Positions 1-64,000 of a stretch of DNA of 64,000 nucleotides are shown here, in pieces. This DNA is from Acanthornis magna. Taxonomy: Eukaryota > Chordata > Aves > Passeriformes > Acanthizidae. The position numbers and the translations under genes are program-made. Location of the stretch: the NCBI GenBank assembly GCA_036785705.1, contig JAWUZG010000014.1, positions 186,001-250,000 of the forward strand, read 5' to 3'. Under the pieces are notes generated by a model. The model was not told the origin of the DNA and made no database searches. It was given only the letters and a program-made list of their open reading frames with translations. The first letter of the stretch is position 1. Each line of letters opens with the position of its first letter.

Positions 1-174
1 ACCCTATACCCTGTTTTATATGTAAAGATTATTCCCAACAAGTGTGGGTTTTGTGTCACTGTAGAAAGTGTCACAGGCGGTGGTATTGCATATCACATCA
101 CCGCTGTGCCCACTGCCCACAGTGTGATCCTTTGTGCTATTCTTATGGTAACTGCATCATTTTAAAATTTTTGT
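1..174 (+). other. ERV sequence upstream of env (window edge)
   Basis: Short stretch before the env start at 175. It belongs to the same provirus, whose 5' part lies outside the window. I cannot assign a coding frame to it; it may be the end of pol or the env leader region. Confidence 0.4.
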
Positions 175-1641
175 ATGGACAAGGATATGGCTGGCTCCCA
201 AATTGGTACTTTTGAGACCCAGATCCGCCTTGTCAGTTTGGTCCTCCTAGTAGGACTCCTTCTCAACGAAGGAGAGGTGGCTGCGATGCCACCCCTTCCA
301 GAACGCAATGTTTGGCTTACGCTGGCTGAAGCTTTAAACGAATCCACGCTGTGCCTTTCCATGACCTCCCCTGGTGACCCTTTCCAAACCTGTCTGGTGG
401 CCATACCTCTAGTGAAAAGTGAATGGGATGCTTTGTACAATTTAACAGTCAGGAGAGAGTGCACTGCTATAGGTCGAATTGAGCCAATCTGGTGGTGCCG
501 AGAAACTTGGCGCAAAAAAGCTGGTGAACCAGCCGCATGGTACTTCTCTGACAACACAGGATTAGGAGTAAAGAAGGCTCTTAATTTTCCCCCCCTCTCT
601 ATGCCACCCCAAGAATTAGATATTTTTGGATCCATGCAATCTTTTGTGTGTTTCTATCTAAATTATACTGCCAGAAATCCTGACAAAAAATTTGGCCTTG
701 ACATTTCAGGAACAGGAATTTACACCAATGCCTCTGCCTGGTGCAATCATACTTTGCCCCAACCAATTACTCCCAGAAGCATTGCTATTGGGTTGTTAGA
801 CAATATCTTTTTAATATGTGGAAACACAGCTTGGAAGGGAATACCAGGAAAAGCTGTAGGAGGTCCTTGCACTTTCCAGCGACTAACCATGTTTCACTCT
901 TTCCAATCTTTTCAAGGAAGCTTACCACCTTTGTACAAGCGCACAAAACGCAGCACTCACACATACAGTCAGGATTGTGATGGCAATGTGGAATCTTGGA
1001 ACCTAGGAGCCCGAGTGTTTGCTGCTATCATCCCATCTATTGGAACGGCACATGCACTGAAAACACTGAATAACCTTGGCTGCTAGCTTGCAAAACCAAC
1101 TAATGCTACTGGCTCTGCTTTAACAGGCTTACTAACTGATGCTGATAGCGTAAGACATGCTACACTGCAAAATAGAGCTGCAATTGATTTCTTGCTTTTA
1201 GCACACGGGCACGGTTGTGATGATTTTGAAGACTTATGCTGCATGAACCTGTCTGACCTCTCTTTGTCTATCCATGCTAACATACAGGCCCTTCGAGAGA
1301 GTGTCACCAAACTGAGAGTTGTAGGTGACAACGACTGCCTTGGAAACCTGCTTGGAGGATGGGGACTGACTGGCTGGCTCAAGCACTTAGCTAAAACAGG
1401 AATTTATGCTTTAGCCGTTTTGTTGCTTATGATGCTTTGTTTGCCATGTGTTTTGCAATGCGTTCAGAAACTAATTGACAAGTCAGCAAAGAAAATCTTG
1501 CTTGTGGAAAAAAAAGGGGGAGATGTGGAGTTCCAGCTAGAAAGCAGAAGTGAGAGCACTGCTAAACTCATGTCAGAAGTGAACGCAGAAACACTGCAAG
1601 GTCGCAAACCATGGCAAGCGGTGCGGCCTACCACAAAATAG
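175..1641 (+). pseudogene. env: Alpharetrovirus-like ERV envelope (env), one in-frame stop
   Basis: Envelope glycoprotein of an endogenous retrovirus: a surface subunit followed by a membrane-anchored transmembrane subunit. A single frame runs from the ATG at 175 to a TAG at 1639-1641 and is broken only by a TAG at 1084-1086. Visible marks are an N-terminal hydrophobic leader, several N-x-S/T glycosylation sites, a basic furin-type site R-T-K-R at 940-951, a CX6CC disulfide motif at 1216-1242 in the transmembrane subunit, and a hydrophobic anchor at about 1387-1466. The CX6CC pattern is known from alpha-, gamma- and delta-type envelopes; the surrounding ectodomain resembles avian alpharetroviruses. 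The tail runs into the LTR. As found it would stop just after the cleavage site and give a soluble surface-subunit-like product. A relative is seen at 40,290-40,935. Confidence 0.85.
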
Positions 1642-1884
1642 AGAGCATAAGAGAAAAGCATGTTAGGTATGTACCTGTACTGGTTAGTGCTAGCTTCTAG
1701 CTCTGCGATGTTATGAAAAACATAGATAAGGTTGTTATAGTGATCACTGCTTATATAAGAATCTGTTTTTAGCTACTGCTGAAAAGGTATAAATACGCAG
1801 CTCTGTATCAATAAAATCAGCTTTTTCCATCCAATGCAATCTGTCCCGTCTGTTCCATTGCCAACCACCACACGTCACGCGGCA
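1524..1884 (+). repeat. 3' LTR of the first ERV
   Basis: A purine run of A8G5 followed by AGA ends at 1523 and acts as the likely polypurine tract. The LTR then begins TGTGG at 1524 and ends at GGCA near 1884. Inside are TATAAAT at 1788-1794 and AATAAA at 1810-1815, so the R region is very short. The first 118 bp also code for the env tail. Right of 1884 the sequence matches the start of segmental copy 2 (GTCAC-GAGTG), which marks the insertion edge. The 5' LTR is outside the window. Confidence 0.7.
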
Positions 1885-1889
1885 GTCAC

Positions 1890-3264
1890 CGAGTGCTTTG
1901 CGTCTGTAAAATCCTCCAAAAATCAAGAGTGATCCCAAAAAAAGCCTCTCAGGAGTTCCCCTTTTCCAGTCTCCTGTCTTTGGGGTGCTGGGGTTTCCCC
2001 TTCTCAAACCTGCTGGGGCTCCTGTGGGTCCTGGGGATCCCCCTGCTCCAGAGTCCTGCTTAGGGATGCCGTGGGGTTTCGGTGGTGCCAGGGGTCCCTT
2101 CTTCCATGATGGTGCTTTGGCTCCCAGGGTCCTCCTCTCCAGGCTCCCCCCCACTCCAGGCACTTGGGGCTTCCCCCTCTCTCCGCCGCCCCTTTCAGCA
2201 TCAGTGTCCTGGCCCTGCCTCATCTCCAGGCTCCCCCACCCCTCTAGGCTGCCGGGGGTCCCCCAGCTCCGCTATTGCCCCTCTCTGCTTTCTCCACTCC
2301 AGGAGTCCTGTGTTTTACACCCCAGCTCTCCCGGGGATCCCCAAAACCAATGTCCTGTCCCACCAATACCGGGGAATTCCCACATGGATCCCCTCGAGTA
2401 TTCCCCCAAAGTCCATTTCAGACTCAGCTTTGGAGTCCTGCAAGATCCAAACATCCCCTCTGGCCCAGAAAATCCTCACCAGGGACATGCAAAGATATCT
2501 GGGGTTCAATTCCAGAAACTGCGAGTTCCAAATACCCCTCCAAAAGAAAAAACCCTCCCGGAGACCCCCTGATAGATTTGGGGTGAGCTCCCCCTCCCTG
2601 GTCACCTGTGGAAGGTGGGGAGGCAATGATCCTGGAGCCAGGGGTGCTGCAGACACAGTGGGTGGTGAAACCTCATGGTTCTCCTGCTCCTCCTTTTTCT
2701 GCTGCTTCTCCTCTCTCTCTCCTCTTCCTCCTGCTCCTCCTCTGCTCTCACCTCACACCCCCCTTCCCCACCCTCCTCTGCCCCATGGCTGCCACAGCAC
2801 AGGCTGCTGGGTGGGGCGAACCCCCCGATCAGCCCCAGGGATGGACAGGGGGCTTCGGGACCCCCCCAGTGCAGATCCACCTCCCCCAGAACCCCAAGGA
2901 ATTGCCCCAGGGATTGAGTGCTGGGGAACAGGGCTCGACCCCCATGGAACTGCCCTTATTCCGTCCAAACCCCACCTTTCCCTCCCCTCTCCTCCCCTTT
3001 TCCATCCTTCTCCCAATCCACAGACCACTACCAACTCAATTTCAGTCTCCCATCCCCCTCCCACTCTCTTTGGGCGTCCCACACCCCTCTTCCACTGCTC
3101 TTTTGTCCCTTTCACCATCGTCCCCTCAATCCCCAACCCCCCTCTCCCATGATTGCTTTTGGGGCTTCCAGGCCCCTCCTGCCCACTTTGGGGGTCCCAA
3201 TCCCCATTTCGCTCACTTTGGGGTCCCAGTCCCCACCCCCCTTCTCACCGCACCCCCCACTCAC
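1890..3264 (-). other. GC-rich zinc-finger upstream / MHC intron-like sequence
   Basis: No convincing exon. The start matches the sequence just upstream of the intact zinc-finger gene at 21,960, so it was probably the 5' region of a zinc-finger gene lying left of the window. Nearer 3,260 it is the start of the intron that follows the MHC leader exon. The stretch at 2,410-2,760 has a paralogue at 10,415-10,760, so the sequence is internally repetitive. Long open frames here are proline- and serine-rich composition artefacts. Confidence 0.5.
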
Positions 3265-3335
3265 CCCGCGGCCGGGGGCACTCCCAGCACCACCAGTGCC
3301 ACCAGTACGGCCCCAGCTGCCCCCACACAGCCCAT
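3265..3335 (-). CDS. Orphan MHC class II beta leader exon (exon 1), copy 1
   Basis: On the minus strand an ATG at 3335 opens 23 codons that read M-G-C-V-G-A-A-G-A-V-L-V-A-L-V-V-L-G, then V-P-P-A-A. The exon ends in phase 2 at a canonical donor (GG|GTGAGT, GT at 3264-3263). A short, hydrophobic, alanine/valine/leucine-rich leader ending in PPAA(G), followed by a phase-2 donor, fits the signal-peptide exon of passerine MHC class II beta genes. The protein would present peptides at the surface of antigen-presenting cells. No beta-1 or beta-2 exon follows on this strand; zinc-finger-type sequence comes next. The exon is therefore probably a gene fragment. Identification rests on pattern and on the nearby beta-1 remnant at 20 kb. 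Confidence 0.6.
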
Positions 3336-4094
3336 GCCCAGCGCCGGGCAGGTGCCCAGAGCCCCAAAGCAGCCGCGCTCTGCCCTGGGGGGGTCCCCAA
3401 AGCGGCCCCGCCCCGCGCGGCACTGCGAGCACCAGGCCGGAGCAGTGCGGAGCGCGGACGGGCGGCATCAGCCGTGCCCGGGCAGGGCCGGGCCCCGCGG
3501 GGCTCCGCCTGCACTCAGCCCCGCCAGGACAGCGCCCAGCGGGGGGGCCCGGCCTGCCCGCCCCACACCTCCCCCTCCCCAAATTCCGCTCCCGGGGGGC
3601 GCTGGGGAGGAGGGGGGCGCAGGTGGGGCCCGAGGTGCCGCAGCCATGTGTCCCCCGCTGCCAGTGCCACCCCCAGAAGGTTTAGGGGTACGCCAAAACT
3701 CCCTCACAGGTGGCGGAAACCCAGCAAGCCCCAAAGGAGTGGGGATCCCCCACCTTCCTCACCCCCAACCTTCGGCTGCCTCATCCCAGGCCTCAGCCCA
3801 CCCATCCCCCTCCCCCACACTTCATCCCACACCCCAATCCACATCCCACCCTGCCCGGGTCCCATCCCACCCCATCCCACTTCTCCCACCAGCCGCCACT
3901 GGGACCCCCCAAAAACCCGCGTGCCGGGGACTCCCCAATATCCCCCCAGGGGCATTTGCGACTCACATTTGGAGTCCTGCAAGATCCAAAAGTCCGCCCC
4001 CTCCCTCCCTAAAAAAAATTCAAACAAACAAGCCCTCCTAGGATCAACCAAAGATATTTGGGGCTCGGTTCTGGAGCCCTACAAGGTCCAAAAA
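3336..4094 (-). promoter_or_regulatory. 5' flank of MHC leader exon, uninterrupted by provirus
   Basis: CpG-rich flank upstream of the leader exon. It keeps the intact sequence GGCGGCATCAGCC around 3464-3476, which is exactly where the copy 2 provirus sits. It is therefore the empty-site allele or paralogue. The segment 3,466-4,094 is repeated at 9,919-10,540 on the far side of the provirus. I could not find a clear S-X-Y promoter module of MHC class II genes. Confidence 0.45.
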
Positions 4095-4597
4095 TGAGAA
4101 ATGGGTAGTCAATAGGTAACTCAAGTTAACTACTGAGGGACAGAATATGTAAATTCTAAAACCTAGGAAAACAGAATTCCCTTAATCTTCTCAAGATAAG
4201 AGGGACAAGAATCTGTTTGAGGCCAGCACAGAAACCACTCAATCATCCCACCAAGGACTGCACATGCTCCAGAGAGAAAGGTGGAAAGTGCATTGTGATG
4301 AAGACTACCAGATCTTCATCATGAGAAGACCCCCAAAGATCACCGGGACACACAGCACATGCGTGGCACACATGCTAATGATATTAATGATTTCCGAGAA
4401 ATGATTTGTATAACCACTCCTATCCCAGGGAATGTGATGAACATTCATGAATGTTACCCATAACATGGTATGCTGGAAGTGCCGGGGTGTGTGTGTTTGG
4501 AGGAGCGATCCCCCACACGCGGCACACCGAATAAAGCAAATACCCACTGCTCTGACTTTGTCTCTGAAGTGTCTCTGGGCCTGCTTGGGGAGAATCA
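4095..4597 (+). repeat. 5' LTR of provirus copy 1
   Basis: Starts TGAGAAATGGG and ends GAGAATCA. It has an AATAAA signal near 4530. Compared with the three other LTRs of this family in the window (9,417, 23,523 and 27,643) it is the most diverged, for example AATGGGTAGTCAAT against AACGGGTAGTCCAT. That fits a separate history from its own 3' LTR. Confidence 0.85.
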
Positions 4598-4600
4598 AAT

Positions 4601-4618
4601 TGGCACCTCCAGATGGGA
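4601..4618 (+). other. Putative primer-binding site
   Basis: TGGCACCTCCAGATGGGA begins three bases after the 5' LTR, the expected place for an 18-nt tRNA primer-binding site. I cannot name the matching tRNA with confidence. Copy 2 lacks this site entirely. Confidence 0.5.
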
Positions 4619-7600
4619 GCCTAACTCTGCTCGGCTGCCAGATCCAGGGGTAAGCAGACCTCCCAGTTGCGACCCTGAATTTTCAGGGGGAGCTCAGCTG
4701 TCCTTTGGCTCACGGCGGGGGCAGACCAAGGACCATCTGCACCAAATTAAGGTATTTGCTATTTAAAAAAAAAAATACCTGCAGGTCTGGGGTACAAGTC
4801 CCTGAGGGTGGGTCGAGACTGGGTCTCCCAAAATTAGTCCCGAGCAAGGGTTGAATCCCCCAGGGGTTGGACCCCACTGTCAGGTAAGGTACCTTTAATG
4901 GGTTGGACCCCAGGGTTAGATGCTGTAGTGCACCATTGCACTGCTACTTTTGTGTTGTCTGTCCTTATGTTGTTACTGTGTGAGTGAGAACGAATGAGAT
5001 GTGTTCTGAACCAAAGTGAATGCGGAGCTCTACCTGCGGTTCTGTTATCTGGCGGCAGAAACGGCCAGGGAAAAGCAAAGTGATTGGCAAAGCGTGAATG
5101 AGTGTAAAACATATATAAACCATTGGTTTGGAGTATCTGGTGGGGGCAGACTGTATTATTGAAGGAGAAAGGTTTTAGCTATTAAATTGAGAACATCCAG
5201 ACCCCCAACACCTCTCTAATATAGCTCCATTTGATTTCCCTTTTTAAATCCTGTGTTTAGTGTGTGGAAACAGTTGTCAGGCTTGAACTTGGAGTAGTTG
5301 TATTAATTGTGAGAGGAAGTGACTCGAAGGAGTGTGTGGTGTCCAAGCTGCTGGAGGAGAGAGTTTGATATCAGACTAGAAAAGAACTTGTGAAGAATGA
5401 AGGTGTAGATAATGTTAAGAGTAGCGTGGCTTTGTGGACGGGCAAGAAAATAAAGAGAAAACTGGCAAAGAGTGCCGTGGCCTTGTGGACCTGCGGGAAA
5501 GTTTGTGTGTAAGAAAGAAGTGAGAAACGTAACTTTGTAGAAAAGAGTGGGAGGAGACGAGCAGAAAGGTTTGCCTTGAAGAAGAGAGAGAGAACAGACA
5601 GACAAAGGATGGGATCATCAGAAAGCAAGAAAATAACCCAGAAAAGTCTGTTGGGATGTGTGATCTTAGACTTAAAGTCTCCTGCTTGGGTTAAAATGCA
5701 ATTGCTAGGTATTTTGGAGATAAAGTCTCCTGCCTAAGTTACTGGGAATGGTTTTTTTTTTTGAGCAAAGTTTGTTCAAGTGCTTCTGAGTTTTTTTCTT
5801 TGAATGTGTGTGTCCTCGTGTGTGTAGTTAGTTTGTGTAAGCGCCGGCAGATAAAATCAATGCGGGGACGCCTGTAAACTAAGAATAATTTGCTACAAAA
5901 GTGTTAAAACATAACTTTTAGATGTTTGATTGAGTATTGTTTTGGATCTTTCTTGTGTGTGCTTGCTTGACCAAGGCATTTCAGGCATTTCAGGCAGAGA
6001 AGTTGCCTTAGAAATGCAAATTGACACTGCTGAAGGGAAGGTGTGTGAATGATATCTCTCCCTCAAAATCAAGCTCTGCCTAATTGCAGAGAAGGGTGAC
6101 AAAACTGGTTCTGTTGCAAAATAAAACTAGCTAAGGGAAAATATACCAATTTCCAAAAGGAGGGGTGAAAGAAGCAAAACCACATCCTTCTCCCCACTCT
6201 AGCTTGTGTTATCATTGTGCAAGTTTTAATACCATTAACACCTTTGAATGCTCAAGTGTATGCAGATGTAAGACAAGGAACCACTCAAGCCACAGAAGCA
6301 AGAAGAACCACTGACTGCCCTTGCAACTGAGATCTGTAAAACAATTAATCCGTTAACACAAAAATGTTTTTTTGTATTTCCAAAACACTATTACCAACAG
6401 TGCTGTTCCTAGATCAGTCAGCTATCCTAACAGAACCTTGTAATGATTGTAACAAGGACGGCTTTGGATGCAAAAGGGTGAGTAAGCAAAAAAGGAGGGA
6501 AGGTGGCACCCTTTAACACATGCACATAAAACAATGGCTAAATCGGACAAAAAAATTAATTATCTTTAAAATTAAAGGTTTCAAAAGGATAGCTGGCTAT
6601 TCTATCAAAGTGCTAAGACCAAGTAAGTTCTATTGGTGATTGTCACATTTCTAACTGTTGTTGTTATGTGCATATTTGTTTGTCTAGCGTTTAGGAATGC
6701 TAAGCCCCACAGAAGGGAGATACTGACTAGAAATCATAAACCAATCTGCTGAGCTTTGGGCTCTGCAACAGAAAGACACTTTAAAATTTAAGATAGCAGT
6801 TACCATTCATATGAATTCCAGTATGCTTTCTTCTTTCTGCTCTGTCTGCTAGAAATCCCACCAAAGGTGTGGGGAAGGTACCCTGCTAAGTGTTGTTTCC
6901 CCATGCTTTGGGGAATTTGGCAGTTGCTTTTGGAGAATGCAGTAGCCTGTTGCTTATTTTTCTAAGTTGCTAGATCCAGTAGCCAAAAGCAACTCACTGT
7001 CTCAAGATGTCTCAGAATGTAGCCAGAGGCTAGCTGCATTGTCCGCAATGGCTACAATGGCCCTGCAGCCACAGCCTTGATAGTAACTGAGGCCCCAGGG
7101 TTAATGATAAAAAGATATCTAATTGTTAAAGTTTCACACTAAGTAGGAGCTTTGTTGACTGAAAAAAAAAAAAAAAAAAAAAAGTCCAGGTGGATAACCA
7201 GTGCTCGGTTATTACAGTATGATGAATCTGGTTTAGTAGAACAAGAGAATTTAGAATTAAGAAATAAGGGGAGTTTTGACCCAGCCTCCTGTTTAAGGGG
7301 CCAGGGAGAGTGGGGGCTGGGCAGAAACCCATGACAGCATTCAGCTGATAGATCTCCAAAGCCAGGCTAAGGAAGATTTTGCAGGGCACTACCTGGCCTG
7401 GGGGATAGAATGTGTTTGTTAGTGAGTCTTCAAGAGTGATAGAAGAAAAACAATTTGAAAAATACAGTATCATTAATGAGAAAAAAGTAAAAAGAAGGGG
7501 GAGGTTGCCACCCACATAGTCAGCTCAAACAGCAGAGCTGTATGTGCTCCTAAGAGCCTGAAAACTATATCGGGGCAGGACAATGATCATGTCCAAAATA

Positions 7601-7742
7601 TTAAGGCCACAGGGAAAACAAAAATGCCCACTTTTTAAGTCCCTTAAAGTTTATAGGATGTTAAAATTCCAAAGAAATCAAAACAAGCTTCCCCAGTGGT
7701 TATTAAACTGCTGGAAGGGGCACAGCCAGTGTCAGTGAAGTT
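4619..7742 (+). other. Proviral leader and decayed gag/pol region
   Basis: Internal proviral sequence with no long open frame. It contains the possible gag start at 5,609, an A-rich middle and a 20-plus-base A run at about 7,160-7,182. The part from 5,778 on is matched at 24,023 onward in copy 2. The 4,598-5,777 part is missing there. Confidence 0.6.
5609..5737 (+). pseudogene. gag: Possible gag start vestige
   Basis: An ATG at 5609 opens 42 codons beginning M-G-S-S-E-S-K-K before a TAA. An N-terminal glycine after methionine is the usual myristoylation signal of retroviral matrix proteins, and the position about 1 kb after the LTR fits gag. There is no further recognisable gag domain downstream. 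The call is positional and weak. Confidence 0.35.
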
Positions 7743-9062
7743 TTAAACGTAAAAGATGCTTTCTTTTGTCTGCCATTAGCTAAAAGCAGTCAGGAAATTT
7801 TTAAAAACCCCAAAACAGGGAGAAAAAGCCAATTTACATGGACTGTATTGCCACAAGGATCCAAAAATAGCCCCACGATGTTTAGAGATCAAGGAGTTAA
7901 AAAAACTAGAAGACTGGACACCACCACTTGAAGAAAGTACACTTCTGCAGTATGTTGATGACCTACCCGTGAAGACTGTAAGTCTTTTAAATTTTCTGGG
8001 ACTAAGTCAATATAAAGTCTCTCCTAAAAAGTTCAGTTAGCCCTCCAGTGAGTTCCATTTCTGGGATATGAACTAGCAGGGGAGAGAGAGAGCCTTGGGA
8101 GACAGTAAGAAGGAGGCAGTTTGTCACTAAACCTTTTCTGTTGTTCTCACATGAGAAGCAAAGACTGACACTGGGACTTTTGGCACAGAAGCTGGGACCC
8201 TACAAAAGGCCAGTGGCTTATTTCTCCAAGCAATTGGATGTGGTCAGCCGAAGATGGCCTGCCTGCCTGCGTGCAGTGGCAGCTGTGCTCATACAGTGTC
8301 AGCAGTGCTCATGCAGAAAGGAAATCACTGGTTAGCCCCATCTTGCTTTCTCAAATATCAAGCTGTCCTAGCAGAATCGGAGGATGTGAGTATCCAAATA
8401 AGCAACATCTTAATCCAGCAGCTTACCTCCAGGGCAGAGTTACTGAGGAGCCTGTACAGCATGACTGCGTTGACTCCAGCTAAAGGACTCTCTGCTGGAA
8501 AATGTGAAAAACTGGTACACTGATGGAAGCAGTTATGTCAAAAATGGTAAGCGCCTTGCTGGGTATGCAATTACAACCACAGATGCTGTCATTGAGGCAA
8601 AACCGTTACCTGTGGGGACATCTGCTCAAAAGGCTGAGATAATAGCCCTAACTCGAGCCCTGGCATCAGCCGAAGGAAAGCCTGTCAACATTTGGACTGA
8701 TTCAAGGCATGTTTTTGGGTGGTACATGCTCACGGAGCTATTTGGAAAGAGAGGGGTTTATTAAACTCACAGAAGAAAGAAATCAGCAAGCTACTGAAAT
8801 CTTACAGTTGCTGGAAGCAGTGCTAAAACCTTCAAAAGTGGCTATAATGCACTGTAAAAAGCACTCCCAGGGTAACACCATCCCTGAACTGGGAAATGCT
8901 ATGGCAGACAAAACAGCAAAGGCAGTGGCTGGTGGGGTTCAAATTCAAGCCCTAGCTTTAATCCCTTCTAGCATCCTTATAGGTAAGAAACCCCCACCAT
9001 ACAACACTAATGATTTAAATTACAAACAAGAAGAGAAGGGACAAGTAAGAACAGATAGATAG
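7743..9062 (+). pseudogene. pol: pol remnant: reverse transcriptase and RNase H
   Basis: Broken polymerase frame. RT pieces include [10 protein letters not shown] near 7,749, [17 protein letters not shown] near 7,833 and the catalytic Y-V-D-D at 7,951-7,962, each separated by stops or frameshifts. A connection-domain piece at 8,141-8,335 has RPVAYFSKQLD. The RNase H piece at 8,504-8,764 has YTDGSSY, GTSAQKAEIIALTRAL and NIWTDSRH, with catalytic-type D and E residues. The RNase H end follows in another frame up to 9,062. The motif set is gammaretrovirus-like. At least four breaks make it non-functional. The paralogue at 25,977-27,297 shares most of them. Confidence 0.85.
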
Positions 9063-9179
9063 GCTAGAATAAAATATCTCATAATCATAAAATTATTTAT
9101 CCAAAGTGAACATTGCATTAGATCACCTCAAATGACATTTCTTAAGAGTTTAAAAAGGTATAGGACAAACTTACAGCAC

Positions 9180-9382
9180 GGTTATCCAACTTATCCAGGC
9201 TTAAACAATTGTTTGTAATAGTCATTTGTATTACTGCATTGTTATTTACTGTCTGTATTAGTAGTTATTGTTGTATGATATTATGTACTTGGAATCGCCA
9301 TGGTTATGCTCAATGGCAAAAGTACAAACTTAGAAGTAAGCTAAAGAAAGATACTAACTTTCGCGACATACAAGATTTGTAA
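9180..9382 (+). pseudogene. env: env transmembrane anchor and tail remnant
   Basis: An open frame without ATG ends at TAA 9380-9382. It reads as a hydrophobic span (Q-L-F-V-I-V-I-C-I-T-A-L-L-F-T-V) followed by a cysteine-containing stretch and a charged tail ending T-N-F-R-D-I-Q-D-L. Its place between pol and the polypurine tract fits the C-terminal end of env. Integrase and the rest of env are deleted. This frame is below normal ORF cut-offs. Confidence 0.55.
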
Positions 9383-9398
9383 AGTATTACAAATGACC

Positions 9399-9414
9399 AA
9401 GAAAAAAAGGGGGG
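9399..9414 (+). other. Polypurine tract
   Basis: AAGAAAAAAAGGGGGG lies two bases before the 3' LTR, the expected plus-strand primer position. The same tract is found before the 3' LTR of copy 2 (about 27,625-27,640). Confidence 0.75.
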
Positions 9415-9416
9415 AT

Positions 9417-9918
9417 TGAGAAACGGGTAGTCCATAGGTAACTCAAGTTAACTATTGAGAGACAGAATATGTAAATTCTAAAACCTAGGAAAACAGAATT
9501 CCCTTAATCTTCTCAAGATAAGAGGGACAAGAATCTGTTTGAGGCCATCACAGAAACCACTCAATCATCCCACCAAGGACTGCACACGCTCCAGAGAGAA
9601 AGGTGAAAAGTACATTGTGATGAAGACTACAGAACTTCATCACGAAAAGACCCCCAAAGACCACCAGGGCACACAGCGCATGCATGGCACACATGCTAAT
9701 GATACTAATGATTTCTGAGAAATTATTTGTATAACCACTCCTGTCCCAGGGAATGTGATGAATATTCATGAATGTTACCCATAACATGGTATGCTGGAAG
9801 AGCCGGGGTGTGTATGTTTGGAGGAGCGATCGCCCACACCCAGCGCGCTGAATAAAGCAAATACTCACTTCTCTGACTTTGTCTCTGAAGTGTCTCTGGG
9901 CCTGCTGGGGGCGAATCA
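9417..9918 (+). repeat. 3' LTR of provirus copy 1
   Basis: 502 bp, TGAGAAACGGG to GGCGAATCA, with an AATAAA signal near 9851. It is followed by GCAT and then the MHC flank CAGCCGTGCC. It is nearly identical to the 3' LTR of copy 2. Confidence 0.85.
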
Positions 9919-11968
<2,050 letters not shown>

Positions 11969-12276
11969 AGCCTCCCTCTTTACTAGTGTTTGGGGGGAAT
12001 CTGGGATTCGGAGAAATATTTGGGAGTATTTGGGGGCTTTGGGGGTATTTGGTGTAGTTTTCTCCATTGCTTTGCACTCCTAAATACAAGAGGGATCAAT
12101 CTGTCACCTCAAAACCACTCAGTGCCACAGAAACCTACTCAAACCCAGCCCAAAATTACTGGATTTCACAGCCCCTGAGGGTGGAATGGGGTTGGAAGGG
12201 GATGTGGTGAAGTGGGATGCAGATCAGGAGGGGTGAGATGGGCATGGGGTGGGGCAGGATGGTTGGGATGGTACTA

Positions 12277-12915
12277 TGAATGAATTCACAAGCTGAAATT
12301 TTAGCAACATCATATTGAAGATTTATTGATAGAGCAAAGGCAAAACCAGCTGGACACTTAGCAATTTTGCCAGAGGCGCCATCCATTCATTTTACTGTGA
12401 ACTTAAGTACTTTCTTTAGTTGTTACATATTCATTAAGCCTAGAAGGAAATTTACACTTCACCCAACTCCCCCCCTCCTGATCCTTGACTCCTTCTGCTA
12501 CCGCAGCGCCCGTCTTGGAGTCTCAGACCCTCTGGATTGCCTCAGAACTGAAGGCAGAAATCCTCCCATCTATGTTTCCTCAGTTGCAACTTAATTTGTA
12601 GGTGGCAGTTCCTTTGGGAGGTGTGAGTCAAGATAACAGACTTCCTGGGATGCCTGTGGTTATCTTCTTTGTTTCTTTAACATGTCTTGATCCCTGGCTC
12701 TGTGTTTTATCAACTTAAAACACATTTATTACCATGTATTTATTACTATATTTTCTAACATATTACAACTATTTTGAAGTTACAATTCACCCTAACCTTG
12801 TTTCTACTTAATTATATTTTATCTTAACTCTATTTTTTACACAGTACATTATCACTTGTAAATGTTAAATTCATATATGCGCAAGCCAGCATTTCTCATT
12901 CACTCATTTATCACA
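12277..12915 (-). repeat. Solo-LTR-like element, ERVK type, copy 1
   Basis: On the minus strand it begins TGTGATAAATGAG at 12,915 and ends near GAATTCATTCA at 12,277, with an AATAAA signal close to the end (near 12,325). It is AT-rich in a GC-rich setting. It resembles the avian ERVK-type LTRs I know of, but I found no clear target-site duplication. The copy 2 counterpart is 30,502-31,139. Confidence 0.5.
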
Positions 12916-14207
12916 AGGGGGTTTGGGAGGGGTGGAATGGGGGAAATAGGGTTTGGGAAGGGGTCCTTGAAGTCCAAGAGGGGTGGGATGAGTTGGGGTG
13001 TGGATTGGGAGAGTGGGGCAGGGTCTGGAATGAGACAGCCGAAGGCTGGCGATGATGGAGGGAGGGGGAACTTGTTCCTGAGTCAGTTTTTGGGTATTCC
13101 ACATTCCCAAAGGGGTTTTGGGGCAACCCACATTTTGGAGGTGGTTTTGGGGTACTCCCCAGTTCTTGGGGGTTCATGAGAGCAGCTCCATGGAGCTCCA
13201 TTGCTGGGGTGGTTGCCCTGGGCACGAGCTCTGAGCTGTACCCAGAGTCTGTTGCCTCAGTGCTGGAGAGCAGAGAAATGATGAATAGCCCCAAACATCT
13301 GGAGAGTGAGTTTGGGGGGACAGGGCAAGTTCTGCATAGGTGCGGTGGTCACTGCCCCACCCTCAGCCACTGCAGCCTCTGGTCCAGCCCCAAAGTGGCT
13401 GCCAAGCCCCTGGCACCCTGAAAACCCCACCTGTGAGAGGGACCAGAGCAGGTAAAGGCTGTGACACAGGTGTGACACTGACACGTCCCACGGCCCTGGA
13501 GCTCACAGCAGCTGAGATGGCGCTGGATCCAAGGCTGGGACTGTGGATCCTTCCATGTTGCCTTAAATTTTGCCAAGTACCTCATCCTCTAATTTCAAAT
13601 CTAAAGTTTTGAAAGGAGCTATACAAAGAATTTGGTATTTTGCTGGATTTTGTAGTTCTGTTTAAACTCTGTAACTTCATAGCTATAAGTTTAACTTTTT
13701 GCTCAGTTGTTTACCTGTTAGTCTGCAACAGGAAACTGCTTGAGGGCAAAGAGAACCAGGGACTGGGAAGATCAGTGAAAACTGCACACCCATGGTCCAG
13801 TTACAAGGACCTGCACTCCCCGGAACACTAAATGAAGGAAATAAGAGGAAGTTAGGACAGTGCCTAACTAAAGAGGAATGCCAGGGCCTCACAGCAATAA
13901 GATAAGAGAGCCTTAAGTCAGCACGTGTGACCTGGGCACACGTCAAGAGCCACAACATGGAACTGACCCCTAAAAGGGGCTGTGGCTCTGGACAATGGAC
14001 AGTGCATGTGGATGAGGTACGGAGTGGGCAGGACTTTGGGAGGGAATTCAGGAAGTCTCGTAGTGTAAAGGATCCAGAAACTCGTGAGAAAACTGCCGAG
14101 GTGGTCGTGTGCAAGGCGGGTCCCCCTGGGATAAAGGAATGCTTTCTTAATAGTGTCACACTGTTCAGTCGATCTGTGTGAATCAGAACGATATTTTATA
14201 GACCAGC
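12916..14207. other. Unassigned sequence between LTR-like elements, copy 1
   Basis: G-rich sequence (12,916-13,300), then sequence of mixed composition. I see no exon with supported splice sites, no RNA gene and no long credible frame. The part at 13,640-14,190 has an LTR-like composition but no clear termini. Confidence 0.3.
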
Positions 14208-15126
14208 TGTGTTGGTTTTGCTTAGCCCAGTTTCACTAATGGGTGGGTGGGTGGGCACAAAGATGGCTCCTGTGTGTTCTGTGTGAATATTCTGCAAGTT
14301 TTTACCATGTCCAGCTTAGCCAATCTCTGGTGGCTCTGAAGATGATGGACATGCTGCTGGCCAAGTCTGGGCCAATTAGAGATGTTAGTTACGCCTCTGT
14401 GAAAACATATTTAAGAAGAAATCAAAACAATGTGAGCAGGCGCTTCTTTTCAGCCAGAGAAGGAGGAGGAGGTGGGAATATGTGAGAGAAAACAACATGG
14501 AGACACCAAGGTCAGTGGAGAAGGTGGGGGAGGAGGTGCTCCAGGTGCCAGAGCTGAAAACCCTCTGCTAGCCATGGTGAAGACCATGGTGAAGCAGATT
14601 GTTGTCCCCCTGCAGCCCATAGAGTCCACGAGGGGCACAGAGATCCACCCACAGCCCATGGGGAGTTGCCCACACCAGAGCAGGTGGATGCCTGGAGGAA
14701 AGTGTGATCCAGTGGGAGTCCCAGAAGAAAGAAAGGCCTTGCTCCTGGGGTGCAACAGCCTGGCCTCAGAGGTCTGCAGCCCGTGGACGAGGGACTCATG
14801 TTGCAGCAGATTCAGGCAGGCTGCTGCTCCTGAGATTTGGACGCACACTAAAGAAGTTCACAGAGGACTGTCTCCCGTGGAGGGACCCCATGGCAATATA
14901 GAGGACTCCTCTCCCTGAGCACCCAAAGAAAACCTCTGTCATGGACTGACCAAACCCCCATACCCTGTCGCCCTGTGCTGTTGGGGGGAAGGAGGGAAGG
15001 GAGTGAGTGGAAAAACAATGTCTTAAGGAGTTATTTTTACTTCTCATTTGCCGCCTCTGACTCTGTTAAGTTAGCAATAAATCACTTTGCAACTTTTAAG
15101 TTTCAACGTACTTTTCCCTCAGTACA
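14208..15126 (+). repeat. Solo-LTR-like element, copy 1
   Basis: Begins TGTGTTGGTTTTGC and ends CCTCAGTACA. It has a TATA-like TATTTAAG near 14,408 and an AATAAA at 15,076-15,081 followed by T-rich sequence. These are LTR-like features. Family assignment is uncertain (ERVL-like is a guess). Its counterpart is 32,430-33,348. Confidence 0.45.
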
Positions 15127-16416
15127 TTCTCCCCCAGTTCCTTATCTCAACTCATAAGCCCTTTGTGTCTGTGTGTCAACTTTTTTTCTCTCTCCTCTGC
15201 ACATCTGTGGCAGGAGACAGCGGAGAGCGCAGATGTCATAGGTGCCTAGCATTTGGCTAGGGTCAAACCACGGCACAGAGTCAGGCATCCTGAGCCCATG
15301 GCATTGGTGCCATCGTGAGAGAGAGACTCTGATGGGACACGAGCCCTGGGCTGCAGCTGCCGTCCCTCTCCTCCATGCAGGCACCTTCAAGACGACTCGT
15401 GCACGAACTTTGAAATGAAATCCTGGACTTGCTTGGAACAAAGGAAGAAGCAGCAGGTGCTGAAGCAAAGCAGGCAGTTGTGGCGCAGGTTCAGGGCTGG
15501 AGGGAAGCACTTTGGTGTCTGCTGAGAAGATGGCCCGGTTCACAGGCACAGGCTTTGCTGCTAGAGGATCCTGCTTTGCTCTTGCTGGAGGCCATTCCCT
15601 AGCAGCAGTGCATGGCCCTGCATTTTTCCTGCATCAAGTCTTGTGGACCTGTGGCAACAGGCCTGTCCCGTGTCCCTGTGACAGCAGAAAAGGGCGGGAC
15701 ACTTCTGCTTCCAGCACTTCCCTGGGCTGCTCCTTCAGGATGCTGGCACCATCATCAGAGACACAGAACAGCTTCTCCTCCCAGAGTTATCCCTCCCCCC
15801 TGCACTTCCCCAGGTGACTCCCTTGACGTACACTGGGGAACCTCCCTGTTTGTGGCCGTCCATTGCCATGCTCAGCAGGCACCCAGTTGTGTTTAGACAG
15901 GAGCTGCCACAGCCACACACACAGCAACTGGAGCACTGAATGGCAGAGGCTGGGCCGATTATTTTTTTGCCTGAGTGCAAGTCAGGAAAGCCCAAGGAAA
16001 CTTGACAGTGTCTCTGTGGAATCTCTCTGTCCTGTGAAACTCAGCAGCTGATGGTGTTCTTGTGCTCCTGCTAATCTCTTCCATGAGAAAGAATCATTCC
16101 AGGAAGGTGCAACATCCTCTGGCAGATCCCAACTGTTGCCACCAGTTGCTGCAGCTGCTCCTGCCAACAGCCACCTGCAGGAAGGAGCACAGACACCAAT
16201 GCAGCAATGTTGGCTTTGGCTGCCCTGTGGCAGAGAAGCACCCCCGGGGGCACAGGTCTCTGGGTCAGGAGATGGCACTGACACTGCCAGGGCTCGGGGG
16301 TGGCAGGTCTGCTTCAGTGGGAACTCTGCTGCACCTGCTGATTTCAGTGCTCCCCAGGCCCCGGGTGTCAGAGCGGCATTGGTGCCCTGGCCCACACGTT
16401 CCCTGTCTGTGTTACA
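15127..16416. other. Unassigned tail of segmental copy 1
   Basis: No recognisable gene or RNA. It is matched in copy 2 at 33,349-34,643. Homology between the copies ends near 16,410. Confidence 0.35.
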
Positions 16417-17359
16417 CCTGTCAGGGTCCACTCATAAGCGGATCCATGATGGTTCATTTCAGCTATGATCTTGGAGTGCAAAAAAAAAAAGAAAGTAAAG
16501 CAAAAAATAATTCAACATGTCAAGGGAGTTAAATTTCAATGTAAACAGGAACTTTATTAATTGTGCCCATAAAGTGGCTTGCGATAGAAAGAGAGGGAAT
16601 AAAGGAAAAAATAGGGAGGAAAGGGAGGAAAAGGCGGTTTATAGCTACCACCATGGGTGCACAGATGTCCAGCATCTCTGGAGGGTCCTGGTCCAGAAGG
16701 TGTTCCTCTGCCTCTGTCTTTGATCAATGTGATTTTGTGGGAATTGCAGATACGAGTCCCGAACCAAGTGCTACATCGTTAGTAATTTTTCAGCTATTTC
16801 GTCCTCCTTTTTTGGAGCTGCCTCCTACGATTTTGACAAAAGAAGCAGTCTGCATATCTCTCTCTCTCACTGCTTTCTTCTACCGCTTTTTAAGGCATCC
16901 TGCACTGCCCTCCAGGCACTCATCAAAGACTTGGCAGATCCACAGCCTCGGGAAGCAGAGTTAAAGATAAGTTGTTCCGCTCGCTCCCAGATCGTCGCAG
17001 CAAAGGTATTTCTAGAGGCAATCTCTACGCTCAGGCTCCTGTGCCACAACAGCAGGGCCCTCAACAAGGCCCTCCATGCAAACAGCACAGTCTTTTCCTG
17101 GTTTAGACAAATGATACCCATTTTTCTTGGCTGTTCCCCAGCGGCTCACCTGCGTTCCAGGTGTCCAAAAAGTCCGGTCTGGACCTGAGCGATATCCTTC
17201 GTTCTTATGCTTCGCTGGGGCTCCGTCTCCAGCCGCGCACACTGCTCTCGGCAATTTGCTTCTCTGCCGTATCTCAGCGATTCGCCGATCGCTACCCGAA
17301 GCTGTTGCTGTATCACATCGGAGTCACCGGCTGTCACTGTCGAGATGGTCACGACAAGT
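16417..17359. other. Unassigned; possible internal ERV sequence on the minus strand
   Basis: Lies downstream of the LTR-like fragment on the minus strand. Short minus frames, for example at 16,867-17,121, are not recognised. An A-rich run lies near 16,480. Nothing else can be supported. Confidence 0.25.
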
Positions 17360-17615
17360 AAAAAGTTCACCACAACAGCTTCTTAGTCAGAGAAAAGGAA
17401 CAAGTAAGTCTTTATTTTCCAAAGCCTTTTTATATTATTTCTAACATTCATGTCACACATCCATTGGCTCTCAGTTCATCACCCACAATGTCATTGGCTA
17501 CCTACAGTTAGAACAACATCTTGCAATAACACCACCTGCGAGTCTCTTATTATCATTGTTTATGGATTCCTGCTTGTTTTGAGCTAGAGAGGAATAGTGC
17601 GAACTGGACAAACAG
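17360..17615 (-). repeat. Minus-oriented LTR-like fragment
   Basis: On the minus strand two CCAAT boxes (GTAGCCAATGAC, GAGCCAATGG) lie upstream of TATAAAAAGG at about 17,437-17,428, and AATAAAG follows about 20 bp later, near 17,415. This compact CCAAT-TATA-poly(A) order is typical of a retroviral LTR. The downstream minus-strand sequence to about 16,560 would be leader or gag, but I recognise no domain in it. Ends are approximate. Confidence 0.4.
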
Positions 17616-17639
17616 GCCTCTCCCATGGGAAAGAAGTTC

Positions 17640-17830
17640 GTACGAGATGCCTGCAGTTCCCACAGTGTGTGACATCACAGAGCAGGTTGTGATGTCACAG
17701 AGCAGACTGTGAGGAAAACGAGACATAAAGCAGGTTCTGTCATCCTCGGATGTCATAAAGCAGGCTCTGTGAAGTCCCAGATTTGGCTGTGACATCACAG
17801 GGGCTCTCATCACAGGTCACTCTGCCCCAG
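17640..17830. repeat. Degenerate TGACATCACAGAGCAG repeats
   Basis: Several imperfect copies of TGTGATGTCACAGAGC and TGACATCACAG, partly palindromic around TGATGTCA, lie between about 17,660 and 17,815. The core resembles an ATF/CREB-type half-palindrome. No gene start is evident next to it. Confidence 0.4.
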
Positions 17831-18276
17831 CTCCCCCTCACAGCTCCCCCAGAGAAGTCCAATGCTGCTCGTGCACAGCAGGGTCCCCTGTCCCCCCGGG
17901 TCCCCCCCTGCCCCCCGGCGCCGCAGCCTCCCCCAGAGGATGTTCCATGAGATTGATCCCCAGAGCCTGACACGGGGACGGGGGGACGGGGCTGTGAGGG
18001 TGGGACTGAGGGACAGGGACCCCCCGGCAGTGTCCCTGTGTCCCCCAGGCTGAGAGCCTGGCCCAGGGCTCCTTCACCCTCTCACAAACAAGGGGTTGAG
18101 AGCGCTTAAAAAATCCCCAGCAAGGGATCAGCAAAAACCAGGTTTAATATTAAGCAACAGCACAAGAAAGTTCCTTGGCAAGAGTCACTCTGCTCCTGAC
18201 TGGACAGTGCAGGCACACCAAGGAAAAAAAGCAACAACAAAACCAACCAAATCCATGCAATCAATACAGAAACTAA

Positions 18277-18278
<2 letters not shown>
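17831..18278. other. No supported feature
   Basis: GC-rich and then AT-rich sequence without a credible exon or RNA gene. Confidence 0.25.

Positions 18279-18323
<45 letters not shown>
18279..18323. repeat. (GT)n microsatellite
   Basis: About 22 uninterrupted GT dinucleotides between AACTAACA and GACAAAAGG. Confidence 0.97.
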
Positions 18324-18324
<1 letters not shown>

Positions 18325-19999
18325 CAAAAGGACAGTGGTGGCAAGGATAAAATGAATACAGCCTAAAAGCTTAACAGCACTCAAACTGAAGAAAACAATA
18401 TATTAACCTTAACTTATATCTAAAACTTAACAACTTTGCAAAAAACAACCCTTAGCAGCATTTAACTTAGCTTATACCTTAGGACTGAACCTTACTTACA
18501 GGCCAAACTTAGGTACCAAGATACTGCAATCCCTCCGAGAGCAGCATTTCTCCCCCATTTGCCAGAGCACAGGCACACGTGTGTGCACACAGACACAAAG
18601 AGACAGTGCCAGGGACCTGTCAGAAATTCCCCTCGAGGGCAGGGAAATGCTCCCTCCAGATGCTTTTGCATCTCCCCAGCAGGCGAAGGGTTGAGCCTCG
18701 AGGAATAGGGGATCGGCCCAGGGTCCCTCGTTGTTTGGGGATGCCCCGAGTGCAGCAAACGGGAGAGTTCCCGGCTCCGAGAGGCCCCACTCAGAGGGAG
18801 GTCGCTGCTCCAGGACAGCTCCAAGGGGCTCATTTGGCACCGCTGTTTCTAGGGCCCCAAGAGATGGGCTTTAGGCACAGCAATGGCTCATCCTGGCCAC
18901 ACTTGGCATCAACAGCTTTCTTTGATAGTGTGAGAACAGCGATGCTGTGCCATTGAGGGAAGAAAAACAGTTGCCAAGGCTGCTCCTAAAGCAAGCAGGA
19001 GCTCGTTGGACAGCAGCAGTGCCTGGGAGCAGACAGTGTTTGTGATCAGCTGCACAGGAGCTGAGCCCAGGGGCTGTTGCTCAAGGCCCAGGCCTAAGGA
19101 GCATTTCTCACATCCAGGGCTGGCCTGGAAAGGTGGTGCTGGGGATAATTCACGGCCTCAGGGTGCTCCCAGTTGCTCCCAGCATTTCCATGTCCGTGCT
19201 CCAAGTGCTGCTCCCAGCCCTGAGCCGTGGGGATGGCAATGTCCCACTCCCTTCGCGGGGCAGTGTCACACCTGAGCCAGGTGTGCAGGGCAGGACCTTG
19301 CCCTGAGCCCAAGCACTGTCCCACCTGCAGGAGCTGCTTCCCATCGGCCTCTTCCTGCTGCGGCCCCAAGCCCAGCTTGGAGCTAAACAAAGGGCGCTGG
19401 CTCGGGGTCATCCCCCGGCGGGGGCTGCGCACCCCCTCTGCCCCCTCCCCAAATTCCATCCTGGGGGCAGCAGGAGCTGGGTCAGGAGCCCTGTGGGGAG
19501 GGAAAAGGGGGGGACACTGGCATGGGGGGGTATACACGCTCTGGGGAACACACACGACCTCTGGGGACTCCCCCTCACCTTCTCCCGCAGCACCAGGAGG
19601 AGGAACCCCAACATGGAATCCCCAAACCCCTGGCAGCATCTTGGGGGCAGGGTCTGGTGGCAGCTTTGTTGGTCTGGGGGGTCACAACTGCCCTGAAACC
19701 CCTTCCCAGCCCCAGAGGCAATGCTAGACCTCTCAAACCACCTCACAGCTCCCTCTAGGATCCCTCAAATTCAGTCCGTGACACATAAATGGCCCCAAGA
19801 GCCACTGAAAGCGCTTTCCCATATCCCCCAAGACCCACCCAATACCTCTCCAAGCCACACACCCCAGCCTGGACCCCAAACCTCCCTCACAGACCCCACC
19901 AAGACCCCTCTCAGCACAACAGATGTCCCTAAGAACCACAAAAGGCCCTCCCAATCCCCACAGGATCCCCAAATGCCCCTCCCAGCCCCCCATGGCATT
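18324..19999. other. No supported gene; MHC-flank-like pieces
   Basis: Mixed sequence. Around 19,437-19,470 the motif CCCCTCCCCAAATTCC recalls the MHC 5' flank at 3,570. The rest up to the beta-1 remnant is C-rich and intron-like. No splice-bounded exon can be supported. Confidence 0.3.
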
Positions 20000-20208
20000 G
20001 ACCAGGAGAGGTTGGTGGACAGGAACATCCACAGCCGGGAGCAGCTCAGGCACTTCAGTAGTGATTTGGGCACTTGGAGGGGCACACCCCAAATGGGGAG
20101 ACCCAGGCCAGGGACTGGGACAGACAACCGGAATTCCTAGAGAACAGATGGGCTCAGGTGGACACGTTCTGCTGCCACAACTATGAGATCGTGGCCCTGT
20201 CCCTTGGC
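20000..20208 (+). pseudogene. MHC class II beta-1 domain exon remnant (frameshifted)
   Basis: Two adjoining frames together resemble the peptide-binding beta-1 domain of MHC class II beta. The first reads RLVDRNIHSREQLRHFSSDLG (in two overlapping pieces: RLVDRNIHSREQ and QLRHFSSDLG). The second, shifted near 20,075-20,085, reads NGETQARDWDRQPEFLENRW and then AQVDTFCCHNYEI. The conserved R-E-Q, N/D-x-x-P-E-F-L-E and C-x-H-N-Y-E landmarks are present. The residue after the conserved cysteine is C where R is usual. The exon lacks its first 20 or so codons and a usable donor. It is on the strand opposite to the leader exons, so it is not their partner in place. Confidence 0.75.
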
Positions 20209-20587
20209 CTGGGCAGCCCCAGAACACCCAAATCCTCCATGAACCCCAAATTCACCCTCAAATGCCAGGAAAATGGTGCAGATTTCAATCTCTTTGTTTC
20301 ATTTATTTTTACCCCAACTTTGGTAGTTTTGACAGGATGAAAAAGGCAATTATTTAGGTTGGAAAAGACCTCCAAGATCATCCCCCATTGCTTGATGGCA
20401 CCAGAAGAAACAATTGGAAAGAGCGGGTGAGATTTTTTGGCTGTAACGTTAATAAATCAGCTCTTCCCAATGAATTTCCAATGTCAATCTGAGTCCCAAT
20501 GGATGTTCCTGCCCCTGCGTTTGTCCAGGTGACTACAGGGAATCTGAGGACATGGAAGCCACCAGCCAGGTGTCCTCCCAGTGTTGG

Positions 20588-20701
20588 TCACCAGGAGTGT
20601 GGGTAAACAGGGCTCTCCCCAATGTGGGTCATCTGAGGGGTGATGAAGTTGGAGCAGCGTATGAAGCTCTTCCCACACTCAGGGCACACGCAGGGCTTCC
20701 C
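20588..20701 (-). pseudogene. Decayed extra zinc finger downstream of the ZNF stop
   Basis: Directly after the TAA of the zinc-finger gene the same frame continues [13 protein letters not shown] and later T-P-Q-M-T-H before a TGA at 590-588. The first zinc-ligand histidine is replaced by proline. This suggests the parent gene once had one more finger and was shortened by the TAA. Confidence 0.6.
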
Positions 20702-21860
20702 TTACCGGTGCCTCCGCTGGTGTTGGGTCAAGTGAGAGCTCCTGGAGAAGCTCTTCCCACACTCGGGACACTCATACGGCCTCTCCCCAGTGTGGATGCG
20801 CTGGTGCCTGATGAGGTGGGAGTTGCGCTTGAAGCCCTTCCTGCAGTTGGGGCAGCGGAAGGGCCTCTCCTCTGTGTGAATCCGCTGATGCACGAGGAGT
20901 TCTGAGCTGGTCGGAAACCTCTTCTCACACTCGGAACACTCATAGGGCCTCTCCCCTGTGTGGATCCTCTGGTGGTTGATCAGGTTGGAGCTGCTGCTGA
21001 AGCTCTTCCCACATTCCCCACACTCATAGGGCCGTTCTCCAGTGTGGATCCTCTGGTGGCAGATCAGGTTGGAGCTGCAGCTGAAGCTCTTCCCACATTC
21101 CCCACACTCATAGGGCCTCTCCCCGGTGTGGATGCGCCGGTGGGTGATGAGGGTGGAGTTGCGGTTGAAGCCCTTCCTGCACTCAGGGCAGCGGAAGGGC
21201 CTCTCCTCTGTGTGAATCTGCTGATGCCTGAGGAGACCTGAGCTGGTCCGAAACCTTTTCTCACACACAGAACACCCGTAGGGCCTCTCCCCTGTGTGGA
21301 TCCTCTGGTGGTCCATCAGGTGGGATCTCTTGCTGAAGCCCTTCCCACATTCCCCACAATTGTAGGGATTCTCCCCATCATGGAGCTCCTCAGGGACCAC
21401 CAGGGCCAAGCTCTGGCTGAAGTTCCGGACACCTTCCTGGCACAGGGTGGGTCTTTTCTCCTCAGAGCGCCCTGGCCTGGGTTTGCAGCCCCTCCTTGTG
21501 CGGCATCTCTGCGGCTTTTCCTCCCTCTTCAACTCCTGTGTCAAGGAACCGCTCAAAACGGCCTCTTCCACCAGGTTCTGCCCCAAGGCTTTGCCCTCCC
21601 TGGTCTCCATCTGCAGCTCATTGCCTGGGGAGGAAGGACAAGGAGAGGATGGGATTTGCCTCCATGCCACAGGGAAGGGGAAGGACATCCCCCCAGTCTG
21701 TCCCTGCAGGACAGCGTCGGCAGCAGGGTTGTCCTGCAGCCGGGGGCGATGCTTAGCTGGGACATGGAGCAGAAGAGAGGGGGAAAGGGGCACTGACTTC
21801 CTCCTCACCTGCCTGGGGGTCCTGGGCCATCATCCTCTTCCTCACAGCCTCCTGCTCCAT
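20702..21860 (-). CDS. C2H2 zinc-finger protein, two coding exons
   Basis: Probable nuclear DNA-binding transcription factor of the lineage-expanded avian C2H2 family. Exon 1 is 21,809-21,860 ([17 protein letters not shown]), with donor CAG|GTGAGG. Exon 2 runs 21,624 to 20,702, with acceptor CCCCAG|GCAATG and a phase-1 junction giving [11 protein letters not shown] basic linker follows ([18 protein letters not shown]), then eight tandem fingers joined by H-T-G-E-R-P or H-T-E-E-R-P linkers. All fingers keep C-x2-C and H-x3-H. The last ends in H-Q-R-R-H-R before TAA at 20,704-20,702. No KRAB or SCAN domain is seen. The upstream sequence at 21,960 is shared with 1,890, so the gene belongs to the duplicated block. 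DNA target unknown. Confidence 0.85.
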
Positions 21861-21956
21861 CCAGCCAAGGTCTGGGAATGGGAAATCCTGGTCTGGGGGA
21901 AAAAAGGTGTAAGCGCCGTGGGTTGGGGGTTCCTCCTGCCCAAGTCCACCTCTAGA

Positions 21957-23318
21957 AGTCACTGAGTGTTTTGTGTCTATAAAATCCTCCAAAAATGAAG
22001 AGTGACCCCAAAAAAAACCTCCTAGCAGTTCCCCTTTTCCAGTCTCCTGTCTTTGGGGTGCTGGGGTTTCCCCTTCTCAAAGCTGCTGGGGCTCCCGTGG
22101 GTCCTGGGGATCCCCCTTCTCCAGGCTCCTGCTTAGGGATGCCGTGGGGTTTTGGTGGTCCCAGGGGTCCTGTCTTCCCTGATGCTGCTTCCCAGGGCTC
22201 CCAGGGTCCCCCTCTTCAGGCTCCCCCCACTCCAAGCACTCAGGGCTTCCCCCTCTCTCCGCCGCCCTTTTCAGCGTCACAGTGTCCCAGCCCTGCCTCA
22301 TCTCCAGGCTCCCCCACCCCTCTAGGCTGCCAGGGGTCCCCCAGCTCCGCTATCGCCCCTCTCTGCTCTCTCCACTCCAGGAGTCCTGCGTTCCACCTCC
22401 TAGGAATCCCCAAAACCAATGTCCTGTCCCACCAATACTAGGCAGTTCCCACATGGACACCCCCCCCAATATTCCCTAAAGATTTGGAGTCCTGCAAGAT
22501 CCAATTTTTCCCTCCGATAAAGAAAATCCTCACCAAGGACATGCAATGATATCTGGGGCTCAGTTCCAGAATCTGTGAGTTCCAAACACTCCTCCAGAAA
22601 AAAACAACCCTCCTGAAGACACCCAGGTAGATTTGGGGTGAGTTCCCCCTCCCTTGTCACCTGTGGAATGCAGGGTGGGCAATGATCCTGGAGCCGGGGG
22701 TGCTGCAGACACAGTGGGTGGTGAAACCTCATGGTTCTCCTGCTCCTCCTTTTCCTGCTCCTCCTCTCTCCCTCCTCATCCTCCCGTTCCTCCTCTGCTC
22801 TCACCTCACACCCCCCATCCCCACCCTCCTCTGCCCCATGGCTGCCACAGCACAGGCTGCTGGGTGGGGCGAACTCCCCGATCAGCCCCAGAGATGGACA
22901 GGGGGCTTGGGGACGCCCCCAGTGCAGATCCACCTCCCCCAGAGCCCCAGCGAATTGCTCTGGGGATTGAGTGCTGGGGGACAGGGCTGGACCCCCATGG
23001 AACTGCCCTTCTTCCGTTGCAACCCCACCTTTCCCTCCCCTCTCCTCCCCTTTCCCATCCTTCTCCCAATCCACACACCCCTCCCAACTCAATTGCCGTG
23101 TCCCATCCCCCTCCCGCTCTCTTTGGGGGTCCCAGACGCCTCTTTTCCCCTGCTCTTCTCTCCCTTTCACCATAGCACCCTTAATCCGCAACCCTCATTC
23201 CATATGCTTGGTTTTGGGGCTTCCAGGTCCTTCTGCCCACTTTGGGGGTCCCAATCCCCATTTTGCTCCATTTGGGCTCCCAGCCCCCGCCCCCCTTCTC
23301 ACCACATCCCCCACTCAC
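21957..23318 (-). other. Zinc-finger 5' region and MHC intron-like sequence, copy 2
   Basis: Begins 97 bp upstream of the zinc-finger start codon, so it should contain that gene's promoter and any 5' untranslated exon. I cannot pin down a TATA box or a start site. Toward 23,318 it becomes the intron after the MHC leader exon. No credible exon otherwise. Confidence 0.4.
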
Positions 23319-23389
23319 CCCGCGGCCGGGGGCACTCCCAGCACCACCAGTGCCACCAGGACGGCCCCAGCTGCCCCCACACGGCCCAT
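23319..23389 (-). CDS. Orphan MHC class II beta leader exon (exon 1), copy 2
   Basis: Same 71-bp exon as at 3,265. ATG at 23,389; reads M-G-R-V-G-A-A-G-A-V-L-V-A-L-V-V-L-G then V-P-P-A-A(G). Donor GG|GTGAGT, phase 2. Residue 3 is arginine here and cysteine in copy 1. A class I provirus in antisense orientation lies 133 bp upstream of the ATG and separates the exon from its former upstream flank, which resumes at 28,145. No partner exons follow in the window on this strand. Confidence 0.6.
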
Positions 23390-23518
23390 GCCCAGTGCCG
23401 GGCAGGTGCCCACAGCCCCAAAGCAGCCGCGCTCTGCCCTGGGGGGGTCCCCAAAGCAGCCCCGCCCCGCGCGGCACTGCGAGCACCAGGCCGGAGCAGT
23501 GCGGAGCGCGGGCGGGCG

Positions 23519-23522
23519 GCAT
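23519..23522. repeat. Left target-site duplication GCAT of provirus copy 2
   Basis: GCAT directly precedes the 5' LTR. The same four bases follow the 3' LTR at 28,145-28,148. The uninterrupted site is preserved at 3,464-3,472. A 4-bp duplication is usual for gamma-type integration. Confidence 0.85.
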
Positions 23523-24022
23523 TGAGAAACGGGTAGTCCATAGGTAACTCAAGTTAACTATTGAGAGACAGAATATGTAAATTCTAAAACCTAGGAAAAC
23601 AGAATTCCCTTAATCTTCTCAAGATAAGAGGGACAAGAATCTGAGGCCAGCACAGAAACCGCTGAATCATCCCACCAAGGACTGCACATGCTCCAGAGAG
23701 AAAGGTGAAAAGTACATTGTGATGAAGACTACAGATCTTCATCACGAAAAGACCCCCAAAGACGACCAGGACACACAGCGCATGCATGGCACACATGCTA
23801 ATGATATTAATGACTTCTGAGAAATTATTTGTATAACCACTCCTATCCCAGGGTATGTGATGAATATTCATGAATGTTACCCATAACATGGTATGCTGGA
23901 AGTACCGGGGTGTGTGTGCGTTTGGAGGAGCGATCGCCCACAGCCGGCGCGCCGAATAAAGCAAATACTCACTTCTCTGACTTTTTCTCTGAAGTGTCTC
24001 TGGGCCTGCTTGGGGCGAATCA
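23523..24022 (+). repeat. 5' LTR of provirus copy 2
   Basis: 500 bp, TGAGAAACGGG to GGCGAATCA, with AATAAA near 23,955. It is followed at once by GTTCAAGTGCTTCTGAG, an internal sequence, with no primer-binding site between. Confidence 0.88.
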
Positions 24023-25976
24023 GTTCAAGTGCTTCTGAGTTTTTTCTTTAAATGCGTGTGTACTCGTGTGTGTGGTTAGTTTGTGTAAGTGCTGGCACAT
24101 CAAATCAATGCGGGGACGCCCGTAAACTAAGAGTAATTTACTATGAAAGTGTTAAAACATAACTTTTAGATGTTTGATTGAGTATTGTTTTGGATCTTTC
24201 TTGTGTGTGCTTGCTTGACCAAGGCATTTCAGGCAGAGAGGTTGCCTTAGAAATGCAAATTGACACTGCTGATGGGAAGGTGTGTGAATGATATCTCTCC
24301 CTCAAAATCAAGCTCTGCCTAATTGCAGAGAAGGGTGACAAAACTGGTTCTGTTGCAAAATAAAACTAGCTAAGGGAAAATATACCAATTTCCAAAAGGA
24401 GGGGTGAAAGAAGCAAAACCACATCCTTCTCCCCACTCTAGCTTGTGTTATCAATGTGCAAGTTTTAATACCATTAACACCTTTGAATGCTCAAGTGTAT
24501 GCAGATGTAAGACAAGGAACCACTCAAGCCACAGAAGCAAGAAGAACCACTGACTGCCCTTGCAACTGAGATCTGTAAAACAATTAATCCGTTAACACAA
24601 AAATGTTTTTTTGTATTTCCAAAACACTATTACCAACAGTCAGCTATCCTAACAGAACCTTGTAATGATTGTAACAGGTACGGCTTTGGATGCAAAAGGG
24701 TGAGTAAGCAAAAAAAGGGGGGAAGGTGGTACCCTTTAACACATGCACATAAAACAATGGCTAAATCGGACAAAAAATTAAGTATCTTTAAAATAAAAGG
24801 TTTCAAAAGGATAGCTGGCCATTCTAACAAAGTGCTAAGACCAAGTAAATTCTATTGGTGATCGTCACATTTCTAACTGCTGTTGTTACATGCATATTTG
24901 TCTAGCGTTTAGGAATGCTAAGCCCCCACAGAAGGGAAATACTGCCTTCAGAAATCGCTAGAGATCATGGACCGATCTGCCGAGCTTTGAGCTCTACCAC
25001 TGAAAGATGCTTTAAAATTTAAAATAGCAGTTACCATTCATATGAATTCCAGTATGCTTTCCTCTTTCCTTTCTGCTTTGTCTGCTAGAAATCCCACCAA
25101 AGGTGTGGGGAAGGTACCCTGCTAAGTGTTGTTTCCCCATGCTTTGGGGAATTTGGCAGTTGCTTTTGGAGAATGCAGTAGCCTGTTGCTTATTTTTCTA
25201 AGTTGCTAGATCCAGTAGCCAAAAGCAACTCACTGTCTCAAGATGTCTCAGAATGTAGCCAGAGGCTAGCTGCATTGTCCGCAATGGCTACAATGGCCCT
25301 GCAGCCACAGCCTTGATAGTAACTGAGGCCCCAGGGTTAATGATAAAAAGATATCTAATTGTTAAAGTTTCACACTAAGTAGGAGCTTTGTTGACTGAAA
25401 AAAAAAAAAAAAAAAAAGTCCAGGTGGATAACCAATGCTCGGTTATTACAGTATGATGAATCTGGTTTAGTAGAACAAGAGAATTTAGAATTAAGAAATA
25501 AGGGGAGTTTTGACCCAGCCTCCTGTTTAAGGGGCCAGGGAGAGTGGGGGCTGGGCAGAAACCCATGACAGCATTCAGCTGATAGATCTCCAAAGCCAGG
25601 CTAAGGAAGATTTTGCAGGGCACTACCTGGCCTGGGGGATAGAATGTGTTTGTTAGTGAGTCTTCAAGAGTGATAGAAGAAAAACAATTTGAAAAATACA
25701 GTATCATTAATAAGAAAAAAGTAAAAAGAAGGGGGAGGTTGCCACCCACATAGTCAGCTCAAACAGCAGAGCTGTATGTGCTCCTAAGAGCCTGAAAACT
25801 ATATCGGGGCAGGACAATGATCATGTCCAAAATATTAAGGCCACAGGGAAAACAAAAATGCCCACTTTTTAAGTCCCTTAAAGTTTATAGGATGTTAAAA
25901 TTCCAAAGAAATCAAAACAAGCTTCCCCAGTGGTTATTAAACTGCTGGAAGGGGCACAGCCAGTGTCAGTGAAGTT
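24023..25976 (+). other. Decayed internal proviral sequence, copy 2
   Basis: Counterpart of 5,778-7,742. No long credible frame. An A run lies at about 25,399-25,417. Confidence 0.6.
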
Positions 25977-27297
25977 TTAAACGTAAAAGATGCTTTCTTT
26001 TGTCTGCCATTAGCTAAAAGCAGTCAGGAAATTTTTAAAAACCCCAAAACAGGGAGAAAAAGCCAATTTACATGGACTGTATTGCCACAAGGATCCAAAA
26101 ATAGCCCCACGATGTTTAGAGATCAAGGAGTTAAAAAAACTAGAAGACTGGACACCACCACTTGAAGAAAGTACACTTCTGCAGTATGTTGATGACCTAC
26201 CCGTGAAGACTGTAAGTCTTTTAAATTTTCTGGGACTAAGTCAATATAAAGTCTCTCCTAAAAAGTTCAGTTAGCCCTCCAGTGAGTTCCATTTCTGGGA
26301 TATGAACTAGCAGGGGAGAGAGAGAGCCTTGGGAGACAGTAAGAAGGAGGCAGTTTGTCACTAAACCTTTTCTGTTGTTCTCACATGAGAAGCAAAGACT
26401 GACACTGGGACTTTTGGCACAGAAGCTGGGACCCTACAAAAGGCCAGTGGCTTATTTCTCCAAGCAATTGGATGTGGTCAGCCGAAGATGGCCTGCCTGC
26501 CTGCGTGCAGTGGCAGCTGTGCTCATACAGTGTCAGCAGTGCTCATGCAGAAAGGAAATCACTGGTTAGCCCCATCTTGCTTTCTCAAATATCAAGCTGT
26601 CCTAGCAGAATCGGAGGATGTGAGTATCCAAATAAGCAACATCTTAATCCAGCAGCTTACCTCCAGGGCAGAGTTACTGAGGAGCCTGTACAGCATGACT
26701 GCGTTGACTCCAGCTAAAGGACTCTCTGCTGGAAAATGTGAAAAACTGGTACACTGATGGAAGCAGTTATGTCAAAAATGGTAAGCGCCTTGCTGGGTAT
26801 GCAATTACAACCACAGATGCTGTCATTGAGGCAAAACCGTTACCTGTGGGGACATCTGCTCACAAGGCTGAGATAATAGCCCTAACTCGAGCCCTGGCAT
26901 CAGCCAAAGGAAAGCCTGTCAACATTTGGACTGATTCAAGGCATGTTTTTGGGGTTGTACACACTCACGGAGCTATTTGGAAAGAGAGGGGTTTATTAAA
27001 CTCACAGAAGAAAGAAATCAGCAAGCTACTGAAATCTTACAGTTGCTGGAAGCAGTGCTAAAACCTTCAAAAGTGGCTATAATGCACTGTAAAAAGCACT
27101 CCCAGGGTAACACCATCCCTGAACTGGGAAATGCTATGGCAGACAAAACAGCAAAGGCAGTGGCTGGTGGGGTTCAAATTCAAGCCCTAGCTTTAATCCC
27201 TTCTAGCATCCTTATAGGTAAGAAACCCCCACCATACAACACTAATGATTTAAATTACAAACAAGAAGAGAAGGGACAAGTAAGAACAGATAGATAG
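25977..27297 (+). pseudogene. pol: pol remnant, copy 2
   Basis: Same broken RT and RNase H as 7,743-9,062. Y-V-D-D lies at 26,185-26,196. The RNase H frame at 26,738-27,061 is longer than in copy 1: it passes through V-F-G-V-V-H-T-H-G-A-I-W-K-E-R-G-L-L, where copy 1 is disrupted, and later goes out of frame. RNase H acidic residues in YTDGSSY and NIWTDSRH remain. Non-functional overall. Confidence 0.85.
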
Positions 27298-27419
27298 GCT
27301 AGAATAAAATATCTCATAATCATAAAATTATTTATCCAAAGTGAACATTGCATTAGATCACCTCAAATGACATTTCTTAAGAGTTTAAAAAGGTATAGGA
27401 CAAACTTACAGCACGGTTA

Positions 27420-27608
27420 TCCAGGCTTAAACAATTGTTTGTAATAGTCATTTGTATTACTGCATTGTTATTTACTGTCTGTATTAGTAGTTATTGTTGT
27501 ATGATATTATGTACTTGGAATCGCCATGGTTATGCTCAATGGCAAAAGTATAAACTTAGAAGTAAGCTAAAGAAAGATACTAACTTTCGCGACATACAAG
27601 ATTTGTAA
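27420..27608 (+). pseudogene. env: env transmembrane anchor and tail remnant, copy 2
   Basis: Same hydrophobic span and charged tail as 9,180-9,382, ending at TAA 27,606-27,608. Twelve bases just upstream are deleted relative to copy 1. Confidence 0.55.
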
Positions 27609-27642
27609 AGTATTACAAATGACCAAGAAAAAAAGGGGGGAT

Positions 27643-28144
27643 TGAGAAACGGGTAGTCCATAGGTAACTCAAGTTAACTATTGAGAGACAGAATATGTAA
27701 ATTCTAAAACCTAGGAAAACAGAATTCCCTTAATCTTCTCAAGATAAGAGGGACAAGAATCTGTTTGAGGCCATCACAGAAACCACTCAATCATCCCACC
27801 AAGGACTGCACACGCTCCAGAGAGAAAGGTGAAAAGTACATTGTGATGAAGACTACAGAACTTCATCAGGAAAAGACCCCCAAAGACCACCAGGGCACAC
27901 AGCGCATGCATGGCACACATGCTAATGATACTACTGATTTCTGAGAAATTATTTGTATAACCACTCCTATCCCAGGGAATGTGATGAATATTCATGAATG
28001 TTACCCATAACATGGTATGCTGGAAGAGCCGGGGTGTGTATGTTTGGAGGAGCGATCGCCCACACCCGGCGCGCCGAATAAAGCAAATACTCACTTCTCT
28101 GACTTTGTCTCTGAAGTGTCTCTGGGCCTGCTGGGGGCGAATCA
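27643..28144 (+). repeat. 3' LTR of provirus copy 2
   Basis: 502 bp, preceded by the polypurine tract and followed by GCAT and MHC flank. AATAAA near 28,077. Confidence 0.88.
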
Positions 28145-30091
<1,947 letters not shown>

Positions 30092-30501
30092 TCCTTTTTT
30101 TTTTTTTGCCTGAATTTTCTTTTGATTCTCTTTCATTTATTCAAAACACACAAAACTGGGATAAAAATTAACAAGTTGATCAAAGACATCTAAAGCCTCC
30201 CTCTTTACTAGTGTTCGGGGTCAATCTGGGATTTAGAGAAATATTTGGGAGTGTTTGGGGGCTTTGGGGGTATTTGGTGTAGTTTTCTCCATTGCTTTGC
30301 ACTCCTAAATACAAGAGGGATCAATCTGTTACTTCAAAACCACTCAGTGCCACTGAAACCTACTCAATGCCAGCTCAAAATTCCTGGATTCCACAGCCCC
30401 TGAGGGTGGAATGGGGTTGGAAGGGGATGTGGTGAAGTGCGATGCAGATGAGGAGGGGTGAGATGGGCATGGGGTGGGGCAGGATGGTTGGGATGGTACT
30501 A

Positions 30502-31139
30502 TGAATGAATTCACAAGCTGAAATTTTAGCAACATCATCTGGAACATTTATTTATAGAGCAAAGGCAAAACCAGCTGGACACTTAGCAGTTTTGCCAGAG
30601 GCACAATCCATTCATTTTACTGTGAACTTAAGTACTTTCTTTAGTTGTTACATATTCATTAAGCCTAGAAGGAAATTTACACTTCACCCAACTCCCCCCC
30701 TCCGATCCTTGCCCCCTTCTGCTAGCGCGGCGCCTGTCTTGGAGTCTCAGACCCTCTGGATTGCCTCAGAACTGAAGGCAGAAATCCTCCCATGGATGTT
30801 TCCTGAGTTCCAACTTAATTTGTAGGTGGCAGTTCCTTTGGGAGGTGTGAGTCAAGGTAACAGACTTCCTGGGATGCCTGTGGTTATCTTCTTTGTTTCT
30901 TTAACATGTCTTGATCTCTGGCCCTGTGTTTTATCAACTTAAAACACATTTATTACCATGTATTTATTACTACATTTTCTAACATATTACAACTATTTTG
31001 AAGTTACAATTCACCCCAACCTTGTTTCTACTTAATTATATTTTATTTTAACACTATTTTTTACACAGTACATTATCATTTGTGAATTTTAAATTCATAT
31101 ATGCGCAAGCCAGCGTTTATCATTCACTCATTTATCACA
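30502..31139 (-). repeat. Solo-LTR-like element, ERVK type, copy 2
   Basis: Counterpart of 12,277-12,915, with the same termini on the minus strand. Confidence 0.5.
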
Positions 31140-32429
31140 AGGGGGTTTGGGAGGGGTGGAATGGGGGAAATAGGGTTTGGGAAGGGGTCCTTGAAGTCCA
31201 AGAGGGGTGGGATGGGTTGGGGTGTGGATTGGGAGAGTGGGCCAGGGTCTGGAATGAGACAGCCGAAGGCTGGAGATGATGGAGGGAGGGGGAACTTGTT
31301 CCTGAGTCAGTTTTTGGGTGTTCCACATTCCTGAAGGGGTTTTGGGGCAGCCCGCATTTTGGAGGCGGTTTTGGGGTACTCCCCAGTTCTTGGGGGTTCA
31401 TGTGAGCAGCTCCATGGAGCTCCATTGCTGGGGTGGTTGCCCTGGACACGAGCTCTGAGCTGTACCCAGAGTCTGTTGCCTCAGTGCTGGAGAGCAGAGA
31501 AATGATGGATGGCCCCAAACATCTGGAGAGTGTGTTTGGGGGGACAGGGCAAGTTCTGCGTAGGTGGGGCGGTCACTGCCCCACCCGCAGCCACTGCAGC
31601 CTCTGGTCCAGCCCCAAAGTGGCTGCCAAGCCCCTGGCACCCTGAAAACCCCACCTGTGAGAGGGACCAGAGCAGGTAAAGGCTGTGACACAGGTGTGAC
31701 ACTGACACGTCCCACGGCCCTGGAGCTCACAGCAGCTGAGATGGCGCTGGATCCAAGGCTGGGACTGTGGATCCTTCCATGTTGCTTTAAATTTTGCCAA
31801 GTACCTCATCCTCTAATTTCAAATCTAAAGTTTTGAAAGGAGCTATACAAAGAATTTGGTATTTTGCTGGATTTTGTAGTTCTGTTTAAACTCTGTAACT
31901 TCACAGCTATAAGTTTAACTTTTTTTGCTCAGTTGCTTACCTGTTAGTCTGTAACAGGAAACTGCTTGAGGGCAAAGAGAACCAGGGACTGGGAAGATCA
32001 GTGAAAACTGCACACCTGTGGTCCAGTTACAAGGACCTGCACTCCCCGGAACACTAAATGAAGGAAATAAGAGGAAGTTAGGACAGTGCCTAACTAAAGA
32101 GGAATGCCAGGGCCTCACAGCAATAAGATAAGAGAGCCTTAAGTCAGCACGTGTGACCTGGGCACGCATCAAGAGCCACAACATGGAACTGACCCCCAAA
32201 AGGGGCTGTGGCTCCAGACAATGGACAGTGCATGTGGATGAGGTACGGAGTGGGCAGGACTTTGGGGGGGGAATTCAGAGAGTGTCGTAAAGGATCCAGA
32301 AACTCATGAGAAAACTGCCGAGGTGGTCGTGTGCAAGGCGGGTCCCCCTGGGATAAAGGAATGCTTTCTTAATAGTGTCACACTGTTCAGTCGATCTGTG
32401 TGAATCAGAACGATATTTTATAGACCAGC
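31140..32429. other. Unassigned sequence between LTR-like elements, copy 2
   Basis: Counterpart of 12,916-14,207. No supported gene or RNA. Confidence 0.3.
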
Positions 32430-33348
32430 TGTGTTGGTTTTGCTTAGCCCAGTTTCACTAATGGGTGGGTGGGTGGGCACAAAGATGGCTCCTGTGTGTT
32501 CTGTGTGAATATTCTGCAAGTTTTTACCATGTCCAGCTTAGCTGATCTCTGATGGCTCTGAAGATGATGGACATGCTGCTGGCCATGTCTGGGCCAATTA
32601 GAGATGTTAGTTATGCCTCTGTGATAACATATTTAAGAAGAAATCAAAACAATGTGAGCAGGCGCTTCTTTTCAGCCAGAGAAGGAGGAGGAGGTGGGAA
32701 TATGTGAGAGAAAACAACATGGAGACACCAAGGTCAGTGGAGAAGGTGGGGGAGGAGGTGCTCCAGGTGCCGGAGCTGAAAACCCTCTGCTAGCCATGGT
32801 GAAGACCATGGTGAAGCAGATTGTTGTCCCCCTGCAGCCCATAGAGTCCACGAGGGGCACAGAGATCCACCCACAGCCCATGGGGAGTTGCCCACACCAG
32901 AGCAGGTGGATGCCTGGAGGAAAGTGTGATCCAGTGGGAGTCCCAGAAGAAAGAAAGGCCTTGCTCCTGGGGTGCAACAGCCTGGCCTCAGAGGTCTGCA
33001 GCCTGTGGACGAGGGACTCATGTTGCAGCAGATTCAGGCAGGCTGCTGCTCCTGAGATTTGGACGCACACTAAAGAAGTTCACAGAGGACTGTCTCCCGT
33101 GGAGGGACCCCATGGCAATATAGAGGACTCCTCTCCCTGAGCACCCAAAGAAAACCTCTGTCATGGACTGACAAAACCCCCATACCTTGTCGCCCTGTGC
33201 TGCTGGGGGGAAGGAGGGAAGGGAGTGAGTGGAAAAACAGTGTCTTAAGGAGTTAGTTTTACTTCTCATTTGCCACCTCTGACTCTGTTAAGTTAGCAAT
33301 AAATCACTTTGCAACTTTTAAGTTTCAAAATACTTTGCCCTCAGTACA
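32430..33348 (+). repeat. Solo-LTR-like element, copy 2
   Basis: Counterpart of 14,208-15,126, TGTGTTGGTTTTGC to CTCAGTACA, with TATTTAAG and AATAAA. Confidence 0.45.
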
Positions 33349-35086
33349 TCCTCCCCCAGTTCCTTATCTCAACTCATGAGCCCTTTGTGTGTGTGTGTTA
33401 ACTTTTTTTTCTCTCTCCTCTGCACAGCTGTGGCAGGAGAGAGCGGAGAGCGCAGATGTCGTAGGTGCCTGGCATTTGGCCAGGGTCAAACCATGGCACA
33501 CAGTCAGGCGTCCTGAGGCCATGGCCTTGGTGCCATTGTGAGAGAGAGACTCTGATGGGACACGAGCCCTGGGCTGCAGCTGCCGTCCCTCTCCTCCATG
33601 CAGGTACCTTAAAGACGACTCATGCACGAACTTTGAAATGAAATCCTGGACTTGCTTGGAACAAAGGAAGAAGCAGCAGGTGCTGAAGCACAGCAGGCAG
33701 TTGTGGCACAGGTTCAGGGCTGGAGGGAAGCACTTCGGTGTCTGCTGAGAAGATGGCCTGGTTCACAGGCACAGGCTTTGCTGCTAGAGGATCCTGCTTT
33801 GCTCTTGCTGGAGGCCATTCCCTAGCAGCAGTGCATGGCCTTGCATTTTGCCTGGTCAAGTCTTGTGGACCTTTGGCAACAAGTCTGTCCCGTGTCCCTG
33901 TGACAGCAGAAAAGGGCAGGACACATCTGCTTCCAGCGCTTCTCTGGGCTGCTCTTTCAGGGTGCTGGCACCATCATCTGAGACATAGAACAGCTTCTCC
34001 TCCCAGAGTTATCCCTCCCCCCTGCACTTCCCCAGGTGACTCCCTTGATGTTCACTGGGGAACCTCCCTGTTTGTGGCTGTCCATTGCTGTGCTCAGCAG
34101 GCACCCAGTTGTGTTTGGACAGGAGCTGCCACAGCCACACACGCAGCAATTGGAGCACTGAATAGCAGAGGCTGGGCTGATTCTTTTTTCTCCTGAGTGC
34201 AAGAAAGACAGTCAGGAAAGCCCAAGGAAATGTCATATTGTCTCTGTGGAATCTCTCTGTCCTGTGACACTCAGCAGCTGATGATCTTCTTATGCTCCTG
34301 CTAATCCCTTCCATGAGAAAGAATCAATCCAGGAAGGTGCAACATCATCTGGCAAGATCCCAAGCGTTGCCACCACTTGCTGCAGGTGCTCCTGCCAACA
34401 GCCACCTGCGGGAAGGAGCACAGACACCAATGCACCAACGTTGGCTTTGGCTGCCCTGTGGCAGAGAAGCCCCCCGGGGGCACAGGTCTCTGGGGCAGGA
34501 GATGGCACCGGCACTGCCAGGGCTCGGGGGGTGGCAGGTCTGCTTCGGCAGGGACTGTGCCACACCTGCTGATTTCAGTGCTCCCCGGGCCCCAGGGGTC
34601 AGAGCGGCATTGGTGCCCTGGCCCACACGTTCCTTGTGTTTGTCACAGCCCGTGTTGAGGATGGCCAGCAGCCAGGACTTGTCCCAAGGAGGCTGTGCCA
34701 GCTCCTGTGGAAGGCCCCGTGCCCTTCCCACTGCGGCTCCGTCGGCAGCCGTGGGGGCTCCTTTTGCTGCCCTGAGCCCGCAGAGCTGGGGAGCGTTTGC
34801 TTCTTGTTTGAGCCATTCCTAAGGTTCCTGTCGGGCTGCCTTAGACGCTTGGGGCAACCAACCTGGTTGGGGCAACCAACCTGGGCCACTTTGGGTGGGC
34901 TGGGGGCAGCCCCAGGGCAGGTGGCAGTGTGTGCAAGGGCCCTTTGTGACACACTGCAGCACGGTCACCATGGGATGGAATGGGACAGGGTGTCCAAGGG
35001 CCCTTTGTGACACATCGTGACATAGGTGCTGGCGGTGACACAGCCATGCCACCGTGCTCAGAGCACATGACAGGACAGGATGGGTG
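33349..35086. other. Unassigned; tail of segmental copy 2 and unique sequence
   Basis: Matches 15,127-16,410 up to about 34,643 and is then unique. A tandem of CAACCAACCTGGTTGGGG lies near 34,855-34,885, and two copies of AAGGGCCCTTTGTGACACA lie near 34,936 and 34,997. No gene is supported. Confidence 0.35.
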
Positions 35087-35600
35087 TCCTGGGGTGATGT
35101 AATGATAATCCTGTATCCCATATCGTTTGCATGCCTGCCTAAAAATGTCCTGTAACTTTAACTGTGCTCAGCAGCAGGAGAAGTTCTGCCTACGCGGGAT
35201 GTTTTGAAACTCTCCCCCGCTCGCTGTTCTGGGAGGAAGGGACGTTGTTTAGTCGGGCTGCTGCTGCTGCTGCTGTGACTGCTGCTTTTCTTCCCTCCTC
35301 CCCTGGGATTGCTTCTTCATCGTCTTTTTTTTGGACCCTTTTTTCCTCGGCTTTTTTCGTCGGAGAACCCTGGGAGCCCCAGAGGACGGTGGACAGGAAA
35401 TCCCTGGGGGGGAAAGCCCCGGAAAGGGGTCGCTACGCCTGAGGACACTAAAGTTCATCAACTGTTCATTCGAGTTTGGTGATTCCTTTTCCCCTTTCCC
35501 TTTCCCCTGTGCCTGTGGAGGGGCTGAATAAACAGTTCTTTCCACTTTCCCCGAGCCTCTGCTGTTGTGGGGGAGGGGGTGCCGGAGGCCTTTGCTGTGG
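35087..35600 (+). repeat. Solo-LTR-like element
   Basis: Begins TGTCCTGGGGTGATGTAATG and carries AATAAA at 35,527-35,532 followed by a T/C-rich and then G-rich stretch. It has LTR-like layout and composition typical of passerine ERV LTRs. The right end is uncertain. Confidence 0.45.
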
Positions 35601-36009
35601 GGGGAGGTGTTCTGTTCAGAGCACTTTCCACCCAGGAAAATTGTCTCTAACCCGAGACAATGGGACAGAGCAGTGCCGTGAGGAGCCCCCACACAGCGCA
35701 CTCGTTCCTTGCTGACCCAGAGCCTTTCTGAGGCATTACTCCTGCAGGTGACCTCAAGGCCAGACCACAGGACTTGGTGACCCGTGGCCTTCCCAAGGCT
35801 TCTCTTCTGCAGGTGCCCTCGAGGGCAGACTGCAGGACTTGGTGCCCGGAGCTCTTCTGAGAGCAGGTTGCTTTGCTGGACATTTTCCAGCACATTCCCA
35901 ACTTGAAAGAGAGGGAAGAAGGAAAGGGAAGCGAGTCCCTGACAGAATCAGAGAATGATTGCTGCTGGAAGGGACCCTGCCCATGGGTTACTTGGCTGAA
36001 AGCCAAGTG

Positions 36010-36088
36010 GAGCAAGAGCTTACAATGCTCCAACATCATCCCCCATCACAGGACCCACTTTGGGATGACACCTAGTGACCCACATTGA
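36010..36088 (+). pseudogene. Zinc-finger fragment from a third copy of the unit
   Basis: Reads K-S-L-Q-C-S-N-I-I-P-H-H-R-T-H-F-G before a stop. This is the C-terminal half of the second finger found at 11,830 and 30,050. The following sequence to 36,584 (GGTTGGAAGG, GGATTGGGATTGG) resembles 12,170-12,270, so a third partial copy of the duplicated unit lies here and is cut by the next provirus. Confidence 0.5.
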
Positions 36089-36584
36089 CCCTCTGATCCA
36101 CATTGGGAAGACACCTGAATGGTGGTCCTTTTATTTTGGCCCCAATTTTCTTCTGATTCATCTTTATCCCTTCAAAACACCCAAAACAGGCTTAAAAATA
36201 CAGAAATTGATCTAAGATGTCCAAAATCCTACCATTTCAATAGTATTTGAGGAGGAATTTAACATTTGAGGACATATTCTGGAAGATTTGTGGGTTCTTG
36301 GGGCATTTCAGGCAGTGTTCTTCATCTCTTTGCACTCCAAAAAGCGAGGGGTTGATCTGTCACCACAAAACAACTCAATCCCACTGAAAAACACTCAATC
36401 CTACCTCAAAATGGCTCAATCCCGTATCAAAATGGTTTGTTCCCACCTCCAAAAAACCTCAATCCCACTCCAAAATTACTTGCTTCCACAGCCTCCGGGG
36501 TGAGATTGGGTTGGAAGGAGAGGGAGAAGTGGGATCCAAATTTTAAGTGGTGGGATTGGGATTGGCTGGGGTGGGGTGGATGGG
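36089..36584. other. Third partial copy of the duplicated unit
   Basis: Resembles sequence 3' of the zinc-finger remnant in copies 1 and 2, with a G-rich end. It stops at the 5' LTR of the next provirus. No gene. Confidence 0.45.
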
Positions 36585-37199
36585 TGTTGGGGAAGATGAA
36601 ATAGGAAAGCATTATAAATATGACTACTTGGCAAAAGATGCTGAGAATATGGAAACTATAAGTGAGATTGAAATGAAGACAAACTTTGAGATACCAAACC
36701 CCAGTTACTGAACAACTGGAAAACAATGGTATGGCCACTGAAGGTAATCTCCCTTTTGATTAAACAATCCCCTCTGCTTGCAGACAGGTCCAAGGGTCAG
36801 AGCAGACCCTACCAACTTGGCAGAGGGTCCAAAAAGCAGTTTTTAGAGTTTAAAATATAATGCCTATGGTAATGCAATGACTCTCCTAGGCTGTATGTAA
36901 ATGTTGTAGGACTTGTAGCTTGTTCTAGATTGGTTAGTGAAAATTAGAATATTCAGCACAGAAGATGATTTATTGTATTGTAAACAGCAAACGGTATTCT
37001 TTATTCTATTATTATTCTTCTTCTTTCTTCTCTCTCTCACTTCTCTGACCTGCTCTGAGCTGCGTCTGGCTGCTCTCAGCAGGTCCCCTACACCCATGCC
37101 CTTTCACAATAAACCTCATGCTCTAAGACCTCACTTCAGAGATCTCTCGTCTCCCTCCCGACCGTCCAAAACAAAACCAGGGACCACCAAAATCCTACA
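36585..37199 (+). repeat. 5' LTR
   Basis: 615 bp, TGTTGGGGAAG to AAATCCTACA. AATAAA at 37,108-37,113. Highly similar to 40,809-41,419. The first 120 bp also contain the env-tail reading frame. Confidence 0.9.
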
Positions 37200-37201
37200 G
37201 A

Positions 37202-37219
37202 TGGCGTCCAAACGTGGTT
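37202..37219 (+). other. Putative primer-binding site
   Basis: TGGCGTCCAAACGTGGTT begins two bases after the 5' LTR. The tRNA is not identified with confidence. Confidence 0.5.
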
Positions 37220-37696
37220 GAATGGCCAATCCAGCTTCTTCTGCCTGTATGAGACTTTTCCATGGACGGTAACTAAAAAAGGACCAGTTATAGCCACCTC
37301 AAAGGTGTCGTGAGCATGGCATTCTGCTGCTGAGCAGCGTAAACGCCGGAGCTCTATAATTTTGCCGAGGCACACCTCAAGCACAGCAACCCATTACTGA
37401 GTAACGACCTGCTGGAGCTCTTGGAGGATTTTGCCTGCCTTGCTGTGGAATCCACGGGCACTGAGCACAGGTGAGCGCTGCTAAGCACCGCCAGTACTGG
37501 AGCTCTGAGTGCAGACACACCCACGAGGTCCCGAGCACGAGAAGCCGTTGCCAAGCGATGCCTAAAACCAGAGCTCTCGAGAGGGACCCAAATGCAGAGT
37601 CCTGAGCACGACTGGAGAGCCTGGCCAGACCCCCACGACGGAGCTCTGAGGACCCTGCTTCTGCGGCACCAAGGTGAGCAACACACTGGTCAAACA
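37220..37696 (+). other. Proviral leader
   Basis: Untranslated stretch between primer-binding site and gag. It repeats GGAGCTCT and GAGCAC motifs (for example near 37,349, 37,499 and 37,640), a weak internal repeat that may be related to packaging. That role is inference. Confidence 0.4.
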
Positions 37697-38210
37697 ATGG
37701 GACAGACTCATTCTGCCCATGACAGAGACCTCTATAAGCAACTAAAGCGCCTATGAAGCTCCACTCCAATTACCAAAACAGGAGCTAAAAAACTCTTAGA
37801 ATGGACCTTGATTAATTTCCCAAACGCTGACCACTCTGCTGTCTTTACCAAAGACTTCTGGGACATAGTCGGAAACAAGCTTTTTAATAATATCTGCCGC
37901 CGCGACCTGGCTGCAGCAGAGCTAGTGCCAGCTTGCAGAGCGCTGGTGGAGCTGTTTGCTGCAAAGCCGCCGCCCGTGACACATTCCATGCCGAGCCCCG
38001 CTTCCTTCGCGACTCCGCCTCTTGCCACCGTGAACTGGCAACACGGCACACCCCACACCCCCAGCCGCACCTCGCGCTTCGGTAACCGCAGTTCTGCTAA
38101 GCCCGGCCACCCCACCGTACCCCACGGCCCCTCCCACCCCCGCCATCCCGGTCCCTGCCGTCCCGGCCCCTGCCGTCTCGTTAATCCCTGCTGCCCCCGC
38201 TCACGTAGTT
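37697..38210 (+). pseudogene. gag: gag matrix region
   Basis: ATG at 37,697 opens M-G-Q-T-H-S-A-H-D-R-D-L-Y, a myristoylation-type start. A TGA at 37,754-37,756 breaks it, and the same frame continues with K-K-L-L-E-W-T-L-I-N-F-P-N and K-D-F-W-D-I-V-G. This helical, tryptophan-containing pattern is typical of retroviral matrix. The frame then drifts into proline-rich sequence, where another frame takes over. Confidence 0.75.
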
Positions 38211-39350
38211 TTGGCCCCCAGTCCCACCAGCGTCATCGTGCCACTGCCCTTCTCCTCCGCTCCTACGAGCCCACTCACCTGTGTCACCGCGGTGCCGCCC
38301 CTCTTCCTCGCCCCCGCAGGCCCCTCCACTGCTGTCGTCACCGCGGCCCCGCCCCTCGCCCCCACTCCCACAGGTCCAGCCGCTTCTCCCATGCTACCCG
38401 CGGGGGCGACTGCCCCCCCATCCACATGTACTGTGGCCGCCATTATGGCAGGCTCTCCGCCGGGCCGGGCGGCAGACCCCCGGGTCCCCCCAGCTGCCGC
38501 CAGCGCAGCGCTGGTGCTCCAAGCACCCCTTGCGCACGCTACCGCAGAAAGCCTGCCCCTCTCCCGTGGTGTTCCGGCACAATTCCCCGGCCCATGCACA
38601 GCACCGGGAAATGGACCATCCCCCCCACCCAAGCCACCCTGTGCCGGCGGACCGCCGTCTGCACCCGTGCCAGCGGGCTCTCCCACACCTGCCGCGATTC
38701 CAACGACCCCACCGCCCGCCACCGCCCGACCGCAACAGACTCCCGCCACCTGCACGTCGCTCCCCCCGCCTCCCACCACCCCGACATCAGCTCTTGCTGA
38801 AGGAAATGCTTCGCCGCCGCCGCTCTCCGTCGCAAATGCGAGCACGGCCGCGCCGTCTCTCCAGCAGCCTCCCACTTCCCAGCTAGTGTGTGGCACAGCT
38901 CCGCCGCCTCCTGTAACCCCGAACGTCCCATCGTTCCCTGCCGCGGCCACCGCTCCAGCGATCGTCTCCGCAGCGCCGCCACCTCCCACACCCTACAACC
39001 CACCCTCCATCATGACCCGCCACACAAGCCCTGTGTCGCATTCAACGCATGCGCAATCGCTACAACCTCCAATACAGCCGTATCACTCCGCGCCGACTCA
39101 TCCAATTGCAGCAGTGCCTCTAGATCACCTGACACAGCAGCCAACAGCAGTCCCTGCACGGCCACAGCCGCCCGCCGCCCTTCCACTGCCCCTGCCGCCG
39201 CAGCTCGCAGCTGAGCCGAGCAGCCGCGGGACACAGCCGCACTTCTTCGAACACCCAGCCGCGTTTTCGCCTTCCGCGCCCCTGGCACCGACTGGGACTA
39301 CTTTGTACGCACCCACACAGCCACAGCCAGGCACACAAACTGTGCAATGA
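38211..39350 (+). pseudogene. gag: gag proline/alanine-rich region
   Basis: About 379 codons are open in one frame, dominated by proline, alanine, serine and threonine, up to a TGA at 39,348-39,350. It lies between matrix and capsid, where many retroviruses have a short proline-rich spacer with late-domain motifs. Here the spacer is unusually long and runs of P-P-P and P-T-P are frequent. It is in the same frame as the capsid part after the stop. High GC contributes to the open frame, so the length of real coding is uncertain. Confidence 0.55.
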
Positions 39351-39428
39351 GGAGGGGGAGCCTGGAGTACAGCACCTGCTTTAACAAATACAGAAGATTC
39401 CCAAAAATGTTTTCATAATTTTCAATTA

Positions 39429-40235
39429 ATGGACTGGCATGAAGTCAGATGCCAGATTTGCAAAGAGGAAAGCTTAAACCCCTTAGCCATGCCTGTGATA
39501 TTCAGCCAACAAGCCGGTGGCCCTAGGACATGGGTAGCTATCCCAACTCAGGAGACAAAAGAGCTGCGAAAAGCAATCAAAGACAGTGGGCTTTGCTCCC
39601 CATATTTTAAGCAACTGCTGAAAAGTACCCTAGACGGACACACACTCACACCAAATGACTGTAAAAACCTTGCTAGTATGATTCTTACAGATTCACAATA
39701 CATGTTATGGGAACTCAAATGGAAGAGACTGCTCACAGGGGTACTACCCACTTATAGACAAAGTACTGATGCAGATCTTCGTATGCTTACCTTATCTAAA
39801 CTTACTGGTGACCCTCCTGACGACCAAAATGATAATCAAGTTAATTTACTCAAGACAGCGTTAGATCAACAGAAAGGGGGAGAAGCCCAGGCTACACCTC
39901 AAAGGAGGTTGAATAAAGCTTTGTATGTTTACAATTTTTTGAATAGCTCTGCAGAAGAGCCTGATCCCCCGATATACAGACAGTTCTTAAACAACAAAAA
40001 AGCGAAACTGAAAGAGAACTCCCCAGTTTTGATTAAAAATTTAGAATCAGGACAAATAGGACCATTCAATCTTGTAACCTGGGGGAAGGGGTTTGTGTGT
40101 GTTTCCACAGGTGAAGGGCTCAAGTGGATTCCAGCCAAAAACGTGAAGCCGTATCATGCACCGAAGCCTGCCGACGCCTCCACGTCAGCCAGCAATCCCA
40201 CAAGTGAAAAGCAAGGAGCAAACAACCGAACCTGA
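39429..40235 (+). pseudogene. gag capsid - integrase C-terminus fusion
   Basis: One open frame of 268 codons. Residues about 20-115 look like the N-terminal capsid domain (AMPVIFSQQ, W-V-A-I-P, L-L-K-S-T-L-D-G, T-P-N-D-C-K-N-L-A). Residues about 155-250 look like the end of integrase (LNKALYVYNFLN, then a basic SH3-like part W-G-K-G-F-V-C-V and L-K-W-I-P-A-K-N-V-K). The join near 39,850-39,890 removes the rest of capsid, nucleocapsid, protease, RT and most of integrase but keeps the frame. Transcription or translation is unknown. Confidence 0.75.
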
Positions 40236-40289
40236 ATTGGCAGAACCACCTGGAGAAAGTGATCTGCCAAAAAGCAGCTCGAGAACAGA

Positions 40290-40935
40290 ATGGAGTTTTA
40301 TCATTTGCACGAATGCATGTTACTCTTATTCCTTTGTTTTAGTTTTTGTAGTGAAGCTTTACCTGTAAATCAACCAAAGACAAATGTCTGGGTTGCTTTG
40401 GCCAAGTCTGCAGGCTCCGATACCATTTGTCCATCCAACACAAGCCCTGACAAACTTTTTTCAACCTGTTTAGTTGGAGTACCTTTTCCAGAAGGTTTTG
40501 ATAATGTTACTCTTGATAAATATTTGCTATATGAATTTATCTGATCATTCTGTTTCCATTCATAAACAGCTACAAAACCTAAGGGATTTAGCTAACCAAA
40601 TTACAATAGCTGACCCATCTTGGCTAGACAGTTTGGTGGAGGCTTGGACCTTTGCACCTTAGCTAAAGAAACTCTGTAAAATAGCCTTGATTATTCTAAT
40701 AGTAGTAATTGTAGTTTTAGTAGCAATACCCTGTATACTTCAGTGTGTGCAAAAGCTTATGAGTAAGATAGTGTCCAATATCTTGGTTGTTCATCAGAAT
40801 GGGGGAGATGTTGGGGAGGATGAAATAGGAAAGCATTATAAATATGACTACTTGGCAAAAGATTCTGAGAATATGGAAACTATAAGAGAAATTGAAATGA
40901 AGACAAACTTTGAGATACCAAACCTCAGTTACTGA
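40290..40935 (+). pseudogene. env: env, internally deleted
   Basis: A frame from the ATG at 40,290 gives a hydrophobic leader and the surface-subunit start (N-V-W-V-A-L-A, C-P-S-N-T-S-P). After a shift near 40,530 a second frame gives the end of the transmembrane ectodomain (N-L-S-D-H-S-V-S-I-H), a TAG at 40,660-40,662, a hydrophobic anchor at about 40,687-40,755 and a tail that runs into the 3' LTR. The cleavage site and CX6CC motif are deleted. Close relative of the env at 175. Confidence 0.8.
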
Positions 40936-41419
40936 ATAACTGGAAAACAATGGTATGGCCACTGAAGGTAATCTCCCTTTTGATTAAACAATCCCCCTTT
41001 TGATTAAACAATCCCCTCTGCTTGCAGACAGGTCCAAGGGTCAGAGCAGACCCTACCAACTTGGCAGAGGGTCCAAAAAGCAGTTTTTAGAGTTTAAAAT
41101 ATAACGCCGTATGGTAATGCAATGACTCTCATAGGCTGTATGTAAATGTAGGATTTGTAGCTTGTTCTAGATTGGTTAGTGAAAATTAGAATATTCAGCA
41201 CAGAAGATGATTTATTGTATTGTAAACGGCAACCATGGAATTATTCTATTATTATTCGATCTTCTTTCTTCTCTCTCTCACCTCTCTGAGCTGCGTCTGG
41301 CAGATCTCAGCAGGTCTCCTACCCCCACACCCTTTCACAATAAACCTCATGCTCTAAGACCAAACTCCAGAGATCTCTTGTCTCCTAACCTTCCAAAACA
41401 AAATCCACCAAATCCTACA
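40809..41419 (+). repeat. 3' LTR
   Basis: 611 bp, TGTTGGGGAGG to AAATCCTACA, preceded by the purine tract GAATGGGGGAGA. AATAAA near 41,340. One short tandem repeat of CCCTTTTGATTAAACAATC near 40,976-41,013 is unique to this LTR. Confidence 0.9.
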
Positions 41420-41544
41420 CCAAAAATTTCTGAAAAATTCCCAAAATTCCCTAAAAATTCACAACATTTTCCCAAAATTCTCAGAATTCTCCCTAAAATT
41501 CCTGGAAAAAATGACACACTCCATATAAGGCGTGGTGGACGTGG

Positions 41545-41550
41545 TTTATT
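41545..41550 (-). terminator. REC8 poly(A) signal overlapping the stop codon
   Basis: On the minus strand CAA TAA ACC contains AATAAA, and the TAA stop is its bases 3-5. A GT/T-rich downstream stretch (TGTGTCATTTTTT) lies about 30-45 bp further. The 3' untranslated region would be only about 15-30 nt. Confidence 0.7.
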
Positions 41551-41631
41551 GCCGTGGGGGGCGGAGCTTGATCCTGATTGGTCCGAAGGGGCGGAGCTGC
41601 TCCAGGTGGAGCCGGCCGGAAGCGCAGAGCT
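41546..41631 (-). CDS. REC8: REC8 last coding exon (winged-helix end)
   Basis: Acceptor TTTGACAG|AGCTCTG. Completes the codon G|AG, then L-C-A-S-G-R-L-H-L-E-Q-L-R-P-F-G-P-I and R-I-K-L-R-P-P-R-Q-stop. The L-x-Q-x-x-P-F/Y-G-x-I/L pattern is the hallmark of the kleisin C-terminus that docks on the SMC1 head. Confidence 0.9.
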
Positions 41632-44600
41632 CTGTCAAATATGGGCAAAGGGGGCAGTGCATAGCCAAATATGGACAAAGGGGCGGTGCTTGAGCCAAAT
41701 ATGGGCGGGGGCAGGGCTTGACGGGGGAGGGGCAGCGTTGCGGAAATTCCTGAAAATTCCCTCAAAATTCCCCAAAATTCCCCCAAATTTCTCAAATTTC
41801 CCACGGAATTCCCGCCAAAATTTGGGCACAAAGAAGATGGGTGTGGCTTAAGGGAGGGGCCTGGCTAAAAGTGAAAGGGGCGTGGCTTAAGGGAATGGAT
41901 TGAATTGGAGGGGCGTGGCTTAATGGAAGGGTCGTGGCTTAAGGGATTGGATTGGATTGGATTGAATGGGAGGGGCATGGCTTAAGGGATGGGCATGGCA
42001 AAAAGTGAAAGGGCCATGGCTTAAGGGAGGGGTGTGGCTAAGGGAAGGGGCGTGGCTAAAGAGATAAGGGGCGTGGCTTAAGGGAAGGAAGTGTATTGAA
42101 TAATTGGGGCGTGGCTTAATGGAATGAATAGGTCAGGAGGAAGGGGCGTGGCCTAAGCAAAGGGGCGTGGCTGAACAGAAAGCTCCAATGGAGGGGCGTG
42201 GCTTAAGTGAATGGGGGCGTGCCTTATGGGGAAAGGAGTTGAAGTAAGGGGCGTGGTTTACTGTGAAAGGGGCGTGGCTTAAGGGAAATGATTGCATTTA
42301 ATAAGGGGGTGTGGCTTAAGTGAATAAGGGATTTAGGAGAGGTGGGTTAAGGGAAAAGGGGCGTGGCTTAAGGGAATGGGCATGCCTTAATGCAAAAAGG
42401 GTGTGGCCTAAGGGGTGGGTTGTATTCAATATGATGGGCGTGGCTCAATGTGAAAGGGGCATGGCTTAAAGGAACGGTCTGTGTTTAATAACGGGCGTGG
42501 CTTAAAGGAATGGGTGGGATCTGGAGGAAGGGGCGTGGCTTAAGGCAAAGGGGTGTGGCTTAAGGGAAATGGTGTTGAGAAGATTGGGGCGTGGTTTAAG
42601 GGAAGGGGTGTGGCTTCAAGTAAAAGGGCGTGGCTTATTGGAAAGGCTTAACGGAAGGGGGCGTGGCCCAATCACAGTGTTGATCAGAAGGGGCGTGGCT
42701 TAAGAAAAAGGGGTGTGGTTTGAAGGAATGGGTGGGGTGTGAGTGGGGGGTGTGGCTTCAAAAGGGGCATGGCTTAATGGAACAAGGCAGAGTCCAAAAG
42801 GGCATGGCTTACCATTGACTATAGAAGGGGGCGTGGCCTGATGAATTTGGCTTTTAAATGAAGGGGCGTAGTTTACATGGGGAGGGGGCGTGGCTTAAGG
42901 GAACAGGCATTCTTTAAGGGAAAAGGGGTGTGGCCTAAATAATCAAACCATGTTTACGGACGGGGCATGGTTTAAGCGAAAAGAGGCGTGGCTCAAGGAA
43001 GCAAAGTGCTTATGGAAGGGGCGTAGTTTAAGGGAAAAGGGGCGTGGCTTAAGGCGTCATTTCAAGGAAGGGGTATGGTTAAAGGGATGGGCATGGCTTC
43101 AGGGGAAAGGGGCGGGGTTTGAATTAAGGGGCGTGGTTTAAAGCAGGGCAGTTAAGGAAAAGGGGCGTGGCTTCGGTGAGATGGGGCGGGCTTTGAGGCA
43201 AAGGGGCGTGGCTTAAGGGGAAAGATTGTTGATGGGAAGGGGCGTAGCTTAATACTATATTCTATTTGAATAAAGGGGTGGAGCTAAAGGTAAAGGGGCA
43301 TGGCTTAAAGGGAGGAATTGTATCTGTGGGGAAGGGGTGTGGTTTAAATGGAAGTGGGCGTGGTTTCCTAAAGGGGGTGTGGTTTAAAGAGAAAGGGGAG
43401 TGGTCTAATAAGAAGGCGTGGTTTAAAGGGAAAGGAGACTGGCTTGACAAACGGTATGACTTGAAAGGGACGTTGTTAAACAGAAAGGGCATGGCTTAAA
43501 GGGAAATGGGCGTGGTTTAATGGGAAAGGGGTGTGGTTTAAGAGAGGGGCGTGGTTTAAGAGAGGGGGCGTGGTTTAAATGGAAAAGGGCATGGCTTAAA
43601 TGGAATAGGGCGTGGCTTAGCAGAGGGAGCGTGGTTTAAAGGGAAAGGGGTGTGGTTTAACAGGGACGTGGTTTAAAGTGAAAGGGGCGTGGCTTAAGGT
43701 AAGGGGTGTGGCTTAAATGAGAATGAATGTGGTTTTAACTGAAAGGGGCGTGGTTTAACAGAAGGGGTGTGGCTTACATAAGGGGTGTGGTTTAACAAGA
43801 GGGGCACGGTTTAACAAAAGGGGTGCGGTTTAACAGAAGGGGCGTGGTCTGAGGCCAAGGGGGCGTGGCCAAGGACTGACCGAGGCAGAGGGCGAAGGCT
43901 CGAGCCGCTCGGGGACGGGGACAGTCCGGACCCAAGATGGCACCGAGCTCCGCCCCTTCCGGGAGCTGGGCGTGGTCAAGGATCAGCCTGGGGGGGAGGG
44001 GAAAGTTCCAGAAAGTTTGGCGGGAAATTCGCAGAAATTCCGAGGAAAATTGCCAAAAATTCGGCAGAAAATTCGAGAAAATTCGGTGGAAAATCACTGA
44101 TAATTCACGAAAATGTGGCAGAAAATTCGTGAGAGTTCAGTGGAAAAATTCCCGAGAATTCTGCAGAAAATTCCCCAAAAATCTGTGAAAAAAATGCTGA
44201 AAAATCAGTAAAAAAATTGCCAAAAATTGGGCAAAAAAATTCCCAAAAATTCGGTGAAAAAATCCCGAAAATTTGGCAGAAAATTCTATGGAAAATTCCG
44301 GAAAATTTGGTGGATAATTTGCGAAAATTAGGCGGAAAATTCCTGAAAATTTGGCAGAAAATTTGCGAAAATTCAGCGGAAAATTGCCGACAATTTGGCG
44401 GAAAATTTGTTGTAGAAAATCTAGAAAATTCAGCAAAAAATTAACAATTTTTTTTTTTAATTGGTGGAAAATTCAGCGGAAAATTTGCAAAAATGTGACA
44501 GAAAATTCGTGAAAATTCAGTGAAAAATTTAAAAAATTTAAGAAGGAAAAAAAATCAGCAAAAAAAAAAAAAAAATCCATGGGAAAAAAAAAATCGGCAA

Positions 44601-47600
44601 AACATTCCCAAAATTTCAGCGAAAAAAATCCAAAAATTCAGCAAAAAAATAAAAAAATTCTGCAAAAATTCAAAAGACATTCGGCAAAAAAAGAAAACAG
44701 AAGAAACAATAAAAGTTTCCTAAAAATTCAGTAAAAAATACAGAAAATTAAACAAATACAAGCCCCAAAAAATTCATTTTAAAAACCCCAGGAAATCAAA
44801 TAAAAATTCCCTGAATATTCAGAAAAGTATCCAGAAAATTCTATTCTAAAAAATGGTGAAAACTCACCAAAAAATGCCAAAAAATTCAGTGAAAAAAAAT
44901 TCCATGAAAATCCATGGGACATTTGGCAAAAAACCCGCGGAAAATCCAATAAAAATTTCCAGAAAATTCTGAAAAAAATATAAAAAATGGACGAATAAAA
45001 GTCCCAAGAATTCATTTCTAAAAACTCTGGAAATGCCAATAAAAATTTCCTGAGAATTCAGAAAAAAATGTGGAAAATTTAACAGAAAAAGTCCTGAAAA
45101 TTCACTGAAAAAATCCCAAAAATTCAGCACAAATTTAGTGGGAAATCACAAGGAATTTCCATAAAATTTTCAAGAAAACCACTGTGAAATTCAGGAAAGT
45201 TTACATAAAAATTCACAAAAAATTCCCCAAACTTTTGCGGAAAATCTGCATCGAATTTTGCAAAAATTCACCAAAAAGCAGCAAAAAATTTCAAAAAAAT
45301 TCAGGGAAAAATTTCTGCTCAAAAATGCCACAAAAATCCCAAATTCTGTCCCCAAAATCTCCCCAATTTCCCCAAAATCCTTGAAACTTTCCCAAAGGTC
45401 AAAAAAAAAAAAAAATTTACCAAAATCCTGAAAACTTTGCCCAAATTCCCCAATTTTGGGCCAAATTTCTAAAATGTCTTCCAAAACACCTAAAATTTTC
45501 CCAAATTTCCCCAGAAATAGTAGAACTCCACCAAAATACCCCAAAATTTTAAAAAACTGAAAAATTAATGAAATTCTGAAAAATTGGCCAAAATTCCCAA
45601 AATTTCCCCCCAAATTCCTAAAATTCCCTCCAAATTCTTAAAATTTCCCCCAAACTCTTAAAACTCCCTTCAAATTCCCAATTTTTCCCCAAAATTCTTA
45701 AAATTTCCCCCAGATTCCCAAATTTTCCCAAATTCTTAAAATTGTCTCCCAATTTTCCACATTTTCCCATAAGATTTTTATACCTTTGGTATTTCCAAAA
45801 TTTCCCCCAAATTCTAAAAATTTTCCCCCAAACTTCCAAAACTTCCTCCAAATTCCTGAAATTTCCCGCCAAAATTTTTAGAATTCCCCCCAAATTCCCC
45901 CAACATTTCCCCAAATGTTCAGCCCCACCTGCTGAGGTCGATGGGCGGGGCCTCGGGCAGCTCCGGGAGCACCTCGGGGGGCGGGGCCGGAAGGGGAGGA
46001 ACGCTGGGGGCAGGATCACATGATGTCATCGAGCCCCCCACCCCAATCCCGCAGTGATTTCCAGACGTTCCCGCCCACTCCCGGTCAAACCCGACGACTT
46101 CCGGGAGATCCTGCTGCCACTTCCGGTCAATTCCCCAACGCTCCTAAGCACTTCCGGTCATTTCCGGAGCACTTCCGCTCGGCCCCAGCCCATCCCGGTC
46201 AAGCCCCGCCCACTTCCGGTCAACCCCCGGGCAAAATTCCTGCCCTTTGTCCACTTCCGGTCCTCCCCGACAACTTCCGGTCTGAATTCTGTCACTTCCT
46301 GTCACTTTCCCGTCGGGAATTTCACTTCCGGTGAGGTTTACCCTCACTTTCGGGTGTCATTAACCACTTCCGGTCTAAGCCCCGCCCACCTCGGCTCCTC
46401 CTCCAGCGGCTCCAGGGACACCTCTGGGGGGGAGGGGCAAAATCAGCACCAAAATTCTCCAAAAATTTCCCAAAATTTGCTCCCAAATTCCCCAAAATTT
46501 TCACCCGAATTTGCACTTTTGTGATTTTCCCAAAACTCAGTTTTCTCCCCAAAATTTCCCCCAAATTTTCACCTGAATTCACATTTTTGGGATTTTCCCA
46601 AAATTCGTTGTTTTCCCCGCAAAAAGTTTCCCAAAATTTCCACAAATTTCCCCAAAATTTCACCCAAATTCCCAAAATTTACACCCAAATCCACCTTTTT
46701 CTGGTTTTCCCAAAATTCCTGATTTTCTCCCCAAAATTCCCCAAATTTTCCCCAAAATTTCCCATTTTTTTTTCCCAAATTAACTTTTTATGATTTTCCC
46801 AAAACTCTCAATTTTTTCCCAAAAATGTCCCCAAAATTTTCCCGGAATTTTCACCCAAATTCCCCAAATTATCAACCGAATTCACTTTTTTGTGGTTTTC
46901 CCAAAATTCCTGATTTTCTCCCCAAATTTTCCCCAAAATTCCACCCAAATTCCCAAAATTTTCACCCAAATTCAGTTTTTGTGATTTTCCAAAACTCACA
47001 ATTTTCTCCCCCAAAATTTACCATAAAATTCCCCCAAATTTTCCCAGTTTCCCCCCAAAGTTTCCCTAAATTTTTCCCCAAAGTCTCCCAAAATTCCAAC
47101 TTTTTCATTTTTCCCCAAATTTCTCCAAATTCTCCCCAAAATTCCCATTTTCCCCAATTTCCATTTTTCTTAGAAATTTTCCCCAAAATTCCCCAAAATT
47201 CTCCAAATCCCCCAAAATCCCCAAATATTTTCATTTTACCCCATTTTCCCAATTTTTCCTCAACATTCCACAAATTCCCCAAAACTTCACCAAATTCCCT
47301 CAAAATTCCCCAAATTTTCCAATTTCCCCCTATTTTTCCCCTAATTTTTCCCTAAAATTCCCCAAACATCTCCCAATTTTTCCCCAAAATTCCCCCAAAT
47401 TTTTCCCTAAATTCCCAAACTTTTCCAAATTATCCCAAATTTCCCCAAATTCCCCCAAAATTTCCCTAAACTCTCCCCCAAAATCTCCCGAAATTCCCCA
47501 AATTTTTCCCGATTCCACTTTTCCCAAGCTCCCAAAAACTTCCTCAAATTTTTCCCAAATTCCCCAAAATACCCCAATTTTTTCCCCCAATTCCCCTAAA

Positions 47601-50600
47601 TTTCCCCCCCGATCTCCCAAAATTTCTCCAATTTCATTTTCCCCCAAATTTCCTCAAATTCTCCCCAAATTCCCAATTCCCCAACCTCTCCCAATTTGCC
47701 CAAAGCCTCACCCGAGGGCAGACTCGGCTCCAGCACCGCCCGCGGCACCTGCGAGAGAGAGAATGGGAATGGAATGGAATGGAATGGGAATGGAATGGAA
47801 TGGGAATGGGAATGGAATGGGAATGGAATGGAATGGGAATGGAATGGAATGGGAATGGAATGGAATGGAATGGGAATGGAATGGGAATGGAATGGGAATG
47901 GAATGGAATGGAACGGAATGGGAATGGAATGGAATGGAATGGAATGGAATGGAATGGGAATGGAATGGGAATGGAATGGGAATGGAATGGAATGGGAATG
48001 GAATGGAATGGAATGGGAATGGAATGGAATGGGAATGGAATGGAATGGAATGGGAATGGGAATGGAATGGAATGGGAATGGAATGGAATGGGAATGGGAA
48101 TGGAATGGGAATGGAATGGGAATGGAATGGAATGGAATGGAATGGGAATGGAATGGGAATGGAATGGGAATGGAATGGAATGGGAATGGGAATGGGAATG
48201 GAATGGAATGGAATGGGAATGGAATGGGAATGGAATGGAATGGGAATGGAATGGGAATGGAATGGGAATGGAATAGAATGGAATGGAATGGAATGGAATG
48301 GGAATGGAATGGGAATGGAATGGAATGGAATGGGAATGGAATGGGAATGGAATGGAATAGAATGGAATGGAATGGAATGGAATGGGAATGGAATGGAATG
48401 GGAATGGAATGGAATAGAATGGAATGGAATGGAATGGAATGGAATGGGAATGGAATGGGAATGGAATGGGAATGGAATGGGAATGGAATGGGAATGGAAT
48501 GGAATGGGAATGGAATGGAATGGAATGGAATGGAATGGAATGGGAATGGAATGGAATGGGAATGGGAATGGGAATGGGAATGGAATGGAATGGGAATGGG
48601 AATGGGAATGGAATGGAATGGGAATGGGAATGGGAATGGAATGGAATGGGATGGAATGGGAATGGAATGGAATGGAATGGGAATGGGAATGGAATGGAAT
48701 GGAATGGGAATGGAATGGAATGGAATGGAATGGAATGGAATGGGAATGGGAATGGAATGGAATGGAATGGGAATGGGAATGGAATGGAATGGAATGGGAA
48801 TGGGAATGGGAATGGAATGGAATGGAATGGGAATAGAATGGGAATGGGAAATTGGGGATTGGGAATTTGGGGAATTTTGGAGAAAATCTAGGGGAAAATT
48901 GGGGGAAATTCAGGAAAATTTTGGGGAGTTTTGGGGGAATTTTGGGAAAACTTGGGGCAATTTTGGGAAATCTGGGGAAAAATTGGGAAAAATTAGAAAC
49001 TTCAAGGGGAATTTGAAAGAATCTCCGAGAATTTGGGGAAATTTGGGGAATTTTCGGGGAATTTTGGGAAAATTTGAGGGAAATTGGGGAATTTTGGGGA
49101 AATTTGAGGAAATTAGGATAAAATTGGGGGGAAATTGGCAGAATTTTGGGAAAGTTGGGGAAAAATTTGGGAAATTTGGGAAAAAATTGGGAACTTGAAA
49201 GGGGAATTGGAGGGAATTTTGGAAAATTTTGGCAATTTCGCAGAAATGAATGGAAATTTGGGGGATTTGGGGGGAAATTCAGAAAAATCGGGAATTTTTG
49301 GGGAATTTGGGCAAGTTCAGGGAATTTCAGGGAAAATTCAGGAAAAATTTGGGAATTTTGGGGGAATTTTGGGGGAATCTGGGGAAAATTTGGGGAATTT
49401 TGGGGAACTCAGGCAGAATTTTGGGATTTTGGGATTGAAGATTTTGGGGATTTGGGGATTTTAGTGATTGATTTGATTATTTTAGGGCCAATTTGGGGAC
49501 TTTTGGGGACAAATTTTGGATTTTTGGCTCCGAATTTTGGGATTTTTGGGATTTTCCGTTCGGCATTTCGTATTTCCGGTTCAGAATTTTGCAGTTTTTG
49601 GGCATTTTTAAGTCAGAATTTGTTATTTTTGGGTCTGAACTTTTTATTTCTGAAATAAGAAATTTCCAATTTTTTGTATTTTCAGTTCCGAATTTGTCAT
49701 TTCAGTTCAGAATTTCGGGATTTGGGGGATTTTGGGGTCGAAACTTTGCCATTTTTGGGTCAGAATTTGGGATTTTTTTGTTCGGAATTTCTGATTTTCA
49801 GCTCAGAATTTTGGGTTTTTTGGAACATTTGAGTCAAAATTGGTGATTTTTGGGTCTGAATTTCTGGATTTTTTTTATTTTTGCGATTTTTTGATATTTT
49901 CGGGTCAGAATTTCAGATTTTGGAGATTTTTAGGTCAAAAATTTTTGGGCATTTTTTTCGGATTTTTTGGGCTTTTTTTTTATAGTTTTCAGGGACTTTT
50001 TTCAGGATGTTTTTTATCTTTTAGGGTTTTTTTGGGGTATTTTTGGGGATTTTTGGGATTTTACCTCCAGCTCGCTGGGCAGTTCGGTGGGCGGGGCCAA
50101 GGGCGGGGCTGGCGGTGGGCGTGGCCTAAAGCTCCTCCCCCAGAGCTCCCGAAGCTCCTCGGGGATCAACTCTGGGGCAGAGAAACCCAAACTGACTTTT
50201 CTCACCCAAAATCCCCAAAATTTCCCATTTTTCACCCAAACTTCCCTTTTGTCACCCCAAAATTGCTGAAATCGCCCTTTTTCACCCAAAAATCCCCAAA
50301 TTCCCGAATTTTCACCCCAAAAATTCCCAAGGTTGCCCTTTTTTCCCACCCAGAATTGCCCCAAATTTCCCTTTTTCCACCCCAAATTTCCCAATTTTTA
50401 CCGCAAATTCCCCAAAACTCCCAAAATTTCCCTTTTTCCACCCAAAATTTCCTAATTTTTACCCAAAATTCTTAAAAATTCCCCAAAATTTCCCATTTTC
50501 CACGCAAAATTTCCGTTTTTTCCACCCCAAAATTACCAAGTTTCACCCAAAAATTCTCTTTTCTCACCTCAAAAATTCCCAATTTTCCATTTTCCACCCA

Positions 50601-53600
50601 ACATTTCATTTTCCAAACAAAATTCCCATTTTTCCCACCCCAAAATTCCCAATTTTTCTCTCTCACCATTTCCGGGGCTCCTCAGGATTTCGGGATTTGG
50701 GATTTTGGGGATTTGGAATTTCAGAACTTGGGAATTTTGGGATTTGGGGATTTCGGGAATTTTGGGATTTGGGGATTTTGGGAATTTCAGGATTTTGGAA
50801 TTTTGGGATTTGGAATTTGGGGATTTGGGATTTACGGATTTGGGGATTTTGGGGATCTTGGATTTCTGGGATTTGGAATTTCAGAACTTGGGAATTTTGG
50901 GATTTGGGGATTTTTGGATTTTGGGGTTTTTGGGAATTTGAGATTTGGGATTTTGGGAATTTGAGATTTTTGGGCGTTTCGCGATTTGGAAATTCCGGGA
51001 CTTGGGGATTTGGGATTTTTAGGATTTGGGGATTTTGGGGATTTGGGAATTTGGGGATTTGGGAATTTTGGGATTTGAGGTTTTTGAGATTTGGGAATTT
51101 CGGGATTTTTGGGATTTGGGAAATTTGGGGATTTGGGAAATTTGGGATTTGAGAATGTTTGGATTTGAAAAGTTTTGGATTTTGGAATTTTGAGATTTGG
51201 GATTTGGGGAATTTGGGGATTTTGGGAATTTTGGGGGATTTCTCTCTCACCATTTCCAGGGCTTCTCAGGAGTTTGGGATTTTGGGATTTTGGGAATTTC
51301 AGGATTTGGGGATTCCAGGATTTAGGGTTTGGGTGTTTTGGGGGAATTTTTGGGATTTTGGGGATTTGGGAATTTCTGGATTTGGGAATTTTAGGGATTT
51401 AGGTTTTTTGGAATTTGGGACTTTAGGGATTTGGGATTTTGGGGTTTTTTGATTTGGGTTTTCAGAATTTTGGGAATTTCGGCATTTGGGAATTTCAGAA
51501 TTTCGGAATTCTGGAATTGTGGAATTTTGGGAATTGTTGGGATCTCTCTCTCACCGTTCCCACGGCTGCTCAGGAGTTGGGGATTTGGAATTTTGGGGAT
51601 TTTTGGGGATTTCAGAGTTTTGGGGAATTTTGGCATTTGGCGTTTTTGGGATTCAGAATTTTGGAATTTCAGGAATTTTTGGGATTTCTCTCACCATCCC
51701 CAGGGCTGCTCAGTAGCTCAGAATTTCAGGATTTTGGAATTTCGGGATTTTCAGGATTTTGGATTTTGGGATTTTTGGGAATTTCGGGATTTAGAATTTT
51801 GGGAATTTGGGGAATTTTGGGATTCTCTCTCACCGTTCCCAGGGCTGCTCAGGAGTTTGGGATTTGGAATTTTTGGGATTTTGGGCATTCCAGGATTTGG
51901 AATTTTGGGATTTTTGGGAATTTTGGGATCTCTCTCACCGTTCCCGGGGCTGCTCAGGAGCTCGGCCGCGGTTCGGCGCTGCGGAGCCTCTGCAGGGCCC
52001 TAAAGAGACACAGAAAACTCACATTTTTGGGGCAAAAACTCTGAAATTTGGGATTTTTGGGGTAAAATTTGTGGACTTTGGGGGTAAATGACAGAAATTT
52101 CCAATATTTGGGGTAAAAGCTCAGAAGTTTTGGAATTTTTGGGGCAAAATCACAGACGTTTCGTATTTTTGGCAGGAGAACCTCAGGAAAATTGGGATTT
52201 TTTAGGTAAAAGTTTGGGATTTTTGGGTGAAATCACAGAATTTTTGGATTTTTGGGGTAAAACCTCAGAATTTCTGGGATTTTTGGGGCAAAGTTTTGGG
52301 GATTTTTTAGGGTCAAATTTCAGCTATTTTGCATTTGGAGTGAAAAACCTCCGAAATTTCAGATTTTGGGATAAAATCACACAAACTTCTGGGGTTTTGG
52401 GGTAAAACCTCAGGAAATTTGGAATTTTGGGGGATCAAATTTTGGGATTTTTGGGGTAAAGCCTCAGAAATTTTCTGGTTTTTGTGTGGAAAATCTCCAG
52501 AATTTTGGAATTTTTGGGGCAATATCACAAAAATTTCAGATTTTTGAGTGGAAGACTTCTGATTTTTTTTTATTTTTGGGATAAAATTTGGGGATTTTTA
52601 GGGTAAAATTTTGGGATTTTGGGGGTAAAACCTCAGAAATCTTGGCATTTTTGGCAGGAAAACCTCTGAATTTTGGGATTTTTGGGGTAAATTTTGGGAT
52701 TTCTGGAGTCAAATTTTGGGGAGTTTTGGGTGGAAAACCTCAGAAATTTTGAGATTTTTGAGTGCAAAATGACCAAAATTTGGGGATTTTTGGGACAAAA
52801 TCCCATAAATTTCAGGTTTTTGGGTGAAAAACATCAGGAATTTCGGATTTTTGGCGTAAAGCCTTAGAATTTTTTGGATTTTTTGGGGTAAAATTTTGCG
52901 ATTTTCGGCAGTAAAATGTCAGAAATTTTGGATTTTTTTGGCGGGAAATCTCCAGAATTTTGGATCTTTTTGGCAGGAAAACCTCAGAAAATTTGGGATT
53001 TTTGGGGTAAAATTTTGGGGATTTTGGGAATTTGGGATTTTTGAGGCAAACCTAGAGAACATTTGTGATTTTTGGGGTAAATTTTGTGATTTTTGGGGTA
53101 AAACCTCAGAATTTTTGTGATTTTTGGGTGGAAAACCTCTGAAATTTTGGATCTTTGGGTAGAAAACATCAGGAAATTTCGGATTTTTGGTGTAAAAACG
53201 GCGGAAAATTGGGGTCAAATCCCAGGAATTTTGGATTTTTGGTGGGAAAATCACAGAAATTAGCCATTTTGGGGTGAAATCTCAGGACTTTTTGGATTTT
53301 TGGCACCAATTTTGTGATTTTTGGAGTAAAACCTTTGGATTTTCGGGATAAATTTGGATTTTTCACTCACCCTGGGGCTGCACTCCCACCAGGGGTCCCG
53401 GAGCCGTTCCCGAATCCTCTCGGCGCCGATTTGGGTCTGAGGGTCCCAGCGCGGGGGGGGGCGGGGCCGGGGCCGAGGAGGGGGAGGGGCCACGGGGGGG
53501 AGGGGCGGGGCCAGCTCCGGGGGAGCGGGGGCTGGGGAAAGGGGCGGGGCCAGAGAGAGAGGCGGGAATCACCCAAAAACTGCACTTTTTTCCAAAAAAC

Positions 53601-56600
53601 TCACTTTTCCCAAAAATTTTTCCCTTTTTCCCCACAAATTTCCCGAATTTTCCAAGAAAATTTCCCATTCTTCCCCACAAAAGGACACATCTTAAAAAAA
53701 ATTCCTCTTTTTACCCAAAATTTTTGCGTTTCTTCCCAAAACATTCGCATCATTTCCCAAAAATTACACACTTTTCCCACAAAATTAAGCATTTTTTCCT
53801 AAATTTCCCATTTTTTAAAAAAATTGCCTTTTTCCCCTAAAAAATTCACATTTTTTCCCAAAATATTTGTTTTCCCACAAAATTCCACTTTTTTCACCAA
53901 AATTTCCTATTTTCCCCAAGAAATTCCCACTTTTACAAAAAAATTCCACTTTTTTTACAAAAATTTGCAGTTTTTCCCTGAATTTCCCTTTTTTCCCCAA
54001 AATTCCCACTTTCCCACAAAATACCCAAATTTTCCTAAAATTTTAACATTTTTTCCCACAAAATTACTTTTTTGCAATTTTTTTGCAATTTTCAAAAAAA
54101 AGATGCATTTTTCCCCAAAATTATACATTTTTCTCATTAAATCCCCAAGTTTTCCCAAAAATTCCACTTTTTTCCAAAAAAATTCACGTTTTTCCCACAA
54201 AATTCCCAATTTTCTCCTGAAATTTCTGATTTTCCCTAAAAATTCCCTTTTTTCCAAATAATTCCCAACTTTTCCAATAAAATTCCCAATTTTTCCCCCA
54301 AGATTTCCCATTTTCAAACCCAATTTTTCCCGAATTTTCCCATTTGGACCAAAAATTCCTGAATTTTCCCCCAAAATTTCCAAAATTTTCTCCAAAATTT
54401 CACATTTTCCCCCCAAAATTCCAAACTTTCCCCAAAAATTTCCCACTTCTGACCCAAAATCCACAAATTTTCCCCCAAAATTCCAGACTTTTCCCCCAAA
54501 ATTTCCCAAATTTCCCCCAAGATTTTCCATTTTTCCCAAATATTTGCCACTTTTGACCCAAAATTACCAATTTTTTCCCTAAATTCCCACATTTTCTCAG
54601 AATTTTGTCCCTTTTGACCCAAATTTCCTCAATTTTCTCCCAAATTTCCCAAATTTTTCCCCAATTTTTTCCAAATTTCCCCAATTCTTCCCGAATTTCT
54701 AATTTTCCCCAAATTTTTCCCAGATTACCCCCAAATTTTCCCCAATTTTCCTGAAATTTTTCCCACATTTTCTCCAAATTTTCCCAAACTTTTCCATATT
54801 TTCCCCACATTTTTCCCAATCTTTACCAACATTTTCTCAAATTTTCCCCAAATTTTCCCAATTTTTTCCTGAATTTTCCCTGAATTTTCACAATTTTCAC
54901 GATTTTCACCATAATTTCCTAAATTTTTCCCAATTTTCCCCAAATTTTTCCCAATTTCTCCCAAAATTTTCCCAAATTTTCCCAAATTTTCCCAATTTTC
55001 TCCCATTTTTCTCCATTTCTCCCAGATTCTCTCCCAAAATTTTCTCAATTTTTTCCCAATTTTTCCCCAAATTTCTGCAGATTTTCTCACGGGGGGGGAG
55101 GGGCAGCTCAGGCTCTGGTGCCAACTCTGGGGGGGGGAGGGGAGAGAACAGAAATGAGACAAAATTAATCCAAAATTGACCAAAATTGACAAAAAATTAA
55201 TCAAACATTGACTCAAAATTAACCCAAAAATTAGCCCAAAAATTACCAAAAATTAGTCAAAATGACCCAAAAGGAACAAAAGATTGACCCAAAAATGACC
55301 CAAAATTGATTGAAAATTGGTAAAAAATTCACCCAAAATTGGTAAAAAATTCACCCAAAATTGACCAAAAATTGATTTAAGATTCACCAAAAAATTGCCC
55401 AAAATTGGTCAAAAATTGATCCAAAATTAACCCAAAAATGACCCCAAAATTTGCCAAAAATTGAGCAAAAATGCTCCAAATTGCATCAAAAATGACTCTA
55501 AATGATCCAAAATTCCCAACATTCCCAAAAATTCCCAAAATGGCCCAAAATTCCCAAATTTTCCCGAATTTTTCCAAATTTCTCACCCTCGGGCTCGGCC
55601 TCGAGCAGCAGCTGCAGCTCCCGCGGGGTCACCTCGGGCAGCTCCACCTGTGCCAAAATCCCCAAAATTCAGCCCAAAATTCACCCCAAATTAAAGAAAA
55701 ATTAATGAAATTCTACAATATTGAGAATTCCCCAAAAAATTTTAAAAAAAAAAAAATCCCCCAAAAATTGCAAAAATTTGGCCAAAATTCGTCCCAAAGT
55801 GACCAAAATTGCACCAAAATCCCCAAAATTCGGCCCAAAATTTACCCCAAATCGCAGAAAATGAAATTTTCTGAAAATGAAAATTTAAAAAAAAAAAAAA
55901 AATCGGCAAAAACTTCTGAAAATGTGGCCAAAATTTGTCCCAAATGGTGAAAATTTGTCCCAAAGTAACCAAAATCGGCCAAAATTTTTGCAAAATTCAC
56001 CCCAAAATTTCACCTAAAGTGCAGAAAATTAACAAAATTTAATTGACAAAAAACACTGAAATTTGGCAAAAATGTTCAAAAATCTGGAGAAAACTCGTGC
56101 AAATTTGGCCAAAATTAATCCCAAAATCATCAAAATTGCACCAAAATCTGCAAAATTTACCTCAAAATTTAGTCCAAGTTGCAGAGAATTCCCAAAATGT
56201 TCCCAAAATGAGAATTCAAAAAAAAAAATCCCACAAAAAATCCACAAAAAATCCACAAAATCGCCAAAATTTGGCCAAAATTCAACCCAAAATGGCGAAA
56301 ATTTGTCCCAAAGTGACCAAAATTGCAGCAAAATCCATAAAATTTAGCCCAAAATTTCACCCAAATCCCAAAAAAATTAACGAACTTTTCTGAAAATGAG
56401 AATTCCCGAAAACATTTAAAACAATAAAAAATCCCCCAAAATTGTGAAAATTCGGCCAAAATTTATCTCAGGATCATCAAAATTGCACCAAAATCCCCAA
56501 AACTCAGCCCAAAACTTCTCAGATTTTTTCCATTTTTCCTGAATTTCCAAATTTCCCAAATTTCCCAAATTTCTCAATTCCTGAAATTTCCCAAATTCCC

Positions 56601-59600
56601 CAATTTTCCCAAATTCTCAATTTTCCCCAAAATTCCCAAATTTCCCCAAATTCTCCAATTTACACAAATTTTCCCAAATTCCCCAAATTCCAAAATTTCC
56701 CAAATCCTCATATTTCCCCCAATTCCCAAAAATCCAAATTTCACAAAATCTCACATTTCCCAAGTCCCCAAATTTCCCGAATTCCTAAATTCTCCAGAAT
56801 TCCCCAAATCCCCAAATTTTCCCAAAATTCCAAAATCTGCACATTTTCCCCAAATCCCCAAATTTCCCCAAATTCCTGATTTTCCCAATTTTCCCCAAAT
56901 TCCCCAATTTTTCTCAAACTTTCCCCAAATTTTCCCCAAACTTTCCCCCAAATTCCCAAATTTCCCAATTCTGAAATTTCCCAAATTCCCAAAATTTCCC
57001 CAAATTTTCCCAAATCCGATTTCCCCAAATCTGCAAATTTCCCCAAATTCCTAAAGTCCCAAATTCCCAAAGTCCCAAAATTCCAAATTTCCCAATTCCC
57101 CAAATTTTCCCCAATTTTTCCCAATTTTTTCCGAAATTCCCCCAATTCCCCAAACCCCAGATTTCCCCAAATCCCAATTTCTCAAATCTGCAAATTCCCC
57201 AAATTTTCCCCAATTTTTCCATTTTTTCCCCAAAATTCTCCCAAATGATTTTCCCCAATTTTTCCCAATTTCCCAAATTCCTCAAATCCCCAAATTTTTC
57301 CAAATTTTTCCCAAAGTTCTCCCAAGTTTTCCTGATTTTTCCCAATATCCCAAATTTCTCAAATCCCCCAATTCCCGATTTTTCCCAAATTCCCAATTTT
57401 TCCCAAATTCCCCAATTCCCCAAATTCCCAATTTTTCCCAAATTCCTCATTTCCCCCCAAATTCCCGATTTTGCCCAAATTCCCGATTTCCCAAATTCCC
57501 GATTTCTCAAATTCCCGATTTTCCCCAATTCCTGATTTTCCCAAATTCCCCAATTTCCCCAAATTCCCGATTTCCCCAAATTCCCGATTTCCCCAATTCC
57601 CAATTTTCCCAAATTCCCGATTTTCCCAAATTCCCGATTTTCCCAAATTCACCTCCTCAGGCTCGGGAGGGGGCGGGGCCTCCTCAGCCTCTCTCAGTCG
57701 GAGCCGCTCCGCCTCTGCCACTGCAACCAGCGCGGACCAGTGCGGACCAGTACGGACCAGTACGGACCAGTATGGACCAGTACAGACCCGTTCAGAACAG
57801 TATGGACCAGTTTGGACCAGTGCATACCAGTGCAGACCGGTACGGACCAGTTCAGACCAGTTTGGACCAACAGAGATCAATAGGAATCAATAGAAATCAA
57901 TAGAAATCAATAGGGATCAACAGAAATCAATGGAAAGGAATGAAAGTCAATGGAAACCAATAGTAATCAATGGAATCAATGGAAATCATTAAGAATCAAT
58001 AGAGATCAATAAGAATCAATAGAAATTAGTAGTAATTAATAGAAACCAATAAAAATTAATAACAATCAATAGCAACCAATGGAAATCAATGCAAATTAAT
58101 AGAAACCAATAGCAATCAACAGCAATCAATAGAAACCAATAGAAATCAATGGAAATCAATAGAAGTCAATGCAAATCAATAGAAACCAATGGAAAGCAAC
58201 AGGAATCAATAGGAACCAATAGGAACCAATGGAAACCAATTGGAATCAATGGAAATCAATGGAAATCAACAGGAATCAATACAAATAAATAGAAACCAAT
58301 AGAAATCAATAGGAATCAATAGGAACCAATAGGAATCAATGGAAAACAATGGAAATCTACAGAAATCAATAGAAATCAATAGAAATTTGTAGGAATTAGT
58401 AGTAACTAATAGAAATTAATAGAAATCAATGGAAACCAATGGGAATCAATAGAAATCAATGGAAATTAATATAAATCAGTAGAGATCAACAGAAACCATT
58501 AGAAATCAATAGAAATCAATAGGAATCCCTAGGAATCAATAGGAATCAATAGAAACCAATAGAAACCAATAGAAATTAATAGAAATCAATGGAAACCAAT
58601 GGAAATCAATAGGAATCAATAGAAATCAATAAGAATGAATAAAAATCAATATGAATTAATAGAAATCAATGGGAATCAATAGGAACCAATAGGAATCAAT
58701 GGAAATTAATGCAAACCAATAGAAATCAATAAAAATTAATAGAAATTAACAGAAACCAATAGGAAATCAATAGAAATCAATGTAAATCAATAGGAATCAA
58801 TAGCAATCAATGGGAATCAATGGAAATCAGTACAAATTAATAGAAACCAATAGCAATCGATAGCAATTAACAGAAACCAATAGAAATCAATGGAAATCAA
58901 TGGAAATCAATAGAAACCAATGGAAACCAATAGAGATCAATAGGAATCAATAGAAACCAATAGAAACCAATACCAATCAATACAAACCAATGGAAATCAA
59001 TAGAAATCCATAGAAATCAATGGAAACCAATAGAAATCAATGGGAGTCAATAGAAACCAATAGAAATTAATGGAAATCAATCGGAACCAATAAAAATTAA
59101 TAGAAATCAATGGAAATCAATGAAAATCAATAGGAACCAATAGGAATCAACAGACATCAATAGAAACCAATGGAGGTCAATGGAAATCAATAGGGATCAA
59201 TAGAAATCAATGGAAACCAATAAAAACCAATGGAAGGCAATAGCAACCAACAGGAACCAATAGGAATCAATAGAAATTAATGGAAATGAACAGAAACCAA
59301 TGGAAACCAATAGGAGCCAAAACAAATCAATGGAAATCAATAGAGATCACTAGAAATCAATGGAAACCAATAGAAATTAATAAGAAGCAATAAAAATCAA
59401 TAGGAATCAATACAAATCAATAGAAACCAATAGCAATCATTAGGAATTAATAGAAATCAATAGAAACCAATAGGAACCAATAGGAACCAATAGGAAACAA
59501 TGGAAATCAAAAAGAATCAATAAAAATCAATAGAAATCAATAGAAATCAATACAAATCAATGCAAGTCAAGGGAAATCAATACAAATTAATAGAAACCAA

Positions 59601-62600
59601 TAGCAATCGATAGCAATCAATAGAAACCAATAGAAATCAATGGAAATCAATGTAAGTCAATACAAACCAATGGAAACCAATAGGAATCAATAGAAACTGA
59701 TAGAAACCAGTATCAATCAATACAAACCAATGGAAATCAATAGGAATCCATAGAAATCAACGGAAACCAATGTGAGTCAATAGAAACCAATAGAAATCAA
59801 TAGGAACCAATAGAGATCAATACAAATCAATAGAAATCAAGAGCAATCAATGGAAACCAATGGGAATCAATGGAACCAATGGGAATCAACAGGAATGAAT
59901 GGAAACTGATAGGGATCAATAGAAACCAACAGGAACCAATAGCGATCAATAGCGATCAATATGGATCAATAGGGATCAATAGCGATCAACTGGGATCAAT
60001 GGGGATCAATAGGGATCAATAGGAATCAATAGCAATCAATAGGGATCAATAACAACCAATAGGGATCAATAGTGATCAATAGGGATCAATAGCGATCAAT
60101 AGCTCAGACCTGGGGGGGCCTCGATGGCCTCGAGCAGCGGCAGAAGTTCCTCCACCTGAGGGAATTGGGGAAATGAGAGATTGGGGTTGGGATTGGGGAA
60201 TTGGGGGAATTTGGGGAAAATTTGGGGAATTCTGGGGAAAAAAGGGAAAAGTTTTGGGGAATTTGGGGAAATTTTGGGGAATTTGGGGAAAATTTGGGGA
60301 AAATTGGGAAATTTCAGGGAAAATAGGGGAAATCTGGGGAAAATTGGGGGAAAACGGGAAAAAATGGGGAAAAAATGGGGGAAAAGAGAGGGAAAAATGG
60401 GGGGAAAATGGGGAAAAATTGGGGGGAAAATGGGGAAAATTGGGGGGAAAATGGGGAAAAAAGGCAAAGAAATGGGGGAAAGAAAGGGGAAAAATGGGGA
60501 AAAAATGGGGGAAAAAACATGGAAAAAATGAGGAAAACGGGGGAAAAAGAGAACAAAATAGGGAAAAATTGGCCAAAAAATGGCAAAAAAATGGAGAAAG
60601 TGGTGGAAAAATTGGGGGAAGATGGAGAAAATTTGGCAAAACATTGGGGAAAATTGGGGGGAAAAATCGAGAAAAAATGTGGAAAAATGGAAAAAAAGTG
60701 AAGAAAATTGGGGAAAAATGGGGAAAAAACTGAGAAAATTGGGTAAAAAACAAGAAAAAGGGGGAAATGAAGAAAGTTGAATTTTGGGGTAAATTTTGGG
60801 GATTTTGGGTTAAATTCGGGGATAAATTTTGGATCCATTTCAGGTCAGTGTGGGTACCTGGGGCAGGGCCGGGGCCATGAGGCCGAAGAAAGGATCTGGA
60901 GCTGATTGGGGAAAGGTTTGGGGAAAAAATGGGGAAATGGAGAAAATGTAAATTTGGGGTGAATTTTGGGTGAATTTGGGTACCTGGGGCAGGGCCGGGG
61001 CCATGAGGCCGAAGAAAGGATCCGGAGCCGATTCCAACTCCTCCATCAGAGCGCGAGAGTCAGGCACGAGCTGAGCCCTGCCGTGGGAACACGAGATCGG
61101 GGAGTGCGGGAATTGGGGCACTTTGGGGAAAAGGGGAAAACCTGGGGACATTTTGGGGCATTTGGGGAATTTGGGGGGAGAAGGGAAAAATTTGGGAGAA
61201 TTTGGGCCATTTTTGAATCCATTTCGGTCCATTTTTCATCAATTTTGGGTCCATTTCAGGCTAATTTTGGGTCAATTTTTTATCAATTTTGATGAATTTT
61301 GAGTCAATTTTTCATCAATTTTTCATTAGTTTTGTCTCAATTTTGGGTCAATTCTCAATCAATTTTGGTCATTTTTTGGTCGATTTTTGGCAAATTTTGG
61401 GACAATTTTTCATCAACTTTGGCTGAATTTTGGATCAATTTTTGGGTCAGTTTTTGGCCAATTTTGAGTCAATTTCTAGTGAATTTTGGGACAATTTTTC
61501 ATCAATTGTTCATCAATTTTGGGTCCATTTTGGGTCAATTTTAGGTCAATTTCAGGCTAATTTTGGGTCACGTTTTCATCAATTTTGGGTCAATTTTCCA
61601 TCAATTTTGGGTCAATTTTTCATCAATTTTTCATCAATTTTGGGTCAGGTTTCAGCAAATTTCGAGTCAATTCTTGACAAATTTTGGGTCAATTTTCGGC
61701 CAATTTTGGATCAATTTTTGGTGAATTTTGGGTCAATTTTCGATCAATTTTGGGTCAATTTTTCATCAGTTTCCCATCAATTTTCAATCAATTTTCACTC
61801 AATTTTTGGTCAATTTTCGATCCATTTTTGATCAATTTTGATCAAATTTTCATCTATTTTTGGTCCATTTTTTGTCAATTTTTGAGTCAATTTTTGGCTA
61901 ACTTTTGGCCAATTTTGGGGTGAATTTTTGGGTTAAATTTGGTGAAATTTTGGGTGAAATTCAGGGGTTTCTGGCACCTGCGGGGGGGGCTGATGTCGAT
62001 GGCCGCCAGGGGGCGCCAAGCGCGGTGCAGCCGCTCCAGGATCATTGAGGTTTCCTCTGCAAAAAATACCCAAAAACGGCCCCAAAATGCCCCAAAAATG
62101 CCAAAAAATCTCCCCTTAAAAACGGCCACAAAATGCCACAAAAATTCCCGAAAATCCACCCCCAAAATACCCCCAAAATGGCTCCAAAAATACCCAAAAA
62201 TCTCCCCCAAAAACGGCCCCAAAATGCCCCAAAAATACAAAAAAACCCCCTAAAATCGGCCCCAAAAATACCCGAAATTCTCCCCCAAAAATGGCTCCAA
62301 AATGCCCCCCACCACAACCCCGCCCCTCCTCCCCCACCAGCCCCACCACCTCATTAGCATAACCCCGCCCAGCCACCCCTCATTGCCTTAACCCACCCCT
62401 CCCCATAAACCCCGCCCCTCATTACCATAACCCCGCCCCTCCTCCCCCACCAGCCCCGCCACCTCATTAGCATAGCCCCGCCCCTACCGAGCAGGAGGTG
62501 GCACTGTCTGACGTAAACTCTGGCGAGCCCGAGCTGCAGCAGCGCCCCCAAATACAGAGAGCAGCGCGGGGGCGGGGCCCCGGCCGGGGGGGGCGGCACC

Positions 62601-62642
62601 TCCCAACCGCCGCGGCCAATCACGAACAGCGTCACGGCGGCG
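41546..62642 (-). CDS. REC8: REC8 meiotic cohesin alpha-kleisin, 15 exons, 5' end outside the window
   Basis: REC8 replaces RAD21 in the cohesin ring during meiosis, bridging SMC3 (N-terminal domain) and SMC1 (C-terminal winged helix); separase cuts it. Exons in transcript order: 62488-62642, 61978-62056, 60984-61077, 60110-60155, 57653-57720, 55587-55647, 55091-55126, 53371-53531, 51939-51999, 50065-50171, 47712-47748, 46390-46423, 45929-46003, 43881-43987, 41546-41631. All have GT/AG borders and every junction keeps frame, giving about 401 codons and a stop. Landmarks: RCSLYLGALLQLGLARVYV, MILERLHRAW, SAPDPFFGLM, RWDPQTQIGAERIRERLR, LIPEELRELW, PRAARAFALCL, HLEQLRPFGPIRIK. These align in order with mammalian REC8, not RAD21 or RAD21L. 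The exons for the first 50-60 residues lie beyond 64,000. The gene is compact in coding sequence but spread over 21 kb of satellite introns. Confidence 0.92.
41632..43880 (+). repeat. GGGGCGTGGCTTAAGGGAA satellite in REC8 intron
   Basis: From about 41,840 to 43,870 a loose array of units of roughly 20-35 bp repeats the core GGGGCGTGGCTTAA, with variants GTGTGGTTTAA and GCATGGCTTAA. Spacers are A/G-rich (GGGAAAGG). It fills the last intron. The first 200 bp hold three related copies of CAAATATGGGC-AAAGGGG. Confidence 0.95.
43881..43987 (-). CDS. REC8: REC8 exon (winged-helix start)
   Basis: Acceptor CCCCCCAG|GCTGATC, donor CTCG|GTCAGT. Reads L-I-L-D-H-A-Q-L-P-E-G-A-E-L-G-A then ends C-P-R-P-R-A-A-R-A-F-A-L-C-L. 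The A-A-R-x-F helix matches the kleisin C-terminal domain. 107 bp, phase 2 to phase 1. Confidence 0.9.
43988..45928 (+). repeat. AAAATTCGGCAG-type AT-rich repeats in REC8 intron
   Basis: From 44,000 to about 45,300 a degenerate repeat of roughly 11 and 21-22 bp units (GAAAATTCGGCAGAAAATTC, later AAAAAATTCAGT) fills the intron. From 45,300 it passes into CCCAAATTTCC-type repeats. The plus strand is A-rich and poor in C at first and becomes C-rich later. Confidence 0.9.
45929..46003 (-). CDS. REC8: REC8 exon (acidic/proline-rich linker)
   Basis: Acceptor GCCCCCAG|CGTTCC, donor AGCAG|GTGGGG. Reads V-P-P-L-P-A-P-P-P-E-V-L-P-E-L-P-E-A-P-P then I-D-L-S. 75 bp, phase 2 to 2. The P-E-L-P-E pattern matches the unstructured linker before the C-terminal domain. 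Confidence 0.85.
46004..46389 (+). repeat. CACTTCCGGTCA repeats in REC8 intron
   Basis: Between about 46,090 and 46,375 the core ACTTCCGG recurs some six to eight times at irregular spacing of 20-60 bp. The core is the reverse complement of CCGGAAGT, an ETS-family binding consensus. Confidence 0.85.
46390..46423 (-). CDS. REC8: REC8 micro-exon
   Basis: 34 bp. Acceptor CCCCCCAG|AGGTGTCC, donor CCGAG|GTGGGC. Reads E-V-S-L-E-P-L-E-E-E-P. Phase 1 to 2, matching both neighbours. The V-S-L-E-x-x-L-E motif is typical of the REC8 linker. Confidence 0.85.
46424..47711 (+). repeat. CCCAAAATTTCCC repeats in REC8 intron
   Basis: Nearly G-free on the plus strand. Degenerate units of about 11-12 bp (CCCCAAAATTTC), with a longer period of about 130-150 bp visible as repeated TTTTGTGATTTTCCCAAAACTC and TGATTTTCTCCCCAAA blocks between 46,510 and 47,010. 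No exon. Confidence 0.9.
47712..47748 (-). CDS. REC8: REC8 micro-exon
   Basis: 37 bp. Acceptor CTCTCTCGCAG|GTGCCG, donor CTCGG|GTGAGG. Reads V-P-R-A-V-L-E-P-S-L-P-S. Phase 0 to 1. V-P-R-x-x-L-E-P-S-x-P is a REC8 linker motif. The acceptor lies right beside the GGAAT satellite, so the satellite's minus strand supplies the pyrimidine-rich upstream sequence. Confidence 0.88.
47761..48848 (+). repeat. (GGAAT)n / (GGGAAT)n satellite
   Basis: About 1.09 kb of pure GGAAT pentamers mixed irregularly with GGGAAT hexamers, and only a few variants (GGAAC, AGAAT). It resembles human satellite III in unit sequence. No unit contains a stop in the forward frames, which creates long false open frames. Confidence 0.98.
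48849..50064 (+). repeat. GGGGAATTTTGGG repeats in REC8 intron
   Basis: G/T/A repeats nearly free of C, the strand opposite in composition to the intron at 46,424-47,711. Units of about 11-16 bp. From 49,500 the unit changes to TTCNGAATTTNGGATTTTTGGG. No exon. Confidence 0.9.
50065..50171 (-). CDS. REC8: REC8 exon (linker)
   Basis: Acceptor CTGCCCCAG|AGTTGATC, donor CTGGAG|GTAAAA. Reads E-L-I-P-E-E-L-R-E-L-W-G-R-S-F-R and ends T-E-L-P-S-E-L-E. 107 bp, phase 1 to 0. The P-E-E-L-x-x-L-W motif matches REC8. Confidence 0.9.
50172..51938 (-). repeat. REC8 intron with five duplicated exon-end/donor fragments
   Basis: C-rich repeats to 50,655, then TTTGGGATTTGGGG repeats. Embedded at about 50,656-50,687, 51,240-51,275, 51,542-51,577, 51,685-51,716 and 51,822-51,857 are copies of the end of the next exon plus its donor: minus-strand CTCCTGAGCAGCCCTGGGAA followed by CG|GTGAGAGAG, with small changes. 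Each copy keeps GT but has no acceptor in front. Confidence 0.88.
51939..51999 (-). CDS. REC8: REC8 exon
   Basis: Acceptor TCTCTTTAG|GGCCCTG, donor GAACG|GTGAGAGAG. Reads G-P-A-E-A-P-Q-R-R-T-A-A-E-L-L-S-S-P-G-N. 61 bp, phase 0 to 1. Source of the five downstream exon-end copies. Confidence 0.88.
52000..53370 (+). repeat. GGATTTTTGGGGTAAAACCTCAGAAATTT repeats in REC8 intron
   Basis: Degenerate tandem array with a period of roughly 45-50 bp built from GGGATTTTTGGGGTAAAA and CCTCAGAAATTT blocks. G/T-rich on the plus strand. No exon. Confidence 0.9.
53371..53531 (-). CDS. REC8: REC8 exon (central W-D-x-x-T-Q motif)
   Basis: Largest exon here, 161 bp. Acceptor TTTCCCCAG|CCCCCG, donor CCAGG|GTGAGT. 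A proline/arginine run, then R-W-D-P-Q-T-Q-I-G-A-E-R-I-R-E-R-L-R-D and P-W-W-E-C-S-P-R. W-D-x-x-T-Q-I and the following W-x-C are conserved REC8 landmarks. E-R-I-R fits the E-x-x-R core cut by separase; that function is inference. Confidence 0.92.
53532..55090 (+). repeat. CCCAAAATTTCC / TTTTTCCC repeats in REC8 intron
   Basis: C/A/T-rich on the plus strand and almost G-free. Units of about 11-14 bp (TTTTCCCCAAAATTC). No exon. Confidence 0.9.
55091..55126 (-). CDS. REC8: REC8 micro-exon
   Basis: 36 bp. Acceptor CCCCCAG|AGTTGGC, donor CCCC|GTGAGA. Reads E-L-A-P-E-P-E-L-P-L-P-P. Phase 1 to 1, which joins its neighbours exactly. Confidence 0.8.
55127..55586 (+). repeat. AAAATTGACCCAAAA repeats in REC8 intron
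   Basis: Short array of AAAATTGACC and AAAATTAACCC units (10-12 bp), ending with CCCAAAATTCCC. No exon. Confidence 0.88.
55587..55647 (-). CDS. REC8: REC8 exon
   Basis: Acceptor TTGGCACAG|GTGGAG, donor CCGAGG|GTGAGA. Reads V-E-L-P-E-V-T-P-R-E-L-Q-L-L-L-E-A-E-P-E. 61 bp, phase 0 to 1. E-L-P-E-V-x-x-R-E-L-x-L-L is a conserved REC8 stretch. Confidence 0.9.
55648..57652 (+). repeat. CCAAAATTTGG and CCCAAATTCC repeats in REC8 intron
   Basis: First part (to 56,500) has a period of roughly 230-250 bp of GGCCAAAATT...GACCAAAATTGCACCAAAATCC blocks. The second part is short CCCAAATTCCCGATTTTCC units. No exon. Confidence 0.88.
57653..57720 (-). CDS. REC8: REC8 exon
   Basis: Acceptor GGTTGCAG|TGGCAG, donor GAGGAG|GTGAAT. 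Reads V-A-E-A-E-R-L-R-L-R-E-A-E-E-A then P-P-P-P-E-P-E-E. 68 bp, phase 1 to 0. Charged linker. Confidence 0.85.
57721..60109 (+). repeat. Decamer satellites in REC8 intron: CGGACCAGTA then CAATAGAAAT
   Basis: Positions 57,731-57,870 hold about a dozen GGACCAGTACG-type decamers. From about 57,880 to 60,100 the unit is AATCAATAGA / AACCAATGGA, about 10 bp, over 200 copies with frequent single changes. Near 59,930-60,100 it becomes GGGATCAATA. No exon. Confidence 0.95.
60110..60155 (-). CDS. REC8: REC8 micro-exon
   Basis: 46 bp. Acceptor TTCCCTCAG|GTGGAGG, donor CCCCAG|GTCTGAG. Reads V-E-E-L-L-P-L-L-E-A-I-E-A-P-P. Phase 0 to 1. L-L-E-A-x-I/P fits REC8. Confidence 0.85.
60156..60857 (+). repeat. 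GGGGAAAAATGGGG repeats in REC8 intron
   Basis: G/A-rich array (GGGAAAATTGGGG, GGGGAAAAATGG) of about 10-12 bp units, with almost no C. No exon. Confidence 0.9.
60858..60909 (-). pseudogene. Partial duplicate of the REC8 APDPFFG exon
   Basis: Minus strand repeats the last 50 or so bases of the exon at 60,984-61,077 plus its donor: S-A-P-D-P-F-F-G-L-M-A-P-A-L-P-Q followed by GTACCC. The front half is missing. The only nearby AG (CCAATCAG) would put a spliced product out of frame, but unspliced reading from the upstream exon stays open and in frame through it. Confidence 0.85.
60984..61077 (-). CDS. REC8: REC8 exon (A-P-D-P-F-F-G motif)
   Basis: Acceptor CCACGGCAG|GGCTCAG, donor CCCCAG|GTACCC. 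Reads R-A-Q-L-V-P-D-S-R-A-L-M-E-E-L-E then S-A-P-D-P-F-F-G-L-M-A-P-A-L-P-Q. 94 bp, phase 2 to 0. The D-A/S-x-D-P-F-F-G motif is diagnostic of REC8. Confidence 0.93.
61078..61977 (+). repeat. CAATTTTGGGTCAATTTTT repeats in REC8 intron
   Basis: From 61,200 a degenerate array of TTTTGGGTCAATTTTTCATC units, near-period about 10-12 and 20-24 bp. G/T-rich on the plus strand. No exon. Confidence 0.9.
61978..62056 (-). CDS. REC8: REC8 exon (kleisin N-terminal helix)
   Basis: Acceptor TTTTTTGCAG|AGGAAACC, donor CCGCAG|GTGCCAG. Reads E-E-T-S-M-I-L-E-R-L-H-R-A-W-R-P then L-A-A-I-D-I-S-P-P-R. 79 bp, phase 1 to 2. I-L-E-R-L-H-R-A is a signature of the REC8 N-terminal region that contacts SMC3. Confidence 0.93.
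62057..62487 (+). repeat. CCCAAAAATGCCCC repeats and CCCCGCCCCTCCTCC-rich intron
   Basis: Units of about 10-20 bp (CCCCAAAATGCC, AAAATACCCAAAA), then two copies of a CCCCGCCCCTCCTCCCCCAC-CAGCCCCACCACCTCATTAGCATA block at 62,322-62,475. No exon. Confidence 0.85.
62488..62642 (-). CDS. REC8: REC8 exon (kleisin N-terminal domain)
   Basis: Acceptor GCCCCGCCCAG|CGCCGCC, donor GCTCG|GTAGGG. Reads A-V-T-L-F-V-I-G-R-G-G-W-E-V-P-P-P-P then R-C-S-L-Y-L-G-A-L-L-Q-L-G-L-A-R-V-Y-V-R and Q-C-H-L-L-L. 155 bp, start phase 2, end phase 1. The L-Y-L-x-x-x-L-Q-x-G-x-x-R-V-Y motif is the conserved core of the Rad21/Rec8 N-terminal domain. A short GC-rich acceptor tract makes the exon start slightly less sure than the rest. 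Confidence 0.9.
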
Positions 62643-64000
62643 CTGGGCGGGGCCACGGGCAGGGAAGGCCCAAGTGAGCGCCGATGGTGGCCGAGGTTCG
62701 GGGACGATTTTGGGGGTTTTTGGGGTTTTTTTGAGGGATCTTGGGGTTTTTTGAGAGATTTTTGGGATTCTTTGTGAGAAATTTGGGGTTTTTGGAGGGG
62801 AAGTTGGGGTTTTCTGAAGGATTTTTGGGGTTTTTTTAGAGTTTTTTTGAGGGATTTTGGGGATTTTTGAGGGGAATTTGAGGATTTTTGAGGGGAACTT
62901 GGGGTTTTCGGAGGGGAAGTTGGGGTTGAGGAAATTTGGGGTTTTTTGAGGAACTTTTGGGATTTTTGAGGGAAATTTGGGGTTTTGGGGGCGATTTTTG
63001 CAGTTTTTCGGGGGGTTTTGTGAGGGATCTTGGGGTTTTCTGAAGGAAATTTGGGGTTTTTTGAGAGATTTTTAGGGTTTTTTGAAGAACTTTTGGGGTT
63101 TTCTGAGAGAAATTTGGCGCATTTTGAGCGATTTTTTGGATTTTCTGAGGGGAATTTGGGGTTTTCTGAGGGGAAGTTGAGTTTTTTCAGGGAAATTTGG
63201 GGTTTCCGGATCAATTTGAGGTGGTTTTGAGGCAATTTGCAGGGTTTTCTTGGGTTATTTTCGAGGGATTTTTTGGTTTTTTTGAGGGGAATTTGGGGTT
63301 TTTGGGAGGCATTTGGGCCACTTTTGGGTTTTTTTGGGGGGGTTTCAGAGGGATGTTGAGGTTTTCTGAGGGGTTTTTGGAGGTAAATTTGGTGGGTTTG
63401 GGGGATTTTCGGGGGTTTTGGGGGGTTTTTTGTTGGATTTTGGGGTTTTCTGAGGGGAGGTTGGGGTTTTTTGAGGGAAATTTGGGGGTTTTGGGGCGAT
63501 TTTTGGAGTTTTTCTGGAGGTTTTTTGTTGGATTTTGGGGTTTTCAGAGGGGAGGTTGGGGTTTTCTGAGGGAAATGTGGGGGTTTTGGGGCGATGTCTG
63601 GGGTTTTTTGGGGTTTCTTTGAAGGATTTGGGAGTTTTTTTGAGGGATTTTGGGGTTTTTGGAGGGAAATTTGGGTTTTCTGAGGGGAAGTTGGGGTTTT
63701 TTGAGAGAATTTTTGGGGTTTTGGGGAGATTTTTGGGGGGTTTTCTGAGGAAATTTGGGGTTTTCTGAGGGGACGTTGGGATTTTTTGCATGAAATTGAG
63801 GGATTTTTTGAGGGATTTTGGGGTTTTTGGAGGGAATTTTGGGGTTTTCTGAGGGGATTTTGGGGTTTGTTTGGGGGAAGTTGGCTTTTTTTGAGAGAAA
63901 TTTGGGATTTTTGGGAGGTTCTGGGGTGATTTGCAGGGTTTTTTTGGTGGTTTTTTTGAGGGAAATTTGGGTTTTCTGAGGGGAAGTTGGGGTTTTTTGA
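62643..64000 (+). repeat. TTTTGGGGTTTTCTGAGGGGAA repeats, REC8 intron to window end
   Basis: Degenerate array with units of about 20-25 bp (GGGGTTTTTTGAGGGAAATTT), plus a longer period of roughly 100 bp. No REC8 N-terminal exon is seen, so the first coding exons lie beyond 64,000. Confidence 0.9.

What the first reader, a model, noticed from the sequence alone, without database searches (positions are those of the whole stretch)
41546..62642. A complete chain of REC8 exons hidden in satellite DNA
Fifteen short exons on the minus strand, none visible as a long open frame, connect with consistent splice phases and give REC8-type motifs in the right order from the N-terminal domain to the winged helix. 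REC8 is a core meiotic gene. Bird genes of this GC-rich, repeat-interrupted kind are known to drop out of short-read assemblies, so this locus is likely unannotated or fragmentary in many birds. About 1.2 kb of coding sequence is spread over 21 kb of simple repeats. Exon boundaries and phases are seen directly; gene identity follows from kleisin family knowledge.
Basis: partly seen in the sequence, partly recalled or inferred. Interest (0 to 1): 0.92.

Follow-up and report, generated by a model that had tools for sequence, protein, structure and literature searches.

The report
Bird REC8 gene with repeat-filled introns
This stretch of what looks like bird DNA holds most of REC8, a gene for the protein that keeps chromosomes joined while eggs and sperm form, cut into 15 tiny coding pieces by long runs of repeats; the gene was once thought missing from birds but has already been reported in several, so this is a good new example, not a new kind of gene.

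Summary
Fifteen minus-strand exons (62642 to 41546; 1207 nt in 21.1 kb) have AG/GT splice borders and give one open frame of 401 residues. The spliced protein passes the Pfam cut-offs for Rad21_Rec8_N and Rad21_Rec8. "Complete" is wrong: the N-terminal domain is matched only from profile position 50, and no N-terminal exon is found in the rest of the window. The "satellite DNA" is tandem repeat, largely private to each intron: 82% cover in introns, 5% in exons, 4% in bases 1-41000. Intron 3 holds a 48-of-50 copy of the end of exon 3; intron 9 holds five copies of the end of exon 9, each with its splice donor. This matches the published "sequence stuttering" of bird dot-chromosome genes. REC8 has been reported from zebra finch chromosome 36, Bengalese finch and chicken. 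Known kind, well observed.

The parts
62488..62642 (-). exon 1 of the part in the window (N-terminal domain, ...SLYLGALLQLGLARVYVRQCHLLL); 5' border least certain
   Evidence: tblastn 45.4 bits from 62599; Pfam Rad21_Rec8_N from residue 26
61978..62056 (-). exon 2 (...ILERLHRA..., end of N-terminal domain)
   Evidence: tblastn chain
60984..61077 (-). exon 3 (...APDPFFGLM...)
   Evidence: tblastn 38.5 bits
60858..60907 (-). copy of the last 50 nt of exon 3 plus its donor, inside intron 3 (exon stuttering); used as an exon from the AG at 60902 it would be 44 nt and shift the frame
   Evidence: blastn 82.4 bits, at most 35.6 in 30 shuffled intron sets; 2 mismatches in 50
60110..60155 (-). exon 4
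   Evidence: splice borders and phase
57653..57720 (-). exon 5
   Evidence: splice borders and phase
55587..55647 (-). exon 6 (VELPEVTPRELQLLLEAEPE)
   Evidence: tblastn chain
55091..55126 (-). exon 7
   Evidence: splice borders and phase
53371..53531 (-). exon 8 (...RWDPQTQIGAERIRERLRDPWWECSPR)
   Evidence: tblastn 47.8 bits, the best hit
51939..51999 (-). exon 9
   Evidence: splice borders and phase
50659..51852 (-). five copies of the end of exon 9 with its splice donor inside intron 9, starting at 51852, 51713, 51573, 51269 and 50685 (27 nt each, 1-4 mismatches)
   Evidence: no other place on either strand of the window at up to 6 mismatches; best of 200 shuffles of intron 9 has 9 mismatches
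50065..50171 (-). exon 10 (...IPEELRELW..., ends ELE)
   Evidence: splice borders and phase
47712..47748 (-). exon 11, 37 nt (VPRAVLEPSLPS); with exon 10 it writes ELEVPR, a match to the published separase cleavage pattern
   Evidence: (top candidate by GC of the frame- and phase-fitting AG..GT pieces listed); tblastn chain; pattern
46390..46423 (-). exon 12
   Evidence: splice borders and phase
45929..46003 (-). exon 13
   Evidence: tblastn chain
43881..43987 (-). exon 14 (start of the C-terminal winged helix)
   Evidence: Pfam Rad21_Rec8 residues 358-398
41546..41631 (-). exon 15 (end of winged helix, stop codon TAA)
   Evidence: tblastn chain
41545..41550 (-). AATAAA overlapping the stop codon, likely poly(A) signal (inferred)
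   Evidence: the only AATAAA or ATTAAA in 41560-41300 of the minus strand
47761..48847 (-). (GAATG)n array of intron 10 (unit as read on the plus strand), an example of an intron-private repeat
57868..60102 (-). 10-bp array (CAATAGAAAT as read on the plus strand) filling intron 4

Best explanation
This is the REC8 gene of a bird, without its first exon or exons, which lie beyond base 64000. It codes for the meiotic kleisin: the N-terminal domain and the C-terminal winged helix would close the cohesin ring on SMC3 and SMC1B, the middle part would bind STAG3, and separase would cut it to release sister chromatids. Shown here: the exon chain, the open frame, both kleisin domains and likeness to REC8 and not RAD21. 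Inferred from family knowledge: partners, meiotic expression, cutting. The introns were filled by local, intron-by-intron tandem expansion (sequence stuttering) that spared the exons but sometimes copied their ends with the splice donor. Shown: cover, largely private motifs, copied exon ends. Inferred: that it is still active and how (slippage or gene conversion).
For: 15 exons, AG/GT borders, 0 internal stops. Pfam Rad21_Rec8_N 24.3 bits (cut-off 23.1) and Rad21_Rec8 27.8 bits (cut-off 22.7), in order. Unguided tblastn chain 248.2 bits against at most 86.2 in 15 shuffles; RAD21 chain 80.4. REC8 109.0 bits by phmmer, RAD21 none. Exons 66-80% GC in introns mostly 31-41% GC, with 82% tandem-repeat cover in introns, 5% in exons, 4% in 1-41000. 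Copied ends of exons 3 and 9 far above shuffles. Avian_gp85 match in a flanking endogenous retrovirus supports a bird. Published bird REC8 and dot-chromosome stuttering.
Against: Start codon and first part of the N-terminal domain are not in the window. 7 of 15 exons have no similarity support of their own in the unguided chain. No transcript, no second bird sequence, no conservation test. The PDB search did not name REC8: its best hit was a low-complexity match to an unrelated protein (Pre-protein VI, 3.8e-5), and S. pombe Rad21 came at E 0.87. Motif privacy is loose: variants of AATTTTGGG recur in several introns at 2-3 per kb. The best of the exon 9 copies scores 36.5 bits by exon sequence alone, below the 42.1 that Hron et al. 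used as threshold. Neighbours such as IPO4 or IRF9 were not identified.
Confidence: 0.93

Rival explanations
1. A decayed REC8 copy (pseudogene), the working gene being elsewhere.
For: Repeat-swollen introns; the 5' end is not seen; zinc-finger and retrovirus-rich duplicated DNA lies next door.
Against: No internal stop in 401 codons and intact AG/GT at all 14 introns; introns kept, so not a processed copy; a poly(A) signal sits at the stop.
Confidence: 0.04
2. The chain belongs to another kleisin (RAD21 or RAD21L).
For: The two Pfam domains are shared by the whole family.
Against: RAD21 probe at chance level: chain 80.4 bits against REC8 248.2; no phmmer line to RAD21. RAD21L not tested.
Confidence: 0.01
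3. A paralogue, for instance on the germline-restricted chromosome of a songbird, and not the standard REC8.
For: Nothing direct; the chromosome is not known here.
Confidence: 0.03
4. Exons chosen by eye out of low-complexity DNA, no gene.
For: Proline-rich probes give many spurious hits in this window.
Against: The unguided chain is about three times the best of 15 shuffles and in gene order; two independent Pfam models pass.
Confidence: 0.005

Closest known systems
REC8 of zebra finch (chromosome 36), Bengalese finch and chicken, as reported by Kim et al. 2022, PMC9516821
   Same: Bird REC8 hidden from older assemblies by GC-rich and repetitive sequence; the paper names it with IPO4 as falsely lost (passages seen).
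   Different: Species of the window unknown; the passages seen give no exon map or intron content of REC8, which are given here.
Sequence stuttering and exon stuttering of chicken dot-chromosome genes, Hron et al. 2026, PMC12954441 (for example PHF8)
   Same: Introns full of local imperfect tandem repeats that stop at exon borders; ends of exons with splice donors copied into the neighbouring intron (sections 7 and 9, first part of each).
   Different: REC8 is not named in their main text; their list of 115 genes is in a supplement that could not be read. Between-individual length variation, their third mark, is untested here. They describe euchromatin free of interspersed repeats, while here retrovirus-derived DNA lies about 140 bp from the stop codon.
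Human REC8 (recalled sequence, from no call)
   Same: Order of motifs along the protein and full-length C-terminal likeness.
   Different: Window part is 401 residues; several middle stretches of the recalled human protein have no counterpart (alignment).

Membership tests
REC8 (meiotic alpha-kleisin) | N-terminal Rad21_Rec8_N domain | tested here: met
   24.3 bits, cut-off 23.1, but profile 50-99 of 110 only; the first part is outside the window
REC8 (meiotic alpha-kleisin) | C-terminal winged helix, Rad21_Rec8 | tested here: met
   27.8 bits, cut-off 22.7, profile 13-53 of 55
REC8 (meiotic alpha-kleisin) | Closer to REC8 than to RAD21 | tested here: met
   109.0 bits against no phmmer match; chain 248.2 against 80.4; probes recalled; RAD21L not tried
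REC8 (meiotic alpha-kleisin) | Complete coding frame with start codon | tested here: not met
   No N-terminal exon in 62643-64000 or elsewhere above 20.0 bits; expected upstream of the window. A limit of the window, not of the gene
REC8 (meiotic alpha-kleisin) | Separase site | tested here: inconclusive
   ELEVPR aligns with recalled human EIEVPR and fits the pattern given in PMC12609080, but 32% of shuffles of the protein hold such a pattern and EAERLR fits too
REC8 (meiotic alpha-kleisin) | Germ-line expression and place in meiotic cohesin | not testable with these tools
   no transcripts or protein data
REC8 (meiotic alpha-kleisin) | Neighbours RNF31/IRF9 and IPO4 | not tested
   the 41 kb on the 3' side show zinc-finger and retrovirus matches in the 9 ORFs scanned; no dedicated search for IPO4 or IRF9 was made
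Stuttering introns of bird dot-chromosome genes | Introns dominated by local tandem repeats that spare exons | tested here: met
   median intron cover 84%, total 82%; exons 5%
Stuttering introns of bird dot-chromosome genes | Copies of exon ends in the neighbouring intron | tested here: met
   exon 3 and exon 9 copies
Stuttering introns of bird dot-chromosome genes | Intron length variation between individuals | not testable with these tools
   one sequence only
Stuttering introns of bird dot-chromosome genes | Location on a dot chromosome | not testable with these tools
   assembly could not be searched

The most novel reading that the evidence does not exclude
A core gene of meiotic cohesion and recombination sits inside recombination-unstable, still growing introns; the copied splice donors (five in intron 9, one in intron 3) and length-variable introns change how much proper REC8 mRNA is made, so the instability of the locus feeds back on meiosis and varies between individual birds.
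Probability: 0.08. Interest if true: 0.75.

Novelty: new member of a known kind. Interest (0 to 1): 0.33.

Why it matters
REC8 is needed for meiosis (family knowledge), and its reported loss in birds was a puzzle that long reads removed. This locus gives an exon map that a gene finder can use in birds, where 34-161-nt exons in 0.4-2.4-kb repeat introns defeat ordinary prediction. It is also a clear case of exon-end copying, with splice donors kept, in a meiotic gene, which makes it a good place to ask whether such copies disturb splicing and whether the introns vary between individuals.

Tried and rejected
Plain tblastn of the recalled probes gave a long list of proline-rich and low-complexity hits; replaced by the collinear chain with shuffles. 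PDB sequence search: a low-complexity match to an unrelated protein and a weak Rad21 match; not used. G-quadruplex idea: 47 motifs in the gene against a mean of 30.7 and a maximum of 44 in 100 block shuffles, but the flank is also above its shuffles (46 against a maximum of 27), so not special to the gene. Separase pattern: too common in shuffled protein to count as proof. CR1 3' tail as a bird mark: no match. tRNA scan: none, with a bacterial-code tool. Clean LTR ends for the neighbouring retrovirus: the repeat ends read do not show an obvious TG...CA; left open. A structure prediction was not asked for, since a spliced protein is not read letter for letter from the window. An earlier wording of mine, 'phases agree', was weakened, because joining exons makes phases agree by construction; the test is the open frame that coincides with the similarity hits. 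A first regular-expression count of exon 9 copies (3 besides the original) was replaced by a full Hamming scan (5).
Full report
WHAT WAS CHECKED. The finding claims fifteen REC8 exons on the minus strand between 62642 and 41546. Reading the minus strand in three frames and joining the pieces gives exons of 155, 79, 94, 46, 68, 61, 36, 161, 61, 107, 37, 34, 75, 107 and 86 nt. All 14 introns begin with GT and end with AG, exon 1 has an AG acceptor, and the joined 1207 nt hold one frame of 401 residues with no internal stop. The 37-nt exon 11 was found by listing AG..GT pieces with the phases needed between exons 10 and 12; the VPRAVLEPS pieces head that list when it is sorted by GC.

IS IT MORE THAN CHANCE. 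I picked exons knowing what REC8 looks like, so an unguided test was needed. The plus strand reached 109.3 and 15 dinucleotide-shuffled windows 46.9 to 86.2. The best single hit had 47.8 bits against at most 30.0 in the shuffles. A recalled RAD21 gave 80.4 on the minus strand and 62.0 on the plus strand. Pfam, which owes nothing to my memory, finds Rad21_Rec8_N (24.3 bits, cut-off 23.1) and Rad21_Rec8 (27.8 bits, cut-off 22.7) in that order. The spliced protein matches the recalled REC8 with 109.0 bits by phmmer and RAD21 not at all; by blastp RAD21 reaches 20.8 bits, E 0.11.

WHAT IS MISSING. The chain is not complete. Exon 1 starts in mid-codon, Pfam's N-terminal model is matched from position 50 only, and the first 56 residues of the recalled REC8 find nothing above 14.6 bits between 62643 and 64000 and nothing above 20.0 bits anywhere in the window. 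The start exon or exons must lie beyond the window. The first 25 residues of exon 1 have no Pfam support, so its acceptor is the least certain border. At the other end the stop codon overlaps an AATAAA at 41550-41545.

THE REPEATS. 'Satellite DNA' is loosely right. Tandem Repeats Finder covers 82% of the intron bases (median intron 84%, range 21-99%), 5% of the exon bases and 4% of bases 1-41000. Introns largely have their own motif: intron 4 a 10-bp unit, intron 10 (GAATG)n, intron 12 ACCGGAAGT, intron 14 CCACGCCCC; the commonest 9-mer of introns 4, 10, 12 and 14 occurs in no other intron, while variants of AATTTTGGG recur in several. Strand asymmetry is strong, with GC skew up to 0.8 in either direction. 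Exons are 66-80% GC, introns 31-60%. The arrays also carry copies of exon ends: the last 50 nt of exon 3 recur in intron 3 with 2 mismatches (60907-60858; 82.4 bits against at most 35.6 in 30 shuffled intron sets), and the last 19 nt of exon 9 with the first 8 of its donor recur five times in intron 9 (1-4 mismatches), nowhere else in the window on either strand at up to 6 mismatches, while the best of 200 shuffles of intron 9 has 9. All five keep the GTGAGAGA donor. By exon sequence alone the best exon 9 copy scores 36.5 bits, only just above the shuffles.

WHAT IS KNOWN. Kim et al. 2022 (PMC9516821; passages seen) write that IPO4 and REC8 were reported as part of a deleted block in birds, citing Lovell et al., and that they found both on the newly assembled chromosome 36 of the zebra finch and in the Bengalese finch, consistent with long-read chicken data. 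The main text of Lovell et al. 2014 (PMC4290089) does not hold the word REC8; the claim may rest on its tables or supplements. Ungrova-group work on IRF9 (PMC12220609, passages) places IRF9 between RNF31 and REC8 in many birds. Hron et al. 2026 (PMC12954441; abstract and outline, passages, first part of sections 7 and 9) describe stuttering introns of dot-chromosome genes in chicken, with partial exon copies including splice sites, name gene conversion or slippage-like processes as possible causes, and say that they saw such expansions in some other birds. The word REC8 is not in their main text. Six paper searches showed no exon map of a bird REC8 or statement that REC8 stutters; most subscription papers are not in that library.

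HOW IT WORKS. Best reading: a working bird REC8. From family knowledge it closes the meiotic cohesin ring between SMC3 and SMC1B, binds STAG3, and is cut by separase. ELEVPR, across exons 10 and 11, aligns with EIEVPR of the recalled human protein and fits the separase pattern given in PMC12609080 (passages), but a third of shuffled proteins hold such a pattern, so this is a pointer only. None of these functional steps was shown here. The introns fit local expansion that selection keeps out of the exons; whether it is still going on cannot be told from one sequence.

SURROUNDINGS. On the 3' side the window changes abruptly: 4% repeat cover, a 10.7-kb duplication at 96.5% identity with C2H2 zinc fingers, and pieces of endogenous retroviruses (Avian_gp85, TLV_coat, RNase H, Gag_p24 with an integrase domain). 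A 600-bp repeat of that retrovirus-rich stretch ends at 41407, about 140 bp from the REC8 stop. Hron et al. describe chicken dot-chromosome euchromatin as free of interspersed repeats, so this is either a sharp boundary or a misjoin.

VERDICT. Observation confirmed, apart from the word complete; interpretation supported; the gene and the intron phenomenon are both in print, so novelty is low and interest moderate.

Noticed in passing
window 51852-50659 (minus strand): Five copies of the end of exon 9 with an intact GTGAGAGA donor lie in intron 9: ready-made decoy splice sites.
   Followed up: partly
window 46004-46389 (intron 12, minus strand): Eight CCGGAAGT words (ETS-like, motif name recalled) in 386 bp and none elsewhere in the window; unlike its neighbours this intron is 60% GC with only 21% repeat cover.
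   Followed up: no
window 41632-43880 (intron 14): CCACGCCCC occurs 27 times in this 2.2-kb intron and in no other REC8 intron; it resembles KLF/SP-type boxes (recalled).
   Followed up: no
window 41407-41546: About 140 bp separate the end of a retrovirus-associated repeat (36585-37179 against 40809-41407, 88.5%) from the REC8 stop; repeat cover jumps from 4% to about 80% across this place. Sharp chromatin boundary or assembly misjoin.
   Followed up: partly
window 5774-16416 and 24023-34647: Segmental duplication, 10.7 kb at 96.5% identity, in zinc-finger and retrovirus-rich DNA.
   Followed up: partly
window 20747-21358 (-), 11489-11965 (+), 29711-30088 (+): C2H2 zinc-finger arrays; the minus-strand one has at least seven fingers.
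   Followed up: partly
window 39351-40232 (+): One open frame joins a Gag_p24 domain to an integrase DNA-binding domain, so the stretch between them is missing from this endogenous retrovirus remnant. Described only.
   Followed up: no
window 41550-41545 (-): The REC8 stop codon lies inside the AATAAA, so the 3' untranslated part would be only a few tens of bases (length inferred).
   Followed up: no
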